Of a stretch of DNA of 64,000 bases, positions 1 through 64,000 are shown in pieces (position 1 is the first letter of the stretch; each line of letters starts with the position of its first letter). Location of the stretch: positions 3,596,001 through 3,660,000 of the forward strand of contig NC_135242.1 in NCBI RefSeq assembly GCF_947623445.1, given 5' to 3'. The position numbers and the translations under genes are program-made. The notes beneath the pieces were generated by a model. It ran no database searches. It saw only the letters and a list, made by a program, of their open reading frames with translations, and was not told where the DNA came from. The DNA comes from Clavelina lepadiformis. Its lineage: Eukaryota > Chordata > Ascidiacea > Aplousobranchia > Clavelinidae.

Positions 1-1075
1 ATAAAAGTTGCGAAATAAGCCAGTCGATAATGTTCTAAACGTCATAACATGACATCATGTGATGACGTAGAATCCTAGACAGTTCGCCATACAAGTCTAC
101 TTTCAACATTGACAATTCTTATCGCAAACCATGACCACGACTGACAGCATACCGACCTAGCAACCAAACCTCCAAACTATAGCACCTTCAGTCCGTCGTA
201 TATATAATTTTGTGGTTAATATGCAACGTTAATCTGATTCGTAACAAGCCGATTACGCACAAGTGTCAAAGGTCACGCAAGCTTTTTTAGCCTTGCGAAT
301 TTACTATGGTGTGCTCTGACGGCTTTGAATACAGCAGCTGAAATTTCAACTATTTGTTAACTAACAGATTACAAGTGGCATTGAAACACTGCATCTTAAG
401 TGTGTGCGTGTATTTCTTAATGTGCTATAGAATAGACCAGAGAGTTGTGCCAAATTAAAAGAGTCGGGCTTGTATTTGATTAGATACATGATCCACAACT
501 GTGTGTTAGGAATAGGACAAGCAATACAATGCATTACAGTACAATCGTTTTGCGTAGATGGATTTTATTCTGTGAATGGGCGACATCCCTTCTATTGTGA
601 AGGCAAGCAACGTTCTTGCAACGTTTCCTTACTCGTCATTGGTCTGCTCTTACAGGTTGTGACCGGCTTACTAGATAGCTGTGGGAGATTCCAGGATATC
701 AGTCGATTACTTGGGTGTATATTATTTGGAGCGGGTGTTATAGGTCGTGACAGAAGCAAAGTTGTGTCAGGTCACCTTTACGTTAAAGACCCATAAAATG
801 TTTAAATTCATTCTTAATCCATTTGAGAGAATGTTTCTGTAACTATGAAGTAAACGTTTGCTACCATATTATATAGTAACAGTCTATAAGACCTACCACT
901 GTTACGGAGATTTCATTTTAGCAAAATTTTTGTAGCTGTTTCAAATTTGTTTGTTGTCTCCACGAACCGATTCAGCGTTCTTACAATTGTTCTATTCATT
1001 TTGTTTTGATTCTTGTCTGTTGCAGACGATTGAGTTTGTGTGCTTATTATATGACCATACAACCAACACAGTAAG
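1..1075. other. Upstream flank of first ABHD14-like gene
   Basis: No convincing coding region is visible. A 108-codon open frame at 470-796 has no recognisable domain. A pyrimidine-rich tract ending in an AG at 1024-1025 lies about 50 bases before the ATG at 1076. It could be the acceptor of a 5' UTR intron or of spliced-leader trans-splicing; sequence alone does not decide. Confidence 0.4.
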
Positions 1076-2079
1076 ATGAAACCACTTCAGGTGATGAGAA
1101 TAGCAGGAATAGTTTCCTTAATTGGTCTCTTTACAGTCCACTGGTTTATTGCAGTAACGCATAAGAATGCTAAAGGTAAGCGTCCATTGCACCACTGTAG
1201 TTTCCGAATTTTTACCTCAGTGTTACAAAATATTTATATCAGGCCTCCATCAGCCGATAGTATTTTGATGCTTTATACTGAATTAAGCATAAGATGAAGC
1301 GTCCTGTAGCCTACTAAACAAGCCTGCTTAAAATGTTCCAACATTTGTGTTTAGGTAGAGGCATATCGAACGTGAATAACAATCAGTACAAGACGTCCAA
1401 CGTGAAGGCAGATTCAATCCTTGAAAGTTTAGATAGCTATGCGGACGTAAAATTGGTCGAAAAATTTGTTGCAGTCCGTGACGTTGGAGATGTCTTTTGC
1501 ATATCTACCGATCAAGAATCTAAGCGGCATGTCCTGCTTTTCCATGGTGCTCTGAGGTCTTCTGAGGTATGGCAAGAAACAAAGACTCTTCAAATTCTGA
1601 GCAAAGCTGGTTATCATGCAGTAGCCGTTGATTTGCCTGCCGCCGGAAAAACTCCAAGACTCAGGCGAAGAGCAACACACCAATACCAGACAGGTCCTAC
1701 AGATTTCACTTATCAATTAGTTTCTACATTAGAACTAAATAAACCAGTTCTCGTGAGCGCAGGAAGCAGCGGAAAGTTTTCGGTACGATTTGTTCAACTT
1801 TACCCTGAAAATGTGACCGGTTTTGTGGCAGTATCCGCCTCAATTGGTGAAACTTATTTTGCAAAAGAAGAGGACTTCACAACTTGTTCAGTGCCAACGT
1901 TGAGCATCTATGGAGATATGGACACTGGCGGTGTTTACAAAGATGAGCTGTATAAGTTAATGCCCAACTCCCAAACTAAAGTGATCAAAAACGCCAAATA
2001 TGAATGCTACCTGGACAATCCTGAGCTTTTTCACAAATACTTACTAGAATACTTAGAAAATCTTGACTGGCTGGAGTAA
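1076..2079 (+). CDS. ABHD14-like alpha/beta hydrolase, divergent copy 1 (probable pseudoenzyme)
   Basis: Two exons, 1076-1175 and 1355-2079, join in phase 1 (donor GTAAGC, acceptor TTTAG) to give 274 residues. Residues about 8-27 form one hydrophobic segment, suggesting a signal anchor as in ABHD14A. The body matches the ABHD14 family: an LLFHGA oxyanion region, VAVDLP, YGDMD and ECYLD. The catalytic site is damaged when aligned without gaps to copy 2 at 6176-7153: the nucleophile Ser of the SxSxS motif is Gly170, and the catalytic His is Tyr249 (TAT at 1999-2001). The Asp of YGDMD remains. The frame is otherwise open and the intron sits exactly where it does in copy 2, so this looks like a maintained tandem duplicate that has lost hydrolase chemistry. 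An ATG at 1333 in the same frame lies in the intron and is not the start. Confidence 0.85.
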
Positions 2080-3439
2080 ACAGCAATTTCGAAGAAAAGA
2101 GTTTTACCATACCAGGAACGTTACAGATAACATCCAAATATAGTATCAAAAACTAGATGGGTTATGTTATTTTCCAAGTGTAATATCCACTGACATAGCC
2201 GGGCGCGACTGGAAGAAGAAAAAAATGTTTGGGTTACGTTGCGTCAAAAATCAATGTATCGTTATCGATATCCATCAAAATAGTGGGAGACAGGATTTAA
2301 ATGAATCCTGCGTTGTAGTTTGAAACTTGTGTAAATCTCACTCATGTCGCTACCAATGACGTCATCAGTGGCTGCCAAAGTATTTCGACCACTACAAATG
2401 TTGTAGTTCTGGCCACGCCTCATGGTAGCATCGTTATAAATGCATGAAGCTTTGCGTGCACTATCTAGCAAAAATAACGATGTTGGAAAGAATGTCAAAA
2501 TACACGTGTAGAGATGAAAATTTGTATTGAAAATGTTAATACCAAAGAAATGCAAGCTGCTTAACCGTTATTCATAGTAAAGTCGTTTTTAGCAGGTTAT
2601 AAACAGACTATCTAACTCTTCGCATGGATAACTGGTTTCATCGAAAGCATGCTCCCCATTGTCAATCATGGGCGTGTGATCATAAACGACCATCAGGAAA
2701 GCGGAACCTACTTCGAAGAATATGGAAAAAATTATTCTTAATCAAGAAAAATAAAACTACGTTTAAAATTATCAGCAAAACTTAATATTTCATAATAGTT
2801 TACACAACACTAGTCTGGAACTACGACGTTGAAATACGCGCGGTGATATAGTGACCGACTGACAGGCTATGCTTCACCGAAGAACGGTTGTAAATTGTAA
2901 AACTGCATTTAGCGGACACTGCGAATATAGGATGACCTAGAATTGTATCTGTGAGAATGTAATATCTACTTATCTTTAAGCGCTATTTCTATAACGTTGT
3001 AAATTTCAATGCATTAGTAGAATTTGGACTTGTTAGTGAAGTCCTAAAAAAAGCAACTTTTGGATAACTAATTCAAGACGCATTGACGCATCATTTAAAA
3101 AAATTGGTTTTGAGCTTGTTACCTCAGTGTTTTTAATTGTGAATGATATGTTATGGTATCGCAAATTTTGTCAAAACGTCAGATTAAAAAAAAAATTTTT
3201 TACCTATTTTTTTCTTTCACAGATCAGTATATATTTTCAAGTAAAAATACCAAGTTTAGTATTTTGTCTTCGTCAAAACACGAGGTTTCTCAATTTAACG
3301 AAAGTGAAAAAAATTTCTGGTTAAAGTTAACTCCAATCGTTTTGTAACCTAGTGCTTTTTCGTACCGAAATTTTTGGACGCTAATAACGTCAGTTTATGA
3401 TGTTTTAATTTAAGCATTCAAGCCTCACAACATCTTAAA

Positions 3440-3440
<1 letters not shown>
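2080..3440. other. Intergenic, no gene recognised
   Basis: AT-rich sequence between the first ABHD14-like gene and the microsatellite. Short open frames here have no recognisable content. A possible polyadenylation signal (AATAAA) occurs near 2748, some 670 bases past the stop; its use is uncertain. Confidence 0.4.

Positions 3441-3510
<70 letters not shown>
3441..3510. repeat. (TG)n(AG)n compound microsatellite
   Basis: An uninterrupted TG run (with one GGG interruption near its start) passes directly into an AG run. It abuts the 3' end of the minus-strand LINE at about 3511-4955, so it may be that element's microsatellite tail rather than an independent repeat. Confidence 0.9.
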
Positions 3511-4955
3511 TTTATTTCACTATTTAAAAGACTAAAAAGGATTGTAGCATAATTCTAACATAATTGATTGGTGTGGGGCAGCGAAAAGATCTCACGGTCT
3601 TCTGTCCCAGATTCTATTGCAAAGAAAAGCAATTAAAACAGATAGAAAAAAAACTGAAACTCAATTAATTAAAACAACACTGCAAAATAAAAACAGAGAC
3701 ACACCACAGAACCAACAGCAGAAAATTTTTTTAACCAAATCAAATATCAATAACAATATGATGTGAAACAAATCAGCAACCACACATCCATCACCCTATT
3801 CACAATTATCCGAACAGCACTTCCCTTGCACAAGTCCACTTCTCAATTGATATGAGAAATATTTATGAGACTTAATTTTTTTATATTGTTTGGTAGTTCA
3901 TTCCAAAAATTAGGTCCTCAAAATTTTAACGTTTTTTTACCTTTTACTGTTTTGGTTCGGAGCAAGAATAAGTCGTCCTGTGATGATCTAGTGTTATATT
4001 TCTGTACTGTTTGGATTTTGCTGAAATAGTCAATAAATATTTGGGAAAGAAAATTTGTGAAATAATTATGCACGAATTTGCTTGTCTTTAATTGATAGAT
4101 TTGAGATATGTTTTGAATATCGTTTGCTCTATAAAGTTCAGTTAGTTTGGTATATTTGTTACTATTGGTAATTAGTCTTGCTATTTTATTGTGAATTATA
4201 TTTAATGGTTTTAAAACAGTATTTGATGCAGAACCCCAAGGCAATATACCATATTGCAAAGCACTGTACACTAGACTATAGTATAACTTCATCAGAACCT
4301 TTTTATTGTCGTATTTTGTACAAGACATCACAGATTCTTGAGAGTTTTTTGCAAAGATCTTCAACATGATAATTCCATTTAAATTGTTCATCTAGTATTA
4401 TGCCTCTTTATTTAACTTTGGTAGCCCTTTCTATTTTCTTGTAATTTATGGCCAGGTTAATTTTTTTCCGTTTGCAGATTTTAGGTGTTGTTATCAAGAA
4501 AAAAGTTTTACTATAATTTATAGAAAGCTTTTTAATTTTTAGCCAATTCAATTATTTACTTTATAAAGTTCAATTGTCATTTGTTTTTCAATTTCTGGAA
4601 TATTTGAATACGAATTGTATAATACTGTATCATCAGCAAATAGTCTTGTTCCAAGGGAAGTGCTGTTGGGTAGATCATTTATATACAGCAGAAAAAGAAG
4701 TGGCCCTAATACTGACCCTTGTGGCACACCTATTGAAATGTGTCTTTGCTCTGATAAATAATCACAACACTTGACAAATTGTTGTCTACATGTCAAATAT
4801 GATTTTATCAATTCGTTAGCTTTGTCACAGATGTCATAGCAATATAATTTCATAAGTAATTGCCTATGAGGTACAGTATCAAAAGCTTTCTCAAGGTCAG
4901 GAAACACCATGCACATGTATTTATTATTTTCTATTTGTTGTTGTGTGCAGCCCAA
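3511..4955 (-). mobile_element. 5'-truncated non-LTR retrotransposon (reverse transcriptase remnant)
   Basis: On the minus strand, 4955-4548 encodes reverse transcriptase palm motifs: DLEKAFDTVPH, then GVPQGSVLGPLLF, then the FADD catalytic box in LFADDTVLY. A second open stretch at 4391-3918 in another frame encodes the C-terminal region typical of jockey/CR1-like elements (SALQYGILPWGSAS, then KIARLITNSNKYT). The endonuclease and N-terminal part are absent and the frame is broken between the two stretches, so this is a dead, 5'-truncated copy. The truncation point lies near 4947-4980, where a roughly 16-base unit is directly repeated. The clade is tentative. Confidence 0.85.
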
Positions 4956-5101
4956 GATGTGCGCAGCCCAAGATGTGCGCTAAAATCCTCCAAGCGCTGG
5001 CAGTGCACGTCACAAGTTATTGAAGTGACTGTTGTTATGTTTTGCAGTTTGGCTGCATAGAATTACTTGTTCCAAGTTGTTCGGTAGTGAAGTGGTAAAT
5101 G

Positions 5102-5160
5102 CAGTGGTTTTCAACGTTTTTTCATATTCGTCCCTTACTATTCCCAAATGTTTTTAAATC
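5102..5160. mobile_element. Possible hAT-type terminal sequence (solo end)
   Basis: The CAGTGGTTTTCAACG start resembles the termini of the hAT MITEs elsewhere in this window. No matching inverted end was found nearby, so it may be a truncated element or a coincidence. Confidence 0.25.
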
Positions 5161-5760
5161 TTCCCCGGCTTAAATTTGCAGTAGCCTAGCGCGTATAGGC
5201 TAATATTTAAACTATACCTTGTCTGAAACTGTACTCCTTAAGGCTTTGAGGTAGGCTATCTGACAAGTGTCAACATCATGCAAAACTTGAAGTCTAACTA
5301 ATCTACATGAGTGTTTTACCATGTTGGAAAATTTGATTGTTTATTTCCGGGGTCATAGCCCATCATACACTAAGCAAGAATCAAAATTTTATAATAAAGT
5401 TTAAAAGTAGTGTACTTTAAAGCTGTGCTTCCAATCTGTGCTTCCAATCTGTGCTTTATCAAACCCTGGTGTAAAGCTGTCATTAAAACCTGAATTAAAT
5501 GAATTACAATTTGCGCTTCATAAACAAGAGATTAATGCAATAATTTTAGTTTTATCAGACAATGGTGATCCTCATAAATGCAATGGCATCTGCCCTGATT
5601 GGAAAGTTTGCTAAGTTAGTGAGGGTGAAAATTAGTTGCGTGTATAATGGCTATTGTTTCAACTTGGTTGCGTGGGGGATTTCTTACCTAAAAACAACGA
5701 ACTTTCCAATCTGAGCATCTGCTATGTTTGAAGCTAGTTCATGCCCAGATTAGCCATGAG

Positions 5761-5880
5761 TCGGCCCCAGTGGTGCAGTGGAAAAGAACAACAGGCGTGC
5801 AAGCGTAAATTCGATTCTTGAGGTTTGTCCGTGAGGAAGGCACTTAATCCATAACTTTGCAGCCTTTAATGGCCCCAGCT
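5761..5880 (+). repeat. tRNA-derived SINE
   Basis: The sequence has a Pol III box A-like stretch (AGTGGTGCAGTGG) followed about 35 bases later by a box B-like TTCGATTC, then GAGGAAGGCACTTAATCC, which resembles the body found after the tRNA head in many invertebrate SINEs. The 3' limit is not clear. It is too degenerate to be a functional tRNA gene. Confidence 0.6.
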
Positions 5881-6175
5881 GTTTTATTCAAAAGTGCCGT
5901 GATGGGTCAGACGAGGGTGAAATGTCCTGGGCAAGCTTTTGCCCTGCAGGCGTTGGGTCAAGCAATCACTGTCACTGTTGTTGTGTTAATATTGTTGTAC
6001 TTGTGTATGCTCACTACAATTGTGCAAGATGTGTTCTCGATGTTAAATTCATCGTCAAGCAATGACGTGAATGGCTAGTACATATGGCCAAATTTAAGTG
6101 TTTTAATGATTCATCTTTCGCTTTATTCATCATAGTACGCAGTAATTTTGCAACCTTCTAAGATCATTGCACAAT

Positions 6176-7153
6176 ATGAAAGATAAGCGGGTGGTGATCA
6201 TATTTGGAATTATCTTCTTTGCGAGTGTTTGCCTTTTGTTTTCATTCTATCCGGACTTTACTGCTGAATCAGAAAGTAAGTTGTTCATTCTTTTACAACT
6301 AAATGCAACCCTTGTTGTTAATAGCATTGTTATTTGTTACGTTTACTTTGGGAAGTAGCCAGTGTCAACCTGGAAAGCTGACTGTCAACTGACTTTTCGC
6401 AAACGTTTATATTTTTTGCCTGTATTTCATCTTTTTTAACTTTTTGTTACAGGGTCTGCGTTTCCAGGAGATGTCATCATAGCTGCACGTTTACAGGGAC
6501 ATTACCTCGTAGATGAATTTGAAAAAAAAGAAACAGCAGACAAGGGGCCGATAAATCAAAGATTTGCCGACATCGGTGATGGTGTGCAGGTATACATGAG
6601 ATCAGCTGGTGCTCAGTATCCTAGAAAAGTTCTTTTACTTCATGGCCAAGCCTACACATCTGAAACATGGGAACAAATCAAAACACTTGAGGTTCTCAGT
6701 GGTGCTCACTACCATGCAATAGCTGTTGACTTACCGGGGTATGGCAATTCGAGAAAGACTGATCAGTATCCTCACACCATTTACTTGGAGAAGTTGATCG
6801 ATGGCTTGAATCTTAACATGCCTGTTGTCATTAGCCCATCTATGAGCGGAATTTTTTCTGTTCCTTATGTCCTTAGTCATTGTGACAAAGTTACTGGTTA
6901 CGTTCCAGTTTCACCAGTAATTAACCAAAAGTACGGACTGTCTGATTTCCGAAATTGTTCAGCTCCAACGCTCAGTGTATATGGAGAAAATGATGGTTCA
7001 GCTGCTCACAGAAACCAACTGCTTCGCTCAATGCCCAAATGTCAACTGAAAATGATACCAAATGGGGAACACCCTTGTTACTTAGATGATCCAGACCTTT
7101 TCCACAAATATTTGCTTGATTTCTTCAGTGAACTCAAATGGCCATCACAGTAA
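6176..7153 (+). CDS. ABHD14-like alpha/beta hydrolase, copy 2 (intact triad)
   Basis: Exons 6176-6275 and 6453-7153 join in phase 1 (donor GTAAGT, acceptor TTACAG) to give 266 residues. Residues about 6-25 are hydrophobic, suggesting a type II membrane anchor like ABHD14A; the soluble paralogue ABHD14B lacks this. The hydrolase fold is clear: LLLHG, SETWEQ, AVDLPGYG, SPSMSG with the nucleophile Ser163, YGEND with Asp214, and GEHPCYLD with His240. The human family includes ABHD14B, reported as a lysine deacetylase; the substrate here is unknown. The ATG at 6176 is preferred because it gives a 100-base first exon identical in length and phase to copy 1. An in-frame TTG lies three codons earlier. 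Confidence 0.9.
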
Positions 7154-8106
7154 TGGGTCTTGAACTGAATCCAACCATTCAAAAGGTTGCTAACTATTGT
7201 CTTTGTTGTTTTGTGCTTAAGTTAATGACTTCCTGGTGCTCAGATAACAACAGCTATGGCTGAAAGACTTCATTGTGGTGATCTAGGTTGACATCACTTT
7301 TGTCATGGATTATGTACCGAGTTCTTTTGATTAATTTTTTCAACATAGCTTTATACCCTATGTAGAAATGAACGTGGAGCTTCAGTGACTATTAGATTTG
7401 TTTTTCTTCACTTTCCATTTACGATCGCTGTCGAGGCATTGACTTTTGTTATACGTTTGATAGATATGTAACAGTTCTTACTTTCAGATTTATTTTATTA
7501 TGTATCTTACTTATACGTTTTCTGTCTGTGTGAACTTGTATTTGTGTGTCTGATATCAAAATACACAGAAAGAAATCTTCATTTTTACTGAGTTTTTCAC
7601 AGGTCAGTGAGTACTTATTGTGACGTAAAACGCACTCTTATGTAACCACTGCAGTGATTTATGGTATGGCAGAAGCCTTAAGAATATTAATGTGAATGGT
7701 GTCAAAGTTTGCTCTATTCTTGAAGTAGTCTATATATGCTGCCCTGAATTACGAAGCATATTGTTCTTGAAATAAGAGCTTATATTACAAAATATAATTA
7801 ACACAACATTGGGAAAACTTAAATTTACAAATGCAACATGTTGTTAAGGCTGGGCGGTAGGTAGCCTGATGTGAAACTCAGTCAAAACATACAAACGCGT
7901 GTAAGATGGAGTGAAAGAATTTTACTGAGGTAATTCTTGACAATCATGCGACATCATATTAACTGTAGGTAGCAACCTATCATTGGTCACCTGAGCCTGA
8001 AAACCTGAGGTAGAGTAACTGGCAGCCCGTTTCGTAATCGCCCCTTTTCCCGGAGCTGAACACTTTTCCAGCAGAAAAAAGCTCACTCAGACCATCGCTC
8101 CGTTTG
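7154..8106. other. Intergenic between ABHD14 copy 2 and the minus-strand EAR gene
   Basis: AT-rich sequence in which the two genes' 3' ends converge. A minus-strand open frame at 7980-8207 overlaps the EAR terminal exon in another frame and looks like a shadow. No RNA gene or repeat was recognised. Confidence 0.4.
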
Positions 8107-11100
8107 TCACGTGTTTGTTTCTGCTTGTTGGTAGTGACGTAGCCTTCGGTAAACAAAACAGCGCCCTTCACTAGTAGTTTGTCCCGCAACAATGTACTGA
8201 CTTCCATCGCGTGTTCGGAATCCGGTAATATCGGACAAATTGCGAAGGTCTCTATCCGACAAAGTATCTCTGATTCTCATCCGTCCGTTATGTGGCGCCC
8301 CAACAATTATTTTTCCTCGTCCGTTTGGTTTGTTGAGCGAAACGGCGATGTGCAGTAGATCATCCTCGGCGAACATTGAACACTGGTAAGTTGTTTCCCC
8401 AGGCTTCATTTTTCGTCTCATTACCCTTCTGAAAATGTCTCTCTTTCCTGAAAACGTGCTAAAATTATTGGGGTTCAGTAATAACTTACTTACTCATTTC
8501 CATTCGCGTTCGAAAGGGGAAGGTTTCGGGGTTAAACCTCTCTCGTTTGTGAACATTTTACATGTAAAAGCCCTGTTGTTACCATTAAATGTATTTATCT
8601 TGACACAACGAAAATCATTCCCCATGAAAGGTTTCTGCGTACGTCAACAAACATTGGGCACAGAAAGGCTGGGAACAACTACCCCTCCAAACCATGCGGG
8701 TCGTTTTGCTATGGGGGCATTTATGACGTACTTCGTAACTTAGCAATGGTTTTATAGGGCGTGTCATGTATTCACATCGAACATTAAACGTATTCATATG
8801 GAATATGAATACACTATTAACCTTCAAAAAACTTGTTGGAGTGTACTTTGTAGTAAAACTTTTAAATTAAACAATCCATAATTTTAAAATTATTTAAAGG
8901 TACGTGTCGATTGCTTTCGGCTCCCTTTATGCACTACTCCGTACCTCTTCGTATATCAAGTTTTTGGACCAGAACCACGGCTCTGCCCCGTTTATTTTCA
9001 GTTTTACACCGATAGATGTCGCCCTTGAGCGGCCACAGGTCGATTCCAGTGGTCTGGTTCCCTGCGGTGAGAATAATCTTTCGAGTCTTGTAATAGAATG
9101 TTAACCTTCCACGATCGTTTGCCCTGGAAATAAAAAAACACGTGTAATATAATTATATAATAAAATTATTGCTGTACTTGTGTGTCTACCACGGCATGCT
9201 TAGGGTAACAAAACGAAAACAAAGTCATTACAAAACCCTGAGGTTGTCGAAATTATTCAATCAAACTTAAATACTTTTGGAATCTGCTTCTTAAAACGTA
9301 CCGAAACTGTTATTATTTAATTAATTCTTGAGTAATTTCAGCGTTTAAAAAGCAACGAACTGTGTTGGGCAGTCTTTGGACATTTTCCGTCCTCCAAAGT
9401 AAAAGCTAGCAGCCACGAAACGGATTTTAATCTGTATAAACTTTGTCCAAAACGGATTATTTCGCTGGTGGTCTGTTTTCTTTCCATCGACCTTAAGAAG
9501 AGATTACAATCGGTTTTAATTCCAACTTCCAGGATCAATTTGTACGAATTTTCACCTTCAGACAAATTAAGTCTTACTGGTTTCCAGATCTTTTTTATAA
9601 TGTAATGAATTTGTTTATAAAAAAGTCGAGTACCGATTCGATTTGTTTCCAGTATGTAAATCACAGCAACGGTATGTTATGAAAACAAATTAAATTTTCT
9701 CTTCAGACCAGCAGCGCTATTGTAAGAATTTTTGAGATCACCAATATCAAAGGGAGATCTTTACACAGCTCTTCAAATAACTGGCATCAATGGTGGATGC
9801 CAGGCTACACAAGGCCCTCTTTCCGATCATCTTCTTTTCGTTATCGCCCTTCGCATCTTTCTATTGCGACGCTTTAATGAATAGTTTCTTGCTTTTAAAA
9901 GGCACCGTAGTGGGGCCACTTATACAACAGATGAAAGAATGGGTCTTACGCTGCTCATGTTTGCCAAATAACTCACCGCTGTGGGCTCAAGTTATATATG
10001 GAGGTCGCAAAACTATATTAACAGCGGAGATAGCGATCGAATTCAAAAGGAAATTTTTTTATTTGCTTAGTCGGGATTTGGAGCCGCAGATTGCTATTCG
10101 GTTAGTCGATGTCAATTTTTAAAGATTGTATCGGGTTGTTTGCGCAAATATTGGAATGACTTGTGACAGTGATGCCGGATGACAACGAATGCCTTTTAAA
10201 ACGGAAAAACCTTTGGCATTTCAAATATTATTACTCTCATTGCTTCATTTCATGAAAGGAAGGAAGCATTCAGCCAGAGCTTTTGGCAGAAAAAACTCAT
10301 AAACAGGTTTTTACCTGAACAGGCTTGTGTTGTTCTGATTGCCAACCGCTAGCACCAGCCCGTCCACTCCACGGGGAATCGCCTCCAGTTGGAGCGGTTG
10401 TTCAACTCTCAGAATTTGCCAGGTTGTAACAGAGAAAGATGGTGGTATCAAGTCGTTGTCCCATTTGTAGATTCTCACTATATTCCTGGACTAAAATTTA
10501 AACAAAAACATTTTAGCACTGAGCACATTTTTGAGATGAGATTTAGCTTGCGTAGAAAACGCAAGTGCTATAATCATATTTTATGACTTCAAAATTGAAG
10601 ACACCGGTATCCTGTTTTAAATAAACATCTGCCAGAGCGCAGATGATTGCGAACAGCGCCCAGTCATTAACCTGCTATTGATTCAATCGTAACTTGTCAT
10701 GGTCTTTATGGTTTCCTTTTCGAAATTGTACCCATATCACTTCATACTAAATCTAATTATTCAGAACATTTGGGCAAGGTTACCGTCTCCCAGGGGGTAA
10801 CAAATCATGTCAGCCTTCAAGGGAAATCACCGACACAAGCCGATGGTTATAATAAGATCAAGAGAATTACTTTATTTTACTTAATGTACAATGAACTGTT
10901 TACAAGCCACTAAACGCAAATTCTTCAAACAAGGTCTTAAAACGTCCATGTTACGTCATATGTAATTAAGGGGAAATTTTTAGCAGATAGAAAGTCTGTG
11001 GTCTCTGGAGCTGGGCCGTCAAAGCATAAAAGATTTAAGAGAGATATGATATTATTACTTATGCCAATTTGTCAGGAAAGTTTTGTATGTCTATGTCATA

Positions 11101-14100
11101 TGAATAAATGTTGACATGTAAAAGAACTGCTGTGTAGGAATATTGTGGAAACGGTCCCCTTGGTGTTGCACTAACCGGTAATTGCACTCAACGATACGAA
11201 ATTTACAACGATACTCGATAAAAAAAACTTTTATTTTGATCATAAATCATCATTATAGCTTTACAGAATAATAGTTACAACTAAGCTGGTTAAAAAGAAC
11301 TACAAAAAATATATTATGCTCATGGGCGGAATACTTTGGTCCCCCTTAAAAACAGGCCAACAACCGCGGGCAAAGCAAAGGCAGGTTAACTTACGCAGAT
11401 AAACCATCAATTGTAATCAAATTGAAATCAACGTTAACACATCATCAACAGTTACCTCATCAGCCGCAGCCAAGTAGGTTACTCCTTGGAAGGTATAAGT
11501 TGTCAGCCCGTGTATGTGGCCGCAATGCAGAGTTTGATGGCGCACAAATAAATGCTGCTTCGTTTTTGTTCTCGCTGCAAAACATTTAGTAAAATGGATT
11601 GTGTGTCTTGTACATACCAGTCCATTAGGAAGTAACTCATGATATAGAGTCATAAACCCACATTACTGAAGCGCAGGACACGGCCAAATAAAAGTAGCGC
11701 ACAATTACGTGCATATTAGCGCATGACAGCCCAATGCAAACTGGATTATTTGAGAATGACGTAATGTATTGTTTACCGAGATATATTTGGAGTAAGTTAT
11801 TACAAGAGAGAATATTAAATGAAAGGGTTGACGCTCTGGATGCGCCCCAGCAGCAAGAAGCTCTACGGCTTTAACGTGCGTCTGATTAAAACTGAAATTA
11901 CTTTCAAACATTGAAAATAAATTGTCCAAAGTGAGTATAATTAAACCTTCCTACGGTGCAAACCGTAAGCTACTTCATAGAAATCACATTAATTCTCTTG
12001 GTCTGCTTATTTACGTTCGCACGTTGTTTCTTCCCCAGACCAGGAACCATCCACCTGGCAATGTCTGACCCCAGGGTGAACTGCAATGTACCCAGGGTCA
12101 CATGTCGTCACGCACGAGCGCACAGTCAATGAACCGGAACTGCCGTCATCAGCTGATGGACTGCAGCGTACATAACCGTGGTTCGGGTCATCTAATTTCT
12201 TGCAAGTGGGCACTGGAAAGGAAGTGATGCGTTAAAAGTAGTTTTTAGACTTTCTAACTTACCGTTGCAGGATTAGCGTAGCTTACAGGGCGTAGAAAGA
12301 ACGTGTATGGGCACTGAGTCATGATATGGACCACCCAAATTTAGTCCAAATTACTAACAAGTGTCATTCACAGTAGGCTACAGTTGAGCACTGTTTATAA
12401 ACAAAACTCTGCATTTCGAAGAAAAGTGAATGACATCAGTAGCAAAGTGAACGGTAAATAACTCACTGGCGTGGGCGCGAATTGTTAGCTTTCTTCTGGA
12501 AGCAGCATAAATAACTTATGTGGCTACACGCCAGTTATCTAAATCCAGGCAATTTTAACAGGTGTCACTTGTCATTTAAGCTTGTTTAGCGGCTTACTTA
12601 TGGCGAGCCGTTCCGGGTTTACAAAGCGTCTTCCACTAACAAGCCGAGTAAATTTAACTGATTGACATCGATATATTTGCGATATAAACACAAGTGCGGT
12701 ACGCGTTGTGTATGTAAACCGCGTCGTCTTTACAGCTTATTGTCTCGGTCATAGCGATATGTCAGCTGGCCGAAGGGATTTGGACGAAAGAACACCTGGC
12801 AAGTCCAATTTTCAGTACAAGATGAGTTTGAACATCTGTACCGTCTTGCCCATTTGCTTTTCTGAAATAACTTAAATCGAATAGCAGTCATTTCACGTTA
12901 GTATTTAAAACCTCAGCTAAGCCTGTCTCTTTAAACTTCCGACCGGAATTTTGTCGGAGAAAAGCCAAACGTATTTTGTTTCTCGAAGTTTTTGAAGTGA
13001 AATCGACTCATTGTTGCGGTTACTGGGTATGCTTAAAAACTATACATCACCCGAGATATTATCTTCATATCGCAAAACAAAGCGGTATGAGGTTGAATTT
13101 CAACACGTGATAAGCCGGTTCCTGTCTTTGGTGATAAGTCGAGCTGAATAGGTGTCTGTCGGCGTATCAACTGACACTAGTCGCGTCGCGGTCGCCTTTA
13201 ATCGTTTGGGGCTCGTCGTGAGAAAATGTGACGTATTAGCTGCCTTGATTTTGACTTTGGGAGCGCTCGGGTTTGGGCGTTCTCATCTTAACAAACTTAG
13301 CAGCCCGCGAATTGCCATCAAAGTAAAGGAAATGACGTCACTTGCTCGGTTTTGTTTGGGCTCAATAAAGCGTAAATTTTGCGCCCGGTCTGACGTTGTT
13401 TATTTTCATGTGTGGACGTTTATATGATCCAAATGTGCTCGAGCACTTTCTTGGCTACCTCCCTCGCATACCGTGGGTAACGATAAGAAAGACTGGCAAT
13501 GATTAAAGAACATGACGGGAGGTTTACAGACCGTTTGACAACGTAAACCCTTCAAAATGGTTACATTTTCACCAGCATATATTAAATAAGTTAAAGGTCG
13601 GTCTACTCACCGCATCTGAAGTCTCTATCGCGCCCAGACCACGAGGCTTCCAGTTTGTACGGGTGATTTTTTCTTCTTCGTCCTTTTCGCGTCAACTTAC
13701 ATCTTCGATAATTTCTCTCGGACCTTTCAAATCGATAACCCGGCGCACAATTTACCGCACACCTCGATCTCAGCTCTCTGCCGTTGGTGCAGTTAAAAAG
13801 AAGGTTCGAGTCGTCCGGCCACACCGGACACAACAGATGCGTAGCGATAAAGGAACCCTGGTGTCCGGAGATGGAATGCAGACTCTGAAAACTTTGCTTT
13901 ATCGTTTCTTTGATCTTTCGCTGTCGTTCAATCGGTCTCTTCTTCTTCCAACCCTTTCCGACTCGTCTAGGTCGACGTTCACGCCGCGTCGAATCGTCCC
14001 CGATATCGCTTTCAATGCCGCGATCTAAGCGTAAAATTGACAAGTTCCTGACCCATTGTTTTTGGAGCGAAGTGTCTTTAAAAGTATTTCCGACTGAAAA

Positions 14101-14313
14101 GTGATACGTTTCCTTCATCGACAATTCATCGGATAGTACGCGTTCAGTTTTTTCCAATCGATTATCGGTATGAAATGAGGCTTCGGTGGACCTCAATAAT
14201 CGCTTATCTTCATTTGAAACACAGTGATGCGGTAAATAGGCAAAAATTAAAACAAACACAAAACATCCCTTGCCCACTCGAGAGTAACAGTTACGGGTTT
14301 TCCCCCCTTTCAT
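8107..14313 (-). CDS. Secreted sushi-domain plus EAR/EPTP-repeat protein
   Basis: Six exons splice in frame: 14313-13611, 12212-12015, 11574-11456, 10490-10315, 9123-8938 and 8428-8107, giving 567 residues. Residues 1-32 look like a signal peptide (core FVFVLIFAYL). A basic linker with possible furin sites follows, then two sushi/CCP modules at about 161-234 and 238-300, each ending in W-S-G...C. The rest consists of EAR/EPTP beta-propeller repeats: TFQGVTYLAAADE, IYKWDND, LEAIPRGVDGLVLAVGNQ, IILTAGNQ, GDIYRC, DGSQYIVAGQ and CFVYRR. EAR propellers occur in LGI, TSPEAR and ADGRV1, extracellular proteins of neurons and sensory cells. Exons 1-4 are well supported. The donor of exon 5 (GTAGTG at 8937) is weak, and propeller spacing suggests a missing exon near 9340-9491. 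An upstream UTR exon is likely but was not found. Confidence 0.7.
9338..9491 (-). other. Candidate extra EAR exon without a GT donor
   Basis: A good acceptor (pyrimidine tract ending CTTAAG) precedes an open stretch whose entry phase fits exon 4 of the sushi/EAR gene (10490-10315). It encodes FGQSLYRLKSVSWLLAFT and SSLLFKR, which match the EAR pattern and fall at the expected blade spacing of about 40-46 residues between the flanking exons. The frame then meets TGA at 9338-9340 with no usable GT donor in phase. It may be a lost exon, an alternative terminal exon, or an exon whose donor I misread. Confidence 0.4.
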
Positions 14314-17300
14314 GCTGGCACCTTGACGGGCGGTTGGTGAAAGTACTTTTCTTCGATTCCTTTCCTCTTCAATGTCCGCACAAGCATCGATTAATGAACG
14401 CTGCCGACCAGTCGTCAGCAGTATACGTGTCTCTCTTGACACCAAACGCTTTTACACCAACAAAACTACTAAAGGAACATCTGCGAAATACATCAACAAT
14501 CGTGAAAGCCAGCAACCAACGCGTCGCCCAACTGAGCATGTAAAACGCTATGGATAATGATCAGCTGAGGTAATACTTGCCCTTAAAACAAGCTTCTGTC
14601 GCCATCTGCAAAGCCTGGCCCGCCTAGCGACCGCCACCGGTTGAGTGGCCTCCCCCTGATCGGACAAGTCGCCTAATGTTGAGAAAATCTATGGGGAGCA
14701 TGGTATCTGAGCCAGCAATCGTGTTACTGTGTACAAAAGCAACACATCCACGCGTCCTAACGACCAACACCGAGCCGAGGGTCGCTCACCGGCACCAGAT
14801 CCTTGTATAGGTGTCGTGTACTATACTTGTTATTGTTGACTCCTGGACACTGTAGCGGCTGAACTTCTGACAACTCTACAGCGATCTGTTACACTTCGCG
14901 CGAATAAAAATAGAGGGCTCGTGTCCGACCAACGCAAGAAATTAGAAACAAATCGCTGTTTAAGGGTCGATCATTTGGGGGCGGAGAAATCAAAGCAGAA
15001 ATGAAAACAAGATCGGATTGAACAAAGTCAGGCGGCCGACTTCAAAAGCTTTTGTCGCGGCGCTTAGTGGCTGGAAACGTTGTTCTTATTGCTGACAGTT
15101 AAGAACACCGTGTTAATCTTTACTACGCTCGGTCCTAGCTCTATGAAAATACGCGCTCGAGCTTTCAAATGTATTTACGTTAACCTTTGCAAAACGGCAA
15201 ATTGTAACTCTAACTTATCATTTTACTATATCTTCCTGGCCTGTGTATTTTCCACCTTACGTCAGATGGTCGTGGCCTGGAGTAAACGATGGCAAGCTGA
15301 ATATCTTCTGCTAGAACCAAGCACTTTTTCACGCCTATCATGTAGCCGGTCTCTAATTACAGATGTGTTATTAGTCTAAGAATACCACTCGGCAGTTTTG
15401 TTGGCTATGTCTGCGGTTACCGAACGTTCGATCGCCCGTAGCGAGTCTAAATGCTTCCCGTGTTTGACTTTGCCGTTACACCAAAGCGCCTTGTCGACTC
15501 TGTTATTGTTGGCAAAAATAATGTAATCAGTTTATTCCGGTCTCGCCTTTATGAGGAAATATTTGCATCGGTTTCCTGTTTTTTTTTTATCGATTGTTAA
15601 AGACGAAAAATACAACAAGGAGGATAATCATGTCATAATCTTTCAATAATCATGAAACATGGTCGATGTGACGTCTCAAGTGTTTATGTTTCTGACCAAT
15701 CAGTCAAGATCAATGTTATTCAAGTTCGATACCGTCATAAAACAAATGATATCACTGCACTGGCAGACTAATGCTTCCCTGACTACGATGATAGATGAAT
15801 CAGGCATCGTCCAAAATCTCAACTTAAAACTAATCAATCACAAATACAGCAGCCTAATTAAAAGTGTGTAAACCTGCGGACTGCCAGTTTGCATTCATGC
15901 AAAAAAACTAAAGTTGCTGCGATAACTGCTTTTTTCTTTAAATTGGCGTAATTTTTTTAGCCCCTCTTCACGAAAATCGAAAGAACTCAGAGGAATTCTT
16001 TTTTTGTACATAGTTCAACTGTTTTGACCTTTTTGTTCATTTTTCTACGATACCAGAGAGCATTTGTTGATTCGAGCAAATTCCAAACACCCCGTGCATG
16101 GTATCTTATTAACATATCGATTTCAATTGCCTGCTTTTACATCAAAACACAAGCTTTGTGGTTTTCGACTCTTATTGACGCGAACAATCAATCCAGCCTG
16201 CTTATAGTTAATGCACCGTGTTTGCTTATCTGTGTAGTAAAGACGTATATAACATGTTCTATACATACGGTTAAAAGGTAAACAAATGCGAGCTCACTAA
16301 ACTTGACATTGATGATAATCTAATCTAACCACCGCTGAGAAGATACGGGCTCTCACTATCTCAATATTGTTTTTGAGCCAATGCGACTGTCCACTTGAGT
16401 CCGCATAGGAATGCCATCTATTCCTGGCTTTCATTCCTCGTAGTCAGCAAGCTGCCGAGCGCGCTAACCTCGCTATCTCCCTTGATACCCTCAGCGACCG
16501 CGAACTAATTCGAAGCGCTTCAAAGTGGTCAAATACAAGGGCTTTAGAACGATTATCTTAAGCGTCAAAAGTCAGAGAATTTGTTTTTTTGGGGCTAATG
16601 TCCTCACCAGTTTTTGCTGGTTTCGCTTTCTTGTTTTTTTGATGCTCTCAATGTTTATGACATTTCACTATTGCGACGTTATTTTGGTGCCATACCTAGT
16701 TAATTGACGTTAATGATTGTCGATTTTTTGAGAAGAATTCTTTATGAATAAATCTTACTTGTTGAATAAGAAAATTGCGGTTAGCTCATACAGCATCTGT
16801 GTTCGAATGCCCAATATTTACAACAATCGACATATACTTCATCATTTCTGGACTGTGTCTATAAAAGCGATCGAATCAAAGTATTCCCTTTGATATTTGA
16901 GAGAGGGCGTGGATTTCCGATTTTCACGCTTGGCCGATAATTGCTGCCATGACGTGTAAACGACATTTCGCAATGATTGCAGTTCAAATATTCGTGACGT
17001 CACTCCCAATACTTCCGCTGTTAGTGAGTGATTTGTTTTGAAAAGAAAAGAATAAAAGTGACTAAACTAAAAGCGATTAGAGCGATTCTGACTGCGGCCA
17101 GTTGCTCTGAAGAATTTTAATTCTTCCACCCACCGTTGTTAAGTGTTTTTGCAAAAATTACACGCACGGACGGGCCGCCCTGCAACCGAAACATTTTCGT
17201 AATCCCATATCTTCATATCATCACTGCTATACTGACGTCACTATTCCGAGAACAAACACGTTGGGAAAATGTGAGAAAACGTTTCGTGATTCTCGTCCCA

Positions 17301-20300
17301 GCGATGCAGCGAAAACACTCAGCGACAAGTGTTTTAACGTCCTACGCGAATTTGAAATCATTTTCGATGACAGGCCATAAAGATCAGTTTTATCGAAACC
17401 TTGTAAATTAATCACATATATTCGGCGATTTGCCTACATAATAAAAATTTGCCTTGTTTACGACGTAGGCGAGCTTAAATAGAAAACGCGAACAAAATTG
17501 GGTGTTTGCGGTAGATCTCAAATTTGATGAAGTGTCTCTGACTTATAGACCAACACCACAAGACGATGATACCATGCGGACTTTCTCTGCTCAGTGTCGG
17601 TTGCACAAACAAACCATCCTGTTCCGAACTCAAATTACCTAACGCAATACACGAGTAGTATTTTAGGAGACTTCAGAAAGCAAGAGATACCGATTATTAC
17701 TTGAACGCAACTAAAATGTAACAATCGCGTAGCTTGAAACAAGGGGATTTTCTGCGGTTTCCCTCCAGATAAAATTGATGATTAAAACAACACGGAGAAC
17801 TATGCCAAGTGTCAGGATATAAGTGTTGTTGACGGAAGAAGCGGATACAGCGCTGACAAAGCGGAAACACTTTGTGTTTACAAATCGGACCGAGCTTTCG
17901 TCCTAAATATCAACCGAACATTGATTGACGGTTGTTAAGAGTATGACAAATACTTGGAAGTATGTGTTGTTCATCTTATTGGTTAGCCCTTGTCCACAAC
18001 TGATTGAAAATATCTGCATGTGATTTGTCAACTCACTATACGCCCTGCAGCTGTGTAATTGCAGGTGCCTATTGCGTAATGAAATGTGTAGAACTGAAAA
18101 GCTCAAATACGTCCGAACCCGTTTTCATTTCATCGGCGCCTTGGACCATATTAGCGCATTTCTTGTCAAAAAGGAGCAATCTGGCGCGCACCTGTGCAGT
18201 AAGACTTGATATACGGACGCGTCAGTGACTTTATTGATCCAGTTGTACAACTTATCTGGTAAAGAGGATATCGTTTTGAAACACTCTGTCGGAACTTGTA
18301 CACATCTCCCCTCATTTGATTTGCTTTGCGCGAGCTGTAATCCATGGTTCGGTATAACTAATGTCCTCTCTCAATGCGATTTATATGGCCAAGAAGTTCT
18401 AATTAGCTAGTGCTACCCTATAGCTGCAAAAAGGCCAAAGATCGTAACGGAACCTTTTTTCTTCAATTTGTACAAACCCTTTTCGGGACGACATTTTTCC
18501 CAGCAAAAATCAGTGGTTTTCCACTTTATTTGGAACCAAATTAGTAGGCTCTACCTAATATTTCTCAGTCTCTGTGTATTGAGTCTTTATCATTAGGTGG
18601 CTGCTGCCTTTCGTATGACTTGCCGGCTTATCTGACGCTCGATTCCCTACCTGTCCAGTCAAGCAGTCGTGTGAAATGGGCAAAGCGTAATGTAGTAATC
18701 GGCAAACTGCTTTGATCTCGGTTGCTGTCGCGTGTTTATGTGTTTTCGGGGCGGCAACATCAAAGGGATTTGCCCGAGTGGTGAAAAGAATTTAACCGAG
18801 TTCTTGTTGATAAGAGACGATTTACATTTTAAAATGTGAGACCGGCGTAAACGGCGATTGATCAAGAACACTTGTGACAACAAGCTTGAAACATGCATGT
18901 TGAAATTGTTAACGCCAGCGACACGGAAACACTTTTTCCTTACAAAGCGGAGGTAGTTTTAGATTTTCAAACATCAGTTATTCAGTTTCAACGTTTTTCC
19001 ATTTTCCTTCCCCAAACTCTAAGGAGAAAGCGCGTGCATAACAATGAGGTGTTTACAGATACGATTTAAAGTTAAACCCTTTGATCGCCTTTTTCAATTA
19101 TTATAATTTGACTTTTAAGATTTTGTGTCAGCGTAGACGCTTACTGGGTTTAATGGTGGTCGTGCACCATAACACCGCTGCAGTTAACAACCTGCACGTT
19201 TCAACTTTTCGAGGCTTTGCCGCTTTTTCTTGTTTATTGATTTTTGTGAACGTATTTCTTTTTTTTATGCGTACTTTCTGTTTCCCACAGTCAATGATAA
19301 AAAGAAATCATTACAAGATACGATTACTGGAGTGGTTTAAATATTGTTATTTCTGGCCGTTCAAAAGCGACTACAACTGCAAAAATATGTCTCTCAGTTT
19401 TTCAGAACCTTAAAATCGTTTTGTTTCGTTTATTCGCCGTATGTTTTAAACTGCGTCTCGTGTGCTCAAACTTCACAACGAATACTTTTACAATGGAGGT
19501 CAAAGCCTAAAGCTTTACAACATTCTATTTATGCAACAATTCTAGTGGATTGAAAATTCATCAACTGGCGAGAGGAGTTAGCCCAATACGCTAGTTTAAA
19601 AGCTTTTATTACAAACTCAAAAGTTTCGCTAGAAAGGTTAAGAAAAAGATTAAAGATCCTAAGCCGTCTAATCAAATTAGTCTTCCAAACTTTGCTGACT
19701 AGATTATTTTTGTGCGGAGACTTTCTGTGTATTGGCCTATGTTCTACAATTTTGGTACTTTTCAGTTTCGAGTCATTACGCCATGATAAGACGTTCTCTT
19801 TGTATTTAGTTGTGGTTGACAAAAGTGGCGGTGGTTACCCATTACTTTGCGGTTTGCTAAAAACACTTAATAACGGGTACCACATGGTGCAATTGAGCGG
19901 CTGATTTCACACGTTTTGTGGTTAATTTGTGGTTGTTGAGGAAGTCCAGGTTCTTTCTGCGATATCTTCAAGCTGGCATAGACATTTTAATTGTCAAAAT
20001 TACCCCTATTTAAGGAACGTTGAATCGTTTTATTTTGCAACGCGTTTTAGCAATTACATATTTTTCATGATCATCGGTTGTCGGCGTCGCTGTGTAGAAA
20101 TTATATACACGAGCTCTGTGGGACATCTGCTTTATAATTAAAGAACTCATTGTTAATATTCTTCGACTTACAAGTGAGTGCAAAATGCATGGAACGATCT
20201 AAAGAAAATCTGAAGGCACTGATGCTGTCACCCAACACCTGTCATTCTCACTGTTAAGTCACTAATGAAAGCAGGTATACCGCGTATGCACGTTTAATGA

Positions 20301-21349
20301 AAGCGTATCAATCAAGAATCAAGAAATTAGCGAGGAATTATCGATTGACACAGGTTTCTAGCAAATTATTTTCAAGCAACACGGTTGTAGTGAGAACATT
20401 TTCAGTATTCAAACCTTGTATTGGTTGGCTCAATATTTTGCGTCAATACCCCCAAGGCAAGCTTGTCCAGCAATAGCAAAACTATGTGAAAGAGACCAAT
20501 CGAAGCACATTTGGCTACATTTGGAGGGGAGGATTGGTAAGTCGAGGGGAGACTGTTATTTAAGTGTGTTAGATGATATAGGATTATTTGGTAATGTCCC
20601 ATCATGTCATCATTACATCATTAGCTAACATCTCGTTTTTGAAACGCGTCTGTCATATTGTTTATCCGATTAGTAAGGAAAAAAGAATTTGCTGCGAAAT
20701 CTAACAATAGGCATTGTGACGATGTTATCAAATTTCTTAAATTTAATCAGACATATGAAATCACAACATATCTATCATCATTCGAAAAGCCTGGGTAATC
20801 CCAGTTCCGTTGTTCAAACGTATTTTATCGAAATCGACGAATGACGACACTTTTCGTCTTCCTGTATCCTTGGTAACTTGTTGAAAGATTAAAACTAGCT
20901 GTTGCCGTCGTCAAAAATAAGTTTGCTTCACATAATTCGTCAATATAGTTGATTATATTAGCTTTGCTTTGTAGAAATGTTAACAGTTTTAAAACCGGGA
21001 AAAAGTTTGCATATGTTTGTTGTGAAAATCATAGGCCCTATTTAGGTTATCTTGTATTTAAAGACTGGTACACTTGAATGGCATTTCACCTCTATCACCA
21101 CAAGTAACTGACACGCACTACACGATCCTTTCGAGCAAAGTTTTTGCCTTTAACAGATATGTGATATGCAGCGCGAACTATATACAAAAAATATAATTTT
21201 TGCAAGAGTTTACGCAAGAACTGTGCTGTGAATCGTGTTCAGTGGCGCCAACTAGGGAATGACACATATCCATTTTGTTGCCGCATGTATATGTTGTAAA
21301 GTTTGGGAAAGGGCAATTTGTCGTGTAGAAGGTTTACCTTAAGTTGCCG
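14314..21349. other. Long region without recognisable genes
   Basis: About 7 kb upstream of the minus-strand sushi/EAR gene. Open frames are short, scattered on both strands and show no domain pattern. The region may hold 5' UTR exons and regulatory sequence for the sushi/EAR gene. Local base composition is less AT-rich around 14.5-15.0 kb. No tRNA, rRNA or transposon ends were recognised. Confidence 0.4.
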
Positions 21350-21357
21350 CTTGTCAG

Positions 21358-21823
21358 CAGAGGTGGGCAGTACTGCGATACTTTTTTCGCTCCGATACCG
21401 GTAATCCCTGTAGTCCCGAATTACTTTTTTCAAGAAATATAAATCAGTCCCAGTACTCGGTACTTTTTAAATGATTACTTCAAGATTTTGAAAAGTATGG
21501 TTTTTGAAACTTCATTTTAATTAAAACGTAATGCCAATTTTAGTGTTTTTAATTTTATTTTTAATTTATGAATGTCTAATAAAGTCACAAAGAGTGAGTT
21601 CACATATTTTTTGACCTGAAGCAAACTCTAGCGGGGTCAAAATATCGGCAAAAATTGCACTTGTAACAGGATCCGCTATACAAAGGGTACCGGAACCGAG
21701 TACCGGCAAAGTATCGAACTACTTTTACGAAATAATACCGAATACTGGAACCGTCGGTACATTTTTGCCAAGTACCGGTACCGTTACTGACTGTACTTTC
21801 AAAGTATCGAATGCTTACCTCTG
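21358..21823. mobile_element. hAT-type MITE, 466 bp, perfect 8-bp target duplication
   Basis: The left end starts CAGAGGTGGGCAGTAC and the right end, read in reverse complement, starts CAGAGGTAAGCATTCG; both continue to a CGATACTTT block. The element is flanked by CTTGTCAG at 21350-21357 and 21824-21831, the 8-bp duplication expected of hAT transposases. The interior contains several GTACCGG-type repeats and no transposase frame, so it is non-autonomous. Confidence 0.92.
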
Positions 21824-21831
21824 CTTGTCAG

Positions 21832-24608
21832 TGTGTAGGAGTGTAAGTATTGATGGTCTTATAATTGTGCGAAATCTACATAGGTTTTACAGAAGTTAAT
21901 TAAAGTCATTTACGACCATTAAATAATAAAATACGGGCGCATCCCAAGGAAGGTAATCGCTCTAAAATGTGAGAATGTTAAGTAGCCTACTCATTTGTTC
22001 TTCAGACGGAAAAGTACAGATAAGTTGAGATAAACTATTACATGAACGAATAATTTTGCTGCGTGGTCTTGCAATGTTGCGTACCGCGCAAGGTTTTTCC
22101 AATGTCAAGTAGCCCCAGAAAGCAAATTGTTTTCGTTATTTTTTGACATCATTGAAAGCATTTATTCAGTCCAGTTATTACGTTTTTGACATAGTATAGT
22201 CTAAGCTAACCAACTTTATTAAGGGCAATGAACTTACGTGACAAACGACGTTAGAGGAAATAAATGACTTTTTGGCATTCCGTAACTAAAAGCAAAGCCT
22301 TGAAATGATATTTGAGCTATTTAAGAAGTTTAATGGTGCTTTCTCCGGCTGCCAATCATCCATGTGAACAAAATTTTCCAACACATCTGTCAAGCAGATA
22401 AATTTGATCATTATCACCTCAACCTTGGAAAATGTTTGCACTTGATAACTGATTTAGACGTGAAGCACGCTGTTCTATTTGCTTAAATAAAGATCTAGGC
22501 TACCTAACTTTCTATTATTTATGAAAAATATACGTTAGGTTTTTTTTTTCGGTGAAGATTTAATTGGAAGAAGTTTTTGTTCACAACCTTTTCATTTGAA
22601 CAACTTTCCAAACCTTATATGGCTTTTGTTTGTGCTTCGAAAGAGAAGTGTGTTACGCTTCCTTGACGTTGTATTACTTTTGCTTCAGTTTGGCGTTTTA
22701 ACGTTTATGGAAAGCTTTTTAGTCCATTTTAATAAAATAGAAATTAAAAATGATGAAAGTTGAAAGGTAAGAATTGGTTCATTAGCGCATTTGCTGTTAC
22801 AAAATTTTTAGGAAGTTCCGAAGGCACAACAGATTATGTAGCTCAGTTTCATTAAACAAAACAAAAGTTGATCGGGACTGAAATGGAGCACTTAAGCTTT
22901 CTTAACTTTATAATATGAATTAGAGTAATTAGACGCTCGTGGTTGTAAATAAAATCGCTCGATTTGATGTATGCAAAAACTTGAAGGTCGCCTTCCCTCC
23001 AGCACCCATTTCATGATCTACCCCTTCAACCAAAGTCATGACAATTAACATTTTCTCAAGCTGTGATCAGTAGATTCAGGTGTTACTTAAGCACTGACTT
23101 TTTTGTGATTAAAGAAGCCAACATTACGCCCTACTATCAACCAGCAATGTTCTCTTAACAAGTAAGGAAGTAATTTTTACTCACTCATTTTAACTCCGCA
23201 GAAGCATAGGGCGTCAATAGCGCTATTGTTGCAGATGTTTGTGGTAGGTTGCAGTTTGCGATCGTTCGTGGGCAAGTTCCGGTTGTTTCCGGGTTTTGGA
23301 AGCTAATGAGGCAGTCAAGCCGATTACATTAAGAGACAAACTTGTTTTTCTTACATTTGAATTACAAACCGAGTTCAAGGTGTTATAGACGGAATCATAA
23401 GTTTGGATACATACGTACATTCGTTCTACTTTATTCAGGTTAAAAGCAGAGCGGTAACCAAGCCTTTTTTTCTGACTCGAGTCACGAGCCAATCTAGGCT
23501 ATTTATGACCCAAAGAGTCAATACCGTTAATTTCATGAAGTTTGCCAATGTCGTAGTAAGCGCTGGGATCTTTTAATCTGCGTTTCCGAAGGCTTGAATG
23601 AGTAGTAGTTATTTAGTATATTAGAAAAGAAATGATAACGTAATAGCCTAATCCCTTTTCACTCAATCCTGATTGCTATGATTGGAAGGGCAAATATAAA
23701 CCTATATCTGTGTTGGAGACTATAGCTTATTCATCAAGGTCATCTCAGTATAGCCTAGTATTCTTTTTTAATAGCATTTTTAGGTTTATATTATTATTTA
23801 TTAATGTTATTAGTATAGATCGATAGGCTACGTAAATATTCGTTCAGATTTGAGCCACTTTTGTTAGGACTGTACCATACAATCTCTATATTCTACTGTA
23901 CAATGACACTGATTTTATGCTGACACATAATCACTTTCAGAACTTAATGTGGCATGTCAAGTTCAGGCCTTTTCAAGAAACAATGGACTTACTTCATTTT
24001 GTTTAAAAATGCGACTCAAGCCGACTTAAATCAAGTCAATCCTGTCAATGATTCAAAACATAACAACGCTAACAACAGGATAGACTGGTATTGTTCAGCC
24101 AATATCCGATATCTTACAGCATTTGGTTTAATTCTGCGCATGGTTGACTTAATCGCAGTTTTGATTTTCCATTGTTTGCTCATTTCATACTCTGCACTAA
24201 TCAGCCAATGAGTAATTTTGCAGTCCTAAGGGTGTGTGGGAAGTAAATGCAGATCCAGAAAAAGTTTACCAATGCAGCTGGATTGGATTTCAGGCATTTG
24301 GATTGTTAGGTTTGGGCACCTTAAATAACAAATGTTAAAGAAATATACATATAAGCAGGGATGGCACTAGACCAAAAATACTAATTAACCGACAACTTGC
24401 AAAAATTACAAGTGCCAACACCCTAAACTGCTAACAACTAAACTTACACTTGTTTGATGAGAGCCTATACACCAAGGTTACACTCTACCATTTCAGGTTT
24501 CAAAAATTTGGATTTAGTACATTATATATATGTCCAAAATAGTCATGATTTTTAAAGTTATTGTTTTTTATTATTATAATTGGGAAAGTGTCGATCAAGC
24601 ATTTATAT
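21832..24608. other. Intergenic, no gene recognised
   Basis: AT-rich sequence with only short uninformative open frames on either strand. No RNA gene or conserved motif was seen. Confidence 0.4.
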
Positions 24609-24940
24609 CAGTGATTCTCAACCGCTGCTCTCAACTGTACATTTTGCGGCTCTCACTAACTTAGTGAAAAATTAATTAGTTGTACCAGAATTGCAACAAA
24701 GGAAGTAAAAGAAATCAAGAATTAGTGAATGTTCTCAGCAAGGATCCTTTGTACGAAGTACTAATGTTAGCAGGTTACTAACGTCCTGCTGTGTAAAATA
24801 ATTTTGTGGTTTGTGACGTCATAATATATTTAGTCCTGATCGTTAAGCTATGGCAATAATTATGGCAATGGCTATGGCGGCTCCTTGGAAACCTTAGGTT
24901 TGAAATTTGGCTCTGGCACTAAAAAGGTTGAGAATCACTG
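24609..24940. mobile_element. hAT-type MITE, 332 bp, perfect 8-bp target duplication
   Basis: The ends are CAGTGATTCTCAACC and its inverse GGTTGAGAATCACTG, a perfect 15-bp inverted repeat. ATTTATAT flanks both sides at 24601-24608 and 24941-24948. There is no coding capacity. The termini belong to the same CAGTG-N-TTCTCAA group as the element at 33422-33749. Confidence 0.92.
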
Positions 24941-24948
24941 ATTTATAT

Positions 24949-26380
24949 GGTCTGCGTATTTGACTTTATTAACTTATCCCCAATTTCCAGTGATTATTTG
25001 GGCATTTTACCAGCCTTGGATTATTGCAGTTTACGGTACCTTCCATTTAAAGCTGAGATCTCCAACCTGTTGTGCATTTCAGTTCTGTGATCTTTGGCAT
25101 AACAAAGTAAACTTGTTCAATATTTCCATGAATTCAAGTACTTTGTGCACAATTTTGTTGCAAATTTTTTGCTGGTAATTATGTTAAAATAGCCAATATA
25201 ATGCAGGGCATTTATCCTGTAACATTATTAAGTGAACACCCACTGGCATTCTGAGAACTTATGATTATAAATGACCTAAACCACAGATAATTTGAGCAGT
25301 GTGTACCATGAAATTTGTGAATTTTCTTTTTAGATTGGTTGTGGTATCTCTGTATTGCTTATATCTCTGTATACTACCACCTCTCTTAGAGACCTCATAA
25401 TTATCTTCACAGCTATGTGCAATTTTTAGAGAAAGCAATTAAAAATGGCTATGTCAAGCATATGTCACCATGGAAAGATAGATTTTTTACCACACACCAC
25501 ATTTGTGGTGTATTTAGATTAAACTGGTTTGAATTGTGCTTCACTCTGTTGATTGTAAATTTTTGTTGTTGATTGACTTCTATGGAATGTGCCGAGTTAA
25601 GATGTGATTGTTAGTAGGCCGGTGTTGCAATTTGCAACATTCTTGGATTTGTTTGTGCATAGTAACAACCACCAATTTCCTATTTATATTGTTGTAAAAA
25701 TTTGTTAAATAAATTTACACTTCAAAAGGGAAGGAATTTCATCCTCACTGAAACTTTGGAAGTGAAACTAAGAATAGATCTTGTAACGCTAATGTTCACT
25801 TTCATTTTTTCGGTATCAGCTTGAGAACTTATTGGAGTTGCCACACCTCACATAGCTTTTTGTATTTGCATAAAGTTCTTGTAATTATCAATACAGGGAT
25901 CTTAGCATTTTATGTCTGGCACTCTTCAAAATTCTTCTAAGGCTCAGTTTGTACACCTGTCTTTGGTAGCAGTTTCTTGAGGTTGGTCATGTCTTAACTA
26001 GGCATATTATTGAATACAGGTTTATTCATTTATTGCATGATGCTGGCAAACAGGCTCCTTTGAAAAGTCAAATTCATTAACAGTGTTCACCTTTTTACTA
26101 AATGAAAGAAGTACCTATTTTAACTTAAATACTATTAAAATGCTTTAAAGCTATTCACTAAACATTTTTGTGTAGCCCCATATAATTGATATATATATAC
26201 AATAATTTAAGATTTAGTCACCTTCCCTACATATGTAGACTATTTTGCAGTGTTAGACATGTTTCCCTGATGAGAACGCATTTTTCAACAATGAGTGTTG
26301 GTGTATTTGTTTATTTTACAGTTGTCCATATTAATGTTTTAAAATTGTTTTGAAGTAAAAGTGCTGACTTTGAAAATAGG
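24949..26380. other. Upstream region of the CAPZA gene
   Basis: No coding region was recognised. The last bases before the CAPZA start (GAAAATAG then G then ATG) look like a splice acceptor one base ahead of the start codon, so an upstream untranslated exon or spliced-leader addition is likely. Confidence 0.4.
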
Positions 26381-29250
26381 ATGGATGATTATGGAGAGCA
26401 GATCAGTGATAGTGAGAAGGTGGTAATACTAATCATGATAAAATAGTTTTATGTTTATAACTCAAAATGTTTATTCTGCTACAACTTAAAACTTCTTAAT
26501 TAAAGTTTCAGTGCTTCGCGAATAAGTTTATGCTCATGTTTGTTTTTGATCTGTAGTGAGCTCATAACGCCAACACTGGTGTTTTTCCAAATGTTGTCTT
26601 TCTTATCCAGCTGTATTTGTGATTTTGTTCGTGTGATAATGTTAATATTTCACGGAGATACCTTGGGCACCCTTACTATTGAGAATTTAAAATATCTCAG
26701 CTACATGTAGTTCATGAAACATAATGAAAGTAAATAACAGCAATAAATGTTTCAGGCACGTATTGCCCACGATTTTATTATCCACTCACCACCCGGTGAG
26801 GTTGAGACTGTCATGAAAGGTAAGCTCCAGTGCACAGTTATGTTACGGTATTTGTTAAGTGAAAAATTAACCTAAACTTTTAACACTTTCTCGTAGATGT
26901 TCGCACACTTTTAAACAATGACAATACATTTGTTGATGGTATGATGAGGTAAGTTGAATTTTGTCCTCGACTAAGAAGAGAACATATTTAGTTTTTCTTT
27001 TACATCAAACAGGTCCATCATTACTTAAATGTTAGCTTGGTAAGTCTTAGCCACTACAACGATTTCCTTATTATTTCACCAAAATTTTGTTAAAACAGTG
27101 CCCTTACCAAGTATCGCATGGACCAGTTCTCGCCTGTATCTGTGGACGATGGGTCTGTTTTAATCACGAATCATGGCAAGCTTGACGAGGGAAGATTTCT
27201 TGACCCAAAGTCACAACGATCATTCAAGTGAATAACACAATATACTGTGATTTGCCGTATGTTATTTGTACAGCTTCGTTAGGCTCTGTCTTGCCTGTAT
27301 GAGTGTGCATCGTACCAATTACATCATTAGCTATGAGTTATTGAAATTTAATTGGTGCTGTGTTGTGGTAAGTTGCTAATATCTGTGGAACAGGAAAAGA
27401 TCATGCATGGTCTTGTTTTTCAGGTATAATGTTTCATCGAAGAGTGCCAGCGATGTGCAACAGGAGCAGGTTGATTCATCGGTTGAAGGATGGAGGAGCG
27501 AAATAGAAAACAGCATTAAAGACTACATCAAGAATTATTACCCAAATGGTGTCTGTACAGTAAGTGGACAAGACTAAGTATATTTTAAAAAGTGCATGAT
27601 TAAGTATACTTAGCTAATTTGTATTCTTTATGAAAGACCTGCATTTTATAGAGGTCAGATATATGTCAGCTTTTATGAAAATGTTTATCTCCAATAATTT
27701 CATTTATGCTTGCATATTGGGGAGTAGCTTTAACTCTATATCAGCTGTAATTTTATGAATTCTTTGTAATGTTTCAATGATGTGAAGATGGATCTGGTTT
27801 TAGGTCTACGGTAATTCTGGAGACGGCGGTGAAAGTGTGATAATTGTATGCATCGAAGATCATAAATTCAGCCCAGAAAATTTCTGGAATGGGCGATGGA
27901 GGTCAGAGTGGCACGTGACCATCGATGGAGGCAATGCCAAAGTTGTTGGATTATTGAAAACCCAGGTGTGACATTTCGGTCATAAACACTGCTTCAGTTG
28001 GAATTGTGTACAACAGCAGTAACATGAACAGTTTGATCAATTTTACATCATTGACTGAATATTGAGCATCAGTTGTGTTGTGCCATACTGTTAGCGCCAC
28101 ATAATTATGTTTATTACTCACGCAGAAGCGATATGTTTTAGGTGCATTATTATGAAGATGGCAATGTGCAGTTGGTAAGCCAGAAGGAATGCAAAGACAA
28201 CTTAACTGTTTCTGTGAGTAAACAACCAAGTTATTGGCGTTTGATTGTGAGGAGTAGACAGTACATTTTCATTTCTGAGACTTACTGTTGAAACAACTGC
28301 TTTGAGTCTCCACTTCAAAGAATATCCAAATATCACATATATCCTTATTTTTTCATGGACCTATCGATAGATATGCATCTATCTATTCATGTCCATGTAT
28401 TTTACGACAACATAAATTTCCATATTTATAAATCTATCTGCATAGTAACATTGCACTAACTGTGCACAGTATGATCCCCGGTATTATTACACAGGAACTT
28501 CCTTTAATTGAGTATTGTTTTGTTCAAAGGAAATAGATTATTTGTTAAAGTGTTAGTCTTAGTACAATGATGTGCTGCTGCAATGTGTAATACTTGACAG
28601 TACTTTAGATCTCTTAATGTACAAAATGTAGCAGAAATAATGGAATATTCAACATGAAATGAAGTGAATAATTTTTTGTTAACAATTTTTTCATTATTTT
28701 CAGTCTGAGAAGCAAATTGCTGACGATGTTGCGAAGTTACTGGCAAAGTGTGAATTTGATTATCAGGTAATGATTTCCGCATGCCGCTACATTCAGATAA
28801 AACTAAACATGATTTTAGCATTGTTTTACAAGTCCCAGAATTATTTGCACACCCGGCGCCCTATATTTGGGCTACGAGCCATGGCTTGACAGACGCTGCA
28901 TGAGCATTGCTGTCTTAAATAGAGTAGCTAGCCTAGGTTTTTATTTCTAATGTCTCTGAAAAAGATGGCTAAGGAATAAATCTGCACTGTAACCAACTAA
29001 CCAGTTTTTGTGTTAGTTGCATTAGGCGTCAAAGTATAGCCCTCAATAAAGCAGATGTGTTTTCTCAAAAATTTTTCATAATCATTTTAATAAACGTTTT
29101 ACACACCTTTAGAATGCGATCATCGACAACTACAGGTCAATGTCCACGACCACTTTCAAAGCTCTGCGGCGCCAGCTGCCGGTCACTCGAACCAGGATTG
29201 ATTGGAACAAGATACTCGGATATCAGATCGGCAAGGAGATCGGAAAGTGA
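26381..29250 (+). CDS. CAPZA: F-actin capping protein subunit alpha (CapZ alpha)
   Basis: Nine exons give a complete 284-residue protein, close to the 286 of vertebrate CAPZA: 26381-26419, 26756-26819, 26897-26948, 27099-27227, 27424-27559, 27804-27965, 28142-28213, 28704-28766 and 29113-29250. All junctions are GT-AG and in frame. Recognisable family segments are [26 protein letters not shown], the [10 protein letters not shown] signature, [13 protein letters not shown], and the C-terminal [13 protein letters not shown] then IDWNKI. With the beta subunit it forms the heterodimer that caps actin filament barbed ends in the cytoplasm. The last residues ([10 protein letters not shown]) lie in the C-terminal tentacle region that contacts actin. 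A possible AATAAA lies at 29849-29854. Confidence 0.96.
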
Positions 29251-31115
29251 GAGGACAAAGAAAAGTTTCGCTTCGAAGAAAAACAATGATGTTTTAACAT
29301 CGTTCATGCCACACACGATTATATAGAAAATTAACGTCGGCGCTTTTAGCGTAACAGCTTTTCTTTATCAACCTAATCTATGACGCAGTTAAGTTTCATG
29401 TACCCAGCTTATCGTTTGCTTGTCTAGTGATTCTCGAATGTTCTAATGACGTAACATGATTTTACTATTATACGATTATAAGGATTCCCGATACAGCGCT
29501 ACTGTCATTTCTTTCCTTAGTTTTGGAGGCTTTGTAACCAAGAAAATTTCCGTTTCTTCCAAACACCTGTTATGACGTAATGTTGACGTCATGTGTGCTA
29601 GGTGACCAGAATTTGACGTCTATAGTTGGCTTCGTCTTGATAACGTAATACTTTCTGTTACGTTTCTCCCCGTTACATTTTCGTGCTATGCGACAGTGCA
29701 TCGTCATCCAATGTCAAGTCATTCTGGCGTAAGCGCATACGTCATACTTTCTCACCACGTCGTAATAGTTGACGACATTTGCTGTCCTCCTGTGCAGAGT
29801 ATTTATGCCCTTAATCACTGATTCGTAATCCCGCTTATATTCTTATTAAATAAACTAGCGAGATGATCACAGTTGTTTCATCATGATGACGTCAAAGTGT
29901 GCATAGGATGACGTGTTTTGCATGATTGTCGAAAACAATGTATTCTAGGTAAACGATTGCAAAGGGCAGTCTAGGTTAGTGTTTCTGTTAAACTCCAGCC
30001 AGCGCAATTTGATAAGTGAATGCAATAATATGGCAACTAATTTGCCCATCTTGGCTCAGAATAAAGCTTTGAGATTATACAGAGAGATTTTAGTTGAGAG
30101 AGCTGTGCCACGGACGTGCAGCTTGAGACAACCAATGTAGAAATCTAGCGATGAAAACTTCAATGTATTTCAAAAGTCGTCACGAAAACGCATTAGCATA
30201 ATGTTTTGTGGACAACAACGTTCATATTTGAAATGCATGATTGTTCCAGCTCTGACTGCTGTGACGATTGATACTGTTCTGACGTAAACAGGCTCAGGCC
30301 AAAGTTATCTATCAATTACCCACACAACATCATGATTTTCGAGACTTATTAGAACCGCAACCTTGAGTATGATGGATTTCTGTTACTGATACTCATGAAG
30401 ACTGTACAAAGCTAAAAGCTTTCGTTTTTGACAGCTTAAAACACTTACCACTGACCTCTGATTACTGCAATCTGGTGTCATCACTCCATGGTAAGAAAAA
30501 CTGTTGACCATATTTTTTGTTCTAAGTTTTATTTTAAAATGAGAAAAATCAAACGTGCGTCACAACACAGTAATATGCAGACTTACTGCACATGCTTATG
30601 ACGAGTAACAGGCAACAAAACTGTTGGTGATAACGTTGCAAGAGCAGTCAAAATAGTTGCACAATAGCCAACAAAAACGATAGGTGTCGAAAAAAAGTTT
30701 AAATCGCAGCACATCACATTTTAACTTGTTATTATAAAAATTGCTTTCTTTAAACTTTCACTTCTACACAAGCAAATAAGATTGTTTTTGCAAACATCAC
30801 CATTTTGACGTTAAACCACTATCCCATATATACAAGTATTGCTGTTTAGTGTGAAGTAACCACAAGCACTTATGCATCCAAGGAAGCATCCTGGCATTGC
30901 ATTGTCCAACAGCCATAACCACACTGGTACGTCCAAAACAGTCCGTAACAATTTCACTATACGAGGGTAAATCCTTAATAATACATAGTGCATGGTTTTG
31001 GGCATTTGACATGCTAATCATTATAATGTCAAGGTAATTAATGTGTTTGACGACATGAGCAAAAAGAACTGTAACTTGGCAAATAAAATAAAACCTGATG
31101 CTGAAGGGAGCGTTT
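29251..31115. other. Intergenic between CAPZA and FAM32A
   Basis: No gene was recognised. The two genes are convergent. The minus-strand open frame at 30797-31189 overlaps the FAM32A 3' end in another frame and has no family signature. Confidence 0.4.
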
Positions 31116-31475
31116 CTACTTGGTCCAACTGACTTTCGGTATGTCATAGTGCTCAGACAAGGCATCGAGGTTCCGGTTAAATTCTTCAACTCTGTCTCTG
31201 TGAGTGGTTGAAGCTCGCTTTATAATACGATCTGTCTGTCTCTTGTCTTGTTTTTCTTTAAACCTTCGTTCTGCTGGAGTCAATTTGTCATATTTCACCT
31301 TTGTCTTTTCTGATTCCGTTTTTTTCTCGACGGCGTCGATTCGTACTTGCTCCATTTTCTTTTTATCTTTCTTCTTCTTCTTCTTTTTTTTCTTTTCAAC
31401 TTTTCCGCTTCCACCCTTAAACTTCAAAGGTCGCTTTTGGATCGAATCAAAATCGTATTCATTTTTACAGGACAT
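31116..31475 (-). CDS. FAM32A: FAM32A-like nuclear protein
   Basis: A single uninterrupted exon of 119 codons. The N-terminus has the family's basic RPLKFKGG followed by a long lysine run, and the C-terminus carries the strongly conserved family tail: RIIKRASTTHRDRVEEFNR, then HYDIPKVSWTK ending at the stop. Human FAM32A is 112 residues and associates with the late spliceosome (C complex), where its C-terminus reaches toward the active site; the same role is plausible here by homology. The lysine-rich stretch is a likely nuclear localisation signal. No intron is needed, since the ATG at 31475 begins a frame matching the family's full length. The lysine tract is encoded by an AAG/AAA-rich run. 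Confidence 0.95.
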   Translation of the reverse strand: MSCKNEYDFDSIQKRPLKFKGGSGKVEKKKKKKKKKDKKKMEQVRIDAVEKKTESEKTKVKYDKLTPAERRFKEKQDKRQTDRIIKRASTTHRDRVEEFNRNLDALSEHYDIPKVSWTK

Positions 31476-31724
31476 ACTGAGGTTCTGTCAACCTTACAAG
31501 AACTACTACATTCTGAAAAATACTAAAACATTTTAGTCATCAATTCAAAACTATGGCATCTCTAAAAAATATTATATATATAATACAGTTTGGTTTATCT
31601 TCTTTTCACTTTTACCATTTCAGACTTTTATTCACTTAAATGAAGGAAAAAGAAAAATCCAAGAACCACAGAAATTAACAACCCTAGCAAGTTTCCTACT
31701 TGCGGACCAAGTGTATTACAGTTT
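31476..31724. other. Short spacer upstream of FAM32A
   Basis: Spacer between FAM32A and the THAP-like fragment, both on the minus strand. It presumably holds the FAM32A promoter. A short TATATATA stretch lies near 31573. Confidence 0.3.
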
Positions 31725-32094
31725 TTAAATTATTAAAATTAATAACAGCCTTTCGCACTTCTCAGTGTTCATCATTGTATAGTTCAAAAGATTTTCTGTA
31801 CATTTTTGGACATTGTCACCTCGACTAAGTTTATTTCTATTCATGTTTAGGACGCGCAAAACCCAAGCTTGAGCAAGATTGTTAATAAAACATGTTGCAA
31901 ATGCTTTCATGTTTTGAGCGGAGTTATCCTGCAAATTTATAGCAATATTCGTCAACGATGAAGGTTTCTGTCCTACATGTGTAGGTTTAAGCCCTGGCAA
32001 ATTCAAACAAGGTTTTGCCCCACAAGGTAACACCGCCTTTTTGTTGCGTTTTAATATATCATCTGGCAGAAAATGAGCCTCACACATAACAGCC
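31725..32094 (-). pseudogene. THAP-domain fragment (C-terminal half of zinc finger)
   Basis: After an acceptor (ATCCCCAG) the minus strand encodes CEAHFLPDDI, then GAKPCLNLPG. This matches the last part of a THAP C2CH zinc finger: the final C-x2-H ligands with Phe, followed by the G-A-x-P box. The remaining 90 or so residues have no family I can name. The first CxxC half and the conserved Trp should lie upstream. A nearby stretch at about 32151-32300 could encode them but contains stops and joins in the wrong phase. It may be a decayed THAP gene or a transposase-derived piece, or its first exon may lie further upstream. Confidence 0.4.
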
Positions 32095-33413
32095 CTGGGG
32101 ATATTGTGACATCAACTGAACTAAGTACGACCTTTATTTATGGAGCATTACCTTTATCTTATCAGCCCACTTATAATCTCTCATGTTCATAAGAAACTTT
32201 CTTAGATATTGTCTGTGCTGCCTTTCAGTTTCATTCCTTGCAAGCATTGATCTTTTATATCCAGTAGTTCATGCTTATGCCCAAGAACACGTCACTATGG
32301 CACACATTGATCCATTGGGAGACATGTTCTTTGAAGTAAACCAAACAATCCTAACAATTTTAAAACTTTTTTGCGTATAAAAAGTTGTAGCAAACCTAGC
32401 AAACATTTCACTGCCTTTACAGTCAACCAAAAACTTGTATGTTTTGGTCTTGTTTACGAACTATACGAAAAGAAAAAAGTTTGTGAGAATAGCAAAAACA
32501 GTCAATACTTGAGAAAAATGTTTGATTTGGCACATCATTTTCGACTATTTTCCCCAAAATAGTAAATTGAATTAATGGGCATTACTTAAATCTGTAAAAA
32601 TTTTTGAACAAAATTCAATATTTATATATATACTGTGTTTTTATAGCCTGATTAAGAAATGTTTCGACTTTGAAATCTGTATCATTTATAGCTTTTAAGA
32701 AATGAAATTTTTCCCCTATGGGACAAAGCTCGGAGCACTTTGTTAAGCACTTTAGCAAGACAAACCCTAGTCACTGGTGCCTATTGTTCAAAGTTGTTCA
32801 TATGGTATATGGTTGTTTTTGTAAAATCATCGAGTTTTCTTACAGATTTATTAAAGAACTAAAATACAGTAAACAAAAGTGTACTGAAATTATCCTGATG
32901 TTACTTTAGCACTTATTACACATAACTTTCAAACAAATCCTTTTAAAAATTTTATTGAAAATCTTACATAAATATGACAGCAGGTATATCGTTTTATGAC
33001 TTAGGCAAGTTAGGCCTACACTAAAAACATACATTAATTATAGGAACAAAGAGTAGGCTACAAAAAAGCAAAAAATTTTCTGCAACGTTATCACTATCAG
33101 GCGTGAATTTAATACTGCTCAAAACAATTTTTTTCTTCATCACAATGAGCCCTTGCATACTGATTACTGAACCCTAAGGAACAAGTTGTTTCCACAAACA
33201 GGTGCTGCCTGTGAAAGTTTAAATACGATTGCGCAAATGATATAGTTTGCAAATAAAACTCGACAAGTCAAGTGTTACCTGAAGCCAAGCCATAAGCTAT
33301 ACATATTGAAAGCTAAAACACCGTTTCTGTCCACAAGAAGCGTTTAAAATGTTTAAAAATTTGCTTCGGCCAAGGCAGAAAGGATGCGTTTGTAAACTTC
33401 ATTGCAAGTTATA
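32095..33413. other. Intergenic, no gene recognised
   Basis: AT-rich, with small open frames only. It may contain decayed upstream sequence of the THAP-like fragment. Confidence 0.35.
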
Positions 33414-33421
33414 CCTTAATG

Positions 33422-33749
33422 CAGTGGTTCTCAAACTGTGGTACGCGTACCACTAGCGGTACGCGAGAGCTTTTTAAGTGGTACCGCGTACCGCTGAACA
33501 TGATTTTCGATGTGCTGTGAGTAATGTGTTGCCCCGGATAGACAAGCTTGAGCAGAAGAAACAGTTGCATCTATTAAATTAAATTGTGTTTTCTTGCTAT
33601 TCATTGGTGTTATGATATAGTAATAACGGTAATAACTAATAAATACCGGTACATTTGAGTAAAATAAGTCATTCAGGAGCCAGGTGGTACGCAGTGTAGC
33701 AAAAAAACGAATGAGTGGTACGCGATCGCAAAAAGTTTGAGAAACACTG
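33422..33749. mobile_element. hAT-type MITE, 328 bp, perfect 8-bp target duplication
   Basis: The left end begins CAGTGGTTCTCAAACT; the right end in reverse complement begins CAGTGTTTCTCAAACT. Both sides also carry a sub-terminal GGTACGCG motif. The target duplication CCTTAATG is exact at 33414-33421 and 33750-33757. No transposase is encoded. Confidence 0.92.
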
Positions 33750-33757
33750 CCTTAATG

Positions 33758-36283
33758 GTATTGTGACGATTACATCACGACTCACGAGTTGTTTTTGACA
33801 TGTTTGGAATTTAATTTGGGATATTGGAATTCAGTTGTTTACCAGACTTGAGTGTTCCTTAATGACGTCAGATAATTTCCTCGCTTGAACTAGTTTGCCA
33901 CATATATATACTGTTGTAATGTTTACGATCTTTCCCTTTTCCCTTTTACCGTCTCACGTGTTACTGAGCGCGATGTAACATTCCGCAAGCTTTGCCCGAA
34001 GGCGAAAGCCTTTGTGTTATAATAAATAAAATGGGAACTTTATAAGTTAGTAATTTGTATAGACAGAATCAAGCAACTAACAGCAAAGTCACGCAAATTT
34101 GAGAAATGAGAACTCATCCATCGAAGTAGAAGCAAAACAAGTTATCAACCATCTATCGTCCTCGCTCATATTCAAACAATAACCGCCAGCAAAATGCGGA
34201 CTTTATGACAGATATGTTCGTTGTGTAATACCTCACACGAGTAGTGCACAATCGAATTATTAAATGTCATAGTATGTACGAATGAAAGAACGTTTTCCTT
34301 TACTGATCACTTGATCAATTTACGCTGTGATTAACATAAACATAAACTGTGTCAAGCTAGCGAAAACCTTCTGGCAGACAATGCTTGCAATCTTGATGAC
34401 TGCTTTATCAAGTTGGCATAAAGCTTCTTACAAAATGAAGTGGGCCGACTATTTTTAATGAAAAGTTTAACGATAACATTCAAAGATAACAAACAAAATA
34501 TTAATTATTAAGAAAACATATCCTGCAGGACAAATGATTTTCCAACAACCCTGACTTGAAACCCTGTTCATTATGTTCAATGTTGTCTGTTGGTCTGTAG
34601 CGGCCATTAAAGCATTATCATTTTGTCGCTAGTTGACGCTCTTAAACCACGTTGCGTTTTCTGTAAAAACTTAGCATTTTAACTGCTGCATATATACGTT
34701 TGCCATTCGTTTTAATCTACCATTCTAGTTTTGTACTCTTGTAAGCTTTGAGCTCTCGAAGCAATAGTCCCCAGTAAAGCACAGATGAGCTTATCTATTA
34801 TTTATAGTAGGAACGAGGATACTAACAGCACTCTTCGGAGTCAGAAGTCAGATCTGCAGAATATACATCTCGAATTATAACAACCGAACAGCATAACCTC
34901 GCCATGGTATATTAAGCAATTCATACATTACAACCATTGCGTTTGACACGATTATGAAGTCCCCTTGGTATTAGCAATCATAAAAAAAGACTTAAAGTTT
35001 GAGAACGACGACCAAATTTGGCAAAGAACTTTACTCGAACCCATTCCTTTTTCGTCTCGGGAGCGACGCACTTTTTAAAATTTAAGAAAGGAATTATGAG
35101 CGCGTTCTATTTTGTGTGTTAACTGATCATTACTCTTTGTCGTAGAATAAACAAAGCTTTGAATGCAGCCTACACAGTAGCGCATAAAGTTTTAACTGGT
35201 TTGAAAGTAATTTCATGCAAACCGGAAAACAATTTGTTAAATGCAATTGCGATGTGTAGAGTTATGGTTACGTAATTATAAACGTAAGTAGCATTAAAAC
35301 ACTTTTGTACCGTTTTTTCATCAGCGTTCCTTTACCAATAAATGCCAACATCCGTAGAAGCGCTCGGTATATTTTTATCTATATCGCTTTATTCATAGCC
35401 TAACCAAGCCTTTATCCATTTTCCAAACAGGGAAGCCGTTTCTTTGTTTTTTTTTAAAGCTTTGTTGAGTCAAAAGTGTTGAATATTTTAATTTGCCTTT
35501 TGCAAAAGAAGCTCAAAAGGTCAAAGAGTTCGGGCACCGCTGTGTTAAAATGTTTTATTCTATGGCTTGGTAAAAACTAAAGTAATTAAAAATTAAGCGT
35601 TAAATTAAGGTAATAAATATTAAGGTAATAACTTTACCTTTTTAATGATATGATTTTAATGATTTTTATATGTTTGGGGTAATAACGACATTGTTTAAAT
35701 ATTCATACTTTGATTTGACCACAATTTAAAATTAATTTTATAAAACCGGAGTTTGTATTGCTCTCGGTAGGTTGCAAAGGAGATTCTTACTAACTAGTTG
35801 GCCTAACTACGATGGAAAAGGAACTGTTCTCTCAATGAAGGCATACTTAAATTGATTCGTTTGCTTGTGATACCGCCTTACCGATACTTTTGTTCTAGTA
35901 GAAAATCCAAAGCGCTACAGATTAAGTGAGTACGAGTTTATAACAAGTAAGAAATCATGATGCATGGAATATAGTTTGAAATATTTTACTTCATTTTTTC
36001 CAAACCTCTACTTTATGTAGGCCTACAGCCACAATGCTTATTGTAGAAAGTTCTCGCGACAAGCCGTAGTATTCATGTAGGGGAATTACCGTTAGTGAAA
36101 CATTAGTTGTTAACCAGGGATTTACACATTTATGTGTTTACTGTTTGCACTTGTTGCCAACGAAATACCAACAATGAAAAAAGGGGCTCTTGTTTACCTT
36201 GTAATAAACCGAATAGGTCTAATTTTTAAGTTTCAAAGCAGAAAGCAAGCAAAACCGCAGCAGCTAAGACTGGGTTTTGAAGA
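33758..36283. other. Upstream region of RLR copy A
   Basis: No coding sequence was recognised. This 2.5 kb presumably contains the promoter of RLR copy A. I could not identify an interferon-response or NF-kappaB-type site with confidence. Confidence 0.35.
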
Positions 36284-39200
36284 ATGGAAGGTGAAGTTAG
36301 GGAATTACAGGATTGCGTAATTAGCTACAGGGCATTATTTGACCACTTTCTTACTCCTTTGCCATTGCTGGAGTTTATGCCAACTTTAAGAGATGAAGGT
36401 AAACGTTTTGCTTGTATAGAAATATATAATTGTATAAGTACAAAATTGCAATAATGCTCAAAATATTTTGTCGATGCTTTCAGTAACTCTGCTTTGATAA
36501 TGTTGCAACGTAGCAGTCAAAACGATTGCTTTATTTATGATGAATGCCCGTATTTAGTTGGAAATTTTAATTGTAACTGAAGTAAAACATTTACCCTACT
36601 TTGTTTTTTTTGCTATAAACGCTATGATATGATCGTATTTAAAAGGAACACAATCTCTGCCTCAACCTTCATTCACACCTTTCTTTTTTTACTCAGTTAA
36701 CTCAGAATGTATTGTAATGTACTTGATTTGACCATGTACATATGTCAAGCTTTTATAGCTTTGACGGCCAAACCAGTTAAGCAACTGGAAAATTATCATG
36801 TGTTTGTCTGACCATATGCAAGTCATTCGTAGGAGAATAACTAATTAGCAATAATCATGCCTTGAGATGAGATTCATTAGCATTGAGGAAGAGCCATAAA
36901 TGTTGATGTTACTGTAATGTAGCGCAGTACACATCCCAATTTGTTACAATGTAATCACAATAATTATACTTTAATCAGATTCAGGTTAACTTAAAAGTGG
37001 GTTAAACTTGGATTAAATTTATTATATTAGCTGTTGTAAAGCAAAGCACTCTTAGTTTAGATCATAATTAAAATAATCTGATCTTATGCATACCATCATG
37101 AAAATTATAACAATTCTCAAACCTTTTGATTTTTAATACTACTAGCTGAAAGGATAAAGTAAACTAAACGGCCATAAACGGAATGTAATGTTATTTGTTA
37201 AGCATTGTTTTGTTATTGTATTAATTGGTGATTTGTGCTGTACGATTGCAAAGAATTGCTCTTTGGGAAGGCCCAGTTTGGTGCAACAATATTTCTGATG
37301 TCGTTGTTATCACATATTTGTACTTTTACAAAATCTGTAGCTCGAAAACAAATCCAAGACCTTCATGATCGCCCTAGAAAGCAAGTCGATATATTTCTCA
37401 AAGAATTGTTGGAATGTGGTAAAAGCGGTATTTACCAGTCTTTCTTGGATGCTTTGAGCAAAAGTGAAGGTAAGTTAAGCTGGCTTGGGTAGAACAATCT
37501 TTTATGCTTATAACTAATTGCCCTTTTTATATGTAAATTAATACATTGTGCAGACCAACGTTGGATCCATGATTTTATGATTGGAAACCTGAATAATGAA
37601 CTGACTGATAAGTTCATATATCACATTGAGAATGCCGAAACCTTTAAAAAGCTTTTTGACATTATTCAGCCTCAGTTAAATGTGATTGATGCACGAACTC
37701 TTGTCACTGTGCTGAGGCCATGGCTGTCTGAAGGAGAAAGGTAAGTCAAAAAATGTGCAACATGTCAATTATTTTTGAGTATATGAAAAGATTTAATTTT
37801 AAATTATGAAAGGCGTTGTGTTCGATAGATCTATTCTGCATGGTATGAAGATATATTTAAAGTTAATTATTCATTTTCAATTTTACTTTTATTAGTTAAT
37901 AGTTTGTACATAACTGCAGCTGCTATTTTTTGCAGAGATGACCTAAATGAGAAATGTAATAGATCAGGAAGTACTTATGCATTAGCATGGATCATAGACT
38001 TTATTTTGAGAAAAAAGCCAACTTGGTTAAAAGAACTTTATAATCACGCAGAAGAAGGAAACTATAGCAATGAAGTGGCAGGAACATTAGCCAAGGCATT
38101 AGCACAGTACTTCATTTTCGATGGTAAGTAATTTTGTGTATAAAAGATGAAAACATCATCTACAAACAATGATCAGTTACATTTCTGACCACTGTCCATT
38201 ACTAATTACTGGTATACTGTAACCTAAACAGTGGTAGAGAAAGTAGAGTACTGTGTAAGTAGAAAGTGGTAAATTCTAAATTCAGATTTATCATACATTA
38301 CTAAGTTGTTGTGGTTTTTCTTAGAAAACAATGAAAATGTTGTTGGAAGAGAGGAATATATGGAATGCAGTTCGGTAGTTCAACATTTGATAATAATCAT
38401 TATTCTTAATATACTGTTGAAAATCAATGAAAATTATTATCATTACCTTTGTTGATTTCAGCAACCATCTACAAGTACTGGGTGTTTTTATTTACATGGT
38501 ACCATCGAAAAAAAAGAAAATGAAATGGAAAACTCACCTCTAAATGAACAACAAATGGAGGTTGGCAATGAAGAGGTAAATGAGAATGTTGATGAAGGAT
38601 GTTGTTTCAAACAGTTGCTAATGTCTGCGTTTTAAATACTTTTGTATAACTTAAAAGTTTAGTTTTCATTGCTATGATGTTACTTTTGCACATGAGTTTT
38701 CTGCAAACATTGATAAATTAGATGGTGCCGCTATCTTTATAAATATAGAGACTTCGTTATTATTGTTTGATAGCAAAGTGCCCAAGAAGAAGATGATGAT
38801 GAGGACCTTGATCACATGTCACTTAGTTCCGACGAATTTTTCGATGCTGAGAATGAAATAGGTATTGATAAAATTTGCAAACAACATAATGTTTTAAGTA
38901 TGCTGTAGACAATGCAATTTGTCATTTTTGTATTTTTCATATCACGTCCCAGAACTATGTGACCCATACCAGTCGTATGAGCTTCGCGGGTATCAACACG
39001 AACTTGCTTATCTTGCAAGACAGGGTAAAAACGTCATCGTCTGCGCCCCTCCAGGTAAAGATAATGTGCTAGATGGTGTAATACTGGTATTTGAGAAGTT
39101 ACACCTTGCTAAAACTAAATACGTTTGAGGAGATTTATTGTTTATCAAATTCGCATTAATTTAATTTTTGTGCACTGTCAGTTTAACACACAGCCAATAC

Positions 39201-42200
39201 CGGTACAGCTTAAAATGATTCAATCCCCACAAAATTAAACGAAAAGCATTTAATGTTTGTTTTGTTTTTACTTTGTTTCTGTTAACATTTACTTAAGTTG
39301 TAAACATATACAAAATTTTGTGTTGTTAGGTGCTGGAAAAACCCTTGTGGCCGCAAACATAATTCAAAATTATTACGAAACCAGTTGCAGAGATGATGAA
39401 ACAAAGCGCAATGTTCTATTTTTTACTCCTGGAATTGCTCTGGCACAGCAGCAACATGACAGATTTAAGGAGTATCTGCCGCCAAAATTCAAGTGCATAA
39501 TATAAAATCAAATATAAATCTTACAATGCTATGTGAAGTGTATATTGAATCGTCTGTATTTTCAAGAAAAAATTGTCTGACATATTTGAAATTTTTTTTC
39601 AGGACAGATTATCGGTGCGGAAATGGTGACCGCGCATCTCTTTTGGCAGTGAAGGATTTAGATGTTGTGATTTTGACTCCGCAACTTTTAGTTAATGATC
39701 TCAATGTGAGTGATCATTAATGCAAACCTTATTTTCTGATGAAAGTGAAAAATAGTGTACCAAAATCATTCTACTTAAAGTATTGTAAAACATTTCACAC
39801 TGTCATTTCACAACTTGAGATACCTGTTTTGCAGAGTAATAAAAACGATAAGTCGGCGGTTAAACTTGACGAATTTGGAATGTTGATATTTGACGAATGC
39901 CATCACTGCAAGGGAGGAGACCCTTACAATAACTTGATGAGGCAATACTTTAGACTGGAAAATGATTCAAAAAAGTTACCTCAGGTTCATGATTTACTAT
40001 TTACTGCTACTTTTATTCATCTTCATTTTTTCTTACCAGTATACTCATCAAATACCTACTTGGGATGGTGAAGACCTGTAAAGGGACTGTAAAATACTTT
40101 CCTTGTTCTATATTATTTACTTGTTTTATATTCTATGTACAAAACATGTTCCTGCTTAAATATTCTAAGACAATATCTATTGCTAGCAGTCATTGAAATA
40201 GATTAGTATTGTGTGCATGAAAGGATTAAGATTTTGTGTCTTATTTTTTATAAATATTTTACATTGCGTGAATCAAAACGCTGTGCACTATTTGTAGCTG
40301 TTACTTGAAAACTTTCTTTCATCAGATCTGAATTTTTTTAAATAAAACAGGTTATTGGCCTGACTGCTACTCTTGGAATGGGGAAGGTAAAAACAAACAA
40401 AGATTCAGCCTTACAAGAAATGAAGCGGTTGTGTGCTAATCTCAATGCCATTGATGGTGTTGTGACTGTTTGTGACTCACAGAATAGGAAAGAAATGGAG
40501 AAGTACATTGCAAATCCAGATGAGAGTAAATGATCTTTCTTCCTTGTCCAAATTTTACTAATTACCTTTTTTTTAATGGCCGTAATATTTCACCGTATCA
40601 TTATTATTTGTGGGTTTGAGGTTTGAAATAGCATAATCAGCAGAGCCAGAATTGATAAATAATGCCTACAGAGACGAACAACATATTTCTGCTGCCATGC
40701 TTTAATCCAATGTTTTAGTTGTTCTTATTTTGCTTCAATGTAAGTTTTAAAGTCAAATGTATATCTTTAGGCCATTTACTAATGGATATGGAAAGGAATG
40801 ATCCATTTTTTGAAAAAGTTATTACTCTGATGACAAACATTGAACAAGTCCTTATCGATTTGAAAGGTTGGTTTGTTTTTATCAAAGAATTGGTGTAGGT
40901 TCAGAATCTTGGTCCTTAGAAAAGGCTACAAACTTGTGTTACCAACTTAAAAGCATACACTGTAGTACACCCAAAAATAGGTGCAAGTATTTTTAATACA
41001 TTATCCAAGAGCAATGCAATATTTAAAAATTTGTGCAATGGATGTCATATTTTTTAGAAGAGTCAATATCAAGGGCTCCAGGCTTCAGACAAAATGATTT
41101 TGATCGGGATATGTTTAAGCAATGGTGTGTGAAAGCCAAGGAAGAAATCGCAGAATCGAACCATTCCCGTGATGCTTATACCTGTGTGGAATATCTAGAG
41201 GTAAATTATCGATGATGTTGTTTTAGTAGAATTTTATATTTTTATATTTTAATCATCGGTAACAATTTATTGTAAAAAATATTGCACCATGAGAGAAACT
41301 GCTTTCTGGCAAATTATATTCATGAAATTGAGATAATGATAGAAAATTGATCATGGGAATTTCTGAATGAATATGAGCTGCCGGTAGTTATTCAACAACC
41401 AAATGTTTCTTGCCAAGGTGTGCGGAGATGCATTGGATATCTACTACATATGCCGACCGGAAGCTGCTTTAAAAAAGTTACTAGATGAGACTTTAGATTC
41501 ACAGAAACAAGAAACACGTACAGAAAAATTGCTGCATCAATATCACACAGGTTGTTGCTTACTGACGTTGTGTTAACTTAGTTTATCACTTGCAGGTATG
41601 ATCCTACAATGAACAAGACATAATCTTAAGCGTTTATCACAGTGTTGTTTGGTGATAATCAAGTAATATATAGAGTTTTGCATGTCAAGGTTTTCACACT
41701 GCCTTGCATCTTTGTAACAACTTGTAGAGTTTTTATAGATGCCTTGAACACACTAAAAGAAGTTTGTGATGATCCCCGCTGTGTAAACCCAAATCTTGGT
41801 AAAATCAAGAAATGCATTTTGGAGAAATTTGAGACTGTTTCAGATTCGCGTATCATGCTGATGACGCAAATGAAGGTTTATGCCTACGCACTGAAAGTAT
41901 GTAGGAAATATATCTTCGTGTTTACTCTATGCATATAACGTTTGATTTTTATCAATCTTTTATTTCATATAATTTATGATTCGTTTTTTACTGCATAGTC
42001 TCATATTTGTTCCAAAATGCCATGTATTAATATTCGTTCCCAATTGTACTCATACAAGCACTAAGCTTAATACCTATAACATTGTGACTCAGTAATACAA
42101 TTTATAAAACACAATTAGGATTGGATGAACGATGATGAACAATTAAAAGTCTTGAAACCTGTGGTTTTCACTGGGACTCAAACTTCAGCGGGCGTGAAGG

Positions 42201-45200
42201 GTAAGTAAGACGATTAAAAGGTATAGTGTAAGCTCTCTAACGTAACTTCACTTAAACCAACAATTTGGATATCTCAAAATGCTTAACTTAACTGTTCCAG
42301 CAAATCCTGGGACATAACTAGCGCTCTTAATCTTAAAATTAGCGAAACAGTTATTTATTGTGACGTAGATGATTTGCTTCTTAATAGGTTTTTATAGGCA
42401 AAAATCGTCAAATTTTAATTTTTGTTCCACTTTTTAATTCCTCTTCCCCTAAAACATTCACAATGACTGTAGAGTATAATATTAAAGAACTTGAGTCAAG
42501 GATATCGGTACGCTGTAGTAAAAAGGTTATATAGAGAATGGAGATACACGCAAATATACAAACAAAAAATGTAACAAACAATTAAAGCAACTAGACAAAC
42601 TGAGATGAACGAAGTTAGACAAGTATAAAATGAAACCAGAAAGTTTTTACTATTTTACGATATCTTTTCTCTCTCTCTTTTTTCCTTTGAAATCAATTGT
42701 ATCTTCTCAGAAGGGTCGTGGGGTTAACAGTTCTAGGCACTTCCTTACCACTTTGCAATTTTTTGTCACGTCTTCCAGTTCAGGTGAAGAAATACCATGA
42801 CCATGGCCAGGTCAGTGATGCAAATGTACTACCTGGATCTTAATTGATCTGATTGGCTTTTATCTGTTAGTCTGGCTAGCATGACTTGCTTTGGTAGTCT
42901 TTTCTAAATCAATTTGGTGAAGTTTCCATACCAACGTAGTAGGGACTTCTCAATTTGAAAAGGTAGGAGCTCAGCGTTGAAAAATTTTAGAATTTCAATA
43001 ATACGAATTTGATTTAGTAGTATTAAGTTTCTCTGAGCAACAGCTGACTGATGGACTCACACATGACTGCACTTGCTTTTCCAATTTGTGTGTCCAATTC
43101 GATGTCTTGTCTTCCATCACTGGTGAATTGCACTCCATAGTCCATAGTACATTAACTTTTCCACTTGCTAGAGTTTTTCACTGCGCTATTGTTCTACTGT
43201 TGTTGTAACCAAGACACACATTTCACCAAGGCTTTGCTTGTTTATCCAGTTCAGGTAAACTATGAAGACGAAAGGTGACAGCACGCACCCTTTCCAAAGT
43301 TCAACATCCACAGTGAACATATTTCACTTAACTTTGTTTAAACGAGCACAAATTTCAAGACATTTGTACAGTTATATAATGGCTACTAGTAACCTGCCAT
43401 CAGCACCGTACTTTTGCAGTACTCCTCAGAGCTTATTTCAAGGATTCAATCATCTGCTTTTTTCAAGATCTACGAAACAGTTGTAAACGTCTTCTGTATA
43501 TTCCCAAGACTGTTTGAAAATTTTCTAGATAGTTAAATTTTCACTCATTGTGCTCCGAGCAGGAGGAAAACTACACTGTGTGTCCTCAAGCCGTGATTTA
43601 AATATTTCACAGCATTGCTTTTCAAGACATTTGACATACATCTTACCAGTAACACACCAATTTTTCGGTGTTTTACTGGAACTCTGCACCACTTGACACA
43701 CACTGGTCTGCTGAGGATTTCTTTTCGGTCCATGACCTTGAGCATATCATATTGATTTTCATTACAACCATCAGCCTCACAAGCTTTTAGAGATCTTCAG
43801 CCTCGATCTTCTTTTAAAGATCTTGGATTACTATGGCCCCTGTGAGTTTAGTTTCTTCACTAACAGCATTGGCTGTGTCCTGGGGGGTAATTCGATGTTA
43901 CTGCAACAGGGTTCAACAGGTGTTTAAAGTATTTTCTCCAACTTCCAAGAATGTCTTTCTCTGATGGGAACTTCAGTGCCTCGACAAACTTTTGAACTAA
44001 AGTGGAGGAAATTTGTATTCAAAGGATACCCATACCAAGACGGGTAAAATGTAAGAGTTTGTGCTAAAAACTGACAATTATAAACACGCACATACAGTGT
44101 GATTGATAAAGGACATTGATCATAGCATCGTTAATGTCCAGCTATGTTTTTCATTTAATACCTGGAGTCTGGCATTAGCTAGTTTACTTTAAGGTTATCA
44201 TGAAGTACCGTAATCCTTCTGAAGTCCCCTCAATGGCCTAATTGCTTTTATCGTACTTAATCCAGCCTAAAGTGTTCTCACCATGCTATTTTTTGACACT
44301 GTTGCCTGTACCTCAATCTTTAAACTGTAGCCCTGCAACGACCTCAACTGGGACTTTAAAATGTTGTACTCCTGGATTCTCATGAAAGGTTTAAGGTGAA
44401 GTGGCATTAGATTATAAAATGCAGACTTTACGCTCAACGCTTCTAGCTTATAACAACCCTTGACAAAAGCGAATCATCGTGGTATTTACGTAACAGTAAA
44501 TGAATAATTGACTAATTTTGACATAACAGGCACTAGTTCCTGGAGACCATAAAAACACTTTCAGTTAAACAAATTTTTGAGTTAATTATTTTCCACGATA
44601 TAACTAAATATACATTTATCTTTCTTTTACAGGTCTATCACAGCAAGCACAGCGAAAAACAATAAAATCGTTTAAATCCGGACAACATAAGATCTTGATA
44701 AGCACTCCACATGCTGCAGGGGAAGGCATTGATGTTGCTGATTGCAATTTGGTGATAAATTACAACTTCTTGAGAAATGAAAGTTTAACATTGCAAATTA
44801 AAGGTAATCTTCAATATTATCTTCATATCAAAAATATGTTTTTGTCCAAGCATTATCTATAATGTTGTGATGTAAGCGTTGTAGTGATAAATAGCATTAT
44901 ATAAAATTTATATAAATAATATAAAAATTTTTGTCTGTTTTTTGATCCGGAAAAAATGAAAATCATGGTTAATTAGTTATAACTAGTTAATTAATTAGGT
45001 TAATTAGTTATAATTAGTTAATTAGTTAGGTTAATTAGTTATATTTCAATTGTACAGGTCGAGTACGAAAGCGTGGTGGCGAAATGGTCCACATTTCATC
45101 TGACAGAGTTGCACGAAGAGATCGGCTCAATGTTCATAGAACTCAACTGATGAATGAATGCACTGACAACTTGGTGGATTTCATCCAGAATAACCAAAAC

Positions 45201-46022
45201 GTTTACAGGGAAGAGGTTTGTTTGATATTCGCATTCACAGGGCTTGAAAATTATTTCATAGATCCTAGATATAAGGTCTATAGAAAAATGTTTCATAAAC
45301 ACTGACACAATTTAAACTATGCTTTCATTTTTAGCTTAAAAATCTGAATACAATTGATATGAGAGAGGTTCAAAGCAAAGTTTTGAGAAAATTAGAAGAA
45401 TCTCGAGTGAAACAAACAAATGATGAATTTCTGTTGTATTGTAAAAAGTGCAAAGTGTTGGTTTGTTCCTCTTTTGATTTTGTGTAAGTAACTTTTTGTA
45501 TGGCATAAGATATTGCACTCTGTGTTGTGTCACACAAAAGTATGCTAAACAAAAACCGCGGACTTTCTTTGAAAGGGGTTGGAACTTTTATTCAAAATCT
45601 AAGGCAGAGTTTCCTTTCTTTCGAGTCTGCAGTATGTCTGCAAAATCATCTTACCTCTGTGATTTTTTATTTGCATTTTCATGGGCAGGGTTGTGGACAA
45701 CCAGCAATACATCAATATCACCCCTGGATTTAAAGCGAAATACAAGATGATAGAGCATCCCAGAAAAGACAAACAGGATGGCATGAGCCAAGACTGGAAG
45801 AAAATAAGCAAAGTTATCTGCAAAAATTGCAATCTTGATTGGGGCATAGAAGCTCTATATAAGGGAGCAGTTGCCCTACCACTTATAAAAATTAAAGGAT
45901 TTAGAATAACTAAAAAAGCCACTACACGCCACTATATTGTAAAACAATGGAAAAATGTACCCTTCAAGCCACAAGAAATAAGTCTTGATACCATACTGAA
46001 ACGATTATGTGATGAAGATTGA
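36284..46022 (+). CDS. RIG-I-like receptor (RLR), tandem copy A, complete
   Basis: Twenty-one exons give 995 codons in frame: 36284-36398, 37341-37469, 37554-37740, 37936-38123, 38325-38374, 38462-38575, 38774-38861, 38953-39054, 39330-39492, 39603-39705, 39835-39984, 40351-40525, 40771-40866, 41058-41200, 41418-41550, 41739-41896, 42119-42200, 44633-44803, 45058-45215, 45335-45483, 45689-46022. Residues 1-206 form two CARD-like helical domains (FLKELLEC...FLDAL resembles RIG-I CARD1). Residues 207-290 are a variable acidic linker. Helicase motifs follow: PPGAGKT (323-329), DECH (433-436), TAT (468-470) and QIKGRVR (780-786). The C-terminal domain has zinc-type pairs C871/C874 and C929/C932. 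The family senses viral double-stranded RNA in the cytosol and signals through CARDs. Whether it groups with RIG-I or MDA5 needs a tree. Intron 17 holds a LINE. Confidence 0.93.
36580..36970. repeat. Intron-1 block inverted relative to RLR copy B
   Basis: Read in reverse complement, this segment of copy A intron 1 resembles 49205-49625 in copy B intron 1. Shared landmarks include CTCATCTCAAGGC, ATGGTCAGA-AAACACAT and TTTTCCAGTTG in the same order. Boundaries are approximate and judged by eye. Confidence 0.65.
42690..43960 (-). mobile_element. Degenerate non-LTR retrotransposon inside RLR copy A intron 17
   Basis: The minus strand shows frame-broken reverse transcriptase remnants: around 43550 a QCSFPPARST stretch like the QCGFRPGRST motif of many LINEs, then VDLEKA, and around 42880-42970 a PFQIEKSLLRWYG segment like the C-terminal LRWFGH region of CR1/Rex-like elements. 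It lies between exons 17 and 18 of copy A and explains most of that 2.4-kb intron. The corresponding intron of copy B is only 136 bp. A second copy of the same family lies at 48240-48600. Confidence 0.8.
44967..45045. repeat. 31-bp AT-rich tandem repeat in RLR copy A intron 18
   Basis: A unit beginning GTTAATTAGTTATAA is repeated about 2.5 times just before exon 19. It is absent from the matching intron of copy B. Confidence 0.8.
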
Positions 46023-46640
46023 TTAATTTTTATCTTTGGTTGGCTTGATGGTGTAAAAGCTGTTGTACGTTAATCCCAGCAACACCACTTTGTCACCAAG
46101 ATCAGTAAATTTACTTGATTCTGTGGAAGTAATTTGCATAATGTTATCATAAGGAGGCTGTTTCAGCGCTCGCCACAAGGCGAACAAATGCCCTTACGAG
46201 ACGGTTCTCCACTAAGTTTTTTATTTTGACACATGTTGTTGCTTCCAGCAAAAATTGATTGGATTTTTTCAAGTTTGCCGCAATTGTGGGCGGGGATAGC
46301 TCAATAGCATATTATATAGCTAATTCTGCCTTCGTTATAACCTTTCGCCTGTGTTAACTATATTATTTGTGCATAGTTTATTATCACTTAATACAACATG
46401 TGTCGAAACACAGTCGACAATTTGAAATCAAATTTTCATTCTATTTCTGTTGTAAAAATCTGCATAGTTTGAGTTGTGCATCAAAGGCATAACTTTTTAA
46501 ATGACCTGGTTCCTATTGTTAGTATCAGAATGCTTGTCTTTAGGCTGAGAAAAGTATTTTTTGTCTCAAACTCCGCATTGATTCATCAACGCTCGACCCC
46601 AATTACCGAGCTTCTCTGTGTGCAGTTTTTGTTGTATATA
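46023..46640. other. 3' flank of RLR copy A
   Basis: No gene was recognised between the stop codon of copy A and the pogo/Tigger-type MITE. This stretch must contain the 3' UTR. Confidence 0.35.
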
Positions 46641-47576
46641 CAGTGGGACCTCGTTAATCCGTACCCCGATGAACCGGAATCCCCGCTATCCGACACAAAA
46701 CTGCTGGGAACGGATTTCTTCCTATGCATTTTACCCCTTTAATCCGGAAGCCCCGCTGTCCGACTCCGACACAAAAGTTTTGGAACAAATGTGCTAAATC
46801 AATAGCAATAAAATCCGATAAACCGGATTATTAACAGTTAAGCGAAAATGATTCACGATTGTCCTAATGCAGTATGTTAGTTTGTTGACGAAACAATAGC
46901 CGATTATTATCTACGCATAATTACGTTGCGTTGCATAATGACGTTGTAGCAGCAGTGACGGTCCTATTCGTTGTGTCAAGCCACTTTGTCAGTTACAGCT
47001 GAGTAAGCCGCACAGCTTTTTAGTCATACTATGAAATACTGTACAGTATTTTAGAAACGAAAAAATAAATTGTTCATCAACACTAACAAACAACGCTTCC
47101 GCGGTCGCAAAAAAATACGTACATTACATAGGTTGAGTGCGGCAATCTATTGAAGACATACTACTGCAACTCAATCGTGCTATCAGCTTTTGATATCGCA
47201 TTGCGCAAAAATTGGAAACAGGCCTAAGAAAGTTCTAGACTGCTGGTCCCGCCGGAATGCTTCGCCATGCAAGAGCGGTTGTCAAACCGATTTGCGGCCG
47301 CATGTTCGTTACTTCTGGCTTAGAGCATTCGTCTTTAATACGGTGGTTCTGGGGTTCGACACTGGGTCGGATCATACACAAAATATAATTTTATTTTAGT
47401 TGCTGTCCAGCCAGAAACTCGGTACTTAGAATTGGAGTAAGGTGCATACTGCGTTTTGAACACGGTGCTGCATTTGCAAGATTCATTGATTTTTTTGCTT
47501 TCCAATAATCCGGATACCCCGCTAAACCGGCATTTTTTGACGAAACGAAGTGGTCCGGATTAACGAGGTCTCACTG
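46641..47576. mobile_element. Non-autonomous pogo/Tigger-type DNA element, 936 bp
   Basis: The left end CAGTGGGACCTCGTTAATCC and the right end in reverse complement CAGTGAGACCTCGTTAATCC form inverted termini typical of Tigger-like elements. TA dinucleotides flank both sides (46639-46640 and 47577-47578), the duplication expected for Tc1/mariner/pogo transposition. Sub-terminal AATCCGG...CCCCGCT motifs repeat internally. No transposase frame is present. Around 47310-47375 there is a tRNA-like stretch (box A-like TGGCTTAGAGCATTCG, box B-like GGGTTCGACACT), possibly a nested SINE head; it lacks convincing arms for a functional tRNA. Confidence 0.85.
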
Positions 47577-47578
47577 TA

Positions 47579-48239
47579 TCCACTTTTATTCACTACAAAC
47601 ACTGAATGGAGTTAAGTGTTATAAACGCCTTGTTCAAGCGCAATTCATTTTATATTAAATTTAGCTGTCAAAGTCTGCTTTAAATTTGATTAAAACGATT
47701 TAACACTAGAAAGACCGCGAATTTTCTCTACTTAAAAAGATCGCTACGGACGATTTTGACCACGTATCTGTTTGCGGCTATTAAACGACTTTTAAAAGCA
47801 GAAATGTACCAACTTATCGGTTGCAATTAGTTTCACAATATTTCTGAAGCTTTGTTTAATGAAGGCTTCAAACGTTTGAACAAAACAAAAGGAAGTGAAA
47901 CAGTAATCTGCAATCTCGCTCGCATTGTTTTGATAACATCTGGTTACCTGGCTCAGGGAAAGACAATAGGTAAAGCATGCAGCGGTCAATTTTGATCAAT
48001 CGCTGGTTTTTTTAGGTAGGCCTATATTGCTTCAATGACCTCGTTCTAGAAATTGAGTCCCATTAATTTATTTGTTTCCTGTCACCACTAGCAAAGTTAG
48101 CAAACTTACAGGGTGATCAAGGTCCAATTTTAACAGACAAGGCTGTAAAAAAGAAAAGAAAATTGTAAAGAGGTCAAAAATTACCACTGGTCTTTCTAGT
48201 GTTAAGGACAAATTGCCTTCTGAAAGAAATGATCTCTCT
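47579..48239. other. Intergenic, no gene recognised
   Basis: AT-rich spacer between the pogo/Tigger-type element and the LINE fragment. Two GACC...GACCA-like short inverted motifs around 47711 and 48188 (both within ...AACACTAGAAAGACC contexts, inverted) hint at another degraded element, but I could not confirm its limits. Confidence 0.3.
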
Positions 48240-48600
48240 CTCTCTTTGAAACCCATTTTCTCCTTCCAAGAGAGTCGTGAGCAGTTTGCGATCTTGGCTA
48301 AAAGGATACCTAGTCGTGACCAGGACAGGCTAGTAATGTAATTGTACTACTTGGTTCTTGGTCAACTCATTGATCTTTTACTATTAGACCTATCAGTTGG
48401 TGTGGTAAGCAACTAAACATGACTTGATTTGCAAGTCTTTCCTGAAGCATTCCGGTGACATGACCAAACCATCGCAAGTGGGATTTTTCAACTCGAAGAA
48501 ATAGGGGCTCAACATTTAGAGATTTACGGATTTCTGTGCTGCGCATTTGATCTAGTAACGTTACACCATAAAACTCTTTTTAAAAATCCTATTTCGGAAG
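48240..48600 (-). mobile_element. LINE 3'-region fragment, same family as in RLR copy A
   Basis: The minus strand encodes, with frame breaks, EIGFLKRV, MRSTEIRKSLNVEPLFLRV and SHLRWFGHV, the reverse-transcriptase C-terminal region of CR1/Rex-like elements. At the DNA level it aligns by eye with 42700-42990 (shared CAGGTCAG/ACAGGCTAGTAATG, GGGACTTCTCAA/GGGATTTTTCAA and GGAGCTCA/GGGGCTCA landmarks). It lies about 370 bp upstream of the copy B start codon. Confidence 0.8.
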
Positions 48601-48965
48601 CCTGCGCCCGTGAGCACACTTCTTCGGTAATTATTGGCTTGGGCGGGATACTGCCGCTTACTTTTCGTACGAGCCCCTCTTCGTTAAACCCAAACGCGTT
48701 TCTTGTTAATTCGTACAGCGAATGACGCGGTAAACTGAATGCTAATGCACCGTTTAGATTAAAAAACATACAAACGAAAACGTATTTGGGGGAATTACCT
48801 GTAAAGAAACACAACTCGTACACCGGGTACTTTCCCTTGTTTAACATTTTTGGTAACAAAGAAGGAAGTACAGTGCAGTAGGTCTACCTCGAATACCTCT
48901 AACAGCATTATCAGTGAAATGTTAAAATACAAGTACAATTTATTTGAGACAATTTAAACTATACT

Positions 48966-51900
48966 ATGACAAGTGAACAAAAGGATTTAGAGGTTTGCAT
49001 AAGTAATTACAAGGCAGTATTTGACTACTTTCTAACACCTCTGTCGTTGCTTGAATTTATGCCAACTTTAAGAGATGAAGGTAAAACTTGCCGCTATTTA
49101 AGTTTCACAACTTCCAAAAATTTAACAGATTAAAAAGTTGTAAAAGTGCTAGTGGCATTAAATTTTTAATGTGTTTTACAAACAACTTTTTATTTTAATT
49201 TACGCTGTGTGACGGTAACAAATAAGGATGTGCACTGCACTACTGGACGTATTTCAGTAACAAACATTTCAGTCTCATGCCGGCGTTGGCGGCTTCTGTC
49301 ATTCCTGTAGTTGAGCGAGTTGAACAGTGAAGTTTGATGACCGTTCAAGGCTATACCTCGATACTAACAAACCTCATCTCAAGGCGTGATTGTTACTAAT
49401 TAGTAATTGTCCAAGGAATAACTTGTATATGGTCAGATAAACACATTAATTTTCCAGTTGTTTGATTAGTTCTACTGTTGGAGCTAAAAGCTCAGCATTT
49501 AAACTTGGTCAATTTGATTGCTACATCTTGAGTTGACTGTTTAACAAAGATAGGTGTTTCTGAGACAGAGATACGCTTCTTTATTAGTATGTCGATGACA
49601 CAGTGTTTTTAGCAAAAAGACGTTGTAAAAAACAGTACTGAGCATGACTTGCTCATAAGGTGATTGTTAAATTTACGTAATGATAAAAATGTCCAACTTA
49701 ATACGGGCTTGGTCATGTAATTAAAGCAATCACTGTGACAGTACATCACAATACAATCTGTTTGAATGGTTTATACAGGGTATGCATATTTAAGTTACTA
49801 CTCTTGTATACATGCAGATTTACTACAGTTTGATTGCTTTTTATTATAAGCTTTATTACGCTCTTCTTTAAGCTCCAAGAGTGGCAAACTATGTTAATTT
49901 AATATTTTTACATCTGTCAAATTGTAAAATACTTGTGCTTTTTCAGCACCAGACATGCCAGATGGACTTTAGTTGATAATTATTTATAAATAATTTTCTA
50001 CTCCTAGTGTAACTCTTTAATTAGAAATCTTACAACAATTGCAGCTCGAAAAGAAATCCAATACTTCCATGATCAGCCAAGAAAGCAAGTCGATATATTT
50101 CTTAAAGAATTGTTGGAATGTGAAGAAAGAGGAATTTATCAGTCTTTTTTGGATGCTTTGAATAGAAGCGAAGGTGGGTTTGATTGCCTGTTTAGTACTT
50201 TAACAAATAAATTATATTATTTATTTGTAGGTTTTGCGTTTATTTTGTACTTTGCCAAGATGTTAATTTTTTTCATCAGTTGTTATGTTGTATAGACCAG
50301 CGTTGGATCCATGATTTTATGACTGGAAAGCTTAATGATGAACTGACTGTCAAGTTTATATATCACATCGAGAATGCAGAAGCCTTTAAAAAGCTTTTTG
50401 ACATAATTCAGCCTCAATTAAATGTGATTGATGCACGAACTCTTATCACTGTGCTGAGGCCATGGCTGTCTGAAGGAGAAAAGTAAATGGAAATGCATGT
50501 TGTTAAATATTTTTAAGCTGATGTCTGGTGCTTTTGAACGTTGATTTTACATGTTTTTGCACAAGTTAATTATTGTTTTGGTGATTTTTAAATGCTGTAG
50601 TAAACTGTAGTGTAACTGATTTAGTAAACTGTAATGTAACTGATGTAGTAACTCATTTGCAGACGCTGTCTCAGTGGTTTCCGACAGAAAAATAGTAATT
50701 GTCTTTTTTTGCAGAGACGACCTCAATGAGAAGTGTAATAGATTAGGAAGTACTTATGCATTACCATGGATCATATACTTTATCTTGAGGAAAAAGCCAA
50801 CATGGATAAAAGAACTGTATAATCACGCTGAAGAAGCAAACTATAGTAATGAAGTGGAGGGAACATTAGCTAAGGCATTAGCGCAGTACTTCATTTTTGA
50901 TGGTTAGTCATTTTTCTAACTCTAACTTAGCATGATTACGACCTTTACAGGAGTAAGTTGTAAATATAAATAACTGACTGTTACGGAAATCAATTTTTGC
51001 CTGCTTCATGTGCTATTTAACTGTAATTATGTAACCTATATTTACTTTTATATGTCATGTTTTATTTGAAACATCAAATGTGCAGCAGCAGCAAGCAAGC
51101 TATTGCAAGCTTTGGCTTTGTGTGCAATTTTGTGAGGTATAACTTAATATTACTTTTAGAAAATGAAAAAAATGTTGCTGAAGAGAAAACGCAGAGTTCC
51201 GAGGTTGGTTCGAACATCTTTAGTTTAAATCAAGATCCATATTTATTGTCACATTTTGAGCACTCAAATTATTGCTTTGTTTGTTTGTGTTAGCAACCAT
51301 CTACAAGTGCAGCTTATTTTGATTTGCACAGTGGAGTCAACACAAAAGTAAATGAAGCAGAAACTTCTTCTTCAAATGAGCTACATATCAAGCTTCACCA
51401 TGTTGAAGTGAGAATGTTGTTAAGAAAATTCTTTTTATAAAGAGCAGACTTTTAATTTTTTTGGTTCTTTTTGATGTTATCGAATTAACATCAAACTAGA
51501 GTTCAATTAAGTTTTTTACAAAAAATCTATTTAATTAAGAACTGTATTGCTAGAGTCCTCATGATGACACTGATGATAAAGACAATGAAACTTTAGTAAA
51601 CTCAGAACAAAATATTGATTCAGAAAAAGTTGCTGATGGCGACGCTAGTATTGGTAATGGTGAGAATTATAACATGTGCAGAAAATGTACAATGTAAAAT
51701 AGATATCTTTGAGGCATATTTGACATTCAGCAAAACCTGATTTTAATGTCACATTCATTTCAAACAACATAGAAATTAAAGAACCATGTGACCCATACCA
51801 GTCGTATGAGCTGCGAGGATATCAACACGAACTAGTCAAGCTTGCTAGACAAGGCAAAAATCTTATCATATGTGCCCCTCCAGGTAACAACAAGTAATTT

Positions 51901-54900
51901 GTAAGCTTTACATCATTAAAAAGATAAGGTATGGTTACATGGATTACTTACTGGTAGGTTGATTGTTTCTTTTCGCATTTGACTTGTGGTGATAATTATA
52001 TAATCAAAACTGTTATGTTATTAGGTGCTGGAAAAACCCTTGTGGCCGCAAACATAATTCAAAATTATTACGAAACCAGTTGCAGAGATGTTGAAAAGAA
52101 GCGCAATGTTCTATTTTTTACTCCTGGAATTGCACTGGCACAGCAGCAACATGACAGATTTAAGGAGTATCTGCCATCAAAATACATGTATAAAATATGA
52201 AATACTATAGAATATCTATGTTACATTGCAATACGTATAAAATTCAGCTTAGCTGTAATGGAAATTTGCTTTAAGAAAAATTTGTTTTTTTTTCAGGATA
52301 GATTATCGTTGTGGATATGGTGACCGCGCATCTCTTCTGGGAGTGAAGGATTTAGATGTTGTAGTTTTGACCCCACAAATCTTGTTGAATGAACTGAATG
52401 TGCGAGTCTTCATTAAAATTAGATTACATTTGTTAATTTATGCAATGGTGCACATGTACTCGTCAAAAAATACATCTGACCTATATTTTTCGCACCATAG
52501 TTTTCAATTTTACTTTGAAATATTCTTTTCGTAGAGTAAAGATGAACATAAGTCCGTCTATAAGATTGATGAATTTGGATTGTTGATATACGACGAATGC
52601 CATCACTGCATAGGGAGCCACCCTTTCAACAAAGTGATGAGAAAATATTTTGGTCTAGAGAATGATTCAGACCAGCTACCTCAGGTATTTTATTACATTC
52701 ATCCAGCCTACTCATTATAACCATCCATTATGGTGGTGAAATGGTATTAGTAATGGTTACTCACCATTTTTGTCATTTGTATTATTCAATTAGAAATACC
52801 CAGGGTTTTGGTCCTAATATATAGAATGGTGTGTAAAATGAAGGCTGTAAAAGTTTCTTTGAGGCATAGTTGTAAAAACTGGGATTTGTGATTCAGTTAA
52901 GTTCACACTTTTATCTGATTTCTTTTGACACGAGTACCTTGTTGAAAGTTTTGAACATAGCTGGATACTAGTCTTCTTCAGGAAATGACTCAACTTGAAA
53001 TGAGTCAAAGCAGTCTTGTGTAGACTTTATTAAAATGAGCTTCTTAATGCATATGATAATTAATTTAACTACCTATTAATAACATTCATAAAAGTTCAGC
53101 CTATAACTTGTAGGTAGTTTCATTGATGAACTCACACCGTACTTGATTTATTCTGATCGCACAAGCTATTACTTGATTGATTTAAATCATTGTCATGAAT
53201 AAACTGACTCAAGATGCCATACCCAAATTGCTTCACTTGACTCAAACCAGCATTACAGATGACTTGATGCAAGTTATTTTTGACTTAAATAACTTTGCTG
53301 TGTGGTTTAATTTAAAAAAATTGAAAACAGATTATTGGCCTGACTGCTACTCTGGATATTGGAAAGGCAAAAACTAAGGATGCAGCCTTGCAAGAAATGA
53401 AGCAGTTGTGTGCTAATCTTAATGCAGTTGCTGGTGTTGTGACTGTTCGTGACTCACAGAATAAGAAAGAAATGGAGAAACACATTGCAAATCCAGATGA
53501 AAGTTAGCTTGTGTTTTTGGTTATGTTAACTGTTAAATGAAAAAAATGAAAACCGCCTTATAAGTGGCCAGTTTATACAATAAATTAAATAAGTTTGAAA
53601 GTTTAAAATGCATTTTCAGATCATTTACCAGTGAATATGAAAAGGGATGATCCATTTTTTAAAGAAGTTATAACTTTGATGAGAAACATTGAACAAGTTT
53701 TGAAAAATTTGAAAGGTTTGCTTTTTTACATTTTTAATATTGCTTGCAGTTAAATTATTTCAACACAAAGTTACATTACACATGCACTTGTGATTGCAGA
53801 ACCTATACCACAAGCTCCAGACTACAGTCAAAATGATTTCAACAAGCAAAGATTTAAACAATGGTGTACGGAGACAAAGAAATCTCTTGCATTGACTGAA
53901 TCGCCACTTTCCAGAAATGCTCGATCCTGTGTCGAATATCTTGAAGTGAGTTGCTGCTCTGTTAATCATTCTAATGTTTGATTAGTTTTACCCCTGACAA
54001 ACCTTAGAAGAGTCTAGCATGACATATGCTGTCAATACAACACTTTTCATTCCGATTCTTAAGAAAAGTGCCAGAAATTAACAATGTAACTTGACAATTT
54101 ACGACTATGGTAGCTAACGGCCAGCAAACAGCTAAAGCAAATCCGCCTATTTCCAGCCCTACTCGGTTTTCACCAATATTTTGACAGAACCATACTATGC
54201 TATCTACAGTATAGTATTAGGTGTTATAGTTGTTTATTGTTTCCAACTTTTTTTTCTTAAATAGATAAACTTCAATTTATAATAATTGTATTTACATGAT
54301 CAGAAATAATTTGCACTTCTGACAAGCATTTAATATTTTAACACAAATTCTCGTAACTGGAGGAAGATCAAATGTGTTAAGTTGGCTTGCAGCATTGCTA
54401 AATTGCCATTACATTGCATTTCTTTCGTTCATAATCAAATATTGCATTGTAAAGGTGTGTGGAGAAGCATTGGACCTCTACTATGTCTGCAGGGCAGAAG
54501 CTGCTTTAAAATTGTTTAAAAGTATTGTAGACTCACAAAAACAGGACACTTCAACAGAAATATCGCTACATAAATATCATACAGGTTGGTGTATACAAAT
54601 GCTGTGTTTAGTTTTTTTCTCACTGAAACCATGAACCCCTTAATAAACCAGGCATACCTCGAGGCAGTCATCATAGTGTTGCAATAGTAATAAAAATAAT
54701 AGTAAATAATACGAAGAACGAATTGCTTTATTTGCCAAGCTTATCATACTTTCTTGTAGCACTATGAAAAGTTACAAACTTTACTGCAGATGCAATGAAT
54801 AAGTTAAAGAAACTTTGTGATGATCCTCGCTGTGCAAACCCAAACCTTGCCAAGATAAAGAACTGCATTTTGAAGAAATTTGCTGAAGTTCCAAATTCAC

Positions 54901-56877
54901 GCATCATGCTAATGACACAAATGAAGATATATGTTTATGCACTGAAGGTATGTATATGTCTTTGCGATTGCATTTTGTGTTTGCAATACTTTGCATGATG
55001 GAAATCTAACTTTAATTAATAATAATTCTTTTCCTGGTAAATATTTTTCATGGTGTAGTTACAAAGTTATAAAGTTTATAAAATTTAGGATTGGATGAAT
55101 GATGACGATAATTTAGAAGCATTTCAACCAGAAGTATTCACTGGTTTGAGAAGTTCAGCGGGTGTAAAAGGCAAGTTATTCACACTTACAATTTACGAGT
55201 ACAAACAGTGTACTTCAAACTTTTTAAAAATAATAAATTGAAATTTATGCTTTGAAATTAGCGTGTATTATAATTAATAAATTTATTATTACGATATCCC
55301 TTGCAGGTCTCTCAATCAAAAAACAGAAGGCAATAATGAAATCGTTTCGATCTGGAAGACATAAGATCTTGATAAGCACACCACATGCTGCAGGGGAAGG
55401 CATTGATGTTGCTGATTGCAATTTGGTGATAAATTACAACTTCTTGAGAAATGAAAGTTTAACAGTGCAAATTAAAGGTAATCTTCAATATTATCTTACA
55501 TCTTATCTTATAAATAATTACTAATATGCATATTATGTGTGATATTTTGTAGGTAAGTATAATCTATGGCAATTGTTAGTATTGTTACAATATCAATTCA
55601 ACTGTACAGGTCGAGTACGAAAGCGTGGTGGTGAAATGGTCCACATTTCATCTGACAGAGTTGCCCGAAGAGATCGGCTCAATGTTCATAGAACTCAACT
55701 GATGAATGAATGCACTGACATTTTGGTGCATTTCATCCAGAGTGATCATACGGCCTACAGGAAAGAGGTTAGCCGAATAATTGTTATTGGTAGGCTCTGG
55801 AAGTTTTTAGTTGTGTATTAAACCCAAAAATAGATTTAATAAAAATAGAAAACAAGGTTTAATAGAAATCCATGTTTTCATTTTTTATCTATGACAACTT
55901 ACACAGCTATTGATTCTAAAAGTGGATGAGATTTATCTATATGCCAATACAACTAAAGTTTGCATCTGAGACTAAACTAAGAAAATTGAAGTTGGATTTC
56001 TACTAAACTTTGTTTTCAAGTTCAATTTTGAATCAAATTTTAACGTTTTGTCATTTAAACCTTTCTGGACAATTACAGAACGATCTGAAAAAAATGATAA
56101 AAATTTTAGCCATTTTACTTAAACATTAACATTATTTCAAAAATTTCTTTGACGTTTAGCTCAATGATCTCAATAAACTTGACATGAGGCGATTTCATCT
56201 GGAAGTTCTCAAAAAATTGAAGGAATCTCAGGAGTTAGAGAAAGTAAAGCAGTCAAATGAAGAGTTTTTGTTGCAATGCGCCAAGTGCAAAGAGTTTGTC
56301 TGTTCGTCGCATGATCTAAGGTGAGTAGAAAGCGAACATCTGGAAAAAAACAGCATAAATGCTGCTTTTTTAATAAATGCAGTTTCAACGGAAATCCATT
56401 TTCAAGCTGTTGGTATCACTTTCTGCTACCAGTATTTGCCAGCAAGTATAATTATATTTTTAACAACACAAACTTCACCAAACACTTATTATCTGAAATG
56501 ATTCTCTTGATTACACTTTTCCATTTCTTAATATTGTTATATCTAGACTTGTGGAAAATGCACATCGCATCAATATCATGCCAGAATTCAAGGAGAAATA
56601 TGAAATAAAGGAGCACCCTAGAAAAGACAAACGTCAGATGGGCCAAGATTGGAAGAAAATAAACAAAGTTATCTGCAAGAATTGTAATCTTGATTGGGGC
56701 ATAGAAGCTCTATATAAGGGAGTGTTTGTTCTGCCACTGATAAAAATTGAAGGATTTAGAATAACTAAAAAATCTACCGGAAGTCCATATGTTACCAGAA
56801 AATGGAAAAATGCACCATTTGTGCCACAAGATATAAATCTTGATGTTGTACTCAATCAATTATGTGATGATGAATAA
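48966..56877 (+). CDS. RIG-I-like receptor (RLR), tandem copy B, complete
   Basis: Twenty-one exons, all in the same positions and phases as copy A, give 1002 codons: 48966-49080, 50045-50173, 50296-50482, 50715-50902, 51160-51203, 51294-51407, 51554-51653, 51773-51883, 52025-52187, 52297-52399, 52535-52684, 53331-53502, 53620-53715, 53800-53945, 54455-54584, 54790-54947, 55089-55170, 55307-55477, 55610-55767, 56160-56320, 56547-56877. It has the same order: two CARD-like domains, an acidic linker, helicase motifs APPGAGKT, YDECHH, TAT and QIKGRVRKRGG, then a C-terminal domain with QCAKC and CKNC cysteine pairs. No frame damage was seen. Exon 17 ends in a GC donor (AAAAG then GCAAGT at 55171). 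Role by homology: cytosolic viral-RNA sensing. A possible AATAAA lies near 57456. Confidence 0.93.
49205..49625. repeat. Intron-1 block inverted relative to RLR copy A
   Basis: Counterpart of 36580-36970 in the opposite orientation, lying within intron 1 of copy B. Similarity is interrupted by small gaps and the limits are approximate. Confidence 0.65.
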
Positions 56878-58329
56878 TCTTATGTATAACATAACACACT
56901 TATAAAATTATTAGAAAACGTTTTCACATCGTCATAGGGTGATGACTTCTCAATATCTGGTCCCAGTTGCTGAGATTAACTGTCTGTCTTTTCTACGGTT
57001 TTATTTTACTGTTATTTAGTTTTCCCTGAAGTTTGTTTTGCTCATGAGAGCAAAGGTCACCAATGCCTTGCACATGCACAATTACCAGTGTGGTGTCGCT
57101 GAGTTTTAAACTGAGGTCACTCTTACTGTATGAACCAGACGCTGTAATCAGTAAAATTTTAAAGTCCGAACATGGTTTATTGTGAATGAGTATATTATGT
57201 TAATAGACTTGTTTAGAATTCTTTCGATGTAGAGTCCACCATTGCTATATTATTACCAATAATTGACCAGGCCTATGTTGTGAAATACCTATTTCGTGGT
57301 GTTTGTATTTAAGTAACCTATTTATGTAATTATGAATATTTTAACAACAAATTTACATAATCTGAATTATGTGATATATTTATGTGATATTTATTTACTC
57401 GATGCATTTTTTACATCTTTTCTGATATCATATACGTAAGTTATTTACTGCGAAAAATAAAGATGAAAATGATTTTTTTATTCCAGCCTCAACACAAGAG
57501 GTAATTTATTGGAACGATAACACTCAATTTGAGAGCAGTAAAAACAAATACTTTAATGTTGCGAAAAACAGGTTGCAAGCTTAGGGATGACGTATTTTCT
57601 AACAAATTGATAAATACCGATCAAACTTACAGTTGTCAACATTCACGCTGTGCTTACATTAAAACAATTAAAAGAATCCAAGTTAATAAAATCCTAAGCT
57701 TTTGTAACTTAATCTGTCATAAGTGAAGTTAGAAAATTAAAATGGGTTTAGTGGCCATGCTAGTTGTTACCAGCAATAATTATTACCTTAATTATATTTG
57801 AGAACGTTTTGAGCCTTTTCTGCTTTGTCTCTTTTTCTCGGTCTTTGGCGCATGTTGGTAACAAGTGGTTTGATTTTTACGTCCCCGCCGCGCTTTTGAC
57901 GAAAAATAAAATGATTGAGCTAACTTCGAGGTTAACTGAGTCAACTTTTACCTCAAAACTTTTTTTGTCATTCACTTTTGGCCATTTTAATAGAAATTAG
58001 AAACAGTCACGTTTAACTTCTGTAACAAGCATTGGCACACTAAACAACGAAATCACACATTTTTTATCACAAGTAGCTTGACAATAAAGATCCTTCACGT
58101 GAGATAAAAATATCCGAAAGCACAACGCCTTTGGGGAACTACCGCTTACAGAAACAATAATCCTCAACTAGGGACTTTCCCATGTTTACTGTTAATTTGT
58201 TTAGCGTTATCAGAACAAAGAAAAAATACAAAATGTTCATTCTGAATATCTTATTTAAGCAAAACAGAAGGCAATTTCATAATTTACGGAAAGAGCAAGA
58301 TTAAGAGACTTTAAACTACAGTATTAAAA
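56878..58329. other. Spacer between RLR copies B and C
   Basis: No coding sequence was recognised. It contains the 3' UTR of copy B and presumably the promoter of copy C. It is about half the length of the A-B spacer because it lacks the transposon insertions. Confidence 0.4.
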
Positions 58330-61300
58330 ATGGATAGTGAACTACAACGTTGTATAACTAACTACAGACCGTTGTTTGTCTACTTTTTGACACCTCTTCC
58401 ATTGCTGGAACTTATGCCAACTTTAAGAGATGAAGGTAAACGTTGTTACTTGTTATACACTAAAGCTTTGTTACTTAAGTGAAAGCACTTAAAACTCAAA
58501 ATGATGCTTTCTTATTTTGTTGAGCCAAGTTGATAAAGAGTCGCATATTGTCTGTCTTATTTGTTGCTTGTTGTCTTGTTATTTGTATTTGTGTCTTCAT
58601 TAAGTGAACTTTATGTTTATTTTATTGTCAATATGCATATTGCCATATCTCCATAAAGTACATTGAAATTTATTTTATAAAAAAAACTAAGGAGTTTTCC
58701 ACAACTTCGGTTCTGCTTGGTATTTTTTGCATTACAGTCATTTGGTGGATAATACGATGTGGCTTTTGTGTGAAATTTTGAAGCAAACTGAAATTGTCTT
58801 CATTAATCTTGTTAACCATTAACCAACACTTAAATTTTCAATTAATTCAAAGTTTTATTACTCATACTCAACAGCTCAGCTATCATGGTTATGGTGCCAT
58901 AATCACCGTGGTCATCATTCTTATATTCAGACTTTATGAATATGTATTCTTACAACAATTGCAGCTCGAAAACAAATCCAGGACTTCCGCGATCGCCCAA
59001 GAGAGCAAGTTGATATATTTCTGAAAGAATTGTTACAGTGTGGTGAAAAAGGAATTTACTGATCATTTTTGGATGCCTTGAATAAAAGTGAAGGTAGGTT
59101 TAAGTTTTTGTTGGTTACTTATATCTTGATTATGGTTATTCATATTTTTTCTATCATAAACATTACTTTTTAGTTTGTTTGCTACTTTGAATATACTTGA
59201 TTGTGTCTTTAACTTATTATATTTTATAGATCAGCGTTGGATCCATGATTTTATGATCGGAAACCTGAGTAATGAACTGACTGATAAGTTCATATATCAC
59301 ATCGAGAATGCAGAAGCCTTTAAAAAACTTTTTGACATAATTCTGCCTCAGTTAAATGTTATTGATGCACGAACTCTTGTCACTGTGCTGAGGCCATGGC
59401 TGTCTGAAGGAGAAAAGTTAGTCTCTATTTGACGTATGTTATCAAGTTGATTTTTACGTGAATGTGTTATGTTGTTTTCAACTTGTGCCGAAATTGTGAT
59501 TACCTAGTCACCTTTGTTTTAATCTGAAGTTAGGCAATAGTTGTGTTTGAAACGTGGCAGTTTTATAAAAAAAATAGCGTTGTGAATATTCTTACTTTTG
59601 TTGTAATATTAGCAACAGCTTGGTACAATAAGAATATTACAAAGTATCTCCAGGCACAACTATGCGTACATTCTAACAACTACAGCTGAAATTATCTCTC
59701 TGTTGTAATTTTAAATGATATGAAACATTAGTTGGCAGTGTTTCGCATATTAAAAAGATACATATATACACGTTTTATCATACCGGTGTAGTCTGACATT
59801 CACAACAAAACTATCTCTGTTATTTTTGAAGCAACGATCTGAACGAGAAGTGTAAAAGTTTAGGAAGCACTTTTGCACTGCCTTACATTATTAGCTCTGC
59901 TCTAAGGAAAAAGCCAACTTGGATAAAGGAACTTTATAAACACACCAAAGAAGCAAACTATAGCAATGAAGTGGAGGGAAAGTTAGCTAAGGCGTTAGCA
60001 GACTACTTCATTTTTGATGGTAAGTTACATTGATTGACCCAGGGCTTCACAAAGCTAGCCTGTAGATAGATAATTTTGGTGGTCATCTAAGAATAGGATA
60101 TTTTCCTGTTTGTGTTAAGATCGCTTAAAAGCAAACGTGTGACTATTAGCTACCATTTCCTATTCATATTTCTGAAGTCCACCGATGGGTCTGGTACACA
60201 TTTGTTATCGGTATTTTTATTACCTCAATTGACTGTAGTCATATTGTTAAATGACTTACTCAAGCCAATTGTCTGAAGTGACATGCTCTGTTTCAAATTT
60301 TGGTAATTGTGAGAGTGAAAATTAGTGTTTCGCATAAAAAATGGTGCATTTTCGTAATGCATTAAACTTAGTTGAAACAGATGGTTAACTAGGCTAAAGA
60401 CAGTCCTGACGAATGCACAATACAAATACACAACTTAACACAGCACATAATGTGACTTTAGCAGAGTATGAAATGTGGCGTTTAACTGACTTGGGGGACA
60501 CAAATAGTAATTTTGCTCAACTTGACTTACCGGTAAGTCAAATTTTTGTTAAATTTTTGAAACTTTTGACTCTGTTACAACTCTGCATGTCTTTCTATGC
60601 AACTTACTTTTAGAAAACAAAGAAAATGCCGAAAAAGAGGAAGCAATGGATTCTATAGAGTGCAATTTTTTGGTAATTTTTTCTTTGCATTGCTCTTATG
60701 CTGTAATTTTATTACTGTAGTATTATTATGTATTAGAAGATTTAGAAGACTTTTCTTTTAGCAGCATCCGTGATTTATAGTTGTTTGAACCATTTCATCG
60801 TATATCTCATATTTCATTACAATACTAATATGTTATAGCAGTCATTGCTCGTGAACTATGCTCATATTAAAGTGAACGTTTTGAGCATTTATGTAAGATG
60901 ACTTTTATAGATGTAAATTTACAGTTAAATTTATTAAGTTCATATATGTAGAAACCAGTTTAATGTGTATTTCTGTTACAAAATCATTGAATTTATTTGT
61001 TTCAGCAACCATCTACCAGTTCGGGATATTTTGAATTACATGGCTTCATTAACAAGCATAAAAATGACACAGAAAATTCAACTCCAAATGAACAGCAAAT
61101 GGAGCTTGACCATGAAGAAGTAAGTAAGAGTGTTGATGAAAAGCTGTTTGAGGCTTGCTTGTCAAAATCTTTATTCTTGCTTTGCATTAAATTTTTTTCG
61201 GTAAGTTTAAAGCAATTATTAACTTGAGTACTTGCTATAAAATAATACAAGGGACAAAAGTAGTTATTATTTGGTAGCAAAATGCCCAAGAAGATTGCGA

Positions 61301-63248
61301 AGACCTTGATCAAATGTCACTCGATTCAGATGAAATTGTTGACGATATGATTGACATTGGCAGTGGTAGAACATGCAAAAAATTAAATGTTTAGTTATGT
61401 TGTAAAAATTACAATTTTACTAAACGTAAGTTTAACAATATTTAATCACTTTAAATAAGGAAAGAAACAATTATGTTATCCATCTAAAAATTATGAGCTG
61501 CGAGGATATCAACACGAACTTGCTAATTTGGCTAAAAGAGGCAAAAATGTCATTATATGTGCCCCTCCAGGTAAAGACAAAGTGAAACTTCATTACTTGA
61601 CAAATAAAAACTTTTAATTTTTTTATGTTTAAAAATTCTTTTTTACATGATTTCATTTGATGTATTTTATGGCTATGGCTTTCTTAACTCATTTAATTCA
61701 CTAAAACTTTTACCAACAGTTTTTGGTGTTTTATAGGCGCTGGAAAAACTCTTGTTGCTGCAAATATAATACAAAATTATTATGAAACTTGTGGAAATGA
61801 AGAAACAAAACGTAAAGTTTTATTTTTTACTCCTACAATTGTTCTAGCTCAACAGCAAAATGACAGATTTAAGGAGTATCTGCCATCAAAATACATGTAA
61901 TAGTACAGTGAAATGGTGAACTGATGCCAGCGCAGTGTATCACGATACGGCATGAGCCATATTTAAAACCAAGAGTAATGTAATAATTTTTTAACACTTT
62001 TTGTTTTGCCAGAACTGATTATCGTTGTGGAAATGGTGACAATGCATCTCTTCTGGGAGTGAAGGATTTAGATGTTGTGGTTTTGACTCCAAAACTTTTG
62101 TTAAATGAACTGAATGTAAGTTTAAGGTTATTGAAATCATAGTTTTTTTATACAAAAATCCCCTATTGCATGATGGAAGAATTAGAGAAAAGGAGATTTT
62201 AACACAGAGTGTCTCATTTTACAGAGTGATGACAAACAGAAATTTGTTTATAAACTCAATGAGTTTGGAATGTTGATATATGATGAATGTCATCACTGTA
62301 GAGGTGGCCACCCTTACAATAACTTAATGAGGAAATATTTTGGACTTCAAAATGATTTAGACAAGCTACCTCAAGTACAGATAAACAGTTTCTGTTGCAT
62401 TGATCTATTTACATTTGTTTTGCTAACTTTTATGACCGTGCATACCTATTTATAATAGTGAGAACTTCCAATGGCTGAATGACAACAATAAGTCATAAGT
62501 TTTTTGTTGCAACATTTAAGTTACACTGAAACATTAGTCTCTGAATGGTCATTTTTACTTTGATAAGCTTTGAGATGCTTGCAATAAAATTGTCATACAA
62601 TTTTTATTACTTTACCATTAATTGTGCAAAGCCAAAATATGATGCTAAGCTTTGTTTTGGCAAAGCCCTTGGAGTTTAAAACAAACAAGGTGGCAAAAAT
62701 TGAATCGTGTTACATGTTGGTAGGTTAGCATGGCCACTAAATCCACATCATACTTAAATAACTTTATTAACTAAATGCTACTATTTAAGATAACAGGTAT
62801 TTATGGAGAATTTTGTTCAACTTTTTAAAAATAAAACAGGTTATTGGCCTGACTGCTACTCTGGGTATTGGAAAGGCAAAAACTAAGGATGCAGCCTTGC
62901 TAGAAATGAAGCAGTTGTGTGCTAATCTTAATTCAGTTGCTGGTGTTGTGACTGTTCGTGACTCACAGAATAAGAAAGAAATGGAGAAACACATTGCAAA
63001 TCCAGATGAAAGTAACTTAAACTTTTTTCTGATGATAACCTTTTTATTTTGGAAAAAAAATTGAAGAAAGATTCTGTTTTTAGCTTTTACCCCTTTTTTA
63101 TTTGTGGAAATTACATAATTGTGAATTTTGAGGTCAAAATTGTATTTTTCAGGCCGATTACCAATGAATATGGAAAGGGGTGATCCTTTTTTTAAAGAAG
63201 TCACAGCTTTGATGAAAAACATTGAACAGGTTATGAAACACTTTGCAG
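58330..63248 (+). CDS. RIG-I-like receptor (RLR), tandem copy C, 3' end outside window, in-frame TGA in CARD1
   Basis: Thirteen exons are visible: 58330-58435, 58965-59093, 59230-59416, 59832-60019, 60614-60672, 61006-61119, 61278-61365, 61460-61570, 61737-61896, 62013-62115, 62225-62374, 62840-63011 and 63153-63248. Exon phases match copies A and B. The sequence keeps APPGAGKT, YDECHH and TAT. Exon 2 contains TGA at 59060-59062 (codon 68), where A and B have CAG, within the CARD1 segment IYQSFLDAL. All other visible exons are open, so the copy may be a recent null allele, may make a protein from a downstream start lacking CARD1 (an ATG lies in exon 3), or may be an early pseudogene. Exons 14-21, including helicase motif VI and the RNA-binding C-terminal domain, would lie past the window. 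Confidence 0.85.
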
Positions 63249-64000
63249 GTTTGTTTTTATTTTAGCTTTCCATGTTTGTATTGTTTAGCTCAGTGGTTCT
63301 CAAAATTCTAGGGGACTTGCAAGGTGTTGCCTGAGATGGCGCCAAAAATGAACAAAATTCGTATTCATTAGAACATAAATCTAATCAACTGATTTAATTT
63401 TTGTCAAGATTAAGCTTTCTCTAACATACACTTTGCACTTCAAATCGCACGTACCATGATTTGTAAGAAAATATTTTTTTTGTTTGTTACATAATAAAAT
63501 TACTGCAAATCATATTGACCGGGATGTTGTCACGCTTATTTTGTAACAGTGACAATTTTCTTGAAAACCTTTACAAAAGTGATTTCTCATATGTCTGGTT
63601 TCCACATATAAGTTACGGTAAAGCAATAGGTATTTAGTAAAAGTACTGTACAGTATTGGAAAGATTTATTACCGGTATTTTTCCTCAGCAGAAGCAGGTA
63701 GAAGTACAAAAATAAACTCCACCCATTGTTTTATTGTGCACTGAACGTGAGTTAATACAAATGCTCAGTCATTTAAAATACATGCAAATTTAGGGTCGAC
63801 TAATGCGCCATGAATGTGTATATGGTTTCAAAGGCACCGCTGGTTCAGCTAACCAACAAATATTCGTTATGACAACAATCAGGAGCAAACATGGTCGATG
63901 CCTTGCTTGACGACATTAGTTTACGAGCCATAAAAACGTTATAATTACTTACCGTACATTACAAAGTATTGCAAATTAGTGAGTAAACGTTATAAACTCC
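63249..64000. other. Intron 13 of RLR copy C, continuing past the window
   Basis: The exon 13 donor (GCAG then GTTTGT) opens an intron whose acceptor was not found before the window end. Copies A and B have introns of only 191 and 84 bp here, so this one has expanded, at least partly through a transposon end at 63291. Confidence 0.5.
63291..63310. mobile_element. hAT-type left terminus in RLR copy C intron 13
   Basis: CAGTGGTTCTCAAAATTCTA shares its first 14 bases with the MITE end at 33422. The opposite terminus was not found before 64000, so the element is either larger than 700 bp or a broken end. Confidence 0.5.

What the first reader, a model, noticed from the sequence alone, without database searches (positions are those of the whole stretch)
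36284..63248. Tandem array of at least three full-architecture RIG-I-like receptor genes
Three head-to-tail RLR genes with two CARD-like domains, DECH helicase and (in the two complete copies) a zinc-cysteine C-terminal domain. Identical exon positions and phases show duplication of one ancestor. Vertebrates have three dispersed single-copy RLRs, so a local expanding cluster suggests independent amplification of RNA sensing in this lineage. The array may continue past 64 kb.
Basis: partly seen in the sequence, partly recalled or inferred. Interest (0 to 1): 0.85.

Follow-up and report, generated by a model that had tools for sequence, protein, structure and literature searches.

The report
Three tandem sea-squirt RIG-I-type RNA sensors
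A sea squirt carries three neighbouring copies of a gene resembling RIG-I, the vertebrate alarm for viral RNA; tandem copies of such genes are already known in other invertebrates, so the array is ordinary in kind, but the copies differ at some of the amino acids that in RIG-I read the RNA end.

Summary
The array is real. The window lies on chromosome 3 of the ascidian Clavelina lepadiformis. It holds three head-to-tail, 21-exon RIG-I-like receptor (RLR) genes: c1 36284-46022, c2 48966-56877, c3 58330-67050 (3 kb past the window), with identical phases at all 20 introns. No fourth copy was found in the window, in the 35 kb after it, or genome-wide with the c2 CTD and CARD2. Copies are 70-72% identical, putative alleles 94.8-97.5%, so they are not haplotypes. 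c3 has a premature TGA in its first CARD exon.

RLR tandem arrays are published for bivalves (PMC8998645), so this is a new member of a known kind. (1) The helicases group with one Styela protein, apart from DHX58-like ascidian RLRs, and share a one-residue insertion in motif V; but their CARDs are closest to Ciona DHX58-like proteins, and the deep position is unresolved. (2) Of seven RIG-I RNA-end residues examined, c2 keeps seven, c3 six, c1 five. c1 has Gln for H830, which in RIG-I rejects 2'-O-methylated RNA. Divergent RNA-end recognition is suggested, not shown.

The parts
36284..46022 (+). RLR gene copy c1, ATG to stop, 21 coding exons, 995 aa
   Evidence: putative allele P0003 97.5% identical over 728 columns
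48966..56877 (+). RLR gene copy c2, ATG to stop, 21 coding exons, 999 aa, no internal stop
   Evidence: putative allele P0001 94.8% identical over 1003 columns; Pfam RIG-I_C-RD, DEAD, Helicase_C, RIG-I_C on an early model
58330..64000 (+). RLR gene copy c3, exons 1-13 inside the window; exons 14-21 lie beyond it, up to position 67050 of the extended sequence
   Evidence: residues 87-997 identical to public protein P0002
59060..59062 (+). in-frame TGA in c3 exon 2 (CARD1); c1 and c2 have CAG
   Evidence: P0002 begins with a Met encoded in exon 3, after this stop
37341..38123 (+). c1 CARD exons 2-4 (part of CARD1, and CARD2)
   Evidence: Pfam CARD_2 E 1.8e-12, 47.6 bits over a cut-off of 28.2, residues 110-188
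50045..50902 (+). c2 CARD exons 2-4
   Evidence: BLASTP of the c2 N-terminus to Ciona RLRs 4.8e-32 to 4.7e-26, best vertebrate row 5.3e-11; CARD_2 37.6 bits in P0001
39055..39329 (+). c1 intron inside the Walker A motif (APP|GAGKT); same position and phase in c2, c3 and genes C, B2 and B3 of this genome
44633..45215 (+). c1 exons 18-19: helicase motifs V (STPHAAGEGIDV, one-residue insertion) and VI (QIKGRVRK)
55307..55767 (+). c2 exons 18-19: same motifs V and VI
45335..46022 (+). c1 exons 20-21: zinc C-terminal domain; H830-equivalent is Gln, K907-equivalent is Gln
   Evidence: RIG-I_C-RD E 5.3e-19 on exon 21; residues
56160..56877 (+). c2 exons 20-21: zinc C-terminal domain with all seven RIG-I end-binding residues examined
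   Evidence: RIG-I_C-RD E 6.3e-20 on exon 21
53331..53502 (+). c2 exon 12: 98% identical to c3 exon 12, 0 of 24 four-fold sites differ; candidate gene-conversion tract
62840..63011 (+). c3 exon 12, partner of the candidate conversion tract

Best explanation
These are three paralogous RIG-I-like receptors of the ascidian Clavelina lepadiformis, made by old tandem duplication of one fast-evolving RLR gene. Shown: gene structure, domain order CARD-CARD-helicase-zinc CTD, intact ATPase motifs I and II, zinc cysteines, purifying selection. Inferred: they bind ends of cytosolic double-stranded RNA through the CTD, hydrolyse ATP, and release CARDs to signal. c2 is the best candidate for canonical RIG-I-type recognition (5'-triphosphate bound, 2'-O-methyl rejected). 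c1 (Gln at H830 and K907) should read the end less strictly. c3, in this haplotype, makes at most a protein lacking an intact CARD1 (or exon 2), so it may be a regulator or a decaying allele.
For: Pfam and PDB sequence searches: RIG-I 304 bits, MDA5 250, LGP2 238, Dicer-related helicase 177. AlphaFold model of the putative c2 allele P0001 (mean pLDDT 77.4) matches RIG-I first in Foldseek (8e-47). Motifs and CTD residues; roles of K858, K861, K888, H847, H830 and I875 from PMC11346460 (passages). dN/dS 0.26-0.32 between copies. P0001 and P0003 (c2 and c1 alleles) are both listed on a contig of 11,575,642 bases, not the contig of P0002.
Confidence: 0.8

Rival explanations
1. The repeats are haplotypes or an assembly artefact of one locus.
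For: Ascidians are often highly heterozygous (recalled); c2 and its putative allele P0001 differ by 5% in protein.
Against: Copies are only 70-72% identical while putative alleles are 94.8-97.5%; alleles of c1 and c2 are listed on contigs of the same length, 11,575,642 bases; the published assembly is chromosome-level from PacBio and Hi-C with QV 67.4 (PMC10884593, passages).
Confidence: 0.02
2. The array is largely redundant and decaying: c3 is a pseudogene and c1 drifts, so only c2 matters.
For: TGA in c3 exon 2 differs from CAG at all three bases; c1 lost two CTD contact residues.
Against: The other 20 exons of c3 are open with GT/GC-AG splice sites; pairwise dN/dS is 0.15-0.17 for its CARD1 and 0.26-0.28 overall (pairwise values mix both branches); c1 keeps helicase motifs I-III, V and VI in nearly the same form as c2.
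Confidence: 0.25
3. The genes act mainly in small-RNA defence, as Dicer-related helicases do, and not through CARD signalling.
Against: Two CARD-type bundles are present and RIG-I scores far higher; no Dicer RNase domains in the gene. The same listing holds a paper saying that DRH-1 itself signals via CARDs (PMC11260149).
Confidence: 0.07

Closest known systems
Vertebrate RIG-I (DDX58/RIGI)
   Same: CARD-CARD-helicase-zinc CTD; DECH box; H830, H847, K858, K861, I875, K888, K907 all present in c2
   Different: about 29% identity of c2 to turtle RIG-I; three tandem copies; TAT instead of TAS in motif III; one-residue insertion in motif V; Lys for the first Arg of motif VI; F853 not conserved; c1 and c3 differ at end-binding residues
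Styela clava RIG-I-like protein P0139
   Same: best non-Clavelina match to the c1-c3 helicase-CTD profile (369 bits, next 273); clade support 100/98; shares the motif V insertion, TAT motif III and GRVR motif VI
   Different: 31-32% identity; 4 of 7 CTD residues (Asn at 875, His at 858, Thr at 888); its CARDs match c2 less well (phmmer 2.1e-14) than Ciona CARDs do
Ascidian DHX58-like RLRs (Ciona P0023, Clavelina gene C = P0021, B3 = P0022)
   Same: RLR helicase and CTD; 7 intron positions of the helicase-CTD part shared exactly with Clavelina genes C, B2 and B3; Ciona P0028, P0023 and P0024 have the closest CARDs outside Clavelina among 123 N-termini (phmmer 8.9e-34 to 8e-26)
   Different: no insertion in motif V; none of the 9 listed has H847 or K858; separate helicase clade (100/99)
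Tandem RLR arrays of bivalves (PMC8998645, passages)
   Same: local tandem duplication of RLR genes
   Different: different phylum; presumably independent duplications (not tested)

Membership tests
RIG-I-like receptor | SF2 DExD/H helicase with RLR insertion domain (RIG-I_C) and DECH box | tested here: met
   Pfam DEAD, RIG-I_C, Helicase_C above cut-offs in c2 and in P0002 = c3; DECH in all three
RIG-I-like receptor | zinc-binding C-terminal RNA domain | tested here: met
   RIG-I_C-RD 3e-30 in c2, over cut-off in all three; four cysteines conserved
RIG-I-like receptor | two N-terminal CARDs (RIG-I and MDA5 types) | tested here: met
   CARD2: CARD_2 over cut-off in c1 and P0001, below it in the early c2 model (20.3 of 28.2 bits). 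CARD1: no Pfam hit; helical bundle in the model of P0001 and colinear alignment to RIG-I (16.2 bits, E 0.012) and Ciona N-termini. c3: CARD1 interrupted by a stop
RIG-I (subtype) | basic residues K858, K861, K888, H847 for the 5'-triphosphate | tested here: met
   all four present in c1, c2 and c3
RIG-I (subtype) | H830 and I875 self-RNA discrimination | tested here: inconclusive
   both present in c2 and c3; c1 has Gln at 830 and Ile at 875
RIG-I (subtype) | end-stacking aromatics F853 and F856 | tested here: inconclusive
   856 is Trp by ungapped counting back from C864; 853 is not aromatic in the alignment
RIG-I (subtype) | monophyly with vertebrate RIG-I | tested here: inconclusive
   not in the best tree, not rejected: p-AU 0.092, 0.226 with Styela P0139 added
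MDA5 / LGP2 | closer to MDA5 or LGP2 than to RIG-I | tested here: not met
   by sequence 304 bits RIG-I against 250 and 238; MDA5+LGP2 form a separate clade (100/100, 100/99), one human sequence each; by structure the three tie
Dicer | RNase III and PAZ domains after the helicase | tested here: not met
   the CTD follows; no such Pfam hit
RIG-I-like receptor | CARD signalling to a MAVS-type adaptor | not testable with these tools
   MAVS not identified; CARD matches at 5 places, 4 over cut-off, IRF-domain matches at 15 exon places

The most novel reading that the evidence does not exclude
The three tandem receptors form a division-of-labour set that reads different RNA 5' ends: c2 as a strict RIG-I, c1 (H830Q, K907Q) as a sensor that tolerates 2'-O-methylated ends, and c3 as a CARD1-less modulator arisen inside the same cluster, in a lineage whose helicase motif V was remodelled.
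Probability: 0.15. Interest if true: 0.65.

Novelty: new member of a known kind. Interest (0 to 1): 0.38.

Why it matters
Tunicates are the sister group of vertebrates. A complete RIG-I-type CTD residue set in an ascidian, beside DHX58-like RLRs that lack it, bears on when RIG-I-style RNA-end reading arose and whether tunicates kept it. Natural tandem paralogs that differ at H830 and K907 would let the self/non-self checkpoint of RIG-I be tested by comparing real receptors. The array itself extends a known pattern of RLR amplification to an ascidian.

Tried and rejected
Dicer or another DExD/H family: rejected by domains and scores. Haplotypes or artefact: rejected. More copies: none found. 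The CTD protein search did not detect the divergent DHX58-like genes either, so it speaks only about close copies; the 10 kb before the window were fetched (L022) but not compared apart from these genome-wide searches.

My first spliced-alignment rounds gave false 2-base exons and, a wrong frame around motif I; these were replaced by inspection of splice sites and checked against P0002. One search was run on an early c2 model that lacked two small linker exons.

Placement with the annelid Owenia (95/92) changed to a wider group at 86/92 once Styela P0139, Ciona P0028, Holothuria P0140 and oyster P0141 were added; I take it for long-branch attraction. Rows Ciona2, Mya and Mytilus were dropped between the two trees. 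A third AU test did not finish.

Result against a separate helicase lineage: with P0139 included, the CARDs of c1 and c2 are still closest to Ciona DHX58-like proteins, not to P0139. Helicase and CARD thus disagree; a fast branch of one ascidian family, or domain exchange, is possible.

Gene conversion: exon 12 (c2/c3) has Fisher p 2.4e-4, about 0.015 after 63 implicit exon-by-pair comparisons; exon 16 (97% identical) has p 0.047 and does not survive. STING_LBD gave no match in the genome, but rang nowhere in the controls either, so this says nothing. The CARD search rang below cut-off in 2 of 14 control genomes, so its weakest match (0.067) means little. A CARD-only structure job was not run, because fragments are not clearly among the admitted sequences; PDB matches to the CARD part are barely tested (note). 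Families not listed by VIA-align are not excluded.

Literature: listings (open-access PMC only) showed no title or abstract start on an ascidian RIG-I-like tandem array; this is weak evidence of absence.
Full report
Origin. The window is G000:C3:3596001-3660000 of a 209,060,895-base genome. Protein search with c2 returned three Clavelina lepadiformis proteins at 71-95% identity, one of them on a 25,736,969-base contig; chromosome 3 of the published 210.1-Mb assembly is 25.74 Mb (PMC10884593, passages), against 25,734,561 for C3 here. Clavelina is an aplousobranch ascidian.

Anatomy. Comparison of open frames showed three parallel sets of exons. Spliced alignment and inspection gave c1 36284-46022 (995 aa), c2 48966-56877 (999 aa) and c3 58330-67050. 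Each has 21 coding exons with the same 20 intron phases, and all 60 introns are GT-AG or GC-AG. The gaps from stop to next start are 2943 and 1452 bases. The c3 model is identical to the public protein P0002 from residue 87 on. Putative alleles of c2 (P0001, 94.8% over 1003 columns) and c1 (P0003, 97.5% over 728) are listed on a contig of 11,575,642 bases; whether this is the alternate haplotype or another individual is not known. Between copies identity is 70-72%.

The stop in c3. Codon 68 is TGA at 59060-59062 where c1 and c2 have CAG. It is the only internal stop. Exon 2 is 129 bases, phase 1 to phase 1, so skipping it would keep the frame (inference). P0002, named isoform X3, begins with a methionine in exon 3, after the stop.

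Extent and other RLRs. RIG-I_C-RD matches 8 places in the genome: three here, four at C3:25.055-25.106 Mb and one at C3:23.565 Mb. The c2 CTD finds 5 exon matches, all in the three copies, the c2 CARD2 6, likewise. The other five are gene C (P0021, named DHX58-like), B2 (P0025), B3 (P0022, with several CARDs) and two partial copies similar to B3, B1 and B4. C, B2 and B3 fall in the DHX58-like clade of the tree; B1 and B4 were not in it.

Family. Pfam on an early c2 model: RIG-I_C-RD 3e-30, DEAD 7.6e-22, RIG-I_C 2.7e-11, Helicase_C 7e-10, CARD_2 below its cut-off; CARD_2 is over its cut-off in c1 and in P0001. PDB by sequence: RIG-I 304 bits, MDA5 250, LGP2 238, Dicer-related helicase 177, Dicers 105 or less. 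The AlphaFold model of P0001 (30-row alignment; pLDDT 77.4, pTM 0.59, residues 205-302 below 50) has N-terminal helices that I read as two CARD bundles, and its helicase-CTD part matches RIG-I structures first in Foldseek; by VIA-align MDA5, LGP2 and RIG-I tie.

Lineage. In a 35-row helicase-CTD tree the window proteins do not join the clade of ascidian DHX58-like RLRs (100/99). In a 36-row tree that includes Styela P0139 they join that protein (100/98); P0139 came from a profile search in which it scored 369 bits and the next non-Clavelina protein 273. c1, c2, c3 and P0139 share an extra residue in motif V, GRV in motif VI and TAT in motif III; of the other 22 rows shown, 0 have the insertion, 0 have GRV and 4 have TAT (Holothuria, a Crassostrea protein and two rows of unknown host). 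The deep position is open. Union with the other ascidian RLRs has p-AU 0.093 and, with P0139 added, 0.179; union with vertebrate RIG-I 0.092 and 0.226; with both 0.129. Against a separate origin: the CARDs are closest to Ciona DHX58-like proteins (phmmer, c2 against 123 N-termini: 8.9e-34, 1.9e-28 and 8e-26; Styela P0139 2.1e-14; best vertebrate 1.6e-11), and 7 intron positions of the helicase-CTD part are shared exactly with genes C, B2 and B3. A fast-evolving branch of one ascidian family, or domain exchange, is therefore possible.

RNA-end residues. PMC11346460 (passages) names K858, K861, K888 and H847 for the 5'-triphosphate, F853 and F856 for stacking, H830 for rejecting 2'-O-methyl, and I875 as a sensor against 5'-monophosphate; K907 is recalled. 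On an HMM alignment of 137 CTDs, 74 have the full set H830 H847 K858 K861 I875 K888 K907 (most are vertebrate RIG-I, and c2, P0001 and human RIG-I are among the 74). c2 and P0001 have 7 of 7, c3 6 of 7 (K907R), c1 5 of 7 (H830Q, K907Q). 0 of the 9 DHX58-like ascidian sequences listed there have it, and Styela P0139 has 4 of 7. The set is not vertebrate-specific: it is complete in the annelid Helobdella (P0073) and in three mollusc proteins (P0044, P0062, P0085), so it may be ancestral. The consequence for c1 is inference from the published H830A effect. Whether Gln is fixed in c1 could not be seen, because P0003 ends before the CTD.

Selection and conversion. NG86 between copies: dN 0.159-0.171, dS 0.527-0.651. 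The linker has the highest dN in each pair. c2 and c3 exon 12 differ at 0 of 24 four-fold sites against 69 of 218 elsewhere (p 2.4e-4 before correction), suggesting conversion.

Pathway. IRF-domain matches lie at 15 exon places and CARD matches at 5 (4 over cut-off). MAVS was not identified and the STING search was uninformative.

Known and new. Tandem RLR arrays: 8 of 13 RLRs in Crassostrea gigas, 6 of 12 and 6 of 19 in two other bivalves; 7 RLRs in Branchiostoma floridae; two or three in most chordates examined (PMC8998645, passages). A tunicate immunity review holds neither 'RLR' nor 'helicase' (PMC5465252, term search). Hence the array is a new member of a known kind, with an interesting but untested pattern of RNA-end residues.

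Noticed in passing
Styela clava proteins P0034 and P0042: Two RLR paralogues (39.6% identical over 1155 columns) carry a protein kinase plus Ribonuc_2-5A (KEN, the IRE1/RNase L nuclease) instead of a CARD match, before an RLR helicase and CTD (KEN: P0042 1.8e-25, P0034 3.2e-21). This looks like an RNA sensor with a built-in RNase. No report was seen in one search listing; the HEPN review PMC3710099 has no RIG-I mention (term search). In Clavelina the KEN matches (2 exons) lie together at C4:5.50 Mb, away from the RLRs.
   Followed up: partly
G000:C3, about 25.07 Mb (B3 = P0022): A Clavelina RLR of the DHX58-like clade with three CARD_2 stretches before the helicase.
   Followed up: partly
G000:C3:25.055-25.106 Mb: A second RLR cluster: two genes with complete helicase-CTD (B2, B3) and two partial ones (B1, B4), B1 on the opposite strand.
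   Followed up: partly
proteins P0007-P0012: RLR-like helicase plus RIG-I_C-RD proteins with no CARD in the listing, on unnamed contigs (P0007 on one of 5.7 Mb); the hosts are unknown.
   Followed up: no
c1-c3 against Ciona and Styela proteins: Helicase and CARDs disagree: the helicase groups with Styela P0139, the CARDs match Ciona DHX58-like proteins best.
   Followed up: partly
window 1318-2076 and 6440-7150 (+): Two alpha/beta hydrolase open frames (Abhydrolase_1/6), possibly another tandem pair.
   Followed up: no
window 4551-4979 (-): Reverse transcriptase fragment (RVT_1 1.1e-16).
   Followed up: no
window 31119-31487 (-): FAM32A-like open frame (2.5e-8).
   Followed up: no
positions 55171 and 65387 of the extended sequence: GC donors at intron 17 of c2 and c3, GT in c1.
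   Followed up: no
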